Of a stretch of 64,000 nt of DNA, positions 1 through 64,000 are shown piece after piece. The translations under genes and the position numbers were made by a program. The stretch is from Breznakia pachnodae (lineage in GTDB: Bacteria > Bacillota_I > Bacilli_A > Erysipelotrichales > Erysipelotrichaceae). Where the stretch lies: assembly GCF_030814225.1 (NCBI RefSeq), contig NZ_JAUSUR010000002.1, forward strand, positions 186,001-250,000. The letters are read 5' to 3'. Position 1 is the first letter of the stretch. Every line of letters begins with the position of its first letter. Below the pieces are notes generated by a model. It made no database searches. It saw only the letters and a list, made by a program, of their open reading frames with translations, and was not told the origin of the DNA.

Positions 1-74
1 TTGGTAAATTAGCGCAAAAAGCAGTGAAACTTGAAGGAAATTCAGCTATACTAAAGGAAATAAAAGAATTATAG
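1..74 (+). CDS. C-terminal end of an unidentified protein (partial)
   Basis: An open frame enters the window at base 3 and runs 23 codons to a TAG at 72-74. The visible tail is hydrophilic and helix-like (ends ILKEIKEL) and is too short to assign to a family. It lies 19 bp upstream of the DeoR-type regulator on the same strand, so the two may be co-transcribed; DeoR regulators often sit beside sugar-metabolism genes, but nothing here proves that for this one. Confidence 0.55.
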   Translation, partial: GKLAQKAVKLEGNSAILKEIKEL

Positions 75-93
75 GAACTGGGGTGAATTAATT

Positions 94-876
94 ATGAAAA
101 TGAATAAATCAGTTGTGGATGCAAGAAGAAATAGAATCATGCAACAGATTCAAAAAAATGGAAAAGTAAATGTAGATGACCTGGCACAGGACTTACAGGT
201 ATCTCCACTTACGATTCGCAGAGACTTGCAGTATTGGGAAGAAAAAGGTGCAGTAGAACGCTTTTATGGTGGGGCCAAACTGATTCAGCAGTTTGTGGAT
301 ATTGAAGACTTCTCTTCATCAAATGAACCATACAAACATGCAATCGCAAAATATGCAGCTAATTTTGTAGAGGATGGAGATACCATCTTTATCAATACAA
401 GTTCAACTGCATTATTAATTCTTAAATATATTATTAATAAACGAGTTACGGTTATTACCAACAATGGGAAAGCTATCTTGATGGAATACGATCCAGGAAT
501 TTCTATTTTCTTAACTGGTGGAGAATTAAGAACACCAAAAGAAGCAATGGTTGGAGAGTTCGCATTAAACAACCTAAACCGGATTAGTGCAAATAAATGC
601 TTTCTAGGATGTAGTGGTATTAGTGCTAAAGATGGAATGACGACTGCAATCTTACAAGAAGTTGTAATCAATGAAGGAATGATCAATCGCTGTATTGGTG
701 AAACTTTCATCCTAGCTGATCACACTAAAATTGGAAATGTGCATAGTTTTGTATCAGGAGAAATTCATAACTTTGACTATATCATCACTGACAAGTTAGC
801 TGATGAAGGTGAAATGATGGCAATGGAAGATATGGGAATCAAGACAGTGAAATTGGATCCCCTGCAAAAAATATAA
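94..876 (+). CDS. DeoR/GlpR-family transcriptional regulator
   Basis: This 260-residue protein has the two-part DeoR layout. An N-terminal winged helix-turn-helix occupies about residues 8-62 and contains the family signature (VDDLAQDLQVSPLTIRRDL, then the GAVERFYGGA turn). A C-terminal sugar-phosphate-binding DeoRC domain follows (about 80-235), with GDTIFINTSST, TNN and FLTGGELR stretches and a late LADHTKIG segment. Such proteins usually repress a nearby sugar operon and release DNA on binding a phosphorylated sugar. The ATG at 94 has GGGGTG eight bases upstream. The effector and target genes lie outside the window or are unknown. Confidence 0.9.
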   Translation: MKMNKSVVDARRNRIMQQIQKNGKVNVDDLAQDLQVSPLTIRRDLQYWEEKGAVERFYGGAKLIQQFVDIEDFSSSNEPYKHAIAKYAANFVEDGDTIFINTSSTALLILKYIINKRVTVITNNGKAILMEYDPGISIFLTGGELRTPKEAMVGEFALNNLNRISANKCFLGCSGISAKDGMTTAILQEVVINEGMINRCIGETFILADHTKIGNVHSFVSGEIHNFDYIITDKLADEGEMMAMEDMGIKTVKLDPLQKI

Positions 877-883
877 TAATTAA

Positions 884-920
884 AAAAAACTAACACCGCA
901 TCATTTTGGTGTTAGTTTTC
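884..920. terminator. Bidirectional terminator between deoR-type gene and yjbR-type gene
   Basis: An inverted repeat, AAAACTAACACC with GGTGTTAGTTTT around a short loop, sits between two convergent genes. It has an A-run on the left and a T-run on the right, so it can serve both strands. It overlaps the stop region of the leftward gene. Confidence 0.8.
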
Positions 921-1274
921 TAATATAGCCTTTTGCTCTTTTTTGGTCATTTTTGATAAGACCAATTCATAAGAGATATCAATCATTTTAAAGATATCTT
1001 CATCTGTGAGTTCTTCCGTATTCAGATAAACTGAATTCCAGTGAACCTTATTAGCATAGTAGCCAGGAATTACATCCTTATACATTTCACGCATAGCTTC
1101 ATTATCTTGAGGATTCCCTTTTAAAGTAATGATTTCATCTCCCATCATTCCAAAACATTTACCATTTAATGAATAGTAGTAACACTCCCAATCATCACGA
1201 TAATAAACTTCTGCACCTTTCAACTTATTTCCATGTTCAATGAAACTCTTTGTTCTTTTCTTGATATCCTTCAT
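912..1274 (-). CDS. MmcQ/YjbR family protein
   Basis: A 120-residue protein with the MmcQ/YjbR fold pattern: a central stretch on cofactor-free strands (CFGMMGDEIITLKGNP), then VIPGYYANKVHWNSVYLN and a C-terminal helix (TDEDIFKMIDISYELVLSKM). Family members are small proteins with a CyaY-like fold that are often called DNA-binding; their cellular role is not settled. The start has AAAGGAG at good spacing. The next gene leftward on the same strand begins only 10 bp upstream of it in transcription order, so this gene is probably the last of a WYL regulator-VOC-YjbR unit. Confidence 0.85.
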   Translation of the reverse strand: MKDIKKRTKSFIEHGNKLKGAEVYYRDDWECYYYSLNGKCFGMMGDEIITLKGNPQDNEAMREMYKDVIPGYYANKVHWNSVYLNTEELTDEDIFKMIDISYELVLSKMTKKEQKAILEN

Positions 1275-1284
1275 AAATACTCCT

Positions 1285-1659
1285 TTATTTATTGCAATAT
1301 AAACTTAATAAATTCCCATCTGGATCTTTCACAATTGCATAATACTGTCCCCAAAATGCATCCCATGGTTCTTTATAAACTGTATAACCTTGTTCATTTA
1401 CCCATTTACATACATTATCTAACTCTTCATTTGATTCACATTCAAATGCTAGCTCTACTTTATCTCCACTACTTTCTGGAGTAAAGCCATACATACCTGT
1501 TACCATTTCTTTACTGTTTAAAGAAATACGTAATGATGAATTATTAATCTCTACATAATTATCATCATAATCACCATTTAAATGAAATCCAATACACTCA
1601 TAAAAGGCAATTGCCTTTTTCATATCTTCCACTATAATTCCAACCATTCCTAATCTCAT
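1285..1659 (-). CDS. VOC (glyoxalase/bleomycin-resistance fold) family protein
   Basis: This 124-residue protein has two beta-alpha-beta-beta-beta modules typical of the vicinal oxygen chelate superfamily. The first begins MRLGMVGIIVEDMKKAIAFYECIGF; the second ends with the hallmark AIVKDPDGNLLSLY. Substrate cannot be told from sequence. I place the start at the ATG at 1659 because AGAGGTG precedes it by six bases; a GTG three codons upstream overlaps that ribosome site. It lies downstream of a WYL regulator on the same strand and may be controlled by it. Confidence 0.82.
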   Translation of the reverse strand: MRLGMVGIIVEDMKKAIAFYECIGFHLNGDYDDNYVEINNSSLRISLNSKEMVTGMYGFTPESSGDKVELAFECESNEELDNVCKWVNEQGYTVYKEPWDAFWGQYYAIVKDPDGNLLSLYCNK

Positions 1660-1706
1660 GTAATACACCTCTTTTCAGTGATATATTAGCATAACCAATA
1701 TGACAA

Positions 1707-2600
1707 CTATCTGTCATATTCATATAAATTCTTCATATTATTTGCAATATTCCTTATTTCTTCTCTTATTTCTAGTGGTTCTAGCACTTCTATCTTATCA
1801 CCAAAACCAAGAATCCATGTCATCATATAGTCCTTGGTTGTGAATCCCCTTTTAAAGTACAACCCATCTTCCTGCTCATCAAAACTATTGATACCATAAT
1901 CATCAATTAAACGATGACGTACTTCTTTATCAAAGATCGCAACTAATTCATAGTTCACTGTTTCAAAGTAATGTTCTTTGTGATGATACTCTCTTACTAC
2001 AGCAACTTCTTCAGTTATTTGTAATTGATCCATTCGATTAAGCTTATATGTCCTGAAGTCATCTCGCTCATCACAGATTCCAATCAGATACCAGGAACTC
2101 CAACGAAATACGATTTTAACTGGAGATACTTTCTTCTCACTCGTTCCTTTTCCAGTATGATAATGAAATGTTATTTTCTTATCTTCTAAAATTGCATTAC
2201 GAATACAATCTATTTTCGCAATTAATTCTGTCCCATACCAAGAAGACAAATTGATATCAATTATCTCATTATACTTTGATGGTACATCTTGGCTTAATAA
2301 TTTATTGATAAAACTTGGAAGAACGGGAGACGTACTTACACTATCAATTGCCTTCAATCCATCTAAAATGGATTGTCGCTCATCAATCGTCATTAAATCA
2401 GAGTCAATCTGATAACTTTTGTCTATGGTAATTCCACCTTCAAATCCTACTTGGGTTTGAACTGGAATACCCGCCACTAATAATTTATCTAAATCTCGCA
2501 TGATTGTTCTTTGCGATACTTCAAAATGCTCCGCCAGATACTTTGCAGTTACTTTTTCTTTTTCTAATAATATGATTAAGATTTCAAATAATCGATTCAT
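1707..2600 (-). CDS. YafY-type regulator with HTH and WYL domains
   Basis: This 297-residue protein starts with a winged HTH (about residues 3-58: FEILIILLEKEKVTAKYLAEHF, SQRTIMRDL). A WYL domain follows at about 135-215 (KITFHYHTG, then SSWYLIGICDERDDFRTYKLNRM) and a C-terminal WCX-like extension. WYL domains bind nucleic acid or small ligands and control DNA-damage, defence or metabolic genes. The start has GAGG before the ATG. It is encoded 47 bp upstream of the VOC gene on the same strand, which makes the VOC and YjbR genes likely targets. Confidence 0.9.
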   Translation of the reverse strand: MNRLFEILIILLEKEKVTAKYLAEHFEVSQRTIMRDLDKLLVAGIPVQTQVGFEGGITIDKSYQIDSDLMTIDERQSILDGLKAIDSVSTSPVLPSFINKLLSQDVPSKYNEIIDINLSSWYGTELIAKIDCIRNAILEDKKITFHYHTGKGTSEKKVSPVKIVFRWSSWYLIGICDERDDFRTYKLNRMDQLQITEEVAVVREYHHKEHYFETVNYELVAIFDKEVRHRLIDDYGINSFDEQEDGLYFKRGFTTKDYMMTWILGFGDKIEVLEPLEIREEIRNIANNMKNLYEYDR

Positions 2601-2649
2601 AACTTACCTCTATTTACTATTGTATCAAATAACTTATTATATTCCATAA

Positions 2650-2688
2650 GAAAAAAGATGAATCATCTTTAAGATAACTCATCTTTCT
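2650..2688 (-). terminator. Rho-independent terminator of fba
   Basis: Read on the minus strand, AAAGATGA pairs with TCATCTTT, with further pairing inside and a TTTTTTC run after it. It lies just past the aldolase stop codon. Confidence 0.8.
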
Positions 2689-2708
2689 ATAAATTATATA
2701 ATCAATAA

Positions 2709-3575
2709 TTAAGCTTTGTTGTCAGAACCGAATTCTTTAATTTTTTCGATTACCATTGCTTTAATAGCATCACATCCAGGAGCTAATAATTTACGAGGAT
2801 CATATCCTTTTCCTTGTAAATCTTTACCTTCTTCGATGAATTTTCTTGTAGCAGCTGCAAACACTAATTGACATTCAGTGTTAACGTTAATTTTAGAAAC
2901 TCCAAGAGAAATTGCTTTTGCAATTTGGTCAGTTGGGATTCCAGATCCACCATGTAATACTAATGGTTTACCACTTGTAACATCTTGGATTTCTGCTAAT
3001 ACATCAAAGTTTAATCCTGTCCAGTTTTCTGGGTATTTTCCATGAATGTTTCCAATCCCTGCTGCTAGCATATCTACACCTAAGTCAGCGATTGTTTTAC
3101 ATTCTTGAGGGTCAGCAACTTCACCGTTACCTACAACTCCATCTTCTTCTCCACCGATTGCTCCAACTTCACATTCAACTGAAACACCTTGTGCGTGACA
3201 CAATTCGATGATTTCTTTTGATTTTGCTAAGTTTTCTTCAAATGGGTAGTGAGATCCATCAAACATAATTGATGAGAATCCTGCTGCTAAAGCAGCTTTT
3301 GCTCCATCGTAACTTCCGTGGTCCAAGTGTAATGCAACTGGTACTGTGATTCCTAAATCATCAATCATAGCTGATACCATAGCTGTAACTGTTTTGTAAC
3401 CAGTCATGTATTTTCCAGCACCTTCAGAAACTCCAAGAATTACTGGAGAGTTTGTTTCTTGAGATGCTAACAAAATCATTTTTGTCCACTCTAAATTATT
3501 GATATTAAATTGTCCTACTGCGTAATGACCTGCATGTGCTTTTTCAAGCATTTCTTTTGCTGATACTAATGCCAT
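2709..3575 (-). CDS. fba: Class II fructose-1,6-bisphosphate aldolase
   Basis: This enzyme cleaves fructose 1,6-bisphosphate to glyceraldehyde 3-phosphate and dihydroxyacetone phosphate in cytoplasmic glycolysis. The 288 residues show the class II TIM barrel with its zinc-site segments: VALHLDHG (the metal-binding HxDH region), VECEVGAIGGEEDGV (metal and active-site Glu), NIHGKYPE, and PLVLHGGSGIP followed by KINVNTE. Length fits the class IIB family. The ATG has AAGGAGG eight bases upstream. It stands as its own unit between the WYL regulator and ald, with a terminator after it. Confidence 0.96.
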   Translation of the reverse strand: MALVSAKEMLEKAHAGHYAVGQFNINNLEWTKMILLASQETNSPVILGVSEGAGKYMTGYKTVTAMVSAMIDDLGITVPVALHLDHGSYDGAKAALAAGFSSIMFDGSHYPFEENLAKSKEIIELCHAQGVSVECEVGAIGGEEDGVVGNGEVADPQECKTIADLGVDMLAAGIGNIHGKYPENWTGLNFDVLAEIQDVTSGKPLVLHGGSGIPTDQIAKAISLGVSKINVNTECQLVFAAATRKFIEEGKDLQGKGYDPRKLLAPGCDAIKAMVIEKIKEFGSDNKA

Positions 3576-3667
3576 GTTCTATTTCCTCCTTGGTTAACAC
3601 TCTTATTTTACTCCATTTCTTCGCAAAAATAAAGACAAATAGTGCATTTGATAATTTTTTCACATTT

Positions 3668-4774
3668 TTATTTTAATTCATTTAAAGATTTGTATTCTTT
3701 TCCAGTTGCTTCAGCTACTGCCTGGAATGTTACATGTCCTTTGTACGTGTTAATTGCAGTTGATAAAACTGGTGAATCGATTGCATTTTCAATTCCTTTT
3801 GTAGCAATCTGTAATCCATAAGCTAACGTAGCATTTGTTAATGCAAGGGTTGAAGTACGTGGTACAGCTCCTGGCATATTTGCTACACAATAGTGCACTA
3901 CATCATCAATGATAAAGGTTGGATTGTCATGATATGTTGCTTTTGTTGTTTCAATACAACCACCTTGATCAACCGCCACATCAACGATAACTGCTCCTTT
4001 TTTCATTGTTTTCAGATATTCTCTTTTTACTAACTTTGGTGCTGCTGCTCCTGGAATCAGAACAGCTCCAATTACCAAGTCTGCTTCATCACATTGTCTT
4101 TGAATTTCAAAGTCTGTACTATATAATGTTTGCAGTTCATTTCCAAATATATCATCCAGATAAGCTAAACGATTGATGCTCTTATCTAGAATCACTACAT
4201 CTGCTCCCATACCAACTGCAGCCTTCGCCGCATTGATACCTACAGCTCCTCCTCCAATGATTACAACCTTCCCGCGCTTAACACCTGGAACTCCACCAAG
4301 TAGCACTCCACTACCTCCCTGTGGCTTCTCAAGACATCTTGCACCTTCCTGAACGGCAAGTTTCCCAGCAACCTCACTCATGGGTTTTAATAGTGGTAAT
4401 TCATGGTGATCACTTAAAGTTTCATAAGCAACACCAGTTACTTTGTATTTTACTAATGCATCTACTAATGCTTTATCTGCAGCTAAATGCAGATACGTAT
4501 ATAAGATAAGTCCTTCTCTAAATAAAGGATACTCACTTTCTAAAGGTTCTTTTACTTTAATCATCATGTCAACTGTTGCCCAGATATCTTTTGGATCCGC
4601 TACAATGACTGCACCTGCATCTTTGTATTCCTGATCAGAAAATCCACTTCCTTCTCCAGCACCACTTTCAATATAGAACTCATGTCCTTCATTCACATAA
4701 GCAGCTACAGATGCTGGTGTACAACCAACACGATATTCATGTTTCTTAATTTCTTTTACACATCCTATTTTCAT
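3668..4774 (-). CDS. ald: Alanine dehydrogenase
   Basis: This NAD-dependent enzyme interconverts L-alanine and pyruvate plus ammonia. The 368 residues match the family in length and order. The N-terminal domain contains [20 protein letters not shown] and the MIKVKEPL lysine segment; a Rossmann NAD site, [21 protein letters not shown], lies near residues 171-192; DQGGCIETT and [16 protein letters not shown] follow, both hallmarks of the family. It probably links amino acid use to the pyruvate pool. A clear SigA-type promoter lies upstream. Confidence 0.96.
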
Positions 4775-4801
4775 ATAAGTACCTCTTCTCTGTTATTGTT
4801 T

Positions 4802-4830
4802 ATTCTACCTTTTTTTCTAGTTATATGCAA
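4802..4830 (-). promoter_or_regulatory. SigA-type promoter of ald
   Basis: On the minus strand TTGCAT is followed by 17 bases and TAGAAT, placed about 30 bp before the ald ribosome site. Confidence 0.65.
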
Positions 4831-4840
4831 AAAGCCTTAG

Positions 4841-4870
4841 AAAAAAGTGCAATGAGAAATCACTGCACTT
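4841..4870 (-). terminator. Terminator of the small membrane-protein gene
   Basis: On the minus strand AAGTGCA pairs with TGCACTT and is followed by a TTTTTTC run. The stop codon of the 4860-5246 gene lies inside the loop. Confidence 0.8.
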
Positions 4871-5246
4871 CTGGAGTTTGCGACATTTGTCTTAGTTTGT
4901 AAATAGAGAATCCTGAAAGAATCCACGTAAGAATTCCTGAGTTGATTCCTGAAGTCATTGCAACAAGAGTAAGCCCTGCAGAAAACAATAAAGGTATAAT
5001 TCCTTTTACATCAAACTTCTTACCTTTGAAATATGTATAAACACTCCCCAAAAAGATAATTGACAGTAATGCCAGTACAACAACATAGACAATAAAGAAA
5101 TTATTAACTACATTACTATCTACTACCTTTCCATCTTCCATCCACATAGATGAAACAACTACATTAAGGATCGTCATTCCCAACATAATTACAATCAATG
5201 CAATGTTTAATATTTTGGCTATTTTAATTATTTGTTCTTTTGCCAT
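4860..5246 (-). CDS. Small membrane protein of unknown function
   Basis: I do not recognise this 128-residue protein. It has about four hydrophobic segments: roughly residues 13-33 (LNIALIVIMLGMTILNVVV), 49-72 (FFIVYVVVLALLSIIFLGSVYTYF), 83-98 and 102-117. A short basic cytoplasmic loop (KGKKFDVKG) and a hydrophilic tail are also visible. No catalytic motif is seen. It has its own promoter (5282-5310), an AGAGGAG ribosome site and its own terminator, so it is expressed as a single gene. Confidence 0.75.
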   Translation of the reverse strand: MAKEQIIKIAKILNIALIVIMLGMTILNVVVSSMWMEDGKVVDSNVVNNFFIVYVVVLALLSIIFLGSVYTYFKGKKFDVKGIIPLLFSAGLTLVAMTSGINSGILTWILSGFSIYKLRQMSQTPEVQ

Positions 5247-5281
5247 TATTATTCTCCTCTACGAATATTCATTCTTCCTCT

Positions 5282-5310
5282 ATTTTATGTTAGTTTTCAT
5301 ATTTATTCAA
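5282..5310 (-). promoter_or_regulatory. SigA-type promoter of the small membrane-protein gene
   Basis: On the minus strand TTGAAT, 17 bases, then TAAAAT, about 35 bp before the start codon. Confidence 0.6.
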
Positions 5311-5340
5311 GAATAGAAGCATAATTTCACTTTATATTCA

Positions 5341-5367
5341 CAAAAAGGAGAATGAAACCATTCTCCT
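5341..5367 (-). terminator. Terminator of the giant adhesin operon
   Basis: On the minus strand a perfect nine-base-pair stem, AGGAGAATG with CATTCTCCT, and a four-base loop are followed by TTTTTG. It sits 29 bp past the stop codon of the 3121-residue gene. Confidence 0.9.
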
Positions 5368-5395
5368 CTTTAAACAAATAATTATTTAATCATAA

Positions 5396-8300
5396 TTATG
5401 CACGTTTTCTTCTTTTAAGAACAATATACAATCCAGCCAATGAAGCCATCATAATATATAACTCTTTATTATTCATATCTCCTGTATCAACTGAAGTACC
5501 ATTTGTAGTATTGCTACCACTTGGTGCAACTGAAGGTTGTTCCCCTTTTGCCAATACAGTTACTTTGATAGTTACTTGTGTTGTATAAGTAGAACCATCT
5601 TCTAATGTATACGTAGCTATGAATGTTAAATCATACACGCCACCTTTTGCAGGAGCTTTCGTAATTGCTTCTAACTCTTCAGCATTTACACTTACTTCAA
5701 CAGGCAATTGTGAATTAATCAACATTGCTTTTGCTTCTGCTAACTGAATAGCCAAATCACTAGATAGTGGTGCTGCTTCTGCATTTGTTATTGTAAAGTC
5801 ATGAGCAGTAATTGATAGCGCATCACCGTTTGGTAACTCTACTACTGGTGGAGTTCCATCTCCAGTAACTACTACCATTACTGTTTTCTCTACAGTTACA
5901 TCATTGTCTACTACAGTAAATGTTAATGGGAAAATTCCACCATTACTTGTAGCTTTTTGAATAGCATCAAGTTCTTCACTGTTTACAGTAATTTTACTTG
6001 TGATATCTTCATAACCAACAATGTTTCCATCTGCATTCATTAATTGCTTGATTGCAGATGTATATGCTTTTTCTATTGATTTCGTAGAGTTAAGACTCGC
6101 TGCATCTTTATAACTGATTTCAAACCCAGTTGCTCCTAATGTGATAACTTCGTCATCATCAACAGAACTATACAGAGGTTTAACAAATACTGTTACATCT
6201 TTTGCTACTGTAATTGCAGCTTTGTTAGTTACACTAAATTCCAGATCATATAGTCCACCTTGAATTGATGCACCTTGAATCTCTTTTAAATCTGCTGCAT
6301 TTACAGTTACATTTGCAGTAATTGTATCAATACGAACAATTACATTATTACTGTCACGAATAACTTCATAAGCAATCGCTTTTCCTAATGTTATTGCTTT
6401 TGCTTGGTCTACCTTTGAAGCATCGGTATTTTCTAGCGAGAATGATTTTGCATCAATCACAACGGTACCAGTTGGATCAACTACTCCACCATCTGGTGTT
6501 ACAAGAACTACTACTGTAAGTTTTGCTGTTGTTGTATTACCATCTGGTCCAACATAAGTCACAGTATATGTTAAATCAAAGATTCCACCATCACTATTCG
6601 TATTATTAATAGCAGCAAGTTGATCTTTATCAACCTTAATATCTGTAACTTCTTCTCCAGTTTCTGCAATCAATGCTTCTACATTTCCATTTTTAATTGC
6701 AGCTTTTTCTGTTAATTCTTTTGCTTCTTTCGTAGTTTGAGTAAATCCACCACCAGTTACAACTAATGAATTTCCATCTGGTGTTGGTTCAACAATTGTT
6801 GTCTTACCTTGAATTACGACATTCACAGTTACATCAATCGTATGTATATCCCCATCTGAGTCTACATATGTTGTAGTTAACGTAGTAGGAACAACTCCAC
6901 CTGCTTCACCAATTCCATTGATTGTAGCTAAATCATCAGCTTTCACAGTAATCGTTCCAACTTCTTCACCAGTTTCAAGAATCATTGAAACTGCTTTTGA
7001 TTCTGTTATTACACCAGCTTCATCAATTGTTTTCGCTGCATCATTTGTAAGTACAAATCCTTTTGCAGTAAATACCAATTGCCCATCTGGTGTTGGTTCT
7101 GGATCTGGAGTGGCTGTACCTTTCACTACTACTTTTACTGTTGTTGAGATTGTCACACCTTGATCTTCAGCAGTATAAGTAAGATCATAAATTCCTCCTG
7201 CCTCACTAACACTTTGAATTGCTGTTAATTCTGTCTTATCTACAGTAATATTTGTTACTTCATTACCTGATTTCAATAAGTATGCTTTCGCTTTTCCTAA
7301 AGTAATTGCATCTGCTTCACTAAGTGGCGCTGCATCTGCATTTTCCAGAGTAAATCCCTTTGCACTAATTGATAATTCATCACCATCTGGTGTCGGTTTT
7401 GGATCTGGAGTATTCGTTCCCCTAACAACTACTTTTACTGTTGTTGAAATTTCTACTCCTTGATCTTGCGCTGTATATGTTAAATCATAGATTCCTCCAT
7501 CTTTACCAACTGCATTAATTGCATCCAGTTCAGAAGTAGTTACAGTAATATTTGTAACTGCAGTTCCTGCATCTACCAATACCGCTGTTGCATTTCCTTT
7601 AATAATTGCATCTGCTTCATTCAATGCTAATGCATCTGTGTTTTCAATGGTAAATCCACTTGCACTAATTGCTAATGTATCGCCATCTGGTGTCGGCTCT
7701 GGATCTGGAGTATTTGTTCCCTTAACAACTACTTTTACCGTTGTTGAAATACTTACTCCTTGGTCTTCTGCTGTATACGTAAGATTATAAATTCCTCCAC
7801 CTGCTGGTGCTTTTTGAATCGCTGTTAATTGTGTGGCATCTACCTTGATATCTGTAATGCTCACACCTGCGTTTACTAACCATGCTTGTGCATCTGCATT
7901 TGTAACTGCACTACTGCTTGTTAGTTTTGAAGCATCTGCATTTTCTAGTGTGAATCCTTTTGCGCTAATTGATAAGGTATCGCCATCTGGCGTTGGTTTT
8001 GGATCCGGGGTACTTGTTCCCTTAACAACTACTTTTACCGTTGTTGAGATTGTTATACCTTGATCTTGCGCTGTATATGTTAAGTCATAAATTCCGCCTG
8101 ATGTTGGTGCATTATTAACTTTTGTAAGATCACTTGTTTTCACTGTAATGTTCGTTACTGATGTACCAGCATCTATTAGATATGCCTGTGCATTACCTTT
8201 TGTAATTGCTGTTGTTTCATCTAATCCAGCAGCATCTACATTTTCTAATGTGAATCCATCTGCAGTAATTGCCAATTTATCACCATCTGGTGTCGGCTTT

Positions 8301-11300
8301 GGATCCGGAGTACTAATCCCTTTTACCACTACTTTTACAGTTGTCGTAATTGTGATTCCTTGATCTTCTGCACTATATGTTAAGTCATAGATTCCTCCAC
8401 CTTTATTAGCATTTTGAATTGCTGCTAACTGAGTAGCATCTACTGTAATATTTGTAACTTCCGTTCCTGATGTTACTAAGTAAGCTTTCGCTCCACCTTT
8501 CGTAATTGCTGTTGCATCGCTTAATGCTGATGCTTCACTATTTTCAAGAGTAAAGCCTTTTGCTGTGATTGCTATCTTATCACCATCTGGTGTAGGTACT
8601 GGATCTGGTGTACTTGTTCCTTTCACTACTGCTTTTACAGTTGAAGAAATGTTTACTCCTTGATCTGTTGCTGTAAATACTACATCATAGATTCCTCCTG
8701 ATATAGGTGCATTATTAATGTTTGCAACATCACTTGCTTTCACCGTAATATTTGTAATTGCTGTTTTCGCATTTACTAACCATGATTTTACATCACTCTT
8801 TGTTTTCGCTCCATCAGAATCAAATCCTGCTGCTTCACTGTTTTCAAGAATAAATCCTTTTGCAGTAATTGCTAGTGTATCGCCATCTGGCGTTGGTTTT
8901 GGATCTGGTGTTGTTGTTCCTTTCACTACTACTTTTACGGTTGTTGAAATTTCAACTCCTTGATCTTTCGCAGTATAAGTAAGGTCAAAGATTCCACCTT
9001 CTTTGCTTGCTGCATTGATTGCCGCAAGTTGTGTTGCATCCACACTCAAATCAGTAATGTTTGTTCCTGCATTCACCAAATATGCACTTGCTTTTCCACT
9101 TGTAATTGCAGCTGTTGTATCTAAACTTGCTGCAGCTGCATTTTCTAATGTGAATCCTGTTGCTGTAATTGCTAGACTATCACCATCTGGTGTTGGCTTA
9201 GGGTCTGGTGTTGTGATTCCTTTTACTACTACTTTAACAGTTGTTGAAGTTGTGACTCCTTGACTTGTTGCTGTATAAGTAAGATCATAAATCCCTCCAG
9301 AAACACTAACATTATGAATAGCTGTTAGTTGTGTTTGGTTTACAGTAATTCCAGTTACTGATGTTCCTGCATTCACTAACCAAGCGCTTGCATTAGCATT
9401 TGTAATTGCAGAACCATCCGTTAATACTTTTGCTTGTAAATTTGTTATTGTAAATCCTTGTGCACTAATCGCTAACACATCACCATCAGGGGTTGGTTTT
9501 GGATCTGGTGTACTTGTTCCTTTTACCACTACTTTTACAGTCACTGAAACCGTTTCGCCTTGATCTTCTGCAGTAAGCGTTAAGTTATACACTCCACCTG
9601 ATTTTGGTGCAGCCTGTATTGCAGTTAAATCACTAGCTTTTGCAGTAATATTTGTTATTGGTGTTCCTGCTTTTACTAGCAATGCTGTTGCCGTTGATTT
9701 CGTTACTGAAACCGTACTATCAAGTCCTGCAGCTTCATTGTTTTCAATTGTAAATCCTTCTGCAGTTAGTGCTAATGTATCTCCATCTGGTGTTGGAATA
9801 ACACCTGTTTGCGTTCCTTCAATAACTACGGTTACTTGTTTTGCTGATGTTTTCCCATCTTCTGTAACTGTAAACTCAATTTGTTCGATTCCACCTTCTG
9901 ATCCAACATTCTTAAGCTTATTTACATCTGATGAAGAAACAGTAACATTACTAGTAATATCTTTATAAGTTATTTCTCCATCATTATCTGTTGTTTTATA
10001 GAATGCACTTGCATTTCCATGATTTGCATCTTTTAACTTATCTGCAGTTAATGATGTTAATTCGTTTTGTTTTAATACAAGATTATCTGCACTGATTGCA
10101 ATATCATTACTATCTGGTAATGTTTTTGTAATCAATACTTCTACTGTTTTACTAACTGTTTTCCCTTGAGGATTTGTTGCTGTATATTTTACTTTATATA
10201 CTCCAACTTTACTAAAGTCAGTTGTACTACTTGGGCCACTTAATACTTCATAAGAAATCTTATTGTTTGCTGCAGTTGTTACTGCTGGCCCACTGATTGC
10301 AGTTGGCACTGTAGTTGAGCCAACTGGTAATACTGCTTTATTCCATGTAGCCGTTGGATTGCCTGCTACTCCAGTTAAAATTCCCGAAGATCCCAACAAG
10401 TATTCCTGTCCAGTTGCAGTAATTGTAGGTAAGCCATGAACAAGAACTTCACGTTTCACTTCAACTTCTGAACCTGTTGATGGATTCGTTATTGTAAGTG
10501 TTACTTCATAAGAACCTTCTGTTTTATAGTTACCACTAGAGTCTATCATATCTGTTGGATAAGCAATCACAACATTTTGACTTGCTCCTGGTAATGGATT
10601 TAATGGAATTGGTAATCCAGTAGCTGGATCACTAACACTAACTCCATCAAGAACATTTGCAACATCGCCTACCGAACCTTCTAATGGATTCTTTGTAGGA
10701 TCAATTGTTACTGTTGGTGGGAATGCAATAACCGCTCTGATAATTACTGTATCTCCAGATGCAGCCTTTTTAACAACTGTATCCTTCAAATTACCTTTAG
10801 CAATTACATCACCTTGTTTTACTGCACCACTTCCATCATCTACATAAATTTGCCATCCAGTATGTACATAACCACTTGGTATACTAACTGTTGGCTCAAC
10901 TCCATATGTTTCTTTTGGGAATGTTGTACCGTATACAAAACTTGTATTATAGTTTGCTGTTTGTCCATTTAAAGTAATTGTTGATGATGCAAATGTTGTA
11001 CCATCCGCTTTCACATTACTTTCGAACTCAAATGTTACTGGTTGAGCTTCAACTAATCCAACCCCAAAATCAGTATATTCAAACACATTTTGTGAATCAA
11101 TTATAATATTCTCTATTTTTGCTTCTGTGTGTGTTGTGTTAAACACCGGATCAGACGCCAATTGACCACTTGTACTTGTTGTTGTAGTTGAGAAATGATA
11201 AGCACTTGGATTGTTGTTCAAAATACTAATCGTATATGTTCCTTGTTTCAACATTTCTAAGTAATATTTTGCCTCTGTTGCATTATATGGTAATACCTGA

Positions 11301-14300
11301 GTAGGTGTCTTTCCATCCTTTTCAGAAATCATGATTGTAAGATCTGAACCTGTATAATAAGATTCTCCACTGTCATATTTTCCATTTCCATTTGTATCAA
11401 TAAATGGTTTAATTCCTAATTTACCAACACTCAAAGAACCTGCTAATACTGAACCCACTGACCAAGAATTCTTTCCTGAACCTGTAGCTTCTGCACCAGT
11501 GAATGGTCTCCAATAGTTAATTTCGTCTACAGGCGACCCTGAAGCTGCAGATAATTCAAAAGTGAAACTTCCCTCTGCTCCTGATGCAATAACTCCAGTT
11601 GATTCAAACTTTACAAAAATTACATCACTTAAATTTTTACCTGCTGCAGTCAATTGAGTATATGTATACCATTGTGTTGCTGGTATAAATGCTTCCCAAG
11701 TTAAGTTAGAATCAAAATCTGTACTATTAACGCTTCCATCTATAGCATACAGTGTATTAAATCCTGGTGCACTAATGTCACTGACTAGATTTGCATTCCA
11801 TGTAAATGGTGATGAGTCTACATTATTTAAAGGATCACTGATTGCTTTGTTATTAAAGTATTTTCCATAATCCGCTCCTGCTTTCGGGATTGGGAAATAA
11901 ATATCTGCATTATCAAATGAATTTGGTGCATTATTTTTGTATGATAACTCTACTGTTGCATTATAATCTTGCGACAGTGACGCTACGGTTGAATCTGTAC
12001 CATTGTATTGATAGAAATCCTCTGCGGATCCAGAAATTTTAATTCCTGAATATACTTGAAGTTCTGGTAACTTAACTACACTAAAAGATGCAGTTGCACT
12101 ACCTGAAATCAGATTTTGACCACTTGTTGTTAATCCATATGTATCTGAAATTATTTGAGATTTAGCATATTCAGCATTTTTAAAATTTGCTTTTCCTTCA
12201 ATAAAAATAATATCCTGAAGTTTTAAATTTGCTACTCCTTGATTTGATGGAGATACATTCAATTCAAAATATACATTAAATTTTTGATTAACTGTATATG
12301 ATATACTGTTTCCTTTTGTATGCAATCCTGCCATAACTGTATATGGTTCATCAAATGTATACTTGTAAATAGTAGAACCATCTCCTGCAACACTTTTGCT
12401 TTTTAAAGTTGCTTTTGCAGTCACATCTGTAGTTCCTACCATTAATTTCATGCTAGATTCATCTAAATTAAATCCCTCTGGAACTCTCACATATACTGTT
12501 GGATCTTGAAGATAGTTGTCAGTGACTTTATCTCGGTCATATGTTGCATTTCCTGCTTCAACTTGTAATCCTATTGGAATCGTATCTCCTGGAAGATAAG
12601 AAGTCTCTAAGCTAGTAGTTTCATCAACTTGCATTATCGAAATAAGTCTATCTGTTGTAGGACTAGTATTCACAGTATCACTTATTCCATCTATGGTAAG
12701 TGTGTGTGATCCACCACTGTTATTTTGGAACACCCCATATAATTGATAACCAGATATATAATATGCTTGTGGATATCCAAGGTCACTTGATGAAGTTAAT
12801 TGTGCAGTATACTTATTAATTGTCCCTGTAATTTTAGTGATATATTCATTTGGACCTAATCCTATTACATCTCCATCCAATACAACTCCTGTACTTGATG
12901 ATGCAGACACCATGTTTGCCACATCGTAACCTGTAGAATTTGTCGTTGTATATACTTTTATATTACTTAGAGTTGAGTTTTTAGGTACTGCAAGGCGTGC
13001 AATTTTCACCCCTAAATCTCCATTAATTTCCCATTCTAAAGCAACATCTGTTTTTTCTTTAAACGATGGATTTGTTACTCTATAACCTCCCAAATTATAA
13101 TAGCCATCAAATCCTGCTTCTGTATAGTCATAAGATTTCGAATCAAATCCCACAACAACCAAATCTTCATCTTCATCTAGTATCGATACATTAAACCCAT
13201 CACTTTGATATGGTGTGATTTTTCTGTATCCATCTGAGTTAGAATACTTTACATAAGCACTAACCAAAAACCTTGCAGTAGTGCTCTTGCCACTATCGGT
13301 TCCATACTTTGTTCCTGATAACGTAAATTTCGGTTGTCTTAATGTTGCATAACCATTATCACTTACAAAATATGAATTTTTATAAGTAACTGTTATCGTC
13401 CTGCTAATTGGGTCGTGAACTTCATTTTCGAAACTACTATTCATCACAGAATTAGCTAATCCATTATATGTAGCTCCTTCTGGATAAGTATAAACAACAA
13501 TAATTTCTTCTGCTAAAGTCTCAGTACTAGCAATAGAATTTGATCTGTAAATTCCTGAACGAAGATCAGCACCTGCTACAGGTCCATAGGGTGATATTTC
13601 AGGAGAGCTATTTGATCCACTATTAATATAAGTACTGTCAACATTATCTAAAGTAAATCCTCTATGTAAATATGTTAATGTATAATTACCTACTACATTA
13701 GCTTGGACTTCTTCAGATAATGATTCCGATCCTGAAGTCATCTCCACTGTCATTTCATCTTTTAATTGTCCAGTACTTACTGAACTGCTTGTTTCATTTA
13801 TATCACTATATAGTGTAGAACCAGAATTATAATCGTAAGTCCCTTTCTGAATACCAACATTTAGAGTTAAAACTACTGTGTCTGTATTCGAATTAAATTT
13901 GTATGTAATCTTTCCACCTTTATAGTATGCAGTCGTTGTACCACCACTAATATTTGAAAAACTTCCCCACAACTTGCTACCAAATGCATTACCATCAGTT
14001 GCTGTAAGCGAGCTAGAAACCATCGCCTGTTGCGTCGATGTTGTTGTAGTTAATATTTGCTCACCAGACTGAGATACCGTTCCATCCTTTGCAGAATAAG
14101 CCAAGAGTTCATAACCATCTGGTATTTCTATTTCAATTGTTCTATCTTTTGTAGTTCCTTGGTTTGCAAACGTTGCAGAAATCTCTATTTGCTCTGTATC
14201 ATAAAAATTCCAATTATAAATACCTACTGAACTCCAGTCAATTGGAGTTGAGCCAGTTTTGTTAAATTGTACAGTTAAGCTATCTCCACTAGGAGAAGTA

Positions 14301-14761
14301 ACTGTTCTCGGTTGTCTTGGTAACAATACATTTAAACCACCATCTTCCTGTGTTGTATTATCACCTTCAACTTCTTCAGTTGTTTTGTTGATTCCACTAA
14401 CCTGAACCTCTTTCAATAATTCAAGGTCATCTTCATCAGCTTCTGAAGAATTATTACGATAGTTTACTAAGAACTTATATGTTCCATTAGCATTTACTAT
14501 GTAAGATGGTTCACTGACCATATCCATCATTGAACCATCTGGATTTTGAATACTCTGAATTGTATAATTTTCATTTATATTTACCACATCCAAAGTAATT
14601 GTAGCCTGCGTTTCATCTTCGTTAACTGTCACTGTCTCTTTCACGTCGAATTCTTCAGTTGCTAATAAATCTGTAGTACTTACTAAAGTTCCAACCGCTG
14701 AAATAGAGATAGCAAAAGCCAATGCGATTTTCCACATTTTGCTAACCTTAATCTTTTTCAT
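5396..14761 (-). CDS. Giant repeat-containing cell-surface adhesin, sortase-anchored (3121 aa)
   Basis: This protein has an N-terminal signal peptide (basic start, hydrophobic stretch, cleavage likely near residue 35). A very long beta-rich adhesive region follows (about 40-1100). An SdrD-B-like domain comes next (IKPFIDTNGNGKYDSGE, near 1115-1200), then an InlB-repeat-like segment and two Ig-like domains. From about residue 1550 to 3080 there are some fifteen related domains, most exactly 100 residues long, joined by TPDPKPTPDGD linkers. The C terminus is a sorting signal: SVDTGD, a hydrophobic stretch and KRRKRA. The Thr/Ser-rich composition and linkers suggest a long stalk. It is the third gene after an ECF sigma gene and a secreted-protein gene. 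The GGAGGGC site supports the ATG at 14761. The ligand is unknown. Confidence 0.93.
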   Translation of the reverse strand: MKKIKVSKMWKIALAFAISISAVGTLVSTTDLLATEEFDVKETVTVNEDETQATITLDVVNINENYTIQSIQNPDGSMMDMVSEPSYIVNANGTYKFLVNYRNNSSEADEDDLELLKEVQVSGINKTTEEVEGDNTTQEDGGLNVLLPRQPRTVTSPSGDSLTVQFNKTGSTPIDWSSVGIYNWNFYDTEQIEISATFANQGTTKDRTIEIEIPDGYELLAYSAKDGTVSQSGEQILTTTTSTQQAMVSSSLTATDGNAFGSKLWGSFSNISGGTTTAYYKGGKITYKFNSNTDTVVLTLNVGIQKGTYDYNSGSTLYSDINETSSSVSTGQLKDEMTVEMTSGSESLSEEVQANVVGNYTLTYLHRGFTLDNVDSTYINSGSNSSPEISPYGPVAGADLRSGIYRSNSIASTETLAEEIIVVYTYPEGATYNGLANSVMNSSFENEVHDPISRTITVTYKNSYFVSDNGYATLRQPKFTLSGTKYGTDSGKSTTARFLVSAYVKYSNSDGYRKITPYQSDGFNVSILDEDEDLVVVGFDSKSYDYTEAGFDGYYNLGGYRVTNPSFKEKTDVALEWEINGDLGVKIARLAVPKNSTLSNIKVYTTTNSTGYDVANMVSASSSTGVVLDGDVIGLGPNEYITKITGTINKYTAQLTSSSDLGYPQAYYISGYQLYGVFQNNSGGSHTLTIDGISDTVNTSPTTDRLISIMQVDETTSLETSYLPGDTIPIGLQVEAGNATYDRDKVTDNYLQDPTVYVRVPEGFNLDESSMKLMVGTTDVTAKATLKSKSVAGDGSTIYKYTFDEPYTVMAGLHTKGNSISYTVNQKFNVYFELNVSPSNQGVANLKLQDIIFIEGKANFKNAEYAKSQIISDTYGLTTSGQNLISGSATASFSVVKLPELQVYSGIKISGSAEDFYQYNGTDSTVASLSQDYNATVELSYKNNAPNSFDNADIYFPIPKAGADYGKYFNNKAISDPLNNVDSSPFTWNANLVSDISAPGFNTLYAIDGSVNSTDFDSNLTWEAFIPATQWYTYTQLTAAGKNLSDVIFVKFESTGVIASGAEGSFTFELSAASGSPVDEINYWRPFTGAEATGSGKNSWSVGSVLAGSLSVGKLGIKPFIDTNGNGKYDSGESYYTGSDLTIMISEKDGKTPTQVLPYNATEAKYYLEMLKQGTYTISILNNNPSAYHFSTTTTSTSGQLASDPVFNTTHTEAKIENIIIDSQNVFEYTDFGVGLVEAQPVTFEFESNVKADGTTFASSTITLNGQTANYNTSFVYGTTFPKETYGVEPTVSIPSGYVHTGWQIYVDDGSGAVKQGDVIAKGNLKDTVVKKAASGDTVIIRAVIAFPPTVTIDPTKNPLEGSVGDVANVLDGVSVSDPATGLPIPLNPLPGASQNVVIAYPTDMIDSSGNYKTEGSYEVTLTITNPSTGSEVEVKREVLVHGLPTITATGQEYLLGSSGILTGVAGNPTATWNKAVLPVGSTTVPTAISGPAVTTAANNKISYEVLSGPSSTTDFSKVGVYKVKYTATNPQGKTVSKTVEVLITKTLPDSNDIAISADNLVLKQNELTSLTADKLKDANHGNASAFYKTTDNDGEITYKDITSNVTVSSSDVNKLKNVGSEGGIEQIEFTVTEDGKTSAKQVTVVIEGTQTGVIPTPDGDTLALTAEGFTIENNEAAGLDSTVSVTKSTATALLVKAGTPITNITAKASDLTAIQAAPKSGGVYNLTLTAEDQGETVSVTVKVVVKGTSTPDPKPTPDGDVLAISAQGFTITNLQAKVLTDGSAITNANASAWLVNAGTSVTGITVNQTQLTAIHNVSVSGGIYDLTYTATSQGVTTSTTVKVVVKGITTPDPKPTPDGDSLAITATGFTLENAAAASLDTTAAITSGKASAYLVNAGTNITDLSVDATQLAAINAASKEGGIFDLTYTAKDQGVEISTTVKVVVKGTTTPDPKPTPDGDTLAITAKGFILENSEAAGFDSDGAKTKSDVKSWLVNAKTAITNITVKASDVANINNAPISGGIYDVVFTATDQGVNISSTVKAVVKGTSTPDPVPTPDGDKIAITAKGFTLENSEASALSDATAITKGGAKAYLVTSGTEVTNITVDATQLAAIQNANKGGGIYDLTYSAEDQGITITTTVKVVVKGISTPDPKPTPDGDKLAITADGFTLENVDAAGLDETTAITKGNAQAYLIDAGTSVTNITVKTSDLTKVNNAPTSGGIYDLTYTAQDQGITISTTVKVVVKGTSTPDPKPTPDGDTLSISAKGFTLENADASKLTSSSAVTNADAQAWLVNAGVSITDIKVDATQLTAIQKAPAGGGIYNLTYTAEDQGVSISTTVKVVVKGTNTPDPEPTPDGDTLAISASGFTIENTDALALNEADAIIKGNATAVLVDAGTAVTNITVTTSELDAINAVGKDGGIYDLTYTAQDQGVEISTTVKVVVRGTNTPDPKPTPDGDELSISAKGFTLENADAAPLSEADAITLGKAKAYLLKSGNEVTNITVDKTELTAIQSVSEAGGIYDLTYTAEDQGVTISTTVKVVVKGTATPDPEPTPDGQLVFTAKGFVLTNDAAKTIDEAGVITESKAVSMILETGEEVGTITVKADDLATINGIGEAGGVVPTTLTTTYVDSDGDIHTIDVTVNVVIQGKTTIVEPTPDGNSLVVTGGGFTQTTKEAKELTEKAAIKNGNVEALIAETGEEVTDIKVDKDQLAAINNTNSDGGIFDLTYTVTYVGPDGNTTTAKLTVVVLVTPDGGVVDPTGTVVIDAKSFSLENTDASKVDQAKAITLGKAIAYEVIRDSNNVIVRIDTITANVTVNAADLKEIQGASIQGGLYDLEFSVTNKAAITVAKDVTVFVKPLYSSVDDDEVITLGATGFEISYKDAASLNSTKSIEKAYTSAIKQLMNADGNIVGYEDITSKITVNSEELDAIQKATSNGGIFPLTFTVVDNDVTVEKTVMVVVTGDGTPPVVELPNGDALSITAHDFTITNAEAAPLSSDLAIQLAEAKAMLINSQLPVEVSVNAEELEAITKAPAKGGVYDLTFIATYTLEDGSTYTTQVTIKVTVLAKGEQPSVAPSGSNTTNGTSVDTGDMNNKELYIMMASLAGLYIVLKRRKRA
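7081..9796 (-). repeat. Strict 300-bp tandem repeat array inside the giant adhesin gene
   Basis: The codons for the PTPDG linker recur at 7081, 7381, 7681, 7981, 8281, 8581, 8881, 9181, 9481 and 9781, exactly 300 bp apart with no indels. Each unit encodes one 100-residue domain with a GGIYDLTYTAxDQG core and a VKVVVKGT end. Units differ mainly at surface-like positions. More diverged copies with insertions extend on both sides (about 5580-7080 and 9800-10130). Confidence 0.95.
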
Positions 14762-14876
14762 TTTTGCCCTCCTTATAGGTTATTGCGATTATACGATTTA
14801 AAATAAATAGCATAATCCTGTCTATATGTTTCAAAATGAAATCAAAGGGTTTGATTTTTTATAAAAAAGAATTAAA

Positions 14877-16064
14877 TTAATTAATCCTTTTTCTCATTCT
14901 TACATAAATTAAAATGGTTCCCGCTATAATAATACTTCCCAATCCTATAAATAGAATTGAAGGTGTATTGTCTTTCTTATTTCCTTCTGCTTGTTGATTT
15001 AGAATTACTTCTTCTTCACTATCAACTACAATTTCTTCCTCGCCCTGAATACGAATAATCATTTTACTTTTTTCATCTTGTGATTTCGTATTCTCTAATT
15101 TTTCAGAATTCATTTGAATCAATACCTGTTTTAATTTTTCTTCTGACTCTACTTCATCTGCTTTCATATCTATTCGTTCATTATCAATATAGAAATATCC
15201 TTCATATTCATACAATGCATATAAATACACATCCGATTCCACATGATTAATAATTCCTATCCATTCAACAAATCGATAATTCTCTATATTCGGTGGTATA
15301 ACTCTTTGCGTTGTTTCACCATAATTTATTTGCTGTTCACTATATAATTCATCATTTACATAATAATAAACATTAAACTTCTTTGGTGTAATGACCGCAT
15401 AATAGTTTGTAGACTTCTCTATTTGTTCTCCACTATATAATTCATCTGCATTATCAGCTTTATAGCCTTCTATTTCGTATCCAAACAATTCATAAGTAGG
15501 AATATCAACTGATTGTCCCTTCTCTATTTGCTCATGTTTAAGTAGTTTCCCTGAAGGAGTTAGAAATTTAATATCTAATTTTTGATTGGCTGATGTTGCA
15601 ACTGCTTCACTTCTAACAAAATCAAATTGTTTTGTGTAAGTAGAATTGTCTAAATATTTCATTGAAAAACTCACACTGATATCTTCATCTGCAATTGCAT
15701 TGGCTTTGATTTTTATTATATTGTCAGTTTCTGCTGATACAGAATACCATTCATTAATTTCTTTTTTATTAACTAGTAAAGATACATTGTTCCAAGTTAT
15801 TGTATTTATATTTTCAACACCACTTAACTCTGTCACTTGTACTGATACAGTTTCTGTTGTTTGTAAATCAACATCGATTATAATTTCTATTTCATTACCT
15901 GAAGATATACCGGATATATCTTCTTTTGTGCTATACATTTGATCACTTGTAATATCATGCAAAGAAGCTGTAGAATCTACAGCCTTTGATTGTGCACCAA
16001 TAGCTTGTGGAAACAATAGTATAAGACATAAACTGATACTTAGAATAGTTATAGCTTTCTTCAT
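14877..16064 (-). CDS. Membrane-anchored secreted protein with InlB-like repeats
   Basis: This 395-residue protein has a clear signal peptide (ILSISLCLILLFPQAIGA), an outer beta-rich region and two MucBP/InlB-B-repeat-like stretches, for example FNVYYYVNDELYSEQQINYG. An acidic segment follows, and then a C-terminal transmembrane helix (ILFIGLGSIIIAGTILIYV) ending in RMRKRIN. No sorting motif of the V-x-T-x-D type is present before the helix, so it is probably membrane-held rather than wall-linked. It begins 10 bp after the ECF sigma gene and precedes the giant adhesin, so it may take part in sensing or in presenting the adhesin. The exact function is unknown. Confidence 0.8.
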   Translation of the reverse strand: MKKAITILSISLCLILLFPQAIGAQSKAVDSTASLHDITSDQMYSTKEDISGISSGNEIEIIIDVDLQTTETVSVQVTELSGVENINTITWNNVSLLVNKKEINEWYSVSAETDNIIKIKANAIADEDISVSFSMKYLDNSTYTKQFDFVRSEAVATSANQKLDIKFLTPSGKLLKHEQIEKGQSVDIPTYELFGYEIEGYKADNADELYSGEQIEKSTNYYAVITPKKFNVYYYVNDELYSEQQINYGETTQRVIPPNIENYRFVEWIGIINHVESDVYLYALYEYEGYFYIDNERIDMKADEVESEEKLKQVLIQMNSEKLENTKSQDEKSKMIIRIQGEEEIVVDSEEEVILNQQAEGNKKDNTPSILFIGLGSIIIAGTILIYVRMRKRIN

Positions 16065-16073
16065 AACATCACC

Positions 16074-17324
16074 TTACTGTTTTACACTGTTTACCATAAC
16101 GGTATCTTGTGTTGTATTTCCAGCCATATCAACTAAGATTACTTTTATTTCACCAATGTAATCTTCTTCTATTTGAATCTTATCTTTTAAAGAATATTCT
16201 TGATTATTATATAAAACAAATGAATTACTGTAATCTATTCCAGCTCCTTCATCATCTACTACAATCGATAACGTATTATCATCATTTAATTGCAATGATG
16301 ATAATACAGGGTAAGCCTTATCTATATTATTTATATTTATATTTCTTTTTACATCATCTATTTGAACTGTGTAAGTCCCATTCTTTTCAACATAAAAAAT
16401 TAATTCATTATCCTTAATTATTAAATTATTATTTTCAATATTACTTACAGACACTGTATTTTGATCAATTGATTGATTTGTTTTTACAATCACTTCCACA
16501 TCTTCGCCAATTGGTTCATTGTAGTATGCAATCTCTTCTATCTGCATTGTCTCTTGTGCATCAATTACACCCTTAGCTAAAAGGCCTCCGCCGCTCATCA
16601 ATCCAACAACAAGTGCTACCTTTATTCCTATACCGGAACTGGTTGCTGCAATGGTATTTGGTGTAACAATCGAACTTGCACTTAATGACATTGAAGTTGC
16701 CGTTTCTGCCATAATTGATTGATATGCTTCAAACATAAGTGGTGTAAAAGCCACACCAAAGATTTTATCTGGTGCATATCCTTTATCATCAAGTCGTTGC
16801 TTAATTAATTTTCTTGAACGAAATAAACGATTCTTGATTGTACCTTTAGGAACATCAAGAATATCTGATATCTCTGAAATAGTTAATGAATTTAAATAAT
16901 ATAATTGAGCTGTTTGTGATAATGTGTTTGGTAAATCATTAATTTCACCACTAACTGCCCGTATAACTTCATTCTTTTGAAATAAAGCCGTTGGTTCTTC
17001 ATCAGATTCTATCTGTTCTTCGATATTGTATTCTTCTTTTGGACTTGAGTATTTTCGATTCTTTCTATGTAACAACATTGATTGGTTGTAACAAATACGA
17101 AAAATCCAAGAATGAAATCTTGATTCGTCGTTTAATGAATGAATCATTTTTATTACATTTATAAATGTTTCCTGTACTACCTCTTCTGCATCAGGTACAT
17201 TTTTTACTAACGTCATCGCAAACAGAAACAACTGATCTTTATAATGATTAAAGACCACTTCAAAAACCGATGTATCGCCTTGCTTAAGTTTCAGTATATA
17301 CTTTGTATCTATTGTTTTTTTCAT
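16074..17324 (-). CDS. Membrane-tethered ECF sigma factor with C-terminal outer domain (module 1)
   Basis: This 416-residue protein carries sigma-70 region 2 (about residues 10-85: FEVVFNHYKDQLFLFAMTLV, DAEEVVQETFINV, FHSWIFRICYN) and region 4 (about 130-185: LTISEISDILDVPKGTIKNRL). A hydrophobic segment (VALVVGLMSGGGLLAKGVI, about 237-255) and an outer domain follow. The tail shares a pattern with the other two sigma proteins here: NGTYTVQIDD, then a proline-led strand, then VVDDEGAGIDYSNS. ECF sigma factors transcribe stress or surface genes; a tether and outer domain on the same chain replace the usual separate anti-sigma factor. I place the start at 17324 because GGGGGCGG lies two bases before that ATG; an upstream in-frame ATG has no such site. 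It leads the adhesin operon. Confidence 0.88.
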   Translation of the reverse strand: MKKTIDTKYILKLKQGDTSVFEVVFNHYKDQLFLFAMTLVKNVPDAEEVVQETFINVIKMIHSLNDESRFHSWIFRICYNQSMLLHRKNRKYSSPKEEYNIEEQIESDEEPTALFQKNEVIRAVSGEINDLPNTLSQTAQLYYLNSLTISEISDILDVPKGTIKNRLFRSRKLIKQRLDDKGYAPDKIFGVAFTPLMFEAYQSIMAETATSMSLSASSIVTPNTIAATSSGIGIKVALVVGLMSGGGLLAKGVIDAQETMQIEEIAYYNEPIGEDVEVIVKTNQSIDQNTVSVSNIENNNLIIKDNELIFYVEKNGTYTVQIDDVKRNININNIDKAYPVLSSLQLNDDNTLSIVVDDEGAGIDYSNSFVLYNNQEYSLKDKIQIEEDYIGEIKVILVDMAGNTTQDTVMVNSVKQ

Positions 17325-17360
17325 GTCCGCCCCCAGATGAGATACTGACCTCATCATATA

Positions 17361-17389
17361 ATTAGTCGCTGTAAAGTTATAAATCGTTC
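17361..17389 (-). promoter_or_regulatory. Putative ECF-type promoter of sigma module 1
   Basis: On the minus strand GAAC, 17 bases, CGACTAAT, the same arrangement found before the pilus operon and sigma module 2. It lies 37 bp before the sigma start codon, as expected for autoregulation. A TATAAT hexamer directly abuts the GAAC, so a SigA promoter is also possible. Confidence 0.6.
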
Positions 17390-17418
17390 ATTATATTTTA
17401 CTTAATTTTATACTTTTA

Positions 17419-17862
17419 TTATTGCTCACACTCTAGCCCTAATGCTTCATAATTATCAAACAATGATTTTAACTTTACTGTTTTCGCATCATCACTACTC
17501 TTTGTTATTAAACCAAGTTTTGATAATGCATCTAAATCTCCTTCTTCTAAATCTATTTCTAATATTTCAGTATAAACATTATCTTTTATCTCATAACTAT
17601 AACTGACACCATTTACCGTTTTGATTGTTGTTTCATATTCTTTTCCATTCGTTTCTAAATCTTCTTTGGTATAACTGCTTTCTTCAATATTGATTTTTGT
17701 AGTATAGGCAACCAATACTACTTTGTTATCATCTTTCTCATATTCTATATCAACGCTTAATTCCTGAATGTCCTCTTTGCGAGTACATACAGCATTCTCA
17801 TTTGAGTTTCCACATGCTACTAGAAATAACATGCTAAAAATAACTAAAATACATTTTTTCAT
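17419..17862 (-). CDS. Small lipoprotein, YehR/DUF1307-like
   Basis: A 147-residue exported lipoprotein. The signal peptide ends in the lipobox LVAC, with the lipidated Cys near residue 17. The mature part is acidic and has the layout of YehR/DUF1307-type lipoproteins, with a Cys near the start (VCTRKED) and another at the very end (LGLECEQ). The function of that family is unknown. I take the ATG at 17862 because GGAGGGC precedes it; an ATG four codons earlier overlaps that site. A paralogue lies at 19981-20418. An AAAC-N17-CAACTAAT element upstream suggests joint control with the sigma-linked surface genes. Confidence 0.8.
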   Translation of the reverse strand: MKKCILVIFSMLFLVACGNSNENAVCTRKEDIQELSVDIEYEKDDNKVVLVAYTTKINIEESSYTKEDLETNGKEYETTIKTVNGVSYSYEIKDNVYTEILEIDLEEGDLDALSKLGLITKSSDDAKTVKLKSLFDNYEALGLECEQ

Positions 17863-17899
17863 CTTGCCCTCCATGACAAAAATAGTCCACTATGTATTT

Positions 17900-17928
17900 A
17901 TTAGTTGCTTTTATTTGATGAAAGGTTT
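17900..17928 (-). promoter_or_regulatory. Putative ECF-type promoter of the lipoprotein gene
   Basis: On the minus strand AAAC, 17 bases, CAACTAAT, ending 37 bp before the start codon. It differs by one base in each half from the GAAC-N17-CGACTAAT elements. The AAACCTTTCAT left half also resembles GAACCTTTCAT before sigma module 3. Confidence 0.5.
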
Positions 17929-17940
17929 GATAAAAAGATG

Positions 17941-17970
17941 AAAAAAGTTCTGCATCAATCAACAGAACTT
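17941..17970 (-). terminator. Terminator upstream of the lipoprotein gene
   Basis: On the minus strand AAGTTCTG and CAGAACTT flank a ten-base loop, followed by TTTTTT. It ends any read-through from fhs or from the candidate small RNA before the lipoprotein promoter. Confidence 0.8.
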
Positions 17971-18029
17971 CGTAATATCATTATTTTTTTACTATTTGGT
18001 GCTTTCGATCTTATTCTATAAATATAATC

Positions 18030-18120
18030 AAAAAATACTCTTAGGCTCGTCACTTCCCGAATGGTGGGAGGATTACTGCTAAGAGTACACTTTAACGGTT
18101 GCAGTACACTTTCGTGCTGC
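18030..18120 (-). ncRNA. Candidate small RNA of about 91 nt with C-rich loop
   Basis: This lies in a 308-bp gap without a gene. A near-consensus promoter (18127-18155) points leftward and should start RNA near 18120. The RNA would form a 5' hairpin with a GAAA loop (CACGAAAGTG inside TGCAG/CTGCA). A second hairpin follows, ACTCTTAG with CTAAGAGT, and then TTTTTT, which is a terminator. The second loop carries CCTCCCACC (plus 18063-18071), which is complementary to Shine-Dalgarno sequences, as in CU-rich trans-acting small RNAs. I cannot match it to 6S, SRP, tmRNA or a known riboswitch. Confidence 0.55.
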
Positions 18121-18126
18121 ACCATT

Positions 18127-18155
18127 ATAATACACTTTTCTCTGCATTTATGCAA
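18127..18155 (-). promoter_or_regulatory. SigA-type promoter of the candidate small RNA
   Basis: On the minus strand TTGCAT, 17 bases, TATTAT. No coding sequence with a ribosome site follows within 250 bp, which is why I read it as an RNA promoter. Confidence 0.6.
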
Positions 18156-18182
18156 TAGAATAAGAATATTTATTTCGGTTTT

Positions 18183-19853
18183 TTAGAACAATCCAACAAT
18201 ATTTCCTTCTTCATCAATATCCATACGATTTGCTGCTGGAACTTTTGGCAGACCTGGCATTGTCATTACACTACCTGTAAGAGCAACAATAAATCCTGCT
18301 CCTAAAGATGGGCGTAATTCACGAATGGTAATTGTGAAGTCTTTTGGTGCTCCACAGATTTTTGCATCATCAGTTAAGCTTGTAGGAACCTTTGCCATAC
18401 AGATTGGTAGATTATCCCAACCATTTTTTTCAAACAATGCAATTTGTTCTTTTGCCTCTTCACTATATGCAACATCTTTTGCACCATAGCAAGTTTGAGC
18501 AATCGTTAAGATTTTATTTTCAATTGTATCTTCTACTTCATAAAGCGGTTTGTAATTGTTCTCCATTTCTACTAGATCAACTAAGATTTCAGCAAGATCA
18601 ACTGCTCCTGCACCTCCCTTGGCCCACACTTGTGATAGTGCCATTGGGTGTCCATGAGTTTTACACCAATCTTGCAGTGCTTCCACTTCTTCTTTTGTAT
18701 CTGTTGCAAATTCATTGATTGCAACTACATATGGTAATCCAAATGCTTGGATTGTTTCAATATGTTTTTTAAGGTTACAGCAACCTTCTAACATTGCATC
18801 AACATTTTCTTTTTGAAGATCTTCATATGCAATATTACCATGTTGTTTTAATGCACGAATTGTTGCAACAATTACAACTGCATTTGGTTTTAGATTTGCT
18901 TTACGACATTTGATGTCTAAGAACTTCTCTGCACCTAAGTCTGCTCCAAATCCTGCTTCTGTTATTACATAGTCTGCTAACTTCAGACAAGTCTTTGTAG
19001 CTAGTACACTGTTACATCCATGAGCAATATTTGCAAATGGACCACCGTGGATCAGTACTGGATTGTTTTCAATTGTTTGTACTAGGTTTGGCTTGATTGC
19101 ATCTTTCATAACCATTGCCAAAGCACCAGCAATTTCTAAATCCTTTACATATACTGCTTCTCCATCCATATTATACGCAACTAGCATATTTCCTAGTTTT
19201 TCTTTTAAATCCATAAGTGAATCAGCAAGACATAACACTGCCATTACTTCGCTGGCCACTGTGATATTAAAACCATCTTTTCTTTCGACACCATTTGCTT
19301 TTGGACCTAGTCCAACTTCAACTTGACGAAGAACACGATCATTCATATCTAACACACGTTTGAATACAACACGGTCCTTATCAATATTTAATACATTTCC
19401 TTGGTGAATATGATTATCCAGACATGCACTAATTAAATTATTACATGTAGTAATTGCATGCATATCACCAGTAAAGTGAAGATTAATATCTTCCATTGGT
19501 ACAACTTGTGCATATCCTCCACCAGCTGCTCCACCTTTTAATCCAAACACTGGACCTAGTGATGGTTCACGTAATGCAACCATTGCATTCTTTCCAATCT
19601 TTTGAAAAGCGTCCACAAGACCTACAGTAGTTGTTGATTTTCCTTCTCCTGCTTTTGTTGGATTGATTGCTGTTACTAAAATCAGTTTCCCATCCTCTTC
19701 GTTTTTTCGTTCCTTTAACACATCCAAAGATACTTTGGCTTTGTAGTTACCATAATACTCGATATCTTCTACTGGAATCCCTGCCTTCTTGGCAATTTCA
19801 TCAATTTTCATCATTGTTGCTTCTTGGGCAATTTCTAAATCAGTTTTGTACAT
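18183..19853 (-). CDS. fhs: Formate-tetrahydrofolate ligase
   Basis: This enzyme joins formate to tetrahydrofolate with ATP, giving 10-formyl-THF for purine and initiator-tRNA synthesis. The 556 residues match the family length. The phosphate-binding loop [19 protein letters not shown] is near residues 62-80. [49 protein letters not shown] and the C-terminal [15 protein letters not shown] plus [11 protein letters not shown] blocks are all intact. It has its own promoter (19882-19910) and is a single-gene unit. I found no folate-type riboswitch in its short leader. Confidence 0.97.
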
Positions 19854-19881
19854 ATGAGTCTCCTATTACATTTACACAAAT

Positions 19882-19910
19882 ATTGTATCGCATTTTTGAT
19901 TCATTAACAA
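19882..19910 (-). promoter_or_regulatory. SigA-type promoter of fhs
   Basis: On the minus strand TTGTTA, 17 bases, TACAAT, about 30 bp before the fhs start codon. Confidence 0.65.
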
Positions 19911-19946
19911 TTTACTATTCATTTCTTTTTTCTTTTGAGTATTAAA

Positions 19947-19975
19947 AAGAAAAAAGTGATCATTTCTGACCACTT
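19947..19975 (-). terminator. Terminator of the second lipoprotein gene
   Basis: On the minus strand AAGTGGTC pairs with GATCACTT over a six-base loop and is followed by TTTTTC. Confidence 0.85.
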
Positions 19976-19980
19976 ATCAA

Positions 19981-20418
19981 TTATTTAGAAGTACAAGTAT
20001 ATCCTTCATCTTCTAGTGCAGTTTTTGCTGACTTTGTAGTAAATGTTCCATCTTCACTTAATAAATCATCTACAAGTAAGTCTTCTGCTTTATAATCGTC
20101 CATATTATAAGTTAATGTTCCTGTAAACACTTTATCTTTTTCTTCATACTTATAACTCATTTCTTCGTATTGTTCATAATATGTAACATTATCATCTTGA
20201 TCTGTTTTATAACTTTCAATTGTTTCATCACTTTCTCCACTTAAATCATCTTCGAAAGTTTCGTATAATTCTGTTACCTTATCATCCTCTACTGTAAATA
20301 CAAAAGATGATTTTGATAACTCATCCTCAATCGTACAAGTAGTCGTATCACCACCACTATCACCACAACCGCCGACAAACATCATTAGTCCTAATGAAAT
20401 AACTATTAATTTTTTCAT
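19981..20418 (-). CDS. Small lipoprotein, YehR/DUF1307-like (paralogue)
   Basis: A 145-residue lipoprotein with signal peptide and lipobox FVGGC (Cys near residue 18), then a Gly/Asp spacer. The mature region begins TTTCTIEDELSKSSFVFTV and ends DEGYTCTSK, giving the paired early and late Cys residues also seen in the 17419-17862 protein. The mature part is strongly acidic. The two genes flank fhs and the candidate small RNA, on the same strand, and look like paralogues. GGAGGC precedes the ATG. The function of this lipoprotein type is unknown. Confidence 0.82.
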   Translation of the reverse strand: MKKLIVISLGLMMFVGGCGDSGGDTTTCTIEDELSKSSFVFTVEDDKVTELYETFEDDLSGESDETIESYKTDQDDNVTYYEQYEEMSYKYEEKDKVFTGTLTYNMDDYKAEDLLVDDLLSEDGTFTTKSAKTALEDEGYTCTSK

Positions 20419-20526
20419 AATTGCCTCCTAACTAATATACTATCGGTTACTCACAAAAGTTTCAATGATTTATTGAGAAAATTCACAAAACATTCATGTT
20501 ATAATGCTTTATAAGAGGATATTTCT

Positions 20527-21264
20527 ATGAATAATATAAAAGAACAGTTTGCAATTGATCTTAATTGTAAACCAGAAGAATTAGAAAATAATATATTTGT
20601 ATATGCTTCACCAAATGATCATACTTCTGCAGAATCAAGAAGTAATGGAATTATTATCATTTACAAAGGAAAACTGTATATTCGTTTGGACCATGAAGAC
20701 TTAACATTAAAGTTAGAAAATAAATACAAAGAAAAAGTGAGTGATTGGTTTTTTGAACCATCCAATATTATGCAGCTAGAATCTTTACTGCTTGAGCATG
20801 ATTATTTCATCTCTGAGTGGAAAATGTATTTTCTTCCTTTTAATGATGAGTTACATGATATTGATACAACAAACTTAGTGTATTATCACGATGATGAACT
20901 TATGCAGTTCAAAGGTGATAGTCGCTTTGATGAATGCTTTATGTATGATGAGGCATATCCGGATCGCATTGGGATTGCTTATGTTGAAGATGGAGAAATA
21001 CTGGGAATGTGTGGGAGTAACCAGACCGGAACCTATATGTTTGAAATGGGAATAAACACTATACCAGGAAGTGAAGGAAAAGGAATTGCACCACTATTGG
21101 TAAAAGCAACCATGAATGAAATCAGAAGAATATCAGATAATACATGTATTCCAGTATATGGAACGCAGTTCTCTCATATGCGTTCTATTAATGTGGCTTT
21201 ACGTAGTGGATATAAAGCAGGATGGACACAAATTAATATCTTGAAGAAAAAGAAAGGAAATTAG
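20527..21264 (+). CDS. GNAT-family acetyltransferase with N-terminal extension
   Basis: A 245-residue protein whose C-terminal half (about 115-240) has the GNAT fold. IGIAYVEDGEILGMCGSN forms the central strands. The acetyl-CoA-binding turn is seen in MGINTIPGSEGKGIAPLLVKATM, with a variant of the usual Q/RxxGxG/A signature. NVALRSGYKAGWTQI is the late strand. The N-terminal half (about 1-110) is a separate mixed domain. The substrate is unknown. The gene begins an operon with 21267, 21930 and 22772 and has an extended -10 (TGTTATAAT at 20497-20505). Confidence 0.8.
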   Translation: MNNIKEQFAIDLNCKPEELENNIFVYASPNDHTSAESRSNGIIIIYKGKLYIRLDHEDLTLKLENKYKEKVSDWFFEPSNIMQLESLLLEHDYFISEWKMYFLPFNDELHDIDTTNLVYYHDDELMQFKGDSRFDECFMYDEAYPDRIGIAYVEDGEILGMCGSNQTGTYMFEMGINTIPGSEGKGIAPLLVKATMNEIRRISDNTCIPVYGTQFSHMRSINVALRSGYKAGWTQINILKKKKGN

Positions 21265-21266
21265 TT

Positions 21267-21926
21267 ATGATAAGTGCAGAAAGCAGAAAACAAAAATCAA
21301 TTGAAAAATTAAATGAATTGGATATTCCTTATATTGAACATTTACCAGTAATTGAAACAAGTGATTCTTTTGAAGCAAGAACTGTAGAAGAAGTCGTACG
21401 TCGTGCTGCAGCTTCATTCTTTACAATTCAACATGCCTGTGACATTATGGCAGAAACGGATGTTGAACAGTCAAAGGAATTCTTTTTATCAATGCTTGAT
21501 AAATGGGGATTAATGGATGATCTTACAAATAAAGAAAAAGCAATTTTTGATGGAACGAGTTCAAATCAGGATGCTATTAACATGGTCTGGAAATATGAGG
21601 CAAACTATCCATTGCTTTGGTATCTTGGACTAATTGATGAACTTGATGTTCCTAATCACATTTGTGATACCAATACCGTGATTCAGATATTCCAAAATAA
21701 CGCTTCTGTGGAAGAATTATGTAAGGCATCTACTTTACGTGATGTAGAAGAATTATTGGATGAAGCAGATTTAATTTATCGTTACAACTGGGCTTGTGTA
21801 GATCATCGAGTAAACCAAAACAAAGATCCTAATTTGGATCCAGGTGTTGTATACGAAAGACACTGGGGACTTAACTGGCTGATTCGTTATGATGAAGATT
21901 GGGATTTTGTTTCAACGGACACATAA
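21267..21926 (+). CDS. DUF4272 domain protein
   Basis: A 219-residue protein matching the DUF4272 pattern along its whole length. It contains RKQKSIEKLNELDIPYIEHLPV at the start, EARTVEEVVRRAAASF, WKYEANYPLLWYLGLIDELDVP in the middle, and DEADLIYRYNWACVDHRVNQ with DPGVVYERHWGLNWLI at the end. The role of this family is unknown; members often occur in clusters of small cytoplasmic genes with SMI1/KNR4-like or immunity-like proteins. It starts 2 bp after the GNAT gene, so the two are translated together. Confidence 0.85.
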   Translation: MISAESRKQKSIEKLNELDIPYIEHLPVIETSDSFEARTVEEVVRRAAASFFTIQHACDIMAETDVEQSKEFFLSMLDKWGLMDDLTNKEKAIFDGTSSNQDAINMVWKYEANYPLLWYLGLIDELDVPNHICDTNTVIQIFQNNASVEELCKASTLRDVEELLDEADLIYRYNWACVDHRVNQNKDPNLDPGVVYERHWGLNWLIRYDEDWDFVSTDT

Positions 21927-21929
21927 GAT

Positions 21930-22766
21930 ATGAAAAAAGATTATTATACTCAATCACTGGAGATGTTGATTTATCTGATAGATATCTATCAAATTGATAG
22001 CGAAAATAGTAATTGGATCAATTGGTTACAGGAAGATATTCGTGCATGGAATAACACTCAGAGTGTTGAGCATCATACACAGGCTTATGGTGGTACAGGC
22101 TCTTTTAATGACCTTGCACTTTTAAAGATGCCAAAAGACAAACAATTGATCTTTGATACATTAAAAGATTTTTGTTATCAGTTTACCTTCTTTTATAAAC
22201 GAATTCATAGTGATCCTAACGTTTTAGAAAAAGAACTTTTACATGAAATTGTATTTAAGATAAAAGACAAAAATGTATCTGTTTATCTTATAGAGGGATT
22301 ACAAAGTGGTGATTTTTTATCTTTTTATAAAGATGATCTTGTTTATAATAAAATTGTTAATATCCGCTTTACTCGTGATAGTGTTTGTATGGCTGATGAT
22401 GTGATGGATAACAGTAGAACGTATCCATGTAATATCAATCACCTCTATGAGTCTATTATTACAATTGTAAAAGAACATCATTTCCTTGCAAGTATATCAG
22501 GAAATAATGTTGTATGGGTTCTATATAATCATCTTCATAAAGAAATATTATCTTATTATACAAAAGTTGATAAAGTTATCAGAATTATGAATAAACATAG
22601 TATTGATGAAGTATGTGAAGGTGAATACACTTTACACTTTCGCTATATAACATCACCAAAAGTACGTAAAGAACAATTAATGGAATCCTATAACTATAAG
22701 ATGCGTGAAATGTATATTAATGGTTTAAAAGAAGAACTGGAACTTTGTGATAAGTTAGGAGAATAG
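21930..22766 (+). CDS. Protein of unknown function, DUF6966-like N terminus
   Basis: I do not firmly recognise this 278-residue protein. Residues 10-65 (LEMLIYLIDIYQIDSENSNWINWL, then AYGGTGSFNDLALL) resemble the small DUF6966 domain found with immunity-type genes; that assignment is tentative. The rest is a soluble alpha/beta region rich in aromatic residues with no visible catalytic motif. It starts three bases after the DUF4272 stop with only a weak ribosome site, which points to translational coupling within the operon. Confidence 0.7.
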   Translation: MKKDYYTQSLEMLIYLIDIYQIDSENSNWINWLQEDIRAWNNTQSVEHHTQAYGGTGSFNDLALLKMPKDKQLIFDTLKDFCYQFTFFYKRIHSDPNVLEKELLHEIVFKIKDKNVSVYLIEGLQSGDFLSFYKDDLVYNKIVNIRFTRDSVCMADDVMDNSRTYPCNINHLYESIITIVKEHHFLASISGNNVVWVLYNHLHKEILSYYTKVDKVIRIMNKHSIDEVCEGEYTLHFRYITSPKVRKEQLMESYNYKMREMYINGLKEELELCDKLGE

Positions 22767-22771
22767 TTTAC

Positions 22772-23218
22772 ATGAATAATATAGATTTCTCACAACCTGA
22801 TGTCCTCCTGTTATTTGGAGGGTTAACATTCGCTATCCTTATATTTATGATAGTTCTTTTCATTGTATTTCGATTATTCAAATTGTATATTCCAAAATCT
22901 AAATTATTTAATGATGACTATATAAAACAATCAATTCGAAACACCAGTATACTAAGAAAAAGCTGTTTGGTAGTGTTTACTATTCAAGTCATAGTGGCAG
23001 TATTGTGGCATTTCAATATTATTAGTTTCATTCCTAAAGATAGTTTTCCTTTTATTGGTATCTTTATTGTATTTATGACGCTGATGATGGTGATTGGTCT
23101 TGGACCCGTTCTGGTAAGATCAAGACACTATACAAAGAATTTTAAAGAGTACTTAAATGGTACAGATATTAATAATCAAATTAGAAATAAACGAATGTAT
23201 ATAAATAGAAAATTGTAA
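22772..23218 (+). CDS. Small membrane protein of unknown function
   Basis: A 148-residue protein with three hydrophobic segments: about residues 12-36 (LLLFGGLTFAILIFMIVLFIVF), 66-84 and 92-112. A basic loop (SIRNTSILRKS) lies between the first and second, and the hydrophilic tail ends RNKRMYINRKL. No family is recognised. It is the last gene of the four-gene operon and is followed by a bidirectional terminator. A TAGGAGAATAG ribosome site lies just before the ATG. Confidence 0.72.
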   Translation: MNNIDFSQPDVLLLFGGLTFAILIFMIVLFIVFRLFKLYIPKSKLFNDDYIKQSIRNTSILRKSCLVVFTIQVIVAVLWHFNIISFIPKDSFPFIGIFIVFMTLMMVIGLGPVLVRSRHYTKNFKEYLNGTDINNQIRNKRMYINRKL

Positions 23219-23256
23219 AAAAGATGTTACTTCTTGTTGTTGAGTAACATCTTTCT
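23219..23256. terminator. Bidirectional terminator between convergent operons
   Basis: AAGATGTTACT and AGTAACATCTT form an eleven-base-pair stem. T-runs follow on both strands, so it serves the rightward GNAT operon and the leftward beta-glucoside operon. Confidence 0.85.
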
Positions 23257-23263
23257 TACTTAT

Positions 23264-24688
23264 TTATAGAATTTTTCCATTTGTTTCAATTACTTTTTGA
23301 TACCAATAATAAGATTTTTTAGGTATACGTTTTGCACTTCCTTGAAGTTTATTGTCTAAGTCTACATAAACAAATCCATAGCGCTTACTCATTTCACCAC
23401 TCGAACCACTTACAAGATCAATCGATGTCCAAGCATGATATCCAATACAATTAACGCCATCAACTTCAATAGCAAGTTTCATTTGTTCGATATGTTTTCT
23501 TAAATAATCAATACGATATGTGTCATCAACGTTATTATCAACTACTTCTTCTTCACCACCAATTCCATTTTCAACAACCATAATTGGTAATTGATAGCGA
23601 TTATGTAATACATTGAGTGCATATCGAAAACCTACAGGATCAATCGTAAATCCCCAAGGTGTTTTTTCTAAGTAAGGATTATCTATTCCCATAGAAAATC
23701 CAGCATTTTGCATTTTCATTTTTGATTTATCATTAGATGCTACATTAGACATATAATAAGAAAACGCAAGATAGTCAATTTTTCCATTTTCCATATCTTC
23801 TTTATCTCCAGGAAGAATTGGCAATACAATTCCAGCATCTTTGTATGCATTTAGTTGATACTGAGGATAACTACCTCGGCAAAGAATATCAAGAATAAAG
23901 AAGTCATTTTCAGATTGTTTAACACTTTCCATAACATCCAAAGGATTACATGTATTTGGATAAATAGGTATAAAAGCATTCATAATACTTACTTTTATAT
24001 TTGGATCAATACTGTGTCCTAACAGTACTGTTTTCGATGTAGCTAAAATCATATGATAAACAATATCTGCTGTTGCTTGTTCTTTATTATCATATTTATC
24101 AATTTCTACTCCAGAGCTCATAAAAGCAAGAACTGAAGCATAGTCATTCTTTGGAATCGCATGGTTTACTTCATTGAATGTCATCCAGTATTTAACTTTT
24201 CCTTTGTAGCGTTCCATTACCGTTTTGGCGTAAATAAGAAATAAATCAACAAGTTTTCTATTTGTCCATGAGCCATATTTTTTTGTTAGATTAAGTGGGA
24301 AATCTATATGAACAAGTGTTACTACAGGTTCAATATTATATTCTAACAGTGCATCAATAATTTTCTCATAAAAAAGTAATCCTTCTTCATTTGGAACTTC
24401 ATCATCCCCATTTGGAAAAATTCGTGCCCATGATATTGAAAAGCGATAACTCTTTACTCCAAGTTCTGCAAGTAACTTTAAGTCTTCTGGATATGTGTGA
24501 TAAAAATCAATTGCGTTATGACTAGGATAAAACTCTCCCTCTTCAACTTCTTTTGTTGCCCTTCTGGCATATGTTTTTCCTCCAACAGTTATAACATCCG
24601 CAATTGTTAGTCCTTTTCCACCTTCTAAATATGCACCTTCCATCTGCGGAGCAGAAGAGGCTGTACCCCATAAAAAATTACTGTTCAT
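23264..24688 (-). CDS. 6-phospho-beta-glucosidase (GH1)
   Basis: This family-1 glycosidase hydrolyses phosphorylated beta-glucosides brought in by the adjacent PTS, releasing glucose 6-phosphate. The 474 residues show the (beta/alpha)8 GH1 signatures: FLWGTASSAPQMEG at the N terminus, the acid/base Glu in FNEVN (near residue 173), and the nucleophile Glu in VVENGIG (near 373). The C-terminal end (KRIPKKSYYWYQKVI) is typical of phospho-glucosidases. Its ATG overlaps the stop of the PTS gene, so it is the last gene of an antiterminator-PTS-hydrolase operon. The exact sugar (for example cellobiose, arbutin or salicin) cannot be told. Confidence 0.93.
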   Translation of the reverse strand: MNSNFLWGTASSAPQMEGAYLEGGKGLTIADVITVGGKTYARRATKEVEEGEFYPSHNAIDFYHTYPEDLKLLAELGVKSYRFSISWARIFPNGDDEVPNEEGLLFYEKIIDALLEYNIEPVVTLVHIDFPLNLTKKYGSWTNRKLVDLFLIYAKTVMERYKGKVKYWMTFNEVNHAIPKNDYASVLAFMSSGVEIDKYDNKEQATADIVYHMILATSKTVLLGHSIDPNIKVSIMNAFIPIYPNTCNPLDVMESVKQSENDFFILDILCRGSYPQYQLNAYKDAGIVLPILPGDKEDMENGKIDYLAFSYYMSNVASNDKSKMKMQNAGFSMGIDNPYLEKTPWGFTIDPVGFRYALNVLHNRYQLPIMVVENGIGGEEEVVDNNVDDTYRIDYLRKHIEQMKLAIEVDGVNCIGYHAWTSIDLVSGSSGEMSKRYGFVYVDLDNKLQGSAKRIPKKSYYWYQKVIETNGKIL

Positions 24689-26523
24689 TATGATGCCTCC
24701 TTTATTTCAATTGACAGCATTAATTCATTCACCTTAATATCTTTTGCATCTACAGTTATAACATTTTTATAGTCATCCGTATTTGTAACAATAAACATTA
24801 CAACATTGTCATATCCTTCTTTTTCTATTTCTTCATAATCAAATTCAATCAACGTTTGTCCTGCAGTTACTTTTTCTCCTGCTTTAATTTTAGGATTAAA
24901 CCATTTTCCATTTAGATTAACAGTATCTATACCAATATGAATTAATAACTCTAAACCATCTTCAGTTGTTAAACCTATTGCATGGTTTGTAGGAAATAAT
25001 GTTGTTACTATTGCATCAAAAGGAGCTACTAAAACATTACTTTTCGGTTTTATTGCAATACCCTTTCCTATTGATTCAGAAGAAAATACACGGTCATTTA
25101 CTTCGGAAAGAGGAATCACTTTTCCGGTGATAGGTGCAAAAACTTTAAACGTATCCAACATTCCATTTTTCGGATTATTTTCTGGTGTTAAACTATAAAA
25201 ATAAGAAATGAGAAATGATACTCCAAATGAAATAGCAACGGTTCCACAAGCAACATAGAAATTTCCCATTGGATTTTCACCAGCAATGTAAGCAGGTAAC
25301 CCTATAATTGAACTAGTTAATGCATATGTTCTCAGTCCAAAGATTCCAGCAAACAGACCACCTAATCCACCACCAATTGCTGTCGCAACATATGGTCGTT
25401 TATACTTCATAAGCACTCCATAGTTTGCTGGTTCAGTAACACCTAGTAGAGCACTGGTTCCTGTTGCAAATGCTAGTTGTTTTACCTGTGTTTTATGAGC
25501 TCTCAAAGCGATAGCTAAAGTAGCTCCAGCAACTGCCATATCAGCTGCCTGACCAATAGGACTAATTAATGGATCATATCCTAATTCTGCTAAGTTCGTA
25601 AATATTATTGGAATCATAAAACCTGCTGTACCACTAATTATTAAGAATGGATAAATAATTGCAGTTAATGGTATTACAAGCCAATATCCTACTGTATTAC
25701 CAATAAAATCAAATATATAACCTAATCCATTACCAACCCATGTTCCTAGTGGGCCAAAAATAAATAGAGTTACACTTAACGTAATTACTATTAAGAATAC
25801 AGGTTGAATGATAAATCTAATCTTTTCATTAATATATTTCTCTGTTTTCTTCTCTATAAAACTCATAAACCAAACTGCCATAATAATTGGTAAAATAGAA
25901 TTTGAATATGTCACTGTTGGTACACCAACACCAAATAACCCTAACCCTTCTACTCCGTTAATTGAAGTAGACACCAATACAGTTGCTAAGGCCATAGCTA
26001 AATACGGGTTTGTATTAAGTTTTAGTGCAACTGCATTCGCTATAAAAATAGGAAGGAAGAAGAAGATTGATGTTTGGATTGCTGATAAAACTATATAAGT
26101 TGAACTATCTTCTTGTAATATTCCTGTTAATTTTAAAACTGTTAACAACGCGGTTAAAACCCCCGATATCATAAATAATGGAATAATTGGATTAATACCA
26201 TTTATCAACAAATCCAATGCTGTTTTAAATGGATTCATTTTCTTAGTACTACTTTTTGTATTCTTATTTATTAATGTTGTTTGATTAATAATTTCATCAT
26301 ATACATGAGCTACTTCTGTTCCGATAATGATTTGAAATAACATATCTGTACTAACAATACCTATTACTATTACTCCATCTGTATCTTCTAATTCTTTTAT
26401 GTTTGCTTTGCTTTGATCTTTTAATTCAAAACGTAATCTTGTAACACAATACGTTAAGCTAATAATATTCTCTTGTCCGCCTACTAAATTAATAATTGTC
26501 TTCGCGGTTTCTTTAAAATTCAT
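24688..26523 (-). CDS. Beta-glucoside PTS transporter, EIIBCA fusion
   Basis: A 611-residue membrane permease-kinase that imports and phosphorylates a beta-glucoside. EIIB is N-terminal (phospho-Cys26 in TYCVTRLRFEL). EIIC occupies about 105-460, with about ten membrane segments and the substrate-loop motifs GVTEPANYGVLMKYKRP. EIIA is C-terminal (about 475-605, active His in LLIHIGIDTVNL). The domain order is that of the BglP family. Translation and transcription are probably controlled by the upstream antiterminator, because a RAT element and a hairpin holding the ribosome site lie directly before the start. Confidence 0.95.
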   Translation of the reverse strand: MNFKETAKTIINLVGGQENIISLTYCVTRLRFELKDQSKANIKELEDTDGVIVIGIVSTDMLFQIIIGTEVAHVYDEIINQTTLINKNTKSSTKKMNPFKTALDLLINGINPIIPLFMISGVLTALLTVLKLTGILQEDSSTYIVLSAIQTSIFFFLPIFIANAVALKLNTNPYLAMALATVLVSTSINGVEGLGLFGVGVPTVTYSNSILPIIMAVWFMSFIEKKTEKYINEKIRFIIQPVFLIVITLSVTLFIFGPLGTWVGNGLGYIFDFIGNTVGYWLVIPLTAIIYPFLIISGTAGFMIPIIFTNLAELGYDPLISPIGQAADMAVAGATLAIALRAHKTQVKQLAFATGTSALLGVTEPANYGVLMKYKRPYVATAIGGGLGGLFAGIFGLRTYALTSSIIGLPAYIAGENPMGNFYVACGTVAISFGVSFLISYFYSLTPENNPKNGMLDTFKVFAPITGKVIPLSEVNDRVFSSESIGKGIAIKPKSNVLVAPFDAIVTTLFPTNHAIGLTTEDGLELLIHIGIDTVNLNGKWFNPKIKAGEKVTAGQTLIEFDYEEIEKEGYDNVVMFIVTNTDDYKNVITVDAKDIKVNELMLSIEIKEAS

Positions 26524-26533
26524 AATTTTTTCT

Positions 26534-26574
26534 CCTTTTTGTTCAAAAAGGTTTTGCCCTTACGGTAACAAGCC
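26534..26574 (-). promoter_or_regulatory. RAT antiterminator site overlapping a hairpin that sequesters the EIIBCA ribosome site
   Basis: On the minus strand GGCTTGTTACC...GGGCAAAACC (plus 26550-26574) matches the BglG/LicT ribonucleic antiterminator consensus. Its 3' CC overlaps the 5' arm of CCTTTTT-GAAC-AAAAAGG (plus 26534-26551). The 3' arm contains part of the AAGGAG ribosome site, and there is no T-run after it. Binding of the regulator to the RAT would therefore free the ribosome site as well as, or instead of, blocking termination. Confidence 0.7.
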
Positions 26575-26581
26575 AACTATT

Positions 26582-27421
26582 TTATTTTTTATAACTTCGA
26601 CTAATGTGTATAGCCAAATATAATCTTTCATCTTTTGTCATTGTATATTGATAAGAATGATACAAGTATTTTTCAATCGTATCGATACTTTTTTCAATCA
26701 CACTATCAATTTTATAAAATGTTTGATTATCTGCAATTTCGATCGCCTCACCTCTTTTCTCTTGATCATCTTGAAGTATTCTTTTCGCAAAGTACCGAAG
26801 ATGTGTAATCAACCTTTGTCCATCCAATGATGTTTCATCAATACTCATCATTAATGACACTCTGATAATTTTCAAAATATCTGCTACAATTTCAGTCATT
26901 TTAACAGCTAATCCAGTATCTCTGTTTGATGACTGATTATTTACAAAATGAAGTGCAATCTGAACTGCTTCTTCTTCATCCATCGTAAGATTATAATATT
27001 CATTTATTCTTTCTACTGCATATTCTCCAATCGCATATTCTTTTTGATAAAAGTGTTTAACATCATAACTCAATGGACTCTTCAAAAATATATGATTTGA
27101 AAAGCGTTCAATTGCAAAACTAATATGTTCTAGAAAAGCTAAATAAACAAAATCATGTATTTCACTTTCTAATAAATTTGATGCATAAGTAACTACTTCA
27201 TCAGCAATTGTTATATTTAATTCTGGAGTTGTTTTAAGCAATCGACTAAAGTCTTCAACTAACTTATGAGAATTCAAAATAAAGGTTTTATCAATTTCTT
27301 CTGGCAATACTTCATCTCCCACTTTTTTTCTAAACCCAATCCCTGTGGCTATAACGATTATTTCATCTTTTTGTTTAGATGCAATAATTACATTATTGTT
27401 TAGAACTTGCTTTACATACAT
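26582..27421 (-). CDS. LicT/BglG-type transcriptional antiterminator
   Basis: This 279-residue RNA-binding regulator has a co-antiterminator domain (about 1-55: YVKQVLNNNVIIA, GIGFRKKVGDEV) and two PTS regulation domains with the usual His positions (LEHISFAIERF, YDVKHFYQKEYAIGEYAVERI, LHFVNNQ, LITHLRYFAKRIL, LAIHISRSYK). In this family the PTS phosphorylates the PRDs, so the protein binds RAT RNA only when the sugar is present. The ATG at 27421 is chosen because AAAGGAGG precedes it. Its own leader carries a RAT and an overlapping terminator, indicating self-control. Confidence 0.93.
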   Translation of the reverse strand: MYVKQVLNNNVIIASKQKDEIIVIATGIGFRKKVGDEVLPEEIDKTFILNSHKLVEDFSRLLKTTPELNITIADEVVTYASNLLESEIHDFVYLAFLEHISFAIERFSNHIFLKSPLSYDVKHFYQKEYAIGEYAVERINEYYNLTMDEEEAVQIALHFVNNQSSNRDTGLAVKMTEIVADILKIIRVSLMMSIDETSLDGQRLITHLRYFAKRILQDDQEKRGEAIEIADNQTFYKIDSVIEKSIDTIEKYLYHSYQYTMTKDERLYLAIHISRSYKK

Positions 27422-27440
27422 AGAATTTCCTCCTTTAGAA

Positions 27441-27505
27441 CAAAAAAACAGAACACACAAAAACATGTTAGTTTTTGCAAGTTCTGCCCATTAGGTAACA
27501 GTCTT
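27441..27505 (-). promoter_or_regulatory. RAT site with overlapping terminator in the antiterminator leader
   Basis: On the minus strand the RAT-like AGACTGTTACC...GGGCAGAACTT (plus 27479-27505) overlaps a terminator. The terminator stem pairs CAGAAC with GTTCTG and CAAAAAC with GTTTTTG, and TTTTTTT follows (plus 27441-27486). The two structures exclude each other, the classic LicT/BglG switch. Confidence 0.85.
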
Positions 27506-27525
27506 GATATATCTTTTACACTTAG

Positions 27526-27554
27526 ATTATAGCAACATAATAAATTAGAGTCAA
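27526..27554 (-). promoter_or_regulatory. SigA-type promoter of the beta-glucoside operon
   Basis: On the minus strand TTGACT, 17 bases, TATAAT. Transcription would start about 15 bp before the RAT element. Confidence 0.8.
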
Positions 27555-27557
27555 TCA

Positions 27558-27597
27558 CGAAAAAAAAAGACAACGAATCTTATAACATCCATTGTCT
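27558..27597 (-). terminator. Terminator of the ABC transporter operon
   Basis: On the minus strand AGACAATG pairs imperfectly with CGTTGTCT and is followed by TTTTTTTT. It sits just past the stop of the ATPase gene and directly before the next promoter. Confidence 0.8.
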
Positions 27598-27607
27598 AAT
27601 ATTTATC

Positions 27608-28333
27608 TTATTCACCATGTACTAATTTTTCAACATACGCATTTGCTGGATTTGCTTGTATTTCTTCAGCAGTTCCATATTGTGCAATTTCACCACTTTC
27701 CAGTACTAATATTTTCGTACCTAACTTTAGTGCCTCTTGAATATCATGAGTTACAAAGATAATGGTTACATTCGTTTCATCATGAATTCGTTTAATTTCT
27801 TCTTGCAACTGATGTCTGGTAATTTCATCTACTGCCCCAAATGGTTCATCCATTAATAGAATATCTGGAGACGCTGCTAGTGATCTGGCAATACCTACAC
27901 GTTGCTGTTGTCCACCTGATAATTCATCTGGATAACGATCCAGTAAGTCTTGATCAAGACCAACAACATGAATCCATTTTTCAACTGCTGCTTTGGTTTT
28001 TGCTTTGTTTCGTTTATTTAATAAGTTTGGTACATAAGCAATGTTATCTTTTACACTCATATGTGGAAACAATCCACTACCTTGAATTGCATAGCCAATG
28101 TTTCTTCTTAACTCAATAAGATTTTCTTTCTGGATATCTTTTCCTTCTACATAAATGGTTCCACTATCTAAAGAATTTAAACCATTAATCATTTTCAACA
28201 ATGTTGTTTTACCACAACCAGATGTTCCAATTAAAGTTACAAATTCACCTTTATCAATTTCTAAATTAAAGTCAGGAATAATAACATTATCGCCATAAGA
28301 TTTTTTTGCATGTTCAAATTTAATGATACTCAT
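27608..28333 (-). CDS. ABC transporter ATPase, glycine betaine/choline (OpuCA/ProV) type
   Basis: This 241-residue cytoplasmic ATPase drives uptake through the adjacent permease-binding protein. Walker A is GTSGCGKTT, the Q-loop is YAIQGSGLFPHM, the signature is LSGGQQQRVGIARSLA, Walker B is ILLMDEPFGAVDE, and the switch His lies in IIFVTHDIQEA. It fits the betaine/carnitine/choline group by its partner. Unlike full-length OpuCA it stops at about residue 241 and has no C-terminal CBS domains, so osmotic sensing through CBS is unlikely. It starts 3 bp after the permease gene. Confidence 0.92.
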   Translation of the reverse strand: MSIIKFEHAKKSYGDNVIIPDFNLEIDKGEFVTLIGTSGCGKTTLLKMINGLNSLDSGTIYVEGKDIQKENLIELRRNIGYAIQGSGLFPHMSVKDNIAYVPNLLNKRNKAKTKAAVEKWIHVVGLDQDLLDRYPDELSGGQQQRVGIARSLAASPDILLMDEPFGAVDEITRHQLQEEIKRIHDETNVTIIFVTHDIQEALKLGTKILVLESGEIAQYGTAEEIQANPANAYVEKLVHGE

Positions 28334-28336
28334 ATG

Positions 28337-29902
28337 TTATACCCCCTTACTCATCAACAAGCCATTCTCTATCAAGAATGCTTTCGCTACGGCTTTTGGT
28401 TCTTTTTCTTCAACTTCTACCTGATAGTTCAATTCTGACATTGTACCATCATCAATCAGATCTTCGAATTTGTCTAGTGCTCCTTCTAACTCTGGATGAG
28501 CATCTAATACTTCAGCACGTACAACGTTGTAACACATATAAGAAGGATAGAAACTCTTATCATCTTCTAATACTGTTGCATCTGCTTTTGATAACTGCCC
28601 ATCTGTGGTAAAGACTACCATAACATCAATTTGTTTATTTGCTAATGCCTGATATTTTAACCCTATATCTAAATCAACTGTAGATTTAAAATTATATCCA
28701 TAAGTTTCACTTAATGCTTCATAACCATCCTGGCGTTCAAAGAAATCATATTCTGCACCAAATACTAACTGATCAGAAATAGCTGCTAAGTCTGAGTATG
28801 TTTTTATATTATACTCATCTGCAATTTCTTTTCTAACAACCATACCATATGTATTATTGAATCCATATCCAGCTATCCATTCAAAGTCATACTTGTCTTT
28901 GTACATCTCTGTCATTTCACCAAACATGCTTTCATCATAAACGCTGTCTTGTTTTAGAACCGCATTCCATCCAGTTCCTGTATATTCTGGGTATAAATCA
29001 AAGTCACCTTTTTCCATTGCTGGTTGAATGTTTGATGTACCTCCACCAACATTCGTTGTAAGTTCAACTTTTAAATCCGTTTCATCTTCAATTACATACT
29101 TCAACATCTCACCCATAATCAACTGCTCCGTCATTGGTTTGGTTGCAATATGAATTGTATCGTCATTACTTTTTCCAATTCCGCTAACTGTTACTACCAT
29201 AAGAACAAGGGCGCAAGCTACAGTTGCAGTTAAAGCAATTCTTGCTCTTTTCTTTTTGGCTTTAGATCTTGAGTTAATTAGTTTTTCAATTCTACCTAAA
29301 AGGAAATCCATAAAGAATGCTAATAACGCTATCATTAAACTTCCTGCTAATGTCATTGCTGTGTTGTTAGTTGTAATACCACGATAAATGGCAACTCCTA
29401 ATCCTCCAGCACCAATAAATGATGCAATACCAGCTAATGCAATTGTCATAATTACCATATTACGTAATCCAGACATAATAACTGGAAGTGCTAGTGGTAA
29501 TTTAATTTTATATAATATTTGTAGATTGGTACTTCCCATTCCTCGTGCTGCTTCAATAATAGCAGGATCAATATTGGTAATCCCTGTATGGGTACTTCTT
29601 ACCATTGGCAGTAATGCATAAATCGTTAATGCAATAATTACGGTTGTATCCCCTATTCCTGAAAATGGTATTAAAAACCCTAGTAATGATATTGATGGTA
29701 CTGTGTATATAAAGTTAACAATCCCCAAAACAATGCCAGATGTCTTTTTGTATTCACTAATAAAAATCCCCAATAACAGACCTATAACAGTGGCAATTAC
29801 AATTGCAATCATTGAAATCTGTATATGTTGCATTAATAATTGTATAAAAAAATCTGAGCGTTCTTGAATCAAAGAAAAAACCTCAGCTAATAAATCGATC
29901 AT
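28337..29902 (-). CDS. Fused permease and substrate-binding protein, glycine betaine/choline ABC transporter
   Basis: This 521-residue fusion has an N-terminal permease (about 1-220, six membrane segments, with the EAA-like loop EAARGMGSTNLQILYKIKLPLALP). A membrane-tethered OpuAC-type binding domain follows (about 240-521: IHIATKPMTEQLIMGEML, GDFDLYPEYTGTGW). The fusion is common in lactic acid bacteria and relatives; the binding domain then faces outside, joined to the last helix. I place the start at 29902, nine bases after AGGGG. Substrates of such systems are quaternary amines for osmoprotection or choline supply; which one applies here is not visible. Confidence 0.92.
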   Translation of the reverse strand: MIDLLAEVFSLIQERSDFFIQLLMQHIQISMIAIVIATVIGLLLGIFISEYKKTSGIVLGIVNFIYTVPSISLLGFLIPFSGIGDTTVIIALTIYALLPMVRSTHTGITNIDPAIIEAARGMGSTNLQILYKIKLPLALPVIMSGLRNMVIMTIALAGIASFIGAGGLGVAIYRGITTNNTAMTLAGSLMIALLAFFMDFLLGRIEKLINSRSKAKKKRARIALTATVACALVLMVVTVSGIGKSNDDTIHIATKPMTEQLIMGEMLKYVIEDETDLKVELTTNVGGGTSNIQPAMEKGDFDLYPEYTGTGWNAVLKQDSVYDESMFGEMTEMYKDKYDFEWIAGYGFNNTYGMVVRKEIADEYNIKTYSDLAAISDQLVFGAEYDFFERQDGYEALSETYGYNFKSTVDLDIGLKYQALANKQIDVMVVFTTDGQLSKADATVLEDDKSFYPSYMCYNVVRAEVLDAHPELEGALDKFEDLIDDGTMSELNYQVEVEEKEPKAVAKAFLIENGLLMSKGV

Positions 29903-30088
29903 ATCGTTCATCCCCTTTCGATTAAAATTCGTCCTAGTAACAGTATACATATATTTTTATGTTTTTGCATTTATGAAGCATACTTTTTAAAATCTTAGAT
30001 CTATTATCTCTTCAAAAAACAATAATTTCACAATGTTATTATCAATCAATATATGGTAATATGGTAGTTACAAAGGAAGAGGTATATT

Positions 30089-30511
30089 ATGAGATTTAAA
30101 AAAGCAGAAACACAATTTGAATACTTTTCACTAATGCAGATAAGAGCAACCGTTTTTATGTGTGAACAAAATGTGGACCCACTGCTTGAAATAGATGATG
30201 AAGACAAAACTTGTGATCAGTTTGTCGTATATGACAATGATGAAATCATTGGTACTTGTCGTGTATTAAAACATGAAAGTGACTGGCACATTGGAAGAGT
30301 TGCAGTATTAAAAGAGCATCGTAAAAAGCATTGCGGGTCGTTCATGTTGAGTGAAGTAGAAAAGATTGCCAGAGAAAGTGGTGTTAAAAAGTTAGAACTT
30401 GGTGCACAAGTTGCTGCAATGCCATTTTATGAAAATAATGGATATCGTGGGTATGGTGATATTTATCTGGATGCTGATATCGATCACATGATGATGGAGA
30501 AACGCCTATGA
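30089..30511 (+). CDS. GNAT-family N-acetyltransferase
   Basis: A 140-residue single-domain GNAT protein. The start (MRFKKAETQFEYFSLMQIRATVFMCEQNVDPLLEID) resembles the ElaA/YjcF group. The acetyl-CoA site is in GRVAVLKEHRKKHCGSFMLSEVEKIA, a variant of the usual R/QxxGxG/A loop, and PFYENNGYRGYGD is the closing strand. The substrate is unknown. Its end overlaps the rodA-type gene by four bases (ATGA), so the two are translated together. Confidence 0.88.
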   Translation: MRFKKAETQFEYFSLMQIRATVFMCEQNVDPLLEIDDEDKTCDQFVVYDNDEIIGTCRVLKHESDWHIGRVAVLKEHRKKHCGSFMLSEVEKIARESGVKKLELGAQVAAMPFYENNGYRGYGDIYLDADIDHMMMEKRL

Positions 30512-31734
30512 AACAAAGTTTATCTAGAGTGCGTCAGCCTCAGAAGTTTGATTTTATCCTTACCCTCATTCTAGTCTTAATTTTTATATCTAGTATGCTA
30601 GCAATCTATGCAGCAACACCTTTGGTACCTGCATATGTTCAAACGGGTGGATTTAATGGACTTCTTGGAAGACAAATACAATTTTATGTATTAGGGATTA
30701 TTGTTATTGCAGTTATTATGTATCTTGGAAATGATAATTTGTATACATTCGCTAAGATGGGATATTTTATCTTTTTAGCACTATTACTTTATTTGAATTT
30801 TGATTCACACGTACTGTATCGGTTCTTGGGAATTCATGTTCCATTTGTAACTCCAGTAAATGGAGCCACCTCCTGGATAAATTTGCCAGTGTTAGGATCA
30901 CTGCAGCCTTCGGAATATATGAAAGTCATCTTAATTATTATTAGTGCATACGTTATTATTGACCACAATGCGGATAAAACAGACGATTCTTTCGAAAGTG
31001 ATATTCAGTTATTTTTAAAATTAGGTAAATGGGCTGCAATCCCATTGATTTCTATATTAATTCAACCAGATACAGGTATCTTTATTATTATAATATTTAC
31101 AATTCTACTCATGGTTATCTGTTCAGGAATACGAAGAGAATGGATTATTGCAGGAGTTATTATTGTCGTAGTTGCTCTTGTTGGATTCTTCTATCTGTTT
31201 TATTTCAATCAAGACTTATTTGGTAAAATATTTGGAACAGGTTATAAAGTAAGAAGATTCTATGGATGGCTATATCCTGAGCAGTATGCAAACAGTGATG
31301 GATTACAGTTATATTCATCCTTGCTGTCATTAGGTTCAGGTGGACTATTTGGACATGGTATTCAGGCAAATGTAATTTCTATACCTGAAGCACATACAGA
31401 TTTTATCTTTGCAGTCATTGGAATGAACTTTGGATTTATTGGCTGTATTGCAGTGCTTGGCTTATGTGCTGCACTTGATTTACGACTCTTTATTATCGCT
31501 CAGCGTAGTAAGAGTAATGTAGAAAAACTAATGATTATAGGATTCTTAGCAATGCTGATTATCCAGCAGTTTGAAAATATTGGAATGGTTGTAGGACTCT
31601 TCCCGATAACCGGGATTACCCTCCCATTAATTTCTTCTGGTGGATCATCATTATTGTCGTATATGATTGCATTTGGAATTATCTTTAATGCAAGTATGAA
31701 AGCAAAAAAACTATCTGATTATGTCTATGACTAA
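30508..31734 (+). CDS. FtsW/RodA/SpoVE-family SEDS peptidoglycan polymerase
   Basis: A 408-residue polytopic membrane protein with about ten helices. SEDS proteins polymerise lipid II glycan chains together with a class B penicillin-binding protein, for elongation (RodA) or division (FtsW). Family marks are INLPVLGSLQPSEYMKV, RRFYGWLYPEQYANSDGLQLYSSLLSLGSGGLFGHG, IPEAHTDFIFAVIGMNFGFIG, and FPITGITLPLISSGGSSLLSYM near the C terminus. The partner transpeptidase is not in the window. I lean towards RodA but sequence alone does not decide. A terminator overlaps the last codons. Confidence 0.92.
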   Translation: MKQSLSRVRQPQKFDFILTLILVLIFISSMLAIYAATPLVPAYVQTGGFNGLLGRQIQFYVLGIIVIAVIMYLGNDNLYTFAKMGYFIFLALLLYLNFDSHVLYRFLGIHVPFVTPVNGATSWINLPVLGSLQPSEYMKVILIIISAYVIIDHNADKTDDSFESDIQLFLKLGKWAAIPLISILIQPDTGIFIIIIFTILLMVICSGIRREWIIAGVIIVVVALVGFFYLFYFNQDLFGKIFGTGYKVRRFYGWLYPEQYANSDGLQLYSSLLSLGSGGLFGHGIQANVISIPEAHTDFIFAVIGMNFGFIGCIAVLGLCAALDLRLFIIAQRSKSNVEKLMIIGFLAMLIIQQFENIGMVVGLFPITGITLPLISSGGSSLLSYMIAFGIIFNASMKAKKLSDYVYD

Positions 31735-31750
31735 TCAGATAGTTTTTCTT
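31708..31750. terminator. Bidirectional terminator after the SEDS gene
   Basis: AAACTATCTGATT and AATCAGATAGTTT pair around a twelve-base loop. TTCTTTATTTT follows on plus and an A-rich arm on the other side. The stop codon of the rightward gene lies inside it. Confidence 0.85.
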
Positions 31751-32232
31751 TATTTTCGCTTATATTGAAATATGTAATTTTCTTTAGCTTTTGCTAACCC
31801 TAAATTCTTGCTTACTATCTCAAACCTATCTTTATTGGTAATTACAACTGCTGTTTCAGTTGAAATGTTTTCTTTTTTAAAAACATCAAAATCAATTGAA
31901 CACAGTAATGTTCCCACCTCTACATTTTCTTCGACAGACACATATGATGTGATTCCTCTTCCATCTAACTCAACTGAATCAATTCCTACATGAATCATAA
32001 CTTCAAGTTCATCTTCTCCTATGATTCCATATGCATGCTTCGTATCTGCTACCACTGCAAGTTTTCCTTTGATTGGCGAATATACATTATTATCTGATGG
32101 AACAATACATACTCCATCCCCTAATGCCTTCTGTGCAAATACTGGATCATTCATTTCCTCAATTGCTTTTACATCTCCATCTTGTGTTGCAAATACAAGA
32201 TTTTTCTCTTTTTCCATATCCATCTCTTTCAT
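31750..32232 (-). CDS. PTS EIIA domain protein, glucose family
   Basis: A 160-residue stand-alone EIIA of the Crr type. The core runs from about 25 to 150: YSPIKGKLAVVADTKHAYGIIG, then the phospho-His in VMIHVGIDSVEL, and ITSYVSVEENVEVGTLL. It passes phosphate from HPr to the EIIBC at 33220-34629, which lacks its own EIIA domain. The two are separated by the 32255 gene within one operon. AGGAGGACAAACAT precedes the ATG at good spacing. The C terminus carries a short extra basic tail. Confidence 0.9.
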   Translation of the reverse strand: MKEMDMEKEKNLVFATQDGDVKAIEEMNDPVFAQKALGDGVCIVPSDNNVYSPIKGKLAVVADTKHAYGIIGEDELEVMIHVGIDSVELDGRGITSYVSVEENVEVGTLLCSIDFDVFKKENISTETAVVITNKDRFEIVSKNLGLAKAKENYIFQYKRK

Positions 32233-32254
32233 ATATGTTTGTCCTCCTGTTTTC

Positions 32255-33217
32255 TTATCTTAGTGGTGATTGAGCCATTCTACGATATGTATGTCTCTTT
32301 CCTTTTACTGCAATACAAATATCCTGCATTGCCTCTGGTAATGTAACACTTTCAAATACACCACCTGCTGCTATATTAAACATATCGACTCCACATGTTT
32401 TGTTATCAACAATAATTCTTTCCAAAACGCTACTGCTTGATGCTTCCAAAGAATGGGCAACACTTGAAGCTGCTAATGCTTTTCCTTCATGAATTGCATC
32501 TACAATCTTCGTTACATAATCCAACGTAAATCCTGGCACAATTCCAACTGCAGGAATATCAATAATATCTGCTCCTGCTTCTGCTAGTCCTCTTACAAAT
32601 TCTGGTGTTACCATATCTCTTAGATTATGAGATGGGAAATCTCCATCAATATTGCCTGGCCCATGTGGAATTCCTGCTTCAATTACAATCTTGTCACCGA
32701 AGTTTTCATTTGCTTCTTTTACTGCTTTGGTTAGTGCTTCTTGTCCATATCCACACAGACAGATAAAGTCATATCCTTCATCTACTAAATACTGCATCAT
32801 TTCTGTTGAATAAATTGATTCTTTGTAGATACCACCAAATACTTCGTTTTCATCTCTTGGTACTAACAGAATCATTCCTACTGGACGTCCAGTTAATTTC
32901 TTTATTTCAGGAATGGTCCAGCCTTTTCCCATTTCTACCTGCAAAAACTCTTTTGAGAATTTGTCATCTTCACTGTTTTTAGATGGTAATCCTGGTAACT
33001 GTAAGTTTCTAGGATCATATCCTTCTAATGTAATATAGTCTGCTCCAAATGATGCTACAAGTTCTGCATTTGATACTTTCTCTACATAGTTAGCCGCAAA
33101 TGGACATACATATGCTCCTACTACTCTTCCTTCCGATGCACGTATTCCATCTAGAAAATCTTGCTTACTTAAGTTTGTTAATTGGGTTGGTGTTAATTCT
33201 AAAAATCGCTTACTCAT
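32255..33217 (-). CDS. DUF7916-like TIM-barrel protein of unknown function, in PTS operon
   Basis: A 320-residue soluble protein with alternating strands and helices of TIM-barrel type: GRVVGAYVCPFAANYVEKV, ADYITLEGYDPRNLQLPG, GRPVGMILLVPRD, YDFICLCGYGQEALTKAV, KIVIEAGIPHGPGNID, GADIIDIPAVGIVPGFT. It resembles the DUF7916 group that accompanies PTS genes; I recall that name with moderate confidence and know of no proven reaction. Conserved acidic and glycine-rich strand ends suggest an enzyme acting on the imported sugar phosphate. It starts 3 bp after the EIIBC gene, so it belongs to the same pathway. Confidence 0.7.
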   Translation of the reverse strand: MSKRFLELTPTQLTNLSKQDFLDGIRASEGRVVGAYVCPFAANYVEKVSNAELVASFGADYITLEGYDPRNLQLPGLPSKNSEDDKFSKEFLQVEMGKGWTIPEIKKLTGRPVGMILLVPRDENEVFGGIYKESIYSTEMMQYLVDEGYDFICLCGYGQEALTKAVKEANENFGDKIVIEAGIPHGPGNIDGDFPSHNLRDMVTPEFVRGLAEAGADIIDIPAVGIVPGFTLDYVTKIVDAIHEGKALAASSVAHSLEASSSSVLERIIVDNKTCGVDMFNIAAGGVFESVTLPEAMQDICIAVKGKRHTYRRMAQSPLR

Positions 33218-33219
33218 TA

Positions 33220-34629
33220 TTATGCTTCCTCCTGTGCTGTTTTTAATCTATATTGTGGAATAACTTCTTCATCTCCTGCTTTGTATCCCCAAATCCATGT
33301 TCCAACAAATGCAATCACTGCTGTAAAGATTGCTCCAATTACCCAGTATACAAATGTATCTGTGAAATATAATGGAATAGAACCTAATGGTGATAATCCA
33401 AGTGATAATGCTGATACATTAAATAGTCCATAGAATGCTCCTCCAATTCCACTACAGATACAACTGATAATAAGTGGTTTCTTTAATGGTAAAGCAACTC
33501 CATATAGTGCTGGTTCTGTTAATCCAATACCAGTTACGATTGCTCCAGTTGCTGCAACAGATTTAAATTTTGGATTCTTTGTTTTAATATAAACTGCTAA
33601 TGATGCTGCTGCTAATCCACAGTGTGCAATTGACATAAGTGGCATAATGTAATCAACACCTGTTTTCGCAATGCTATCTAACATTAATGGTACAAAACTT
33701 AAATGAGTACCTGATAATACAATTAATGGATATAAAGCTCCAAATAATATACTTGCAGGTATACTTGCTACTGCATATAAACTTGCATATCCATTCGCTA
33801 ATAAATCACTTGCCCATTGTGAGAATGGTCCAATAACGATTAATACTAATGGTCCTAAAATTCCAATTTCTAAGAAAGGCACAAGTACTGTATTTAATGA
33901 TGCAGGTACTATCTTTGTTAGTATCTTTTCCGTTTTTGATAATAAGTATACTGACAATAGTGGTGGTATTACTGATGAAGAATAACTCAACAAACGAATT
34001 GGTAAAACTCCAAATAAAGAAATTGAGGTTGTTTCTTCAGTAAGTAATGATAACCATGTAGGATGCATCAATACTCCTACAAGTGCTACTGCCATATATT
34101 TATTACAGTTAAATCTGTCTGCTGCACTAATTGCTACCATAAATGGCAAGAAATAAAACGCTGTATCTCCCAGTACTGCTAATGTTGTATAGACAGCATC
34201 ACCATCCATAATAATTCCAGTTTTAAGTAATAAAATCTGGATTCCTGTCATCAACCCTGATCCACAAATTGCAATAATCAAAGGTGTAAATACTGCAGAC
34301 ATTGTTTCCGCAAATGCACTAATTGGATTAAACTTTTTCTTTTCTTTTGGTTCACTCTCCTGTGCATCTACATTATCTCCACTAAAATCACCTAGTTTCA
34401 TTAACTCATTGTAGACATCTTTTACTTTATCTCCAATCACAATTTGGAATTGGTCAGCAGAGTCTTTCGTTGTCATAACCCCTTCAAGAGCTCTTACTCC
34501 TTCTTTATCTACTACACTATAATCATATAAAGTTAAACGTAATCTTGTATGACAATGAATTGCTTTTTTAATATTTTCTTTACCACCAACGAGTGGTAAC
34601 ATATCTTCGATAAATTTTTTGTTATCCAT
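33220..34629 (-). CDS. PTS transporter EIIBC, glucose/beta-glucoside superfamily
   Basis: A 469-residue sugar permease. EIIB is N-terminal (about 1-85, phospho-Cys26 in IHCHTRLRLTL). EIIC follows (about 105-450), with roughly ten helices and the loop motif GIGLTEPALYGVALPLKKP that matches beta-glucoside-type permeases. No EIIA domain is attached; the EIIA is a separate gene two positions downstream. The substrate is not known and need not be a glucoside, because the hydrolase usual for that class is replaced here by a TIM-barrel protein of unknown activity. Confidence 0.93.
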   Translation of the reverse strand: MDNKKFIEDMLPLVGGKENIKKAIHCHTRLRLTLYDYSVVDKEGVRALEGVMTTKDSADQFQIVIGDKVKDVYNELMKLGDFSGDNVDAQESEPKEKKKFNPISAFAETMSAVFTPLIIAICGSGLMTGIQILLLKTGIIMDGDAVYTTLAVLGDTAFYFLPFMVAISAADRFNCNKYMAVALVGVLMHPTWLSLLTEETTSISLFGVLPIRLLSYSSSVIPPLLSVYLLSKTEKILTKIVPASLNTVLVPFLEIGILGPLVLIVIGPFSQWASDLLANGYASLYAVASIPASILFGALYPLIVLSGTHLSFVPLMLDSIAKTGVDYIMPLMSIAHCGLAAASLAVYIKTKNPKFKSVAATGAIVTGIGLTEPALYGVALPLKKPLIISCICSGIGGAFYGLFNVSALSLGLSPLGSIPLYFTDTFVYWVIGAIFTAVIAFVGTWIWGYKAGDEEVIPQYRLKTAQEEA

Positions 34630-34682
34630 AATTTCCTCCGTTATAAATAGGTTCAGAAATAGTCTTAAGTTCTATCACTGAT

Positions 34683-34725
34683 GATATATAAACTGCTGTA
34701 GTACTTTAGCGCTAGCAGTAATATC
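34683..34725 (-). other. Imperfect hairpin between antiterminator 2 and EIIBC
   Basis: On the minus strand ACTGCT and AGCAGT pair, with outer GATAT/ATATC, directly after the antiterminator stop codon. It has no T-run and matches the RAT consensus only in its first half (GATATTACTG). It may be a processing or weak regulatory hairpin. Confidence 0.35.
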
Positions 34726-35562
34726 TTACTTCGATATAAGGTTATGAAGATGAATCATCAAATATGTTTTTTCATTCTCCGATAATTTAAAGTCATATTC
34801 ACGCAATATACATTCTTCTATTTTACAGACACATTCATAACTGTCTGATAATTCTAACTTTAACTTTTCAAATAAAGATTTCTCTTGTCCATTATTCTTG
34901 GGAACTTCTTCACTCTTGAATATTCTTCGTGCAAGATATTGCAAGTGAATAATAAATCGATTATAAGAAACAGAATCTTCATTCGTATCAATTGTATAGG
35001 AATCCGTGATCGTTCTTAGTACATGTCTTGTTAGATCAATTGACTGTTCTGAAAATCCGTCATCTTTTACTCTTGAGTTAATAAAGTGAAATGCGATATA
35101 AACTGCTTCATCGTTTGGTAATCGTATATTCAATCGTTTCTCTACAATATCCAAAGCTTCCAAGCCTACTTCGTATTCTTTTGGTGCAATTTTCTTTATT
35201 TCCCACTTCAACAAGCTACTGATATCAAATCCTGCCTGATGCCTTTCAATCGCAAATGAAATATGATCAATCAACGTTAAATAGATTTTTTCATTTAACT
35301 CATCTTGCAGTCGTTTCTTTGCCATGTTGATGATTTCATCACAGACCTTTACATGCTCAATGGGAATCTCTTCAATAATCTGACTCAGTTTTTCAGCAAC
35401 CCCTTTTTCCTTGGTAGAAAATATCTTTTCCGCAACATTTGAGTCAATATTATCCCCTGCTTTTTTATCAAATGCTATCCCCTTTCCTGATAAAACAAAT
35501 TCTGTATTCATTTCATTTGTTGCGATAACAACATTGTTATTAAGTTTCTTCTTAATTTTCAT
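34726..35562 (-). CDS. BglG/LicT-family antiterminator of the second PTS operon
   Basis: A 278-residue paralogue of the 26582 protein. The RNA-binding domain is at about 1-55 (MKIKKKLNNNVVIATNEMNTEFVLSGKGIAFDKKAGD). Two PRDs follow with the expected His residues: LIDHISFAIERHQ, YIAFHFINSR, FIIHLQYLARRIF and LMIHLHNLISK. GAGGTG precedes the ATG. The leader carries its own RAT and terminator of a different sequence from the first system, so the two regulators should act on separate operons. Confidence 0.93.
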   Translation of the reverse strand: MKIKKKLNNNVVIATNEMNTEFVLSGKGIAFDKKAGDNIDSNVAEKIFSTKEKGVAEKLSQIIEEIPIEHVKVCDEIINMAKKRLQDELNEKIYLTLIDHISFAIERHQAGFDISSLLKWEIKKIAPKEYEVGLEALDIVEKRLNIRLPNDEAVYIAFHFINSRVKDDGFSEQSIDLTRHVLRTITDSYTIDTNEDSVSYNRFIIHLQYLARRIFKSEEVPKNNGQEKSLFEKLKLELSDSYECVCKIEECILREYDFKLSENEKTYLMIHLHNLISK

Positions 35563-35580
35563 TTTTTCACCTCACAAAAT

Positions 35581-35650
35581 AAAAAAAGCCCAAGTACAAT
35601 TAAAAATAATTGTCCCTAGGTCACGCCTCAATCTTTTTGAGTTACATTCC
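35581..35650 (-). promoter_or_regulatory. RAT site with overlapping terminator in antiterminator 2 leader
   Basis: On the minus strand GGAATGTAACTC...GAGGCGTGACC (plus 35619-35650) forms a RAT-type hairpin nearer the GlcT than the LicT consensus. Its CC end overlaps a long terminator whose stem includes ACAATTA/TAATTGT and an outer G-C-rich part, followed by CTTTTTTT (plus 35581-35620). Confidence 0.8.
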
Positions 35651-35675
35651 TATTACTGATTCTTTTTGCACTGTC

Positions 35676-35705
35676 ATCATAGCATGTAAGGGATTTCATT
35701 GTCAA
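35676..35705 (-). promoter_or_regulatory. SigA-type promoter of the second PTS operon
   Basis: On the minus strand TTGACA, 18 bases, TATGAT, about 20 bp before the RAT. Confidence 0.7.
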
Positions 35706-35717
35706 ACATTTTATAAA

Positions 35718-35765
35718 TCAAAAAAATAAAAGAGCAAAGGATATCCTACTAGAAATCCTCTACTC
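35718..35765 (-). terminator. Terminator of the tmk-holB-yaaT-rsmI operon
   Basis: On the minus strand GAGTAGAGGAT pairs with ATCCTTTGCTC with a central mismatch; TTTTATTTTTTT follows. It is the first terminator after rsmI. Confidence 0.7.
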
Positions 35766-35776
35766 TCCATTTTAGA

Positions 35777-36628
35777 TTAATTTAATCCGTGATAATCACG
35801 ATACAGGTCATTTCTTGAAATCCCCTGTTCTTTTGCAACCTTTTTGATTGCATCTTTACTGCTCAATCCACAATCCACATACTGGTCAATTTTTTCTCTT
35901 AACACCGATAGTGGAATAATATCTTTCTCTTTTTCGGTTGCTTCAACTACTACAACCATTTCTCCTTTGATTTCATCTACCACTTCCAATACTTCACTGA
36001 TGGTTCCTCTTAGGAACTCTTCATATTTCTTCGTTAATTCTCTAGCCAGACAGATTTGTCTGTTTCCAAGAATCTCCAAGCAACTTTTCAGCATCTTTTC
36101 AATTCGATGTGGTGCTTCATAAAAGATAATTGTATATGGTAAATCTTTTAATTCAATCAAAGCTTTTGTTCGTTTTCCTTCACCAGAATCTAAGAATCCA
36201 TAGAAAAGAAATGGTTGTGTACAAATACCACTGGCTACCAGTGCATTTAATACCGCACTACTTCCAGAAACTGGGACAACATTAAATCCAGCTTCAATTA
36301 CATAGTTTACTAATTTCTCTCCTGGATCAGAAATTAATGGATATCCAGCATCACTAACTAAAGCAATGTCTTTTCCTTCTTCCAATAATTTAATGATTCC
36401 ATGAATACTTTCATTTTCATTATGAAGATGATGAGATATACATCTTGTGGTAATATCAAATGCCTGTAATAACTTCATTGTATTGCGCGTATCTTCTGCC
36501 GCAATAATATCTACTTCATTTAATATTTCGATTGCTCTTGGTGTCATCTCCTTTAAATTACCAATAGGAGTAGCTACCAGATAAAGCGTTGGTGCAGTGT
36601 TATGGAAACTTTTCTGACGATTAATCAC
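35777..36628 (-). CDS. rsmI: 16S rRNA 2'-O-ribose methyltransferase RsmI
   Basis: This enzyme uses S-adenosylmethionine to 2'-O-methylate C1402 of 16S rRNA in the decoding centre. The protein shows TLYLVATPIGNLKEMTPRAIEIL, IIAAEDTRNT, HHLHNENE, ALVSDAGYPLISDPGEKLV and VVPVSGSSAVLNALVASG, the full tetrapyrrole-methylase-fold signature. I propose the GTG at 36628 (283 residues), because it overlaps the yaaT stop codon and puts the conserved core near residue 13. An ATG 18 codons earlier lies inside yaaT. Last gene of the cluster. Confidence 0.93.
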   Translation of the reverse strand: MINRQKSFHNTAPTLYLVATPIGNLKEMTPRAIEILNEVDIIAAEDTRNTMKLLQAFDITTRCISHHLHNENESIHGIIKLLEEGKDIALVSDAGYPLISDPGEKLVNYVIEAGFNVVPVSGSSAVLNALVASGICTQPFLFYGFLDSGEGKRTKALIELKDLPYTIIFYEAPHRIEKMLKSCLEILGNRQICLARELTKKYEEFLRGTISEVLEVVDEIKGEMVVVVEATEKEKDIIPLSVLREKIDQYVDCGLSSKDAIKKVAKEQGISRNDLYRDYHGLN

Positions 36629-37451
36629 TATACTTAAAATCAGGCCACAGTTCTCTGAAATCCAATAACTGGATATCTTCACTGTTTTCTATTTTTACCT
36701 GACTCATAATAATGTTATAGCTGGTAATTCTGTATTGTTTTCCATTGTACTGCACTCTGGAATTAATCTTAGGTAAATCCTTTTTTAATTCCTTGTATAA
36801 TTCATCTTCAAAACGTAGACAACATTTTAACTTTCCACATTGTCCAGATAACTTTTGGATATTCAATGCTAACATCTGATTCTTTGCCATGTTGATAGAA
36901 ACCATTTCAAAGTCATTCATAAAACGACTGCAGCATGTTTCCTGTCCACACTGACCAATCCCACCAACAAGTTTTGCTTTGTTTCTAGGACCAATCTGGC
37001 GAAGTTCAATACGACAATGAAAGATTGTCGCAAGACTTTTCAGCAGTTCTCTAAAGTCTACTCTTTCTTCAGATACATACACAAAGGTAACCTTGCTTTG
37101 GTCAAGTGTATATTCTGCTTCTATCAGGTTCATATCTAAACCAATCTTTTTAATTTCACGATCACAAATTTTCATTGCGTCTTTCGCTTTTTCAAGATTT
37201 GCATCATAGTTACGCAAGTCTTTATTACTTGCTTTTCTTAATACTGGTTTTAGTTCAAGATTATTCTTATAATCTTCAATCTTTGTAATATCACTCACAA
37301 CCGTTGATAGTTCAATCCCACGTATGGTTTCAACTACTACTTTATCACCGACTGCGAAATTTCCATGTTCAGCTCCGAATGTATATGATCTACCATTCTC
37401 ATCAAAACTTACAGGAACGACATGTGTAAATTTATAGGTTTTACTCATCGA
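36621..37451 (-). CDS. ricT: YaaT/RicT family protein (PSP1 domain)
   Basis: A 276-residue homologue of B. subtilis YaaT (RicT), part of the Y-complex that binds iron-sulfur clusters and acts with RNase Y in mRNA maturation and, in spore-formers, phosphorelay control. The PSP1 core contains GDKVVVETIRGIELSTVV and FVYVSEERVDFRELLKSLA. The Cys-rich part contains GGIGQCGQETCCSRF and SGQCGKLKCCLRFE, the cluster-ligating region. The start at 37451 overlaps the holB stop by 11 bases. The neighbours match the B. subtilis holB-yaaT-rsmI order. Confidence 0.92.
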   Translation of the reverse strand, partial: SMSKTYKFTHVVPVSFDENGRSYTFGAEHGNFAVGDKVVVETIRGIELSTVVSDITKIEDYKNNLELKPVLRKASNKDLRNYDANLEKAKDAMKICDREIKKIGLDMNLIEAEYTLDQSKVTFVYVSEERVDFRELLKSLATIFHCRIELRQIGPRNKAKLVGGIGQCGQETCCSRFMNDFEMVSINMAKNQMLALNIQKLSGQCGKLKCCLRFEDELYKELKKDLPKINSRVQYNGKQYRITSYNIIMSQVKIENSEDIQLLDFRELWPDFKYSD

Positions 37452-38406
37452 ATTCCCCCATTTCATATATAAACTGGTCTATTAATAATCCCAGATTAAC
37501 TGATTTTATATTCTTATCTTTGATCGTATTTGATACGTTTAGAATATGTTCTGCCTGTTTTTTACTCATTAAGTCAATCATTGATTGATACCATGAACTA
37601 TCAATTCGCTTTTCAATTAAAGCATCTTTTGCTAATAATCCTAGCATATCCAGAAAGTAGCGACAAACAAGTTTGCTGTCTAACTTGTTCTTTCCAAAAC
37701 CTTCGGTCTGCAGAAATACATTTGCATCTTGATATCGTTTCAGATATTTTTCGATATAAGTCTTAAATGTATATAAGGCATGCTGATATTCTTCACATTC
37801 CATTACTTCCGCAATCTTTTTTTCAGGTATACCAAGGTAACTTAATAGGTATGCATCTAGTATATCATATTCTTCACGAAATCTCTTAAATGTATCAGCT
37901 TTATTTTGCTTTTGAAACGTAATCATCTGACATCTGGATTTGATTGTATCAAGAATCTGATCAGGATTTTCCACTAAGAGAATTGCAATTGTCTGTGATC
38001 CTGGTTCTTCCAAAAAGGTAAGTAAACTATTTAATGCACTGATAGTTGCATACTCTGCACCATCAATTACATAAATCTTTTTTCCTTTACTTTCCATATT
38101 TGTTTTAGAAAATTCTTCTTTTACTTTTAAAATATCTTCTTTCTTAATTGATATCGTTGAACCATCAAGATAAATCATATCTGCGTAGTTATTGTGGATT
38201 ACTCGCATACAACTTTCACACGTTTCATCTGCAAATCCATCTTCATCACAGACCAGACTCTGCGCAAGAAGATATGCCGTTTCTTTTTTCGGAGCACTGG
38301 CTTCCCCAACAAACATATAGGCATGTGCCAAACGATCACGTTTTAGTGCGTTTTCCAGTACCTTATATACGGTTGGATGGTCCTTTCTTAGTTCCTCTTG
38401 AAACAT
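37441..38406 (-). CDS. holB: DNA polymerase III delta' subunit
   Basis: Part of the clamp loader that places the sliding clamp on DNA. The 321-residue protein has the AAA+ layout, with a degenerate Walker A (FVGEASAPKKETA) as expected for delta', and a partial Cys zinc module (VCDEDGFADETCESCMRV). IYVIDGAEYATISALNSLLTFLEEP is the Walker B/sensor stretch and KSRCQMITF is the SRC motif. The gene lies 1 bp after tmk, the normal Bacillota order. Confidence 0.93.
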   Translation of the reverse strand: MFQEELRKDHPTVYKVLENALKRDRLAHAYMFVGEASAPKKETAYLLAQSLVCDEDGFADETCESCMRVIHNNYADMIYLDGSTISIKKEDILKVKEEFSKTNMESKGKKIYVIDGAEYATISALNSLLTFLEEPGSQTIAILLVENPDQILDTIKSRCQMITFQKQNKADTFKRFREEYDILDAYLLSYLGIPEKKIAEVMECEEYQHALYTFKTYIEKYLKRYQDANVFLQTEGFGKNKLDSKLVCRYFLDMLGLLAKDALIEKRIDSSWYQSMIDLMSKKQAEHILNVSNTIKDKNIKSVNLGLLIDQFIYEMGEFDE

Positions 38407-38407
38407 A

Positions 38408-39031
38408 TTATTTCACCAATTCCTTTATTAGCTTATAGGTTGCCTGAAATACTTCTTCCTCACTTTGAGAAGCATCAATCACACGAATACGATCAGGGTA
38501 ACGTTTTACAACTTCATCGTATCCTTGTGCAACTAGATGATGAAACTTTTCACTTTCTTCATCCAAGCGATCTTTTTGTTGTCTTGAAGCAATTCTTGCC
38601 AGACCAATTTCTGGATCTACACGTAAAAGAATCGTTGCATCTGGCATTGCATTGTCAATTGCAAACTCATTTACTTTATAAACTTCATCAATTCCCAGTC
38701 CTCTGGCAACACCTTGGTAAGCAAGTGATGAATCAATAAAACGATCACATATAACAAGGGTTCCTTTTTCTAAAGCTGGAATAACTCTTTCAACTAAATG
38801 CTGTCTTCTGGCTGCTGCATATAACAACGCTTCACAACGACCATCCATTGCAGTGTTTTTTGAATCTAGAATCACTTCACGAATCTGTTCCGCAATATCA
38901 ATACCACCAGGTTCTCTGGTCATAATAACATCGTATCCTTCATCCAACAATTGTTTGTATATTCTATTTGAGATGGTTGTTTTTCCACATCCATCATTAC
39001 CTTCAAAAGTAATAAATTTTCCTTTGTTCAT
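38408..39031 (-). CDS. tmk: Thymidylate kinase
   Basis: Phosphorylates dTMP to dTDP for DNA synthesis. The 207-residue protein has the P-loop FEGNDGCGKTT, the dTMP-binding MTREPGG and CDRFIDSSLAYQG (DRx motif), and the lid ASRQQKDRLDEES. The start at 39031 follows GAGGTTACT; an upstream in-frame ATG lacks a suitable site. It is the first gene of the tmk-holB-yaaT-rsmI operon. An extended -10 (TGTTATAAT, minus, plus 39054-39062) lies just upstream. Confidence 0.95.
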   Translation of the reverse strand: MNKGKFITFEGNDGCGKTTISNRIYKQLLDEGYDVIMTREPGGIDIAEQIREVILDSKNTAMDGRCEALLYAAARRQHLVERVIPALEKGTLVICDRFIDSSLAYQGVARGLGIDEVYKVNEFAIDNAMPDATILLRVDPEIGLARIASRQQKDRLDEESEKFHHLVAQGYDEVVKRYPDRIRVIDASQSEEEVFQATYKLIKELVK

Positions 39032-39105
39032 AGTAACCTCACATCCTTTCCTCATTATAACACTTTCCCCACCTATCATAAATGAAAACTTATATTGGAT
39101 TCCTA

Positions 39106-39136
39106 TTGACCGAACCCTTAGGGACTACTTTATAAT
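39106..39136 (+). promoter_or_regulatory. MerR-type promoter with 19-bp spacer and palindrome
   Basis: TTGACC and TATAAT are separated by 19 bases, longer than the optimal 17. The spacer contains the inverted repeat CCCTTAGGG. MerR-family regulators act on such stretched promoters by twisting the DNA, so this is the likely operator for the gene at 39157. Confidence 0.7.
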
Positions 39137-39156
39137 AAGTATAGGAGGTGTAACAT

Positions 39157-40035
39157 ATGAAAACAAAAGATGTATGTAAAGTAACAGGACTTACTAGGAA
39201 AGCACTTCAGTATTATAAGCAAGAGAATCTTATTGATCCTGATGTATCGGATAATGGATACCGTGAATTTAGTGATGAGGATGTAAAGAAGTTAAAACGA
39301 ATTACGATTTACCGTAAATTTGGATTATCTACTTCTGAAATATATGAGTTATTGAACAGTACAAATCTGAAGCAAGATTTAATGACTGTATTAAAAAGCA
39401 AGCAATTAGAGTTAGAGAAAAAAGAAAAGATTCAGGATGTATTTCTTCAATACATTTATAATGATACAGAAGAAGAAACATGGAAAAAACTATCTTCTAT
39501 AGATAAAACAACTTCCATTAAAGAAAAAATTTTATTTTCCTTCCCTGGTTATTATGGAAGATACTTCGCTCTTCACTTTGGTCAATTTCTGGATATTACA
39601 ATCAATACGCCACAGCAACAACAAGCATATGAATTTATTATAGAGTTCCTAGACAACATGGAACCAATTGTTTTTGATGATGAAATGAAAAAAGAAATTG
39701 AAGAAGTATCAAAAGTAATGGACGATGATAAAATTAAAGATATGCTACATGTATATGATGAAGTTTTTGATGATTTTGAATCTTACTATGACAAGAATAA
39801 AGAGATGCTACAAGAATATCAGAACTTTAAACAAACCCAAGAATTTAAAGAGTCTACTGGTAATCGTTTGATGAAATTATTTAAAGAAACCTTCTCTACA
39901 AATGGTTATTATGACGAGTTTCTTCCAGCGATGAGAAGACTTAGTCCACTCTATGAAACGTATTATCAAAATCTTTTAGAAGCAAGTGATAAACTCTTGG
40001 AAAAGATGCCAGAAATAAAAGATTCAACTTTATAA
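39157..40035 (+). CDS. MerR-family transcriptional regulator
   Basis: A 292-residue regulator with the MerR winged HTH at about 1-70 (KTKDVCKVTGLTRKALQYYKQENLIDP, NGYREFSDEDVKKLKRI) and a dimerising coiled coil (about 80-110). The long helical C-terminal domain (about 115-290) is rich in acidic and aromatic residues and may bind a ligand; I do not recognise it. AGGAGGTG precedes the ATG. It lies 63 bp before the lactate permease on the same strand, and its own promoter has MerR-type geometry, which suggests autoregulation and possible control of the permease. Confidence 0.88.
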   Translation: MKTKDVCKVTGLTRKALQYYKQENLIDPDVSDNGYREFSDEDVKKLKRITIYRKFGLSTSEIYELLNSTNLKQDLMTVLKSKQLELEKKEKIQDVFLQYIYNDTEEETWKKLSSIDKTTSIKEKILFSFPGYYGRYFALHFGQFLDITINTPQQQQAYEFIIEFLDNMEPIVFDDEMKKEIEEVSKVMDDDKIKDMLHVYDEVFDDFESYYDKNKEMLQEYQNFKQTQEFKESTGNRLMKLFKETFSTNGYYDEFLPAMRRLSPLYETYYQNLLEASDKLLEKMPEIKDSTL

Positions 40036-40098
40036 TTATATAATTAGACTTTTTTCATCTTATCCCCTAAAATGTTAATAACTAATAGGGAGTATATT

Positions 40099-41655
40099 AT
40101 GGAAATGATCTTAATGTTTGTATTGGCATTATTACCAATCTTTTGGTTGATAATAGCACTAACAAAATTTAAAATACCTGGATTTATTGCAAGTTTAGTT
40201 GCTTTAGGAATTGCAATTGCACTCGCAATGAGTGTTTGGAGTATGCCTGTTGTTGATACAGCTACTGCAACTCTTGAAGGCTTTGCGATGGCACTATGGC
40301 CAATTTCTCTGGTTATTATTGCAGCAGTATTTACGTATAACTTAACTGTTTATTCAGGAGCTATGAATGTAATCAAAACAATGATCACATCTGTAAGTGA
40401 TGATAAACGTATTTTAGTAATTTTAATTGGATGGTGTTTTGGTGGATTCTTGGAAGGAATGGCAGGATTTGGAACCGCTATTGCAATCCCAGCAAGTATG
40501 CTTGTTGTACTTGGTTTCTCACCAACCAAAGCAATTCTTGTCTGTCTGATTGCAAATGGAATGCCAACCATGTTTGGTTCGATTGGAATACCAACGGTAA
40601 CACTTGCAAATCTGACCGGTTTAGATCCATTAAAGTTAGGATTTATTTCAACACTGCAGGCAGCACCATTACTGTTCATCTCGCCATTCTTGATGGTGAT
40701 GTTAGTCGGTGGAGGATTCAAAGCATTAAAAGGGGTAGCTGGAATTACAGCTTTATCAGCAATCTCATTTATTCTTCCACAGATGCTAGTTGCTCGTTTT
40801 GTGGCTGCAGAATTGCCAGTTATTGTAGGTAGTGTATGTTCTCTGATTGTGACTTTTGTGGTTGCCAGCAAATATAGTAAAAATCATACAACACCAGAGG
40901 AATATCATATGGAAGTAGAAGAAAATGACACTCAGATTACTGTGCGCTCAGCATTAGTTGCATGGTCACCTTTCATCTTAATCTTTGTATTATTATTACT
41001 TACAAGTAAGATGGTTCCATTTATCAATGAGCCATTGAATCGAATTTCTTCTTCTGTGCAGATTTACACTGGAGAGAATGCAACACCTTATCTTTTCACA
41101 TGGGTTGCAACCCCTGGAGTGCTGATTTTCTTATCAGCTTTTATTGGTGGTAAGATACAAAAGTTAAGTTTTGGTGGAATGTTTTATGTATTAAAAAACA
41201 CGATTATTCAAATGTCAAAGACAGTAGTTACCATGCTTGGCGTATTGGGTACTGCAAAAATCATGGGTTACAGTGGTATGATTGGATCTATTTCTGAATT
41301 GCTAGTAACCGTAATGGGTTCGTTTTATCCACTTGTGGCACCTGTTCTTGGAGGTCTAGGTACCTTTGTAACTGGTAGTGGAACCAGCTCTGAAGTTCTT
41401 TTCGGAAATGTCCAAATGGAAGCAGCAAGTGCAATTGGTGCAAACAGCTATTGGTTGGCTGCCGCAAATTCACTTGGTACTGGAGTAGGTAAAATGCTAT
41501 CACCACAAAGTATCGCTATCGGCTGTGCAGCAACTGCATTGGTTGGTAAGGATGGAGAAATCTTAAAAGGCATTGCAAAGTATGCCCTGCTTTATCTTAT
41601 TATCATGGCTTTGATTGTTTACTTTGGCCAGCCATTAGTTAATCTTCTTATTTAG
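40099..41655 (+). CDS. L-lactate permease (LctP family)
   Basis: A 518-residue inner-membrane transporter with about 12-14 helices that exchanges L-lactate with protons. LctP family blocks are GFLEGMAGFGTAIAIPASMLVVLGFSPTKAI, NGMPTMFGSIGIPTVTLA, VAPVLGGLGTFVTGSGTSSEVLFGNVQ, and AANSLGTGVGKMLSPQSIAIGCAA. I choose the ATG at 40099 with AGGGAG eight bases upstream. Together with ldh at 60974 it suggests lactate is made and moved. A strong terminator follows. Confidence 0.93.
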   Translation: MEMILMFVLALLPIFWLIIALTKFKIPGFIASLVALGIAIALAMSVWSMPVVDTATATLEGFAMALWPISLVIIAAVFTYNLTVYSGAMNVIKTMITSVSDDKRILVILIGWCFGGFLEGMAGFGTAIAIPASMLVVLGFSPTKAILVCLIANGMPTMFGSIGIPTVTLANLTGLDPLKLGFISTLQAAPLLFISPFLMVMLVGGGFKALKGVAGITALSAISFILPQMLVARFVAAELPVIVGSVCSLIVTFVVASKYSKNHTTPEEYHMEVEENDTQITVRSALVAWSPFILIFVLLLLTSKMVPFINEPLNRISSSVQIYTGENATPYLFTWVATPGVLIFLSAFIGGKIQKLSFGGMFYVLKNTIIQMSKTVVTMLGVLGTAKIMGYSGMIGSISELLVTVMGSFYPLVAPVLGGLGTFVTGSGTSSEVLFGNVQMEAASAIGANSYWLAAANSLGTGVGKMLSPQSIAIGCAATALVGKDGEILKGIAKYALLYLIIMALIVYFGQPLVNLLI

Positions 41656-41690
41656 ATTATCTACACAGAAACAATGCAGGAAAATAATTA

Positions 41691-41730
41691 CCTTAATTCA
41701 TTAAAATAACGATGAATTAAGGTTTTTTTC
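41691..41730 (+). terminator. Terminator of the lactate permease gene
   Basis: CCTTAATTCAT and ATGAATTAAGG form an eleven-base-pair stem followed by TTTTTTTC. Confidence 0.9.
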
Positions 41731-41791
41731 ACTATTTATACTTTCAATTTTCACAAAAATATATTACGATTAAATAAATTTGACAAAAAAT

Positions 41792-41820
41792 GAACTGTTT
41801 TCAAATAAAATACGACTAAT
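41792..41820 (+). promoter_or_regulatory. Putative ECF-type promoter of the pilus operon
   Basis: GAAC (41792-41795), 17 bases, CGACTAAT (41813-41820). This is the same arrangement as before sigma modules 1 and 2. It lies in the 468-bp gap before the pilus genes and implies a leader of roughly 300 nt. A TTGACA at 41780 overlaps the region, but its best -10 is poorly spaced. Confidence 0.6.
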
Positions 41821-41942
41821 GTATGAGAAAAAGTAGTAATATTTTTCAGGGAAATTTGAACGAAATTCAGGTTCATGTTGTCTAAATAAAAGTAGGGCGA
41901 TTCAAAATTTAGCATTAAACATTACATTCTTTCAGTTATTTT

Positions 41943-42044
41943 GAAAAGATATACTTAGAATATCTTTTCATTAGCTGTTTTATGCTTAATCCAATAATCT
42001 CCTATTCCGTATTTTTGGCAACTGTCAAGAAAACGGAATTTTGA
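41943..42044 (+). promoter_or_regulatory. Two hairpins in the pilus operon leader
   Basis: The first hairpin pairs GAAAAGATAT with ATATCTTTTC (41943-41969). The second pairs ATTCCG plus TTTT with AAAA plus CGGAAT (42004-42039) and is followed by TTTTGATTTTA, which looks like a weak terminator. They may attenuate pilus transcription. I see no small gene in this 468-bp gap. Confidence 0.4.
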
Positions 42045-42123
42045 TTTTATTAGGAAGAGTTTAAATTTCTAATTTAATGTTTCTAATTTTGAACATGTAA
42101 TCTTATTGCTTTAAGTTACTTAA

Positions 42124-42663
42124 TTGGTTGGAGGTGATAACATCAACACAGAAACAGATAAACAAAAGCCCATACATTTTAAAGGTGAACTAAAACGATT
42201 ATTAATAAAGATAGCAATTATAATCGTTGTATTCATTTGCTTGTTTACCTTTGTATTTGGATTATTCCAAAACAGTGATAATGCAATGTCTCCAGCAGTA
42301 AACAATGGAGATTTGGTTCTGTATTATCGTTTAGATAAGGACTACAAAGCAAATGATGTGATTGTTGTTAATTACAACAGTGAAAACCAAATAAGAAGAG
42401 TAATTGCTGTAGCAGGAGATGAAGTTGACATCACAAGTGAAGGGCTTGTGATCAATGGTTCATTGCAGAATGAATCAAAAATATATCGGGAAACACTTCC
42501 CTATAGTGAAGGGATTACCTTCCCTGTCACCGTAAAGGAAGGAGAAGTATTTGTCCTTGGTGATGATCGATATAATGCAATTGATTCAAGAATATATGGC
42601 TGTGTAAAAATTAGCGACACGAAGGGAACACTAATAACCATACTAAGAAGAAGTGGATTTTAA
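42124..42663 (+). CDS. Signal peptidase I homologue lacking catalytic Ser and Lys (SipA-like pilus accessory)
   Basis: A protein with one N-terminal membrane anchor (about 27-48) and the S26 signal-peptidase fold: NGDLVLYYRL, RRVIAVAGDEVDI, VKEGEVFVLGDDRYNAIDSR. The motif that should read S-M-x-P is N-A-M-S-P, so the nucleophile is Ala54. The usual KR of box D is Arg91-Arg92, so the general-base Lys is also gone. Streptococcal SipA of FCT pilus islands is likewise catalytically dead and is needed for pilus assembly. Start: TTG at 42124 has no ribosome site, whereas a perfect GGAGGTGAT (42130-42138) points to an in-frame ATC at 42142. First gene of the pilus operon. Confidence 0.85.
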   Translation: MVGGDNINTETDKQKPIHFKGELKRLLIKIAIIIVVFICLFTFVFGLFQNSDNAMSPAVNNGDLVLYYRLDKDYKANDVIVVNYNSENQIRRVIAVAGDEVDITSEGLVINGSLQNESKIYRETLPYSEGITFPVTVKEGEVFVLGDDRYNAIDSRIYGCVKISDTKGTLITILRRSGF

Positions 42664-42740
42664 TGGTCTTACGAAATGACAGAAAACTTTCGAAAAAGGG
42701 CGTTGCAAAAACAGGGCTCCATATTAATAAGGAGAAATTA

Positions 42741-44003
42741 ATGAGAAAAATTAAGAAAATAGTATCAATATTTATGATTGCTGCAGTAGCATTTACTGTA
42801 GCAGTAACAAACACTAGTATTAATGCAGATGATTCTGCTAAAGGTGCATATTCATCTGCACCAGGAACTGATGCAGTAGTGAAAATCACAAAAGAAATCG
42901 TTGCTGGTGAAGGAGTATCTTTGGACACAGCTGAAAGATTCACATTTACAGCAGCATTGAAAGAAGTAAGCACAGGTACTTATACTGATGCTACATATAA
43001 TAGTGTTAAATCATTATCAACATATGTTGATTTTGCTATTAATACTAATGGTGATAATTTAATAGCGGAAACTAACAATATATTTACAGGAACAACTTAT
43101 CCACATGCTGGAATTTATGTTTATACAGTAACCGAATCTACTACCAATGCAAATGGACACTTAATTGCTGGTGAAACATATACAATGTATGTTTATGTAT
43201 ATAACAAACCAGATACCAATCAACTTGAAGAAGGATACGATGGAACATATATTCACGCAGTAACAGTTGCTGTAGGAGATTTATCTGCTGGTGATTTAAC
43301 AACTGACCCAGATATTGAAGATAAAAAAGTTGACTTAACTTATGATTCATCTGGTGATGTGACTGGAACTGGATTTAGATTCAAAGGTTATTACAATGAA
43401 GCAACTGGATTAGATATTCAGAAGAAAGTTGAAGGTGACTTGGTTAATTTAAACGATGAATATGACTTTACTGTTGTGTTTACATTCCCAAGTAGTGTTG
43501 AAGATGTACCTTCATCAGTTGGTGGTCCAGCTGCAACTCAATTTACATTTGCTGGAATTACTTACACAATTAAAAAAGATGCTACAACAATATCGTCAGG
43601 AAATGCAACTAGCAATACTGTAACATTCAAATTAAAAGCTGATGAGATTATTACATTTGATAATTTACCAGCAGGGACAACTTATACAGTAACTGAAGCC
43701 GTACCAAATGGTTTTACTGCAAGTGCATCAGTAACTGAAAAAGGTGCTACATATAACGAAAACAGCGTTCAAGTTAGTTCTGGACAAGTACAAGCAGATA
43801 GAGGGAATGGAATGACTCCAAATTTATTAGCCGCTGAAAAGAAAGATGGTTCAGCTCAAAATAAAGTTGTATATAAAAATACTGAAACTGATGTTAGTAT
43901 CACAGGATTAATCATTGATAACCTACCATTTATTGCTTTAATGGGAGTTGGTATTGTAGGACTAGTATATATTGCTTTAAACAAGAAACGTAAAAGTATT
44001 TAA
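42741..44003 (+). CDS. Major pilin-like protein with isopeptide-type domains
   Basis: A 420-residue secreted protein with a signal peptide (KKIVSIFMIAAVAFTVAVTNTSINA) and two FctA/CnaB-like beta domains (about 45-200 and 230-375). Each has features of self-formed Lys-Asn bonds: ITKEI and DIQKKV lysine strands, E-box strands YVYTVTEST and YTVTEAVPNG, and a closing YKNT. The C-terminal sorting signal is VSITG, a hydrophobic helix and KKRKS. It lies between the SipA-like and sortase genes, the position of the FctA backbone pilin in streptococcal islands. GGAG precedes the ATG at 42741. Confidence 0.85.
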   Translation: MRKIKKIVSIFMIAAVAFTVAVTNTSINADDSAKGAYSSAPGTDAVVKITKEIVAGEGVSLDTAERFTFTAALKEVSTGTYTDATYNSVKSLSTYVDFAINTNGDNLIAETNNIFTGTTYPHAGIYVYTVTESTTNANGHLIAGETYTMYVYVYNKPDTNQLEEGYDGTYIHAVTVAVGDLSAGDLTTDPDIEDKKVDLTYDSSGDVTGTGFRFKGYYNEATGLDIQKKVEGDLVNLNDEYDFTVVFTFPSSVEDVPSSVGGPAATQFTFAGITYTIKKDATTISSGNATSNTVTFKLKADEIITFDNLPAGTTYTVTEAVPNGFTASASVTEKGATYNENSVQVSSGQVQADRGNGMTPNLLAAEKKDGSAQNKVVYKNTETDVSITGLIIDNLPFIALMGVGIVGLVYIALNKKRKSI

Positions 44004-44014
44004 TCATTAAAAAA

Positions 44015-45019
44015 ATGAAACAGCAAGAACACAATTCAGAGATTAATAAAACTGAATTAAAAAAGATAAAGATCGTTCATAAAATTAGTAATACAATTGA
44101 TAATATTTTAATGATTATCTTTATCTTATTACTGTTCTATGGAAGTTATGCATTGTATGACTCTAATCAGGTTCATAATGCATCAACTGCAACACAATAT
44201 GAGCAATATAAACCTTCAAGTGATGATACTCTATCCTTTGAAGAACTAAAAGAAATAAATAGTGATGTGAAGGCATGGTTAAGTGTATATGGAACAAATA
44301 TCGATTACCCTGTTGTTCACTCTACAAATAATCAAAAGTATTTAAATACAAATGCTTTAGGTGAGGCTTCCTTATCTGGAGCAATCTATATGGATTTTAG
44401 AAACAGTGAGGACTTTAGTGATTTTAATACCATCATTTATGGTCATCATATGGAAAAACAAACCATGTTTGGAGAATTGGATTTATTTAAAGATGAAGAA
44501 TACTTTGAAGAACATGAATATGGAAACTTATACTATAATGGTGAAGATCATGGAATAGAATTCTTTGCATTCTTAGAAGCGGATGCTTATGATTCTTATT
44601 TATATTCACCAATAAAGATGACGAATACAAACCGATTTGAATATATTGAATATATCAAAAGTAATGCAATGAATTATCGTGATATAGAAATTGGTGAAAA
44701 TGATCAAATCGTAGTATTAAGTACTTGTGCATCTTTACAAACAAATGGAAGATATGTGGTAGTTGGAAAAATAAGTAATGAATTGTATGAAAATACATAT
44801 ATAGAAGAACGTAATAGTGGTGGAATATTTAGTAATGTTCCCTACTCAATAATTGATTTCTTATTAGCGAATCCGCTAATTGGTATCTTTGTATTAATAA
44901 TACTAATTATCTTAATATTATTGATACTCCAACAAATAGCCAGAATAATTGAACGACATAAACGCAAAAAAAGATTGGAGGAATTGAATGAAAATAATCA
45001 AGAATCTAATACAACTTAA
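44015..45019 (+). CDS. Class B sortase, pilus type
   Basis: A 334-residue transpeptidase with an N-terminal membrane helix (about 29-46) and a second C-terminal one (about 285-307), followed by a basic tail. The class B core contains DVKAWLSVYGTNIDYPVV and SGAIYMDFRN. IYGHHMEKQTMFGEL holds the catalytic His near 144, LSTCASLQTNGRYVVVGK holds the catalytic Cys near 238, and the Arg is near 246. Class B sortases build the FCT-3 type pili of Streptococcus pyogenes. Its likely substrates are the VSITG and VSVTG proteins on either side. The ATG has only a weak ribosome site, 12 bp after the pilin gene. Confidence 0.92.
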   Translation: MKQQEHNSEINKTELKKIKIVHKISNTIDNILMIIFILLLFYGSYALYDSNQVHNASTATQYEQYKPSSDDTLSFEELKEINSDVKAWLSVYGTNIDYPVVHSTNNQKYLNTNALGEASLSGAIYMDFRNSEDFSDFNTIIYGHHMEKQTMFGELDLFKDEEYFEEHEYGNLYYNGEDHGIEFFAFLEADAYDSYLYSPIKMTNTNRFEYIEYIKSNAMNYRDIEIGENDQIVVLSTCASLQTNGRYVVVGKISNELYENTYIEERNSGGIFSNVPYSIIDFLLANPLIGIFVLIILIILILLILQQIARIIERHKRKKRLEELNENNQESNTT

Positions 45020-45659
45020 TTTAATCATCTTTATCCTCTTTTCTGTGTTTACTAATTCCATTGGTGCTATTGAAGTAACAACAATATCAATTGATATTAA
45101 TCAAGAAGTAACAAAGAATGTGGATAAAGATGTAACATACAACTATATCGTAAAGGCACTTGATGGTTCACCTTTACCAAATAATGAAAGTGAATATAGT
45201 TTTTCAATTACGAATACAAGTAGCAAAACAATTGACTTCACTTTCACTGAAGCAGGATATTATCATTATCAAGTCTATCAGGTAACTGGTAGTGATAACG
45301 ATAATACATACGATGAAAAAGTATATGAAGTAAGAATCTATTTAAGAGAAAGTGGTTTACAAACAATTATCTTAATGGATTATGAAAGTGATTCTAAAGT
45401 TGATGAAATTCTATTTCATAATACTTACAATAATTCAGATAACTCAAATAACAAACCTAATCCTGGTGACAATTCAAATAATGGAACGAATACACCTGGA
45501 AACAATACAGGACACAGCAGTAATCCAAGTATAGCTCCTGACAACAACGGTGTTGATACATCAGATTCTACGAGTATGTTTAGTTTATTACTTCTATGTC
45601 TTGCCAGTGGGTTGGTTATAATCAGATATAAGAAGGAGGTAGCATATGAAAAGAATTAA
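44988..45659 (+). CDS. Minor (basal) pilin-like protein
   Basis: A 223-residue secreted protein. A signal peptide (about 1-26) is followed by one FctA/Spy0128-like domain (about 30-145) with a tyrosine-rich strand, YYHYQVYQVTGSDND, and a closing FHNTY. A flexible Asn/Pro/Gly-rich stalk (about 148-190) and a sorting signal, GVDTSD plus helix plus RYKK, follow. A stalk and a sorting signal of the non-pilus type fit a base subunit that joins the fibre to the wall, as FctB does. Its start lies 32 bases inside the sortase gene, after a strong GGAGGAATTG site. Confidence 0.8.
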   Translation: MKIIKNLIQLNLIIFILFSVFTNSIGAIEVTTISIDINQEVTKNVDKDVTYNYIVKALDGSPLPNNESEYSFSITNTSSKTIDFTFTEAGYYHYQVYQVTGSDNDNTYDEKVYEVRIYLRESGLQTIILMDYESDSKVDEILFHNTYNNSDNSNNKPNPGDNSNNGTNTPGNNTGHSSNPSIAPDNNGVDTSDSTSMFSLLLLCLASGLVIIRYKKEVAYEKN

Positions 45660-48600
45660 AAAAGCTCCTCTACTTCTATCGTTATTACTAATATTCTCAC
45701 TTATTGCTTCACCAAATATCTCTCAAGTATTTGCTGATGACAATGGAAGTAGTGAAAACGAAGTAATTACAGAAGAAACAAACACTAACGAAGTTGAAAA
45801 TGAAATAGAAGAACCAACACAAGGATCAATCAGTGGTTTGGTTTGGTTCGATAAAAACGAGAATGGAATAAAAGAATCTAACGAAAGTATAATTTCGGGA
45901 GTAGCATTATATTTATATAGAACAGAAGATAAATCTAATGTCATCACTCAAACAGCTAGCGATACAAACGGAAACTATGTATTCGATAACTTAGATAAAG
46001 GAAGTTACTATGTAGCAGTTAGAGCACAGGCTATTAATGGGACAAATTATTTAGTTCCAATAGCTAGTATTCAAACTGGAAGTGATAATAAATTTGATGT
46101 GGATTATTCGATTGAACCTGTTGCATCGTATAGCAGTTCAATAAATGTAAGTGAAAATGATGTAATTAATATTAATGCAGGTATGCGAAAACAGCAAACG
46201 ATTGTTCCATTAAGTGGTTCTTATATTGTTACAAATGATACTACAAGTGAAACCTCCCCTTTTTCTTCATTAAACGAAGCAGTTGCATCTTGTACAATTT
46301 CAACATATAAATATACCATTACTGCAAACGCGAACGACACAAGTATAGGTGATGTAATCACAATTAAAGCAGATCAAGATATCACAATCACTTCCGCCAC
46401 TTTATCAACAGTTAGTCTAAAGCAAGATAAAGATGGAGATCGCCATTTCATTGTAGAGGGAACCTTAACATTAGATAATGTAATATTGGAAGGTAATGGA
46501 AACTCTGCTGACGGGAATGAAAATGGTGGAGTAAAAGTTAATAGTGGTGGCTCATTGACGGTTGAAAGTGATGCAACCATTCAATCTTGTAACTGGGATA
46601 AGGGTGGTGCGATTAACTCTGATAATGGAACTATTATAATCAAAGGGTCTATCATTAACAACAATGCAAAAAGTGATGGTGGTGGAATCTATCTTACTGG
46701 AAGTGGTGGTAAACCATCTCATCTTACGATTACTGATGGTGCTGTAATCAGTAATAATAAAGCTCAAAACGGAGCCGGTATTTATTCTAACTGGCAAGCA
46801 ACCATAGACATCAAAGGTGGTAGTATTACTTCTAATGCTGCTAGTAATGAAGGTGGTGGAATCCACTTCAACAGTGGAACAATCAATATGTCTGGTGGTA
46901 GTGTCGATAATAACTCTAGTAAGAATGTTGCTGGAGGTATTAAAGCAACCGATGGTGCAACTGTAACTCTTAGTGGTGGTAAAATCGATAAAAATACTTC
47001 TAATTATGGTGGTGGTCTTCTTGTTGAAGATAGTACACTTATTCTAAGTGGTGCTGATATCATCAACAATACTGCTAACAGTGAAGGTGGTGGAGTTAAA
47101 GTTGATAGATCAACAGTTAAAATGAGTGCTGGTAAAGTCGATGCTAATACTGCCAATAGTAGTGGTGGTGGATTTTACTTAACTGGTGGAGCTGGAAACC
47201 CACCTAAATTTGAATTAACTAATGGTAGTGTTAGCAACAATAAAGCTCATGATGGTGCTGGTATTTATTCTAATTGGAAAGCTGAAATTGAAATTATTGA
47301 TGGTAGTATTACTACTAATACTGCTTCCAATGATGGAGCTGGTATTCATTTTAACAGTGGAACCCTAAACATGTCTGGTGGTAGTGTTGACAATAATACA
47401 AGTACACATGCTGCTGGTGGAATCAAAGTGTCCGATGGAGCTACTGTAACCATCAGTGGTGGTGTAATTGATGCAAATACATCTGGAACTAACGGTGGTG
47501 GAATACATATTGAAGACAGTACACTCAACTTTACTAATGGGAAAATCACAGGAAACAGTGCTACTGGCGAAGGTGGTGGAGTTAGAGCTAATCGTTCAAC
47601 AATCCAAATAGACAGTGGAAATATCGAATATAATACTGCTTCAAATGGTGCAGGAATTTATATCAGTGGTGACTCTAATAATTTTAGTTCAATTAATCTT
47701 AAAGGTGGTAGTATAAACAATAATACCGCCTCTAGTGATGGCGGTGGAATTAGAAGTACATCTTATGTAACAATCACTATTGATAGTGGAAATATCAATG
47801 ATAACAAAGGTACTTATGGAGCTGGAATATCCGCAAATAATAATAGTACAATAATTTTAAATAGTGGAAAAATTACAAATAATACTAACGCCAGTAGAGG
47901 TGGTGGAGTAAACATTGATAATCGTTCTACTTCTATCACAATTAACGGTGGTGAAATTAGTTATAATGAAGCTTCTGATGGTGGTGGTATCATCGCTACT
48001 GATGGTGCATCAATCACAATTACAAATGGAACTATAAATAACAATAAAGCCTCTGCAAAAGGTGGTGCTATTGATGCAAGTAATGATTGTACAATTAGTA
48101 TGACTGGTGGAAGTATTATTGATAATCAGTCTTCAGGTTCTGGCGGTGGAATCTATGCTGCTGGCAACACAATCACAATTACTAGTGGAACTTTCACAAA
48201 TAACTTATCTGGTGATGATGGAGGTGGAATCTATCATACTGATGGTACGCTAACAATTGAATCAAACTCTATATTTTCTAAAAATAGTGCAACTGTAGAT
48301 GGTGGTGCAATTCGGGTAACTACAGGTACTTCACTTACTATCAATAATAGTAAAATAGAAGATAACACTGCTGCTCATGGGGCTGGATTTTCTGCTAATA
48401 ACAATAGTAAAGTTATCATTGATAGTAGTAGTTTCAACGATAATATTGCAACTCAACGTGGTGGTGGTATCAATATAGATAACTCAACTACAATGAAGAT
48501 TACTGATAGTACAATCACTGATAATGAAGCAAACACTGGTGGTGGAATAATTGCCAGCCTTAACTCAACCATTGATTTGGATGATTGTACAATTACTGGA

Positions 48601-49728
48601 AACTCTGTTACAGGTGATGGAGGAGCAATAAAGTTAGAGAATTCAATACTAACTATTGAAAATGCAACAATTGATAATAATCAATCAGTTAGTCATGGTG
48701 GAGGTATTTATCTAACATGGGGAAGTAATCTAACAATAAACAAAGGTTCAATTACAAATAATAATGCGGGTAGAGACGGCGGTGGAATATATACAGAAAA
48801 ATCTTCATATAAAGATCCTGTAGAATCAACAGGTTATTCAAATATTTCTGTTGATAAAGATAATGTGACTGTAAATTCAAACACAGCTTCTACAACTTCT
48901 AACACTCCCTCAAATGCTTCATCAATTACAAATTTTAATGGTAATTTACTTAATAATAATGATATAAACTATTATCCAGAGAAAATTGCAGTAACTTATT
49001 ATGGAAACGGTGGACAACCTGATTATATAGAAGAGGATTATAATATGTCAGATCCTGTTACCGTAAAAAGTCAAAGTCAACTTGGCTTTACAGCACCTAC
49101 TTCTACACCAAATTATGTAATAAGATATTGGACTACTGATCCTACAGGTGAAGGTGGTATTCAGTATAAAGCGGATGGTAATGATAGTTTCGTTATTACT
49201 GAACATGTAGCACTTTATGCAGTATGGGGACCAGCATCTACGATAAGTGGATACGTATTTGAAGATACAAATAAAAATGGTTCGATTGATAGTGATGAAG
49301 AATTATCAGATAAAGTGGTTTCATTATTTAAATATGATGAATCACAATCAAAGTATGTTGATACTGGAGAAACTTATACTACAGACTCGGACGGTAAATA
49401 CACTTTTGAAGTTGATATGAATTCAAAATACAAAGTCTACTTCAAAGTAACTGATGGTGAATTAGGTAAACTTGGATTCACCACAAAAGGTAATGCATCT
49501 AGCACTACAAGTAGTCATGCAAATCAAGATGGATTCTCAGATCCGATTGAAACTGAACTAAACGAAGACTATACTGTCAATGCCGGATATTTACCATCTG
49601 TATCAGTGACAGGACTTGATGGTGTTTCTCTAGCATGGATAGTTATTGCACTTGGATCTTGTATTGCAATTGCATTGTTATATATAACTAAAAAGCGTAA
49701 TAAAGCAAGATTACTAAATAAATCGTAA
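45646..49728 (+). CDS. Large pilus-associated adhesin: SdrD-B domains and right-handed beta-helix
   Basis: A 1360-residue surface protein. After the signal peptide (about 1-30) comes an SdrD-B domain (about 65-175: SISGLVWFDKNENGIKESNE). A very long right-handed beta-helix (about 230-1080) has recurring turns such as GGGIY, SGGSI and NNTAS, and an InlB-like repeat lies near 1120-1200. A second SdrD-B domain (ISGYVFEDTNKNGSIDSDE, about 1205-1310) precedes a VSVTG sorting signal, a helix and KKRNKARLL. The tail matches the major pilin signal, so the class B sortase may add it to the pilus, probably as the tip. Beta-helix proteins often bind or cleave glycans; no catalytic site is visible. GAAGGAGG precedes the ATG. 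Confidence 0.88.
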   Translation: MKRIKKAPLLLSLLLIFSLIASPNISQVFADDNGSSENEVITEETNTNEVENEIEEPTQGSISGLVWFDKNENGIKESNESIISGVALYLYRTEDKSNVITQTASDTNGNYVFDNLDKGSYYVAVRAQAINGTNYLVPIASIQTGSDNKFDVDYSIEPVASYSSSINVSENDVININAGMRKQQTIVPLSGSYIVTNDTTSETSPFSSLNEAVASCTISTYKYTITANANDTSIGDVITIKADQDITITSATLSTVSLKQDKDGDRHFIVEGTLTLDNVILEGNGNSADGNENGGVKVNSGGSLTVESDATIQSCNWDKGGAINSDNGTIIIKGSIINNNAKSDGGGIYLTGSGGKPSHLTITDGAVISNNKAQNGAGIYSNWQATIDIKGGSITSNAASNEGGGIHFNSGTINMSGGSVDNNSSKNVAGGIKATDGATVTLSGGKIDKNTSNYGGGLLVEDSTLILSGADIINNTANSEGGGVKVDRSTVKMSAGKVDANTANSSGGGFYLTGGAGNPPKFELTNGSVSNNKAHDGAGIYSNWKAEIEIIDGSITTNTASNDGAGIHFNSGTLNMSGGSVDNNTSTHAAGGIKVSDGATVTISGGVIDANTSGTNGGGIHIEDSTLNFTNGKITGNSATGEGGGVRANRSTIQIDSGNIEYNTASNGAGIYISGDSNNFSSINLKGGSINNNTASSDGGGIRSTSYVTITIDSGNINDNKGTYGAGISANNNSTIILNSGKITNNTNASRGGGVNIDNRSTSITINGGEISYNEASDGGGIIATDGASITITNGTINNNKASAKGGAIDASNDCTISMTGGSIIDNQSSGSGGGIYAAGNTITITSGTFTNNLSGDDGGGIYHTDGTLTIESNSIFSKNSATVDGGAIRVTTGTSLTINNSKIEDNTAAHGAGFSANNNSKVIIDSSSFNDNIATQRGGGINIDNSTTMKITDSTITDNEANTGGGIIASLNSTIDLDDCTITGNSVTGDGGAIKLENSILTIENATIDNNQSVSHGGGIYLTWGSNLTINKGSITNNNAGRDGGGIYTEKSSYKDPVESTGYSNISVDKDNVTVNSNTASTTSNTPSNASSITNFNGNLLNNNDINYYPEKIAVTYYGNGGQPDYIEEDYNMSDPVTVKSQSQLGFTAPTSTPNYVIRYWTTDPTGEGGIQYKADGNDSFVITEHVALYAVWGPASTISGYVFEDTNKNGSIDSDEELSDKVVSLFKYDESQSKYVDTGETYTTDSDGKYTFEVDMNSKYKVYFKVTDGELGKLGFTTKGNASSTTSSHANQDGFSDPIETELNEDYTVNAGYLPSVSVTGLDGVSLAWIVIALGSCIAIALLYITKKRNKARLLNKS
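46420..48870 (+). repeat. Beta-helix repeat region of the pilus adhesin gene
   Basis: Around thirty short coils with recurring GGTGGTGGAAT (GGGI) and AATAAT/AATACT (NN, NT) codons. Two stretches, about 46700-46960 and 47180-47450, are close copies at both DNA and protein level (SNNKAxxGAGIYSNWxAxIxI), a recent internal duplication. Confidence 0.75.
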
Positions 49729-49735
49729 TACTCTA

Positions 49736-49763
49736 AAACTTCAGATTAATCTGGAGTTTTTTT
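49736..49763 (+). terminator. Terminator of the pilus operon
   Basis: AAACTTCAGA pairs with TCTGGAGTTT (one G-T pair) over a four-base loop and is followed by TTTTC. Confidence 0.85.
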
Positions 49764-49788
49764 CTGTTCAAAATGGATAAAATAAACT

Positions 49789-49817
49789 GAACTAAACTGT
49801 CTCAAACAACGACTAAT
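49789..49817 (+). promoter_or_regulatory. Putative ECF-type promoter (distal) of sigma module 2
   Basis: GAAC (49789-49792), 17 bases, CGACTAAT (49810-49817), identical in both halves and in spacing to the pilus and module 1 elements. It lies 169 bp before the sigma start codon. Confidence 0.6.
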
Positions 49818-49913
49818 GAATGGCGAATAAATTAAGATATTCGTTAACATAAACATAAAAACAAATGTTTGGATAAGAATAAATATTATAGACAACATAT
49901 TTAAGAAATTTCC

Positions 49914-49942
49914 GAACACTTTCAATTCTCCACGTATATAAG
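49914..49942 (+). promoter_or_regulatory. Putative ECF-type promoter (proximal) of sigma module 2
   Basis: GAAC (49914-49917), 17 bases, TATATAAG. The downstream sequence contains AGGGTAAGT, also found after the matching element of sigma module 3. A CGTA two bases earlier gives an alternative ECF reading. Confidence 0.4.
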
Positions 49943-49985
49943 TATTAGGGTAAGTGGATTTTTTGAAACTGAGGAGGGCGAAAAC

Positions 49986-51317
49986 ATGGATAAGATAGAA
50001 CTTACCCAAATTGTCAAAGAAGTCCAAAAGGATATTGGACAATTTGAGTTACTATACTCACAAATCGTAAATAAAGTATATTATTGGTGCTATACCGTTA
50101 TTGGAAATGAAACCGAAGCAAAAGATGCAGCTCAAGAAGCAATGATTCGTATCTATAAAAAGATTCATACACTAAAGACACCAGAAACATTTAGTTCTTG
50201 GATGTACATCTTAGTTAGAAATGTTTGCTATCGTTATTTAGAAGCTAATAGAAGACAAGATAAATTGTATCTAGATTCTAATGATTTTATAGAAAATTTC
50301 GAATTGAATGTGGTGGATGACAGACGTGATAGTATACCGAATCGAGCGTATGACTTAAAAGAAACAAAACAATTAATTGTTAAGTTGATTAAAAAATTAC
50401 CAAAAAGACAAAGAGAAGTCATTACATTATTTTACTTAGAAGAAATGAAAATTAATGAGATTGCTGAAGTTCTTGATTATAACGCCGGTTCTATTCGTTC
50501 TAGACTTCATGATGGAAGAAAGAATTTGGAACAATTGATAATTGAGTATCAGGAAAAGAATAATGTTAAGTTGTATGGTTTGATTCTATGGCCATTACTT
50601 GGACTGATACTAACCGAAGATATGCAAGAAGTATGCAGTAAACAAGATTTAGCATATGATGAGAAGCTATTCAAGCAAGATAAAACATCTTCTCTAAATC
50701 GTTTATTGAACTGGAAACTTTTCATAACAGGAGCAATTCTTATAGTTGCTATTTTAGTTCTTTTCTTTGTTTACTGGCCACAAGACACTTCTATATCGAA
50801 TAATCCTTCTTTTTTGAATGATGAAGAGTTGTACAACAAAATAAAAGGAAACCCTTATGTTGAGAGCATTGTATATCTTTCTTTCTCAAAAAGAGAAAGT
50901 GTAGACATAACAATCACACTAAAAGAGAATTTGGATAAAAAGAATATAGAAATTTTATTTAATAATGTAGAAATAGAATTTGAAAAAAACAATAAAGAAG
51001 TGTTTGTACAAGTAACTGAAAATGGTAATTATACTATAAAGATTAATGACACCGAAACAGTTTTTGAAATTAATAAACTTAATCCATATGCACCTGAATT
51101 AATTGGTGTTCAAGACTATGGTAATTATCTTCAATTAACATTCAATGACGAACAGTCAAAAATTAATTATGAAAAGTCATATATTGAATATGAAAACAAA
51201 AAGTATGAAATTACCGAGAAAGGGAAAGTTTATGGTAACTTCAACGGAATTGTTATTATCTGTCTTTTCGATGACGAAGATCAATATATTTATTACGATG
51301 CAGATTTAAATAATTAG
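49986..51317 (+). CDS. Membrane-tethered ECF sigma factor with C-terminal outer domain (module 2)
   Basis: A 443-residue protein. Sigma region 2 lies at about 15-88 (FELLYSQIVNKVYYWCYTVIG, AKDAAQEAMIRIYKKI, FSSWMYILVRNVCYRYL). Region 4 lies at about 128-185 (LPKRQREVITLFYLEEMKINEIAEVL, AGSIRSRLHDGRKNLE). A transmembrane helix at about 245-264 and an outer domain (about 285-443: NGNYTIKIND, YAPELIGVQDYGNYLQLTFNDEQSKINYEKSYIEY) follow. The whole chain is a close paralogue of the 57877 protein and a more distant one of 16074. GAGGAGGGCG precedes the ATG. It is followed after 36 bp by an LRR surface-protein gene, probably its target and signalling partner. Confidence 0.9.
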   Translation: MDKIELTQIVKEVQKDIGQFELLYSQIVNKVYYWCYTVIGNETEAKDAAQEAMIRIYKKIHTLKTPETFSSWMYILVRNVCYRYLEANRRQDKLYLDSNDFIENFELNVVDDRRDSIPNRAYDLKETKQLIVKLIKKLPKRQREVITLFYLEEMKINEIAEVLDYNAGSIRSRLHDGRKNLEQLIIEYQEKNNVKLYGLILWPLLGLILTEDMQEVCSKQDLAYDEKLFKQDKTSSLNRLLNWKLFITGAILIVAILVLFFVYWPQDTSISNNPSFLNDEELYNKIKGNPYVESIVYLSFSKRESVDITITLKENLDKKNIEILFNNVEIEFEKNNKEVFVQVTENGNYTIKINDTETVFEINKLNPYAPELIGVQDYGNYLQLTFNDEQSKINYEKSYIEYENKKYEITEKGKVYGNFNGIVIICLFDDEDQYIYYDADLNN

Positions 51318-51353
51318 AGTGAGTATCAATATTTATCAAAACATGGAGGACAT

Positions 51354-54035
51354 ATGAAAAAGAGAATAAAAAGTAAAAAACTAATAAGTAGTTTAGCAAT
51401 ATCTACATTAGTTCTTGGATTATTTGTAACTACAGTAATCAATGCAGATGAAACTGATGTAATTACTGAACCTGAAATTCAAGAAGTAGAAGAGACAACT
51501 GAAGATATAGTTGCTGAAGAAGAACAAGAAGTGGTTGAAGAAGATACTACTGATGAAATCGAAGAAACTATAGAATCGGATATTTCTTCGACTTCTGATG
51601 GAAACCAAATTGATCGTTCAAGTTTAGCAAGAGTGGATCTAACTGCTAATGCTTTTCCAGAGTCATCAAGACCATTAGAACAAGCTATTATTACACAATA
51701 TAATGGTACTAATGGAACTGTGAAGGTGGATACAGATGATAATGGATATATAAGTGTAGGTGAAGCAAACACGTGGACATCAAGTACTATACGTTTGGAT
51801 GGATTAGGTCTTACAGGTACAATAACAGGAATAGAAAATTTTACAAACTTACAGTATCTTCATTTGTATGACAATAATTTTACAGGTACATTACCTGAAC
51901 AATTAGGAAATTTAACTTCATTAAAATGGTTAAGTCTTTACGGTAATTCACTAGAAGGTAAAATACCAGCAAGTATGGGAAATATTAGTGGTTTAGAGAT
52001 AGTTTACTTAAGTAATAATAATTTTAGTGGCGATATTCCAGAAGAATTGAAATTAATAAGTTCTTTGAAACAACTAAATTTAGGAGGAAATAATGATTTG
52101 AGTGGAAACTTGATTTTATCATCCGGTTCCAAATTAAGTTTAGAACTTTTATATATTCAATCCACAGATATTAAAGTAGATTTGTCTGGATTCAGTTCGA
52201 TTAAATATTTATCTACAACTGAAAAAAATATAAGTAATCCAGAAAATCTGAGTAAGGTATTATCTTTTAATATAGCTCAAAAAAATATAGAAAACGATCA
52301 TTATAGTCTAGTTAGATTAACAGGTACAGCAGGATTTGTTACTTGGGATGATAATACTAAGTACTATGTAATCGCTCCAAACATGGGTGTATTATATGAT
52401 TGCTATATAAGCGAGGGTAGCATTGGAGGGCCATCTGCTAAAGTTGATTTATCACAAGGTGGATTAATGGATACATCTGGAAATCTTATCATAGGAGCAA
52501 CAGTAGATAATGTTATTGATGGTTCAGTAGTATTACCTAATGGTGGAACTGTTGTTACACCTGAAGTAATCTACTCCACTGATGGTAACATGGTTGTCAG
52601 TGAAAGCGAAATTGAAGTTGAAGGTAATGTTACAGTAAGTAAAAACACCCTAGATGGATCAACGGTAACAATAGGTTCAGTTGTTACAGAAGTTAGTAAT
52701 CCAACAGGTGGAAAAATTACAATTCCATTGGGTTCAAATGATGGAACTACGCTTAAACCAGGTACTATTGTAACTAACAATGATGGAGATAAAGTATTCA
52801 TTTCAGATGAAGCAATAATGGATAATGAAGGTAATATTACTTCATCAGGAACTTATGTAACAGTGCCAAGTGATAAAACAGCAACAACAAACAGTGATGG
52901 TACTATCACATTACCAGAAAACAGCATAGTAACTGTAAATGGTGAAGATACAGTATATCCAGGAACAATAATCTTTAGTCCAGAAGATGGAAGTCTAAAG
53001 TACATTCCAGTCAGTGAATTATTAAATGAAGATGGAACAGACTTAGCAACAGGAATTACACAAAAGGAAATTGACGATGCAAGAACTCTTGTAGATGGGT
53101 TAACAGAAGGTAATTTGAAAGACCAATTAACTGAAATCGTTGATACTGCTCAAAATATATTGAAGGCAAAAGAAGCAGTAGAAGACTTATTCACAGATGG
53201 TAGTCATATAGATATCCCAGATGATTTAACTCAAACGGATATTGATAAAGCACAAGAGTTAGTTAATAAAGTCCCTGATGGAAAACTAAAAGATGAACTG
53301 CAAAAAGATATTGATAAAGCCCAAGACATGTTAAATGCTAGAGATAAAGTTAATAACTTATTTACAGACGATACACATACAGATATCCCAGATGATCTGA
53401 CACAAACGGGTATTGATGATGCTCAAAAAGCAGTTGATAAACTTCCAAGTGGAGATTTGAAAGACGAGTTACAAAAAGAAATTGATAAAGCACAAGATAT
53501 GCTAGATGCTAAAAACAAAGTAGATGACCTATTTACAGATGGAACACATACAGACATTACAGATGGGTTAACACAGAAAGATATTGATAAAGCACAAGAC
53601 GCAGTTGATAAACTTCCTGATGGAGCTTTAAAAGATGAACTACAAAAGGAAATCGATAAAGCGCAAGATATGTTGAATGCAAAAGATGCAGTAGGTGACT
53701 TGTTAGATAAGGATGGTAACCTGAATTCTGATGTAACTCAAAAAGATATTGATAAGGCACAAGAGTTAGTTAATAAATTACCAGACGGTGACTTAAAAGA
53801 TGAACTACAGGCAGTTATAGACGAAGCACAAAGGCAATTAGATGCACAGAACAAGAAGAACCCTTCAACAGCTCCAAGCGTTGTTAAACCAAGCGTTAGT
53901 GGCGGTGCAACAACTGGAGGAAGTGCAGTGAATACAGCTGATACAACTAATACAGCTATATATTTCAGTTTATTAGTCTCATCAATTGTTCTTCTAGGTT
54001 TGTTTATTAAAAGAAGAAAACACTCAATGAAATAA
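51354..54035 (+). CDS. LRR surface protein with Cry1Ac D-VI-type repeats, sortase-anchored
   Basis: An 893-residue wall protein. It has a signal peptide (about 1-31) and an acidic spacer rich in Glu (about 32-80). An EF-hand-like loop, DTDDNGYISVGE, lies near 127-138. Plant-type leucine-rich repeats follow (about 150-285: NLQYLHLYDNNFTGTLPEQLGNL and relatives), then a beta-rich region (about 380-570). Five helical repeats of about 57 residues resemble the Cry1Ac domain D-VI group (about 575-855: ITQKEIDDAR, IDKAQDML). The sorting signal is AVNTAD, a helix and KRRKHS. The LRRs suggest protein binding. Encoded just after sigma module 2; its relative at 55397 follows module 3. Confidence 0.9.
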   Translation: MKKRIKSKKLISSLAISTLVLGLFVTTVINADETDVITEPEIQEVEETTEDIVAEEEQEVVEEDTTDEIEETIESDISSTSDGNQIDRSSLARVDLTANAFPESSRPLEQAIITQYNGTNGTVKVDTDDNGYISVGEANTWTSSTIRLDGLGLTGTITGIENFTNLQYLHLYDNNFTGTLPEQLGNLTSLKWLSLYGNSLEGKIPASMGNISGLEIVYLSNNNFSGDIPEELKLISSLKQLNLGGNNDLSGNLILSSGSKLSLELLYIQSTDIKVDLSGFSSIKYLSTTEKNISNPENLSKVLSFNIAQKNIENDHYSLVRLTGTAGFVTWDDNTKYYVIAPNMGVLYDCYISEGSIGGPSAKVDLSQGGLMDTSGNLIIGATVDNVIDGSVVLPNGGTVVTPEVIYSTDGNMVVSESEIEVEGNVTVSKNTLDGSTVTIGSVVTEVSNPTGGKITIPLGSNDGTTLKPGTIVTNNDGDKVFISDEAIMDNEGNITSSGTYVTVPSDKTATTNSDGTITLPENSIVTVNGEDTVYPGTIIFSPEDGSLKYIPVSELLNEDGTDLATGITQKEIDDARTLVDGLTEGNLKDQLTEIVDTAQNILKAKEAVEDLFTDGSHIDIPDDLTQTDIDKAQELVNKVPDGKLKDELQKDIDKAQDMLNARDKVNNLFTDDTHTDIPDDLTQTGIDDAQKAVDKLPSGDLKDELQKEIDKAQDMLDAKNKVDDLFTDGTHTDITDGLTQKDIDKAQDAVDKLPDGALKDELQKEIDKAQDMLNAKDAVGDLLDKDGNLNSDVTQKDIDKAQELVNKLPDGDLKDELQAVIDEAQRQLDAQNKKNPSTAPSVVKPSVSGGATTGGSAVNTADTTNTAIYFSLLVSSIVLLGLFIKRRKHSMK
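53060..53850 (+). repeat. Five helical repeats in LRR protein 1
   Basis: About 170-bp units encoding (V/T)xDLF-TDGTHTDIPDDLTQxxIDxAQxxVxxLPxGxLKDELQ-type helices. The last three units are almost the same as units in the 55397 gene. Confidence 0.85.
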
Positions 54036-54044
54036 GATATAAAA

Positions 54045-54081
54045 AAATAGAGCCATTAATTAAAATGGTTCTATTTTTTTA
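54045..54081 (+). terminator. Terminator of sigma module 2
   Basis: AAATAGAGCCATT and AATGGTTCTATTT pair with one mismatch around a six-base loop and are followed by TTTTT. Confidence 0.85.
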
Positions 54082-54137
54082 CGTATATTGAACAATTACC
54101 AGTAAACTCTTTAGCAAAAGAAATAGAAATAGTTCCA

Positions 54138-55169
54138 TTAGTTATTCTTTCTTTTACTATCTGATGCCACTCCACCAATTAAAAGCACAAGTGCTGCAAT
54201 CATCATGATTAATCCAGTTATAACTTTGATGTTTCCATCAAGGTAAGTTAAGTCATTCCATCTTGTGAAATCCACTGCTAACAGTTTAAATGCTGCTCCA
54301 TCTGTAAATATATGCAGCACTTCGTTTATAAACACAACGTATACTGCACCTACTGCTAAACAGATGGATGCTTTGATTTGGTTGTTAAGGTTTGTATAAC
54401 GAATTACTAGCATATAAATCCATGCAAGTAATAATGAAATTATAGTAACTGGATATGCTACAGCAAATAACTCAGTTACACTTGCAGTAAATAGTGTTGT
54501 TACTGTTACTAATACAAATATTAAGATTGTATCAACACTAAAACATAAAAGTGTTTTATGATGTTCTAAGTTTCTAGGTAATCTAATTTGTCTTAGAACA
54601 ATTGGTAAAAATACAATCATGAATCCTAGTAATACAGCAAGCATTGTTACAATTAACCAATTACCTCCATATAGAATTCTACAAATAACAAACAATAAAT
54701 TTAATGATAGATAAAATGCCCCTAATGTTTTAATACCTTTATATTCTTCAACAAGCATAGGTACTACAGTTAATGAGAATGCAATTGCTTCTCCTCCTAG
54801 AACTACAAAGAACCAAGATAATGTATGATCAATTACCAGATTACAAATAAAGCATATTAGTAATGAACTTAAGTATACAAACATAAACCCTTTTCTGTAG
54901 ATATCCACGATTCTACGAAAACGCTGTGCCTGTTTCTCTACTTTTCTTTGCATCGTATCTTCGCTAGCTGTAATTAATTCATGTTCTGTAATTCCTAATG
55001 TTTTACAAATTGCTGATACAAGTGTTATGTCTGGATAAGAAATTCCCCTCTCCCATTTCGACACAGCTGACTCAGTCACAAACAACTGATCCGCTAAATC
55101 CCTTTGTGTTAATTCTGCTTCTTTTCTCTTTTTACTTATGAACTTTCCAAATGTAAGTTTTTCTTCCAT
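54138..55169 (-). CDS. XRE-family HTH regulator with multi-span membrane domain
   Basis: A 343-residue protein. An XRE/Cro-type HTH is at about 8-62 (GKFISKKRKEAELTQRDLADQLFVTESAVSKWERGISYPD). A basic linker (QAQRFRRIVDIYRK) and about eight membrane helices (about 92-335) follow. Such membrane-bound XRE proteins hold a DNA-binding head at the inner face and are thought to respond to membrane or lipid signals; no ligand is known here. It lies between the two convergent LRR modules on the minus strand. Its promoter contains the palindrome TACGCAACGTA, a candidate self-operator. Confidence 0.88.
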   Translation of the reverse strand: MEEKLTFGKFISKKRKEAELTQRDLADQLFVTESAVSKWERGISYPDITLVSAICKTLGITEHELITASEDTMQRKVEKQAQRFRRIVDIYRKGFMFVYLSSLLICFICNLVIDHTLSWFFVVLGGEAIAFSLTVVPMLVEEYKGIKTLGAFYLSLNLLFVICRILYGGNWLIVTMLAVLLGFMIVFLPIVLRQIRLPRNLEHHKTLLCFSVDTILIFVLVTVTTLFTASVTELFAVAYPVTIISLLLAWIYMLVIRYTNLNNQIKASICLAVGAVYVVFINEVLHIFTDGAAFKLLAVDFTRWNDLTYLDGNIKVITGLIMMIAALVLLIGGVASDSKRKNN

Positions 55170-55196
55170 GTGAAATTCCTCCTTGCTACAACACCC

Positions 55197-55224
55197 ATTA
55201 TACGTTGCGTAAACCTACCGTCAA
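55197..55224 (-). promoter_or_regulatory. SigA-type promoter and palindrome of the XRE gene
   Basis: On the minus strand TTGACG, 16 bases, TATAAT. The spacer end and -10 contain the inverted repeat TACG-CAA-CGTA (plus 55201-55211). Confidence 0.65.
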
Positions 55225-55329
55225 TCAAATCCGCCCAATTTGAACTCGACCAGTAAGCCAGTCCTTTATTTATCGCATATTTTGAGGTTTTCTACAATAT
55301 AAAATTTGATATATTTTTCTTGCTTTACA

Positions 55330-55376
55330 TAAAAAATACAGACTGCACATAGAATAATATTTGTGCAATCTGTATT
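55330..55376 (-). terminator. Terminator of sigma module 3
   Basis: On the minus strand ATACAGATTGCAC pairs with GTGCAGTCTGTAT (one mismatch) around a 14-base loop and is followed by TTTTTT. Confidence 0.85.
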
Positions 55377-55396
55377 GTATTTATTCATTTTTTTTA

Positions 55397-57838
55397 TTAT
55401 TTCTCTTCTTTTCTTCTCTTTGTTAGTATTATTAGTCCTGCTGCTGATACCAGCATACCTAAGTATAATGAAACATTCGTTTCATCTCCAGTAGTCACAC
55501 TGTTACCTCCAGTAGTTGAAGAAGTACTTGGATTTACACTTGGTTTTTGTACTGGTGGTTCTACTGATGGATTACTTTGTTCATCTAATTGCTTCTGAGC
55601 CTCATCAATAATTGCCTGAAGTTCATCCTTCAATTCTCCATCTGGTAGTTTATTAACTAAATCTTGAACTTTATCAATGACCTTTTGAGTAACTCCTGAA
55701 TTTAAGTTGCCATCTTTATCTAACAAATCATTTGCTGCATTTTTCGCATCTAGCATATCCTGCGCCTTATCGATTTCTTTTTGTAATTCATCTTTTAGTG
55801 ATCCATCTGGTAACTTATTTACTAAGTCCTGTGCTTTATCGATATCATCTTGGGTTACACCATCTGCAAGATTATCTTTCTTATCATTAAATAAGTCATC
55901 TACTGCATTTTTCGCATCTAACATGTCCTGTGCTTTATCAATCTCTTTTTGCAATTCATCCTTTAAGTCACCACTTGGCAATTTATCTACTGCTTTTTGT
56001 GCATCATCAATATCTGTTTGAATTAAATCATCAGGAATATCTGTATGTGTTCCATCTGTGAATAAATCTTCTACTTTATTCTTAGCATCTAACATTTCTT
56101 GAGCCTTGTCAATTTCCTTTTGAAGTTCATCTCTCAAATCACCACTAGGTAGTTTATCAACAGCCTTTTGTGCTTCATCAATATTGCCTTGTGTTAAACC
56201 ATCAATAATATTAGTATGTGTTCCATCTGTAAATAGGTTTTCTACTTTTTCTTTTGCATCTTTTTCATTAAACTGTCTTTGTGCTTCATCAATTTTATCT
56301 TGTAATTCTGTTTTTAGCGAACCGTCTGGAAGTACATCAACTTTACTTTGTGCATTATCAATTACTGATTGATTTACAACATCTGTAATTGTACCATCAT
56401 CATTAAACATTTTATTTACCGTTGTAGTCGCATCTAACATGGATTGTGCTAAATCAATGTCTTTTTGTAAATCTGTTTTCAGTTGACCATCTGGTAATGC
56501 ACTAACTGCCTCTTGAGCATCGTCAATACTTTTTTGAGTTGTGATATTTGCTAAATTTGTTTTTGTTTCATCTCCAAACAATTCACTTACTTGTGCTTTA
56601 GTATCCAACATACTTTGTGCTAAATCAATATCTGCCTGCCATCTATTTTTTTCTGAACCAGGAGCAAATTCATCTGCATTTTGTTGGGCTTTATCAATAT
56701 CTGCTTGAGTTAGTCCATCAACTATATTTGTTTTATCATCTGTCAATAACAAACTAGCTAAATCATCATTCAAAAATGTTCCCGTTCCTTCAGCCAATGT
56801 TGAAATATTTGGACGCGCTTGAATTAAATTTGTTCCTCTAATATCTAAGTAATTTAAAGTTGTACTTGATGCAAAACCTACTGCTGGATTTCCACTTAAA
56901 TTTGGATTTTCTCGAAATCTAGCATCAATTAAACTTGGTAATGTATAGATTTCATTAGGTATTGTCCCAGATAAATTGTTACCATGCAAATATAAATTTT
57001 TGAGACTTCCTAGATTTCCTAAAGAACTTGGAATTTCACCTGAAAGTTGATTATACTGCATATATAATCTTTCTAGATTAGCTAAACTACCAAGACTTGA
57101 AGGAATGCTTCCACTAAAATTATTATTGTTTAAATAAAGTGATGTTAACCTTGTAAGTGATCCTAGTTCCTCAGGAATGGTTCCTGAAAGTTGATTTGAA
57201 TGTACTTGAAAATCCACTAATCTAATAAGATTTCCAATGCTGCTTGGTATTTCTCCAGTGAATTGATTATATGATAAGTTTAAAAAATTCAGATTTGCCA
57301 TATTACCAATATCCGTTGGAATACTTCCTGTAAATTGATTTCCATTCAAATACAAGTGTAACAGTACTGGATTAGTAAAGTTTTCTATTCCATCTATTGT
57401 TCCTTTAAGTTCTTGTGCTTGAACATCAATCTGAGTACCAGTCCATGATGCAGCTTCTGCTTTACTAATCACACCATCGTCATTTCCATTTGGTGCAGCA
57501 TCAATAGCTGGGTATTTTTTTAAAATTGCATCATGTAATTCTTTTGATGATTCTGGAAATGCTGCATCTGTTGCAGCTCTTGTACTTGATAAAGAAACGG
57601 TTTGTGGATTTACCACTTGTTGATCCACAACGGTTTCTGAAGTTGCCTCATTTTCTATAGAATTACTTTCTTCTATTTCTTCATCTAAAATTTCTTTCGT
57701 ATCTATTATTTCTACTTCTTCTTGAATCTCTTCTAATTCTTCGTTTTCATTTGCATTTATATAATTTGCAGTTGTTAAACTAGCTAACATTCCACATGCT
57801 AATAGACTTATTAAAATCTTTTTATTTTTTAATTTCAT
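55397..57838 (-). CDS. LRR surface protein with Cry1Ac D-VI-type repeats, sortase-anchored (second copy)
   Basis: An 813-residue relative of the 51354 protein. It has a signal peptide (about 1-29) and an acidic spacer. A shared pre-LRR domain follows (AFPESSKELHDAILKKYP, with a Ca-loop-like GNDDGVISKAE). About seven plant-type LRRs come next (SIPTDIGNMANLNFLNLSYNQFTG, EIPSSIGNL, TIPEELGSL and so on), and then seven helical repeats of about 57 residues. The sorting signal is SVTTGD, a helix and KRRKEEK. It lacks the beta-rich middle region of copy 1 and has more repeats. The ATG at 57838 follows GGAGGAAAAA. It is 38 bp downstream of sigma module 3. Confidence 0.9.
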   Translation of the reverse strand: MKLKNKKILISLLACGMLASLTTANYINANENEELEEIQEEVEIIDTKEILDEEIEESNSIENEATSETVVDQQVVNPQTVSLSSTRAATDAAFPESSKELHDAILKKYPAIDAAPNGNDDGVISKAEAASWTGTQIDVQAQELKGTIDGIENFTNPVLLHLYLNGNQFTGSIPTDIGNMANLNFLNLSYNQFTGEIPSSIGNLIRLVDFQVHSNQLSGTIPEELGSLTRLTSLYLNNNNFSGSIPSSLGSLANLERLYMQYNQLSGEIPSSLGNLGSLKNLYLHGNNLSGTIPNEIYTLPSLIDARFRENPNLSGNPAVGFASSTTLNYLDIRGTNLIQARPNISTLAEGTGTFLNDDLASLLLTDDKTNIVDGLTQADIDKAQQNADEFAPGSEKNRWQADIDLAQSMLDTKAQVSELFGDETKTNLANITTQKSIDDAQEAVSALPDGQLKTDLQKDIDLAQSMLDATTTVNKMFNDDGTITDVVNQSVIDNAQSKVDVLPDGSLKTELQDKIDEAQRQFNEKDAKEKVENLFTDGTHTNIIDGLTQGNIDEAQKAVDKLPSGDLRDELQKEIDKAQEMLDAKNKVEDLFTDGTHTDIPDDLIQTDIDDAQKAVDKLPSGDLKDELQKEIDKAQDMLDAKNAVDDLFNDKKDNLADGVTQDDIDKAQDLVNKLPDGSLKDELQKEIDKAQDMLDAKNAANDLLDKDGNLNSGVTQKVIDKVQDLVNKLPDGELKDELQAIIDEAQKQLDEQSNPSVEPPVQKPSVNPSTSSTTGGNSVTTGDETNVSLYLGMLVSAAGLIILTKRRKEEK
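55590..56780 (-). repeat. Seven helical repeats in LRR protein 2
   Basis: Tandem units of about 170 bp encoding LFTDGTHT, LTQxxIDxAQKAVDKLPSGDLKDEL and IDKAQDMLDAKN segments. Units near the C terminus are nearly identical to those of the 51354 gene; N-terminal units are more diverged. Confidence 0.85.
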
Positions 57839-57876
57839 TTTTTCCTCCATATTTATTTGATATTACTCACCATTGC

Positions 57877-59223
57877 TTATTTTAGAAATAAATCATATCC
57901 AATATATAGCCCATCTTTATTGAATATAATGATACTTACCATTTCTTCAAAGTTTCCATATACACGTAAGTCTTTTGAAATATTGAATTTTTCACCTTTA
58001 TACTCCAAGTAAGAATTATCATAATCGATTTGTGATAATTCATCATTTACTGTAAGTTGAAGATAATTATTATAATTTTGAATACCTGTAACTTCTGGTG
58101 CATACTGATCTATGTTGTCAACTGAAAATAAGATTACTTCATTATCTATCATTAAAGAATATGTTCCATTTTCATGAACAGTGAAGAGTACTCTATTATC
58201 TTCTCGATTGTTATCTATTTCTTTATTATCAAACAGTACCTTTACACCTTTATTATTCATACTTGGTTTCAGTTCAATTTCTATGTCTAAACTATCTCTT
58301 TGTGGAAATGTAATATAACTGATGTGTTCAATATATAAATCTTGTTTCGTTTTATTATATTCATCATTATTATCTATCAATTGTGAACTTATCAAATCTT
58401 GTTGATGATTGTTATCATCAGATGAAGATAACAGCATAAATGACAGTATAATCATTAATACTAAAAACCCAACAATTGTTGCAATTAATCCTGCATGACT
58501 TGATAAAAATTTTAAATACTTCGATGATTTAGATGCATACATATTTGTGTCATAACTTAAATCCTGTCTGCTGCACACTTCTTCTCTTGCCTCTTGAAGA
58601 ATCAAACCTAATAGTGGTAATAAAACAATTGTATATAATCTTACATTGTTCTCTTCCTGATATTCATTTATTTGTGTCTCTAAATTCTTTCTACCAGCAT
58701 GTAAACGAGACTTTACTGATCCAACATTATAGTTCAGGATTTCTGCTATCTCATTAATTTTCAATTCTTCTAAATAAAACAATGTTATTACTTCTCTTTG
58801 CCTTGTAGGTAGTTTATTTATAAAAGTAACTATTAATTTCTTTGTTTCATTTAAATCATATGCTTCACTTGGTATATGTTCACGTCGCTCTTCTCTAATT
58901 CGAGTTTCAAAACTTTCATTGTATTCATCGTTTTGAGGAAACTCAAAGTCATTCTTTTTATATTTTCGAATATACATTAGACAACGATTTCTTACCAAGC
59001 GATACATCCATGAATTGAAAGCTTCTGGTTCTTTTAGATCATCAATATTATCAAGAATCCGAATCATTGATTCTTGCATTGCATCTAGCGCATCTGCTTC
59101 TTTTCCAATAATAGTAAAACACCAGTAATATACTTTCTTTGCAATCTGTGAGTATAATAACTCAAATTGTCCTTTATCTTTTTGGACCGCTTTGACAATT
59201 TGGGTAAGCTCTTTCTTATTCAT
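57877..59223 (-). CDS. Membrane-tethered ECF sigma factor with C-terminal outer domain (module 3)
   Basis: A 448-residue paralogue of the 49986 protein across its full length. Region 2 is at about 15-88 (FELLYSQIAKKVYYWCFTIIG, LDAMQESMIRILDNI, FNSWMYRLVRNRCLMYI). Region 4 is at about 128-185 (LPTRQREVITLFYLEELKINEIAEILNYNVGSVKSRLHAGRKNLE). A transmembrane helix at about 245-265 (IATIVGFLVLMIILSFMLL) and an outer domain with NGTYSLMID, YAPEVTGIQNYNNYLQLTVNDELSQIDYDNSYLEY follow. The start at 59223 follows AAGGAGGGCG; an ATG nine codons earlier precedes that site. It leads a two-gene unit with an LRR protein. Confidence 0.9.
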   Translation of the reverse strand: MNKKELTQIVKAVQKDKGQFELLYSQIAKKVYYWCFTIIGKEADALDAMQESMIRILDNIDDLKEPEAFNSWMYRLVRNRCLMYIRKYKKNDFEFPQNDEYNESFETRIREERREHIPSEAYDLNETKKLIVTFINKLPTRQREVITLFYLEELKINEIAEILNYNVGSVKSRLHAGRKNLETQINEYQEENNVRLYTIVLLPLLGLILQEAREEVCSRQDLSYDTNMYASKSSKYLKFLSSHAGLIATIVGFLVLMIILSFMLLSSSDDNNHQQDLISSQLIDNNDEYNKTKQDLYIEHISYITFPQRDSLDIEIELKPSMNNKGVKVLFDNKEIDNNREDNRVLFTVHENGTYSLMIDNEVILFSVDNIDQYAPEVTGIQNYNNYLQLTVNDELSQIDYDNSYLEYKGEKFNISKDLRVYGNFEEMVSIIIFNKDGLYIGYDLFLK

Positions 59224-59266
59224 TATTTTCGCCCTCCTTATACCTTTCATTACTTACCCTTGTTAC

Positions 59267-59295
59267 CTTAGGTGCATTGAAATAATGAAAGGTTC
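59267..59295 (-). promoter_or_regulatory. Putative ECF-type promoter of sigma module 3
   Basis: On the minus strand GAAC, 17 bases, CACCTAAG, ending 43 bp before the start codon. The GAACCTTTCAT part matches the lipoprotein element, and AGGGTAAGT downstream matches the module 2 leader. The -10 half departs from CGACTAAT. Confidence 0.4.
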
Positions 59296-59457
59296 GTTTC
59301 ATAATTAAAAATATTTAAATTTTTCTACCATTAATTAGTAGTAATTTTTGGAGATATCGTTCATTATTTATATTTTTCGTTACGATGAAGAGAGAACAAA
59401 TTCTAATAGTGCTATAATTAGTATAGGAAAATAGATATTTGAAAGGAGGAATTAGTT

Positions 59458-59850
59458 ATGGCAATTTCAAATATAAAAGCTACATTCCCATATAATATTA
59501 AGACTGTTTGGAATATTGTTACTTCATTGGAAAACTACTCATGGAGAAGTGATATTTCTAAAATTGATGTTATTAGTGACAGTAAATTTATTGAGTATAC
59601 AAATGATGGATATGCAACTACATTTACAGTAACAGTGAATGAACCATATAAGCGATGGGAGTTTGATATGGAAAACGATAATATGAAAGGTCATTGGGTT
59701 GGGATATTCTCCTATGAGAATGAACATACTACAATTTATTTTATAGAGGATGTAATAGCAAAGAAGTTTTATATGAAACCATTTGTGAAATCATATTTAA
59801 AGAAACAGCAAGCTCAGTATGTTGCGGATTTAAAAAACATATTACCTTAA
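59458..59850 (+). CDS. SRPBCC-family (START-like) protein
   Basis: A 130-residue protein with the Bet v1/polyketide-cyclase-type helix-grip pattern: ATFPYNIKTVWNIVTSLENYSWRSDISKIDVI at the start, central strands (YATTFTVTVNEPYKRWEFDMEN, HWVGIFSYENEHTTIYFIEDV) and a long C-terminal helix (VKSYLKKQQAQYVADLKNIL). The family binds hydrophobic ligands; the ligand here is unknown. AAAGGAGG precedes the ATG and a TATAAT lies about 45 bp upstream. It is a single-gene unit ended by a bidirectional terminator. Confidence 0.85.
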   Translation: MAISNIKATFPYNIKTVWNIVTSLENYSWRSDISKIDVISDSKFIEYTNDGYATTFTVTVNEPYKRWEFDMENDNMKGHWVGIFSYENEHTTIYFIEDVIAKKFYMKPFVKSYLKKQQAQYVADLKNILP

Positions 59851-59856
59851 ACATAA

Positions 59857-59905
59857 AAATAGGAAGGCAAATCTCAAATTGTGAGTTTGTCTTCCTATTT
59901 ATTTA
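59857..59905. terminator. Bidirectional terminator after the SRPBCC gene
   Basis: AAATAGGAAG plus GCAAA pairs with TTTGT plus CTTCCTATTT around a TCTCAAATTGTGAG loop; T-rich sequence follows on both strands. It also ends the leftward ldh operon. Confidence 0.85.
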
Positions 59906-60959
59906 TAATTAACCACTTCAGCATTGATCGTATCGTTGCTAGAATATGGGTTCGAATATCTTTATCCATATCCTTAAGATGTTTTAGTAACTCTCTTGAA
60001 TACGTTCTCCATGAACGTGTAAACTCGTCGACTGTAGTAAGATCACAGCTTTGAATCAGTTTATAGACACCATCAATAAACTGTTCCTTTTCTTCATGTG
60101 TAAGTGTTTCTACCCAATCTAGGATTCTTCGATTTACTTCCACGAAGGTTCCTTTCTGATTATCAAGATAGATAAATTCTCCATGTTCAATAATCCAAGA
60201 ATAAGGATCATGTTGGTTTAACCATACTGCTTTACTCTTAATGATATTGCGATTGGAAACTTCCTGATCAAATAATACTCCTACAATCGAAGCTGGTGGA
60301 GTGAACTTTACAATCTTATCTTGTAAGTTTGCTTGAACATCTCTTGTTGGATGACCTGGTCCATCAAAGTTGTATACTTTGTTTATCTTATTTTGCAACT
60401 TTGGATCCATATGATGTAATCCATATACTGCAATGTTTCCACCTTTGGAATGACCTGCAATATAGATATCACCAGACAATCTCTTTACAATATCATCCAG
60501 ATACAACGCTCCAGCTTTCTGTGAAGGAATTTCATCCTGCAGTACCATATTGAAATCTTCCTTCCATCCAACAAATGTTTCATCAGTCCCGCGAAATACT
60601 ACACAGTTTGTTCTCCACAGTTTAAAGGTCATAGCACAGAACTGTACCTCATTCTTTTCATCTACATAATCCACAAAATATTGGATACGTAAACGAGAAT
60701 AGCGCTTGCTACTGGCTAAGGCAAGTAATAAGCGCTTATTTTTCGGTCCATTTAGTATACTGTCTTCTACTTTTTTCATATCCAATTGCTTTATAATCTT
60801 TTGCATCGAAATACTTTTCTTCATTGGATATCCTTTAAAAACTTCGCTAAAGTCTACATAAGATAACTGAGAAAATACCAATGCATCAATTTCATTGAAT
60901 GGTTTTTCTTTCATTTTTGTATTTTGATATTCATAAACATAAGAAATCAAATCTTGCAT
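59895..60959 (-). CDS. Mbeg1-like/DUF2974 alpha/beta hydrolase
   Basis: A 354-residue cytoplasmic protein of the DUF2974 lipase-like group. FNEIDALVFSQLSYVDFSEVF is at the start; FRGTDETFVGWKEDFNMVLQ and the nucleophile elbow IYIAGHSKGGNIAVYG (Ser near residue 170) mark the hydrolase core; YNFDGPGHP follows. A serine-hydrolase reaction on an ester is likely from the family; the substrate is unknown. No signal peptide is seen. It starts 14 bp after ldh, after AAGGAG, so the two are co-transcribed. Confidence 0.88.
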   Translation of the reverse strand: MQDLISYVYEYQNTKMKEKPFNEIDALVFSQLSYVDFSEVFKGYPMKKSISMQKIIKQLDMKKVEDSILNGPKNKRLLLALASSKRYSRLRIQYFVDYVDEKNEVQFCAMTFKLWRTNCVVFRGTDETFVGWKEDFNMVLQDEIPSQKAGALYLDDIVKRLSGDIYIAGHSKGGNIAVYGLHHMDPKLQNKINKVYNFDGPGHPTRDVQANLQDKIVKFTPPASIVGVLFDQEVSNRNIIKSKAVWLNQHDPYSWIIEHGEFIYLDNQKGTFVEVNRRILDWVETLTHEEKEQFIDGVYKLIQSCDLTTVDEFTRSWRTYSRELLKHLKDMDKDIRTHILATIRSMLKWLIINK

Positions 60960-60973
60960 AGACTACTACTCCT

Positions 60974-61933
60974 TTATAATAATGGATCTACAGTTTCTTT
61001 AATGATCTTTTCAATGTTTTCGCATGATTGATCAAACTTGCATTGGTCCACTTCATTTAATGGTAATTTCAGTATATCACGAATTCCATCTCTTGAAACT
61101 ATCGCTGGCACTCCAATGTATAATCCTTTTTGTCCATACTCACCATTTTGGTAAGCAGATACTGAAAGAATTAAATCTTCATTGTTTAAAATTGCTGCAA
61201 CCAGACGATTTAATGATAAACCAATTCCATAATAAGTAGCATGTTTCTTTTCAATAATTTCATATGCTGCATCACGTACTTCATTATAAATTTCTAATAA
61301 ATCCTCTAATCCTTTTCCTTGTTCATCTAATAGTTCTAATAAACTCTTAGATCCAATATAAGAATTTGTCCAAGAAATAAAACTTGAGTCCCCATGTTCT
61401 CCCATGATGTATCCATGTACATTGTTTGGATTAACATCCAGATATTTACCAATCATGTAACGTAATCTTGCAGTATCTAACATTGTTCCTGAACCAAATA
61501 CTTGGTTTGTTGGAAGTCCTGTTACTTTTTGTACTACATAAGTCATAATATCAACTGGGTTACTTGCAACAACAATGACACCATTGAAACCACTCTTTTT
61601 GATTTCTTCACTGATGCCTTTCATAATTTGAGTGTTGATTGCAGTTAATTCCAATCTAGTTTGTCCTGGTTTTTGTGCCGCTCCTGCAGTTATTACAATT
61701 ACACTTGCATCTGCACATTCTTCATAACCACCAGATTTAATAACCATCTTACTATTTGCTGCATAAGGAAGCCCATGTGATAAATCCATTGCCTCTCCTT
61801 CTGCCTTATCTTTATTCACATCCACTAACACAAGTTCATCAATTCCCCTTTGTGTTAATAAACTATATGCCATACTCATTCCTACAAAACCGGTACCTAC
61901 CAGTACGATTTTTCTGTTTCCTATTTTATTCAT
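60974..61933 (-). CDS. ldh: L-lactate dehydrogenase
   Basis: Reduces pyruvate to L-lactate with NADH, regenerating NAD in fermentation. The 319-residue protein has the Rossmann motif VGTGFVGMSMAYSL, the NAD-specific Asp in ELVLVDVNKDKAEGEAMDLSHG, and the mobile-loop Arg in KPGQTRLELTAIN. Further marks are VASNPVDIMTYVV, the Asp/Arg pair DTARLRYMIG and the catalytic His in GEHGDSSF. Gln rather than Arg in the substrate loop (QTR) supports LDH over malate dehydrogenase. GGGAGGATATACTTT precedes the ATG. Confidence 0.95.
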   Translation of the reverse strand: MNKIGNRKIVLVGTGFVGMSMAYSLLTQRGIDELVLVDVNKDKAEGEAMDLSHGLPYAANSKMVIKSGGYEECADASVIVITAGAAQKPGQTRLELTAINTQIMKGISEEIKKSGFNGVIVVASNPVDIMTYVVQKVTGLPTNQVFGSGTMLDTARLRYMIGKYLDVNPNNVHGYIMGEHGDSSFISWTNSYIGSKSLLELLDEQGKGLEDLLEIYNEVRDAAYEIIEKKHATYYGIGLSLNRLVAAILNNEDLILSVSAYQNGEYGQKGLYIGVPAIVSRDGIRDILKLPLNEVDQCKFDQSCENIEKIIKETVDPLL

Positions 61934-62074
61934 AAAGTATATCCTCCCTTTTGATAACCATATTTTAACCTTTTTATAATAAAGATACTATTTATATGAA
62001 TAGAAATCTTCGGATTGCCCCTTTATTATTGGCTTTATGCTATAATATTGGGGTACGACATAGAGGAGAGAAAC

Positions 62075-62902
62075 ATGTATAAATTACTAGCACTTGACTT
62101 AGATGAGACATTATTCAATGATGATCATCAGATTGATGAAGGAAATAGAGAAGCGATTGCAAGAGCAAGAGCTGCAGGCGTTAAAGTTGTTCCATGTAGT
62201 GGAAGAGGTCCTGGGTTTTTAGGAAGTCTGTATGATGATTTGGATTTGATGCATGATAATGAATATAGTATTTTAACAAATGGAGCCATTGTAATAGAAA
62301 ATAGTACAAATAAAGTAATTAGCTGTACTCCATTACCGTTTGAAAAAGCTAAAGAACTATTTGAATTTGGACTAAACAAAGATTTGGCAGTAGAAATATT
62401 TACTCCTGAAAAAGTATATTTTTATCACACTACGGAAGAAACAAAGGAACGTGTTAATAACTTTGGAACCAATCTTGTTTTTATGGACAATGATGATTTT
62501 GATTTTCTTAAAGATAAAATAATAATAAAAGTCCTTTATGAAAAAGTTGGAGGTTATGATTACTTCAGAAGTTTTGCAGATGAGATGAAACCAATTGTTG
62601 ATGGTCATGTAACTACATCGTTTTCTAGTAACCGCTTCTACGAACTAAATGCAATAGGAATTCACAAGGGTGTTGGATTAAAAGCTTTAGCTGATCACCT
62701 TGGAATTGGTATTGAAGAAACAATTGGTGTTGGTGATAACTTTAATGATGTTGGATTAGTGAAAGATGCGGGTCTTGGAGTAGCAGTTTCAAATGCCATT
62801 GACGAAATCAAAGATCTTGCTGATGTAGTAACCAAAGCAACAAACAATGAAAATGCAATTGCAGAAGTAATTGATACTTATATCTTGGATACAGGTAAAT
62901 AA
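62075..62902 (+). CDS. Cof-type HAD-family phosphatase
   Basis: A 275-residue sugar-phosphatase-like enzyme of HAD class IIB. Motif I is LLALDLDETLFNDD (nucleophile Asp), followed by VKVVPCSGRGPGF. The cap domain is in the middle, the Lys is in ELNAIGIHKGVGLKALADHLG, and motif IV is IGVGDNFNDVGLVKDAGLGVAV. Substrates of this group are sugar phosphates or pyridoxal phosphate. I place the start at 62075 after AGAGGAGAG. An extended -10 (TGCTATAAT at 62038-62046) fits this start; the longer frame would begin upstream of the promoter. Confidence 0.92.
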   Translation: MYKLLALDLDETLFNDDHQIDEGNREAIARARAAGVKVVPCSGRGPGFLGSLYDDLDLMHDNEYSILTNGAIVIENSTNKVISCTPLPFEKAKELFEFGLNKDLAVEIFTPEKVYFYHTTEETKERVNNFGTNLVFMDNDDFDFLKDKIIIKVLYEKVGGYDYFRSFADEMKPIVDGHVTTSFSSNRFYELNAIGIHKGVGLKALADHLGIGIEETIGVGDNFNDVGLVKDAGLGVAVSNAIDEIKDLADVVTKATNNENAIAEVIDTYILDTGK

Positions 62903-62903
62903 T

Positions 62904-63503
62904 ATGTTAGATAAATCGCTACCTTATTACGATATTATCATGAAGGCAGATTTTGCAACAGCAACTGCTCATAAGATAATTGACCTACCTGATGGATATA
63001 CTTATAAAATGTATGAAGATGGTGATGAACAGAAGTGGGCCCAGGTAGAAACGAGTGTTGGAGAATTCAATTCAGTTGATGATGCACTAGCTTATTTCAA
63101 TAAAGTATTTGCTCCTTATAAAGAGGAACTATATAAACGTATGTGTTTCATTCTAAATGGAGAAAGACAGTATGTAGCAACTGCTACAGCATGGTATCGC
63201 GAAAATGAAACTGCTCATTTCCCATTGTTGCATTGGGTGAGTGTATCTCCAGATGCACAAGGACTTGGTTTAGGGAAGGCTGTTGTCGTATACGCGTTGC
63301 ATCAGTTTCTAAGTACGGAAATCCCAAAGACAATTTATTTACATACACAGACATGGAGTGCTCCTGCAGTTGGTTTGTATGGTAAGCTGGGATTTCATAT
63401 AAGTTATGAAAATTTCTTTGGCCAATCCAGTGACAAAGAAGCAAAAGCAGTATTAGAAACTGTTTTAAAAAAAGAAATAATCGATATGATATATAGAGTG
63501 TAA
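62904..63503 (+). CDS. GNAT-family N-acetyltransferase
   Basis: A 199-residue GNAT protein. The core is at about 45-185: YTYKMYEDGDEQKWAQVE, QYVATATAWYRENETAHFPLLHWVSVSPDAQGLGLGKAVVVYALHQF (acetyl-CoA loop QGLGLG intact), and YLHTQTWSAPAVGLYGKLGFHIS. The substrate is unknown. It begins one base after the HAD stop codon, with AGGTAAATAAT as ribosome site, and so forms an operon with that phosphatase. Confidence 0.9.
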   Translation: MLDKSLPYYDIIMKADFATATAHKIIDLPDGYTYKMYEDGDEQKWAQVETSVGEFNSVDDALAYFNKVFAPYKEELYKRMCFILNGERQYVATATAWYRENETAHFPLLHWVSVSPDAQGLGLGKAVVVYALHQFLSTEIPKTIYLHTQTWSAPAVGLYGKLGFHISYENFFGQSSDKEAKAVLETVLKKEIIDMIYRV

Positions 63504-63528
63504 CCTTTCAATTTGAAAGGTTCTTTTT
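63502..63528 (+). terminator. Terminator after the HAD-GNAT operon
   Basis: AACCTTTCAA and TTGAAAGGTT form a perfect stem, followed by CTTTTTG; the stop codon touches the 5' arm. Confidence 0.85.
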
Positions 63529-63532
63529 GTGT

Positions 63533-63538
63533 TATAAT
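63533..63538 (+). promoter_or_regulatory. Extended -10 element before murI
   Basis: TGTTATAAT with the TG motif one base upstream of TATAAT, 22 bp before the start codon. Confidence 0.5.
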
Positions 63539-63560
63539 ATTTGTAGTTTGAGGTGATGAA

Positions 63561-64000
63561 ATGATAAATGAAAATTCGCCAATTGGAATTTTTGATTCTG
63601 GTTTAGGAGGTATTAGTGTATTAAAAACATGCCTGGAGGTTTTACCAGAAGAGCACTTTATCTATTTTGGAGATTCTGCCAATTCTCCTTATGGAACAAA
63701 ACCTAAGGAAGAAGTAGTGAATCGCTGTATTGAAATCTGTGATGATTTCATTGATAAAGGAGTAAAAGCAATTGTAATTGCTTGTAATACAGCAACTAGT
63801 GTAGCTGTACAAACATTAAGAGACAGATATTCTATTCCTATTATTGGAATGGAACCTGCACTAAAGGTTGCGGCTAATGGAAAAGAAAATCAGAATATCG
63901 TAGTTATGGCGACACCACTTACGCTAAAGGAGAAAAAGTTCGCAAAACTCATGCATCAATATGATAGTTATAATCAGATTATTAAGATGCCTTGTCCTGA
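63561..64000 (+). CDS. murI: Glutamate racemase (partial, runs off the window)
   Basis: Converts L- to D-glutamate for peptidoglycan. The first 146 residues show IGIFDSGLGGISVLKTCLEVLP, IYFGDSANSPYGTK, KAIVIACNTATSVAVQTLR (catalytic Cys) and PIIGMEPALKVA. These are the racemase signatures up to just before the second Cys. GAGGTG precedes the ATG at 63561 by five bases. The 3' half lies beyond the window. Confidence 0.95.
   Translation, partial: MINENSPIGIFDSGLGGISVLKTCLEVLPEEHFIYFGDSANSPYGTKPKEEVVNRCIEICDDFIDKGVKAIVIACNTATSVAVQTLRDRYSIPIIGMEPALKVAANGKENQNIVVMATPLTLKEKKFAKLMHQYDSYNQIIKMPCP

Follow-up and report, generated by a model that had tools for sequence, protein, structure and literature searches.

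The window analysed here, 64,000 nucleotides of the Breznakia pachnodae genome, carries an identical two-part element, GAAC-N17-CGACTAAT (P1), upstream of two sigma-factor genes and of a pilus operon. This raised the question of what P1 is and by which protein it may be read. The original prediction viewed the copies as ECF-type promoters which unite the pilus, adhesins, a lipoprotein and the sigma genes in one regulon. All three exact copies were found at the predicted positions and strands, whereas 100 dinucleotide shuffles contained none. The features of the window are as follows.

5396..14761, minus strand: predicted giant surface protein, a 3121-aa ORF following the 395-aa protein; no Pfam match
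14877..16064, minus strand: predicted secreted single-TM protein of 395 aa, following sigma module 1; no Pfam match
16074..17324, minus strand: sigma module 1, an ECF protein of 416 aa counted from the likely start (ORF open from 17357), with one predicted TM helix and an extracytoplasmic part at the C terminus
17361..17389, minus strand: P1 of sigma module 1 (GAACGATTTATAACTTTACAGCGACTAAT), 36 nt 5' of the likely start codon
41792..41820, plus strand: P1 of the pilus operon (GAACTGTTTTCAAATAAAATACGACTAAT)
41858..41886, plus strand: second ECF-like element in the pilus leader, GAACG-N16-TGTCTAAA
42124..49728, plus strand: pilus operon with signal peptidase I, FctA/DUF7601 pilin, sortase, FctA-like pilin and a beta-helix/SdrD-like protein of 1360 aa
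49789..49817, plus strand: P1 of sigma module 2 (GAACTAAACTGTCTCAAACAACGACTAAT), 168 nt 5' of the start
49914..49942, plus strand: P2 of sigma module 2, GAACA-N16-TATATAAG
49948..49954, plus strand: GGGTAAG element of sigma module 2
49986..51317, plus strand: sigma module 2, an ECF protein of 443 aa with a TM helix at about 245-263 and a predicted beta-sandwich C-terminal domain
51354..54035, plus strand: surface protein with LRR and Endotoxin_C2 repeats in the sigma 2 cassette; sorting-signal-like C terminus
55397..57850, minus strand: surface protein with LRR and Endotoxin_C2 repeats in the sigma 3 cassette
57877..59223, minus strand: sigma module 3, an ECF protein of 448 aa counted from the likely start, with a TM helix and an extracytoplasmic domain at the C terminus
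59267..59295, minus strand: P2 of sigma module 3, GAACC-N16-CACCTAAG
59334..59362, minus strand: P1 of sigma module 3 (GAACGATATCTCCAAAAATTACTACTAAT), one mismatch

When up to two mismatches were allowed the window contained eight matches, three of them exact, compared with 3.57 expected; eight were reached in 1 of 100 shuffles. Two near matches, which had been counted with the exact copies, are present as written, yet neither is the same thing as P1. The one in front of the lipoprotein gene (17900-17928, two mismatches) is indistinguishable from chance by these two-mismatch counts and was dropped as a regulon member. The other, at sigma module 3 (59267-59295, GAACCTTTCATTATTTCAATGCACCTAAG), was rejected as a P1 copy: it belongs to a proximal class, P2, and a better P1 with a single mismatch lies 67 bases upstream. 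What stands of the candidate regulon are the sigma genes, the surface proteins and the pilus operon, without the lipoprotein.

The search was extended to the whole 4.3-Mb genome. The exact pattern occurred 33 times, the reversed pattern not at all, and 26 of the 33 sites were located upstream of sigma genes. The other seven precede the pilus operon, a glgC-like gene, ORFs of 873 and 1107 aa with signal-like N termini, an ORF with a hydrophobic N terminus (C8:192131) and a serine-recombinase-like ORF (C5:210448) or, in one case, lie within an ORF on the opposite strand (C2:180867). GAACG-N16-CGACTAAT with at most one mismatch yielded 52 sites against 2. The spacing is fixed: with spacers of 13 to 21 allowed, 35 matches were obtained versus 1 in the control. 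Of the 35, 33 have a spacer of 17; the remaining 2, with 16, are near-identical sequences located on contigs C10 and C15. Column counts over the 52 sites showed a nearly invariant core and a spacer near background composition. The upstream flank is A-rich, the -35 side is part of a conserved block A-N-TGAACG, and G is over-represented at the fifth (32 of 52 sites) and sixth (31 of 52) base after CGACTAAT. Hence the ECF-type look that had been noticed in the window, i.e. a GAAC -35, a CG-containing -10 and an exact 17-base spacer, was borne out. Compared with the ECF promoter consensus AAC/CGT, the -35 of P1 fits, its -10 reads CGAC, and many proximal elements of group B (see below) read nGTC. 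We infer that P1, and likewise P2, are promoters.

Which sigma factors are at hand? Sigma70_r2 matched 72 proteins of the genome, 62 of which are ECF-like with a C-terminal extension; by hydropathy 58 of these 62 have a predicted TM helix, and most of their genes adjoin a predicted surface-protein gene. In the three sigmas of the window Pfam detected Sigma70_r2 and r4 above cut-off and no region 3; TIGR02937 was above cut-off as well, and PDB profiles matched SigW and sigma-E. Thus sigma2 and sigma4 are their sole promoter-binding domains, as in ECF sigma factors. In a structure model the ECF part was closest to SigW, followed by one long helix (232-263 in P0002) and a beta-sandwich C-terminal part. 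For the extensions of the three window sigmas Pfam gave no match beyond the sigma regions, although a divergent anti-sigma domain is possible, and none was among the best 25 of 80-84 NCBIfam matches each.

The shared-element pattern extends beyond the window to 46 of the 62 extended-sigma genes (23/23 in clade A, 13/23 in group B, 10/16 in group C), where P1 was called as TGAAC-N17 plus at least five of eight -10 letters with A as the third; the P1 weight matrix was trained on the same sites which it later scored. Seven of the 62 genes have neither P1 nor a CGTCTAA-like -10. Instead of a separate co-transcribed anti-sigma gene, one for a predicted surface protein usually adjoins the sigma gene: secreted or anchored products are predicted next to 42/46 P1 cassettes, 9/9 genes with a CGTCTAA-like -10 and 2/7 genes with neither. 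Newer ECF classifications, as outlined in PMC8103513, do not require a separate anti-sigma gene. As with P2, most CGTCTAA-class elements lie 23-48 nt ahead of the start. As a mark of a sigma clade this class was discarded, since it clustered weakly on the tree (18 of 500 shuffles were as low).

The largest clade, A, is strongly expanded and its cassettes have a common leader layout. Between P1 and the start codon 20 of the 23 leaders contain P2, three being without a clear one; a P2 score of at least 8.5 was reached in 18 of 23 leaders, whereas 200 shuffles averaged 0.29 such leaders and never exceeded 2. GGGTAAG is present upstream of the start in 23/23 clade-A cassettes. A genome-wide P2 regulon was tried and rejected: GAACCTTT-N16-18-TAAG had 3 matches, two of them cassette P2s, versus 5 for the reversed control. 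In the pilus leader, the -10 of the second element (TGTCTAAA) is identical to the proximal -10 of sigma C3:64966.

In clade A, base 4 of the P2 -10 covaried with sigma residues 68 and 63. The covariation was first noticed by eye and tested afterwards, with P2 called by a rule that ignored the -10 letters and with 132 variable columns. Residue 68 ranked first of the 132 (reached by 5 of 100,000 permutations) and residue 63 second (49 of 100,000). After removal of five near relatives (15 rows) the counts were 398 and 99 per 50,000 permutations, respectively. For base 4 alone the family-wise p was 0.005 for residue 63 and 0.048 for residue 68; across all 924 column-by-position tests the z-based values were 0.14 and 0.57. 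Exceptions are A68 with T in C1_1271869 and, depending on the spacer chosen, in C2_491501 or C3_172468, M68 with T twice and with C once, and L68 with A once. It is established that loop L3 of ECF sigmas recognizes a single flipped-out base of the -10 (PMC8103513). Residue 68 aligns with the Ala in DSAFYTW of E. coli sigma-E, and from the alignment residues 68 and 63 would lie in or near this loop. At the -35 of clade-A P2, GAACA occurs with both R171 proteins that have a P2 and with 0/18 K171 proteins.

Can a residue-base code be generalized? In groups B and C, called by a base-4-blind rule, C was at base 4 in 18/20 cases with A or S and in 5/5 with other residues. A general A/S-to-C rule, which does not discriminate within these groups, was therefore rejected. 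At -35 base 5, C occurred in 7/18 K/R171 versus 0/7 N/S/G171 proteins (p 0.13). Pooling all clades gave 23/25 versus 6/20 for A/S with C at base 4 (p 2e-5) and 24/38 versus 0/7 for C at -35 base 5 (p 0.0026). These counts draw partly on between-clade differences, and the underlying calls favoured C, at base 4 for groups B and C and at base 5 for clade A. Support for the code is confined to a single clade in this genome, at the level of sequence.

In clade A, P1 does not follow its own sigma: its -10 base 4 is C in 23/23 cassettes, its -35 is GAACG in 21/23, and 18/23 of the sigmas encoded downstream are non-A at residue 68. The proposal that each downstream sigma factor recognizes the P1 in front of it thus found no support: P2, not P1, varies with the putative DNA-reading residues. 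We lean, by a little, towards the reading that P1 is a shared ECF-type promoter read by a subgroup of the extended sigmas, with P2 as the positive feedback of each individual sigma. Perhaps the readers are group-C sigmas whose residue 171 is N, S or G: ten of ten have a P1-type or CGTCTAA element of their own, seven within 60 nt of the start, versus one of six group-C sigmas with K171. A common signal acting via P1 would then provide a base-level supply of all cassettes. Once an extracytoplasmic domain senses something, its sigma domain would be released or exposed, and a sigma with an engaged outer domain would amplify its own cassette via P2, such that one surface protein is raised among dozens. 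With shared and private elements arranged like this, one common signal could probably ready the cassettes and each sigma could boost its own. Sigma module 1 is not explained by the two-element scheme. It has K171 and R68, yet P1 is its sole element and is placed proximally.

A wider, tentative version, which we hold to be possible though not probable, makes the system a selector of the surface repertoire. Dozens of one-piece membrane sigmas would each be welded to their own adhesin gene; a shared promoter under a small master-sigma tier would ready the cassettes, and each sigma would select itself via a private promoter, the single flipped-out base of which is matched to the reading residue of that sigma. 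A natural, readable sigma-promoter code would then pick the adhesin for display. If true, one clade offers about 20 natural pairs of sigma and private promoter in a single genome. These could show how ECF sigmas keep paralogs apart (loop L3 residue versus flipped-out -10 base), with the constant shared element in the same leaders as an internal control. The regulation of a large set of surface proteins would be unusual, too, in that sensor, sigma factor and adhesin are united in one cassette and global and private control stand in tandem.

The two-element reading, shared P1 and private P2, has to be weighed against its rivals. Plain ECF autoregulation, i.e. each sigma reads its own P1 and, the paralogs sharing specificity, also the P1 copies of the others, in one fully cross-talking regulon, with P2 being incidental or else a further promoter read by its own sigma, appears unlikely. 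It would agree with the general habit of ECF operons, which are mostly autoregulated (PMC8103513), and with P1 in front of most extended-sigma genes. Groups B and C could indeed read the P1 -10 because base 4 is almost always C outside clade A. Within clade A, however, P1 keeps its C irrespective of residue 68, and the element that covaries with its own sigma is P2. Less probable still is a single master sigma outside the extended set, a short ECF or another, which reads P1 and switches all cassettes together. One reader would be expected to leave P1 nearly uniform across deeply different sigma clades, as is the case; yet only one of the nine short ECFs (C1_1250518) has a P1-type element, none of the nine combines an N/S recognition helix with an A/S-F loop, and in seven group-C extended-sigma genes a P1-type or CGTCTAA element is the sole proximal one. 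That P1 is no promoter at all but a repressor or activator site common to the cassettes is very improbable: in its favour, the conserved block on the -35 side exceeds a minimal ECF promoter, but two half-sites across an exact, unconserved 17-base spacer, ECF-like -35 and -10, the A-rich upstream flank and the downstream G enrichment argue against it. We give hardly any credence to P1 as a passive relic of cassette duplication, which the expansion and common leader layout of clade A would allow, because the spacer is near background around a nearly invariant core and P1 also precedes unrelated genes, among them the pilus operon and the glgC-like gene.

How does the two-element arrangement compare with known systems? 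Among the closest are the sigma-I/RsgI pairs of cellulolytic clostridia as described in PMC6056542: many paralogous sigmas (16 sigma-I/RsgI paralogs in P. cellulosolvens), usually autoregulated, each with specific promoters, a proposed 'universal' promoter type (cipA, cel48S), and secreted or surface enzymes as output. Many paralogs per genome, shared plus specific promoter types and secreted or surface outputs, the latter two putative here, are common to both. In sigma-I/RsgI, however, the sensor is a separate membrane anti-sigma gene, RsgI, whereas here sigma and outer domain form one polypeptide; the -35 is an A-tract and the -10 CGAA, here GAAC and CGAC; and discrimination is upstream of the -35 A-tract, while here the candidate is -10 base 4 and perhaps -35 base 5. 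Neither a separate rsgI nor an A-tract -35 nor a CGAA -10 was seen, and the next genes encode mostly predicted surface proteins. In contrast to sigma-I/RsgI there are 62 extended-sigma copies, and the shared element and the private one are arranged in tandem upstream of one and the same gene.

Membrane-fused sigmas of the IutY and ECF48/52/53 type are, as a rule, few per genome. In these an ECF domain is fused to TM helices and an outer region; proteolytic activation was shown for IutY (ECF243) and is expected for ECF48/52/53 (PMC8999054). The arrangement of cytoplasmic ECF domain, TM helix and outer region in one chain is alike, a C-terminal extension with TM helix being predicted in the 58 sigmas mentioned. 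According to the same source IutY and ECF48/52/53 carry anti-sigma-type fusions, with a zinc finger in ECF48/52/53; here the outer part is a predicted beta-sandwich, no recognisable anti-sigma domain was found in the three window sigmas, and, again unlike those families, the partner gene mostly encodes a predicted surface protein. E. coli rpoE has several promoters, one of them autoregulated (PMC8103513). Outside-driven and self-driven promoters in tandem, here putative, are a common trait; yet rpoE is one operon as opposed to many paralogous cassettes in which one element is constant and the other private. No prior description was evident from titles or abstract beginnings, which is no proof of absence in print.

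Finally, we looked for P1 elsewhere. TGAACG-N16-CGACTAA occurred in 5 of 315 genomes of the order, 32 times in its own and once in each of four others; P1 is thus nearly absent from the 314 other genomes and as a set is present in no second genome examined. GAAC-N17-CGACTAA was found in 25 of 115 family genomes with at most two matches each, versus 44 in its own, and control counts were as high. In three relatives, twelve sigma loci (eight encoding proteins of 424-448 aa) were scanned with spacers of 16-18; scores stayed at or below 5.3, the highest being at spacer 18. A scan of a genome-contig collection retrieved only 2 unrelated loci, viral contigs had no match, and a plasmid search had no match covering 80% of the protein. 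In genus g51, whose genomes contain many extended-sigma candidates, 12 of 13 upstream regions, the thirteenth being unusable, showed a TTGACA stretch before the start and no near GAAC element. Outside this genome 81 homologues were listed; homologues occur in records named 'Coprobacillaceae' and 'unclassified Breznakia'.

Three exact copies of a shared GAAC-N17 promoter-like element, here called P1, had been claimed for the window, and all three were found in place (17361-17389, minus strand; 41792-41820 and 49789-49817, plus strand), with 0 expected by chance. The whole genome was then searched (4,301,580 bases, 22 contigs), in which the window corresponds to C2:186001-250000. The exact pattern occurred 33 times compared with 0 for the reversed pattern; with GAACG required and one mismatch tolerated there were 52 sites versus 2 in the control. 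Spacers of 13-21 bases were allowed in a further search, which returned 35 matches (control: 1), 33 with 17 bases and 2 with 16; the latter are near-identical sequences on other contigs. The consensus of the 52 sites reads A-N-TGAACGA(T/A)A, an AT-rich spacer without conservation, then CGACTAAT. G is enriched 5 bases (32/52) and 6 bases (31/52) downstream of the -10. To judge by sequence, this is the layout expected of an ECF promoter with its start region.

Of the exact sites, 26/33 lie upstream of sigma genes. Sigma region 2 had 72 matches in the genome. Judged by score and length, one resembles the housekeeping sigma factor; nine are short ECFs and 62 have a C-terminal extension, one of these, at C1:959600, being just 273 aa long. 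The extended sigmas fall into clade A, the largest clade (n = 23), group B (n = 23) and group C (n = 16). By hydropathy, 58/62 have a predicted membrane helix. In the structure predicted for sigma 2 of the window (mean pLDDT 80, pTM 0.47; 23 aligned sequences), an ECF part is joined by a helix (232-263) to a beta-sandwich region at the C terminus. SigW was its top structural match; Ig/FN3-like proteins ranked lower with weak scores and presumably match the C-terminal part. Sequence matches to this region (about residues 290-442) span the other sigma groups too.

Elements were called by TGAAC, 17 bases and a match to CGACTAAT or CGTCTAAT in at least 5/8 letters; those whose third -10 letter is A count as P1. 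By this rule P1 is upstream of 46/62 extended-sigma genes (clade A 23/23, group B 13/23, group C 10/16); nine more have T as third letter and seven have neither element. The short ECF gene C1_1250518 also has a P1-type element. A PWM scan, trained on the sites it scored, agreed on P1 placement; its null (reverse strands, reversed sequences) was at most 6.7, save one score of 20.0 at a divergent pair on C1. Neighbours within 500 bases were rated as secreted or anchored by a hydrophobic N terminus and a C-terminal helix. Such proteins are predicted downstream of 42/46 P1 cassettes and 9/9 T cassettes versus 2/7 genes with neither element. In many of these proteins the C terminus consists of a sorting-signal-like VNTGDTTN stretch followed by a helix and basic residues. 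Seven clade-A sigma/surface-protein cassettes, 3.8 to 8.0 kb apart, are crowded into about 33 kb at G000:C2:490701-528675 (L063, L064; own genome).

The clade-A leaders contain a further ECF-like element, P2, closer to the start codon than P1. It is present in 20/23 leaders (absent: C1_1087887, C5_137443, C1_685847), with a score of at least 8.5 in 18/23 versus a mean of 0.29 and a maximum of 2 in 200 shuffles. The -35 is GAACC in 13, GAACA in 2, GAACT in 1, CAACC in 3 and AAACC in 1; the spacer is mostly 17 bases and the -10 reads, e.g., TATATAAG or CACCTAAG, with GGGTAAG following 4-8 bases later. The near match at 59267-59295, originally taken for a P1-type site of sigma module 3, is actually the P2 of that module. 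The GGGTAAG motif, in this form or a close variant, was seen in 23/23 leaders of clade A, 0/23 of group B and 2/16 of group C, in the window at:
49948-49954, plus strand, GGGTAAG element in a clade-A leader
59253-59259, minus strand, GGGTAAG element in a clade-A leader
In all 23 clade-A leaders it (or GGGCAAG, GGGTAGG) stands 35-47 bases before the start codon, directly past the P2 -10 in leaders that have a P2; the motif may represent an RNA element or the start region of P2. Proximal elements whose -10 is nGTCTAA or nATCTAA are common in group B.

Which sigma factors read these elements? The original prediction assigned P1 to the sigma factors of the modules. The promoter type does fit ECF sigma factors; reading by the cassette's own factor was not upheld for clade A. 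There, base 4 of the P1 -10 is C in 23/23 cassettes, and residue 68, which precedes the conserved F of loop L3 (sigma 2 numbering), is other than A in 18/23 own sigmas. The P1 -35 is GAACG (21/23) or GAACT (2/23), that of the own P2 elements GAACC or GAACA. Because base 4 is constant despite a varied residue 68 and the -35 differs, a clade-A sigma factor probably does not read its own P1. The best candidates for P1 readers are group-C sigmas with N, S or G at residue 171, the possible partner of -35 base 5: 10/10 have a P1-type or CGTCTAA element, seven within 60 bases of the start. Among group-C sigmas with K at 171 it was 1/6. As P1 is constant in clade A and these group-C genes carry P1-type elements, we infer two tiers: group-C sigma factors would act on P1, and each cassette's own sigma factor would act on P2. 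Sigma 1 of the window misfits this scheme (K171, R68, just one P1, 36 bases from the start).

According to PMC8103513, it is established that loop L3 of ECF sigma factors reads one flipped-out -10 base; residue 68 aligns to an Ala of E. coli sigma-E. A pairing of residue 68 with P2 -10 base 4 was first seen by eye and tested afterwards, the -10 being fixed by position alone, blind to its letters. Among 132 variable columns in clade A, residues 68 and 63 ranked first and second for covariation with base 4, and the observed covariation was reached in 5 and 49 of 100,000 permutations, respectively. After removal of five near relatives, picked by hand from the sigma tree (15 rows left), it was reached in 398 and 99 of 50,000. 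In clade A, T68 goes with A (4/4), Y or H with G (4/4), N and G with T (3/3), M with T (2/3), A with C (3/5) and L with A (1/1); the four Y/H68 sigmas, the sole base-4 G cases, all have V63. Corrected over 924 column-by-position pairs (z statistic), neither residue was significant (63: 0.14; 68: 0.57); corrected within base 4 alone, both were (0.005 and 0.048). Also in clade A, GAACA is the -35 of both P2-bearing R171 proteins versus 0/18 K171 proteins. In 45 proximal elements pooled over the groups, the picking of which was partly biased towards C, base 4 was C in 23/25 with A or S versus 6/20 with other residues, and -35 base 5 was C in 24/38 with K/R171 versus 0/7 with N/S/G. Groups B and C re-read by a base-4-blind rule showed no discrimination at base 4 (C in 18/20 with A/S and 5/5 others), and base 5 was C in 7/18 (K/R171) versus 0/7 (N/S/G; p 0.13). 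The candidate code therefore rests on clade A.

Away from sigma genes, one exact P1 site precedes the pilus operon of the window and one a glgC-like gene. Others precede ORFs of 873 and 1107 aa, both with signal-like N termini, and another ORF, at C8:192131, whose N terminus is hydrophobic; the site at C2:180867 lies inside an ORF of the other strand. A perfect P1 at G000:C5:210448-210476 (L094), with no adjoining sigma gene, is 405 bases upstream of a 127-aa serine-recombinase-like ORF and possibly marks an interrupted cassette. The pilus operon encodes signal peptidase I, two FctA-type pilins, a sortase and a 1360-aa beta-helix protein. Its leader (window 41821-42123, 303 bases) contains a second ECF-like element and a GTAGGGCG stretch lacking an evident ORF, resembling a cassette leader with the sigma gene missing.

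Among 315 genomes of the order, TGAACG-N16-CGACTAA occurred 32 times in the own genome and once each in four others; no second genome had more than one. A clade-A profile (E 1e-30) matched in 23/315 genomes, with at most five candidates scored per genome; the best score outside the own genome was 161 bits, own ones reaching at least 659 among the matches listed. The same-genus genome G107 has distant sigma relatives, and the element was not found there. A protein search returned 95 homologues, 81 of them from outside the own genome, at 38-61% identity save one weaker match; their sources include 'unclassified Breznakia' and assemblies named 'Coprobacillaceae bacterium'. The sigma family, judged by homology, is thus not confined to the own genome. 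Genus g51 of the same family (L155-L157, L159-L161, L163, L174-L178) has many extended ECF-like sigma genes (337-358 aa) whose upstream elements are of the TTGACA type; they seem to have expanded separately and to lack the shared ECF element.

The closest functional parallel found comes from cellulolytic clostridia, where paralogous sigma-I factors have stringent promoters and a universal promoter has been proposed for key genes (PMC6056542). In architecture, the membrane-fused ECF type is closest (IutY and ECF48/52/53; PMC8999054). The sigma-cassette system differs from both, and we file it as a variant form of ECF regulation outside the sigma-I and membrane-fused ECF groups.
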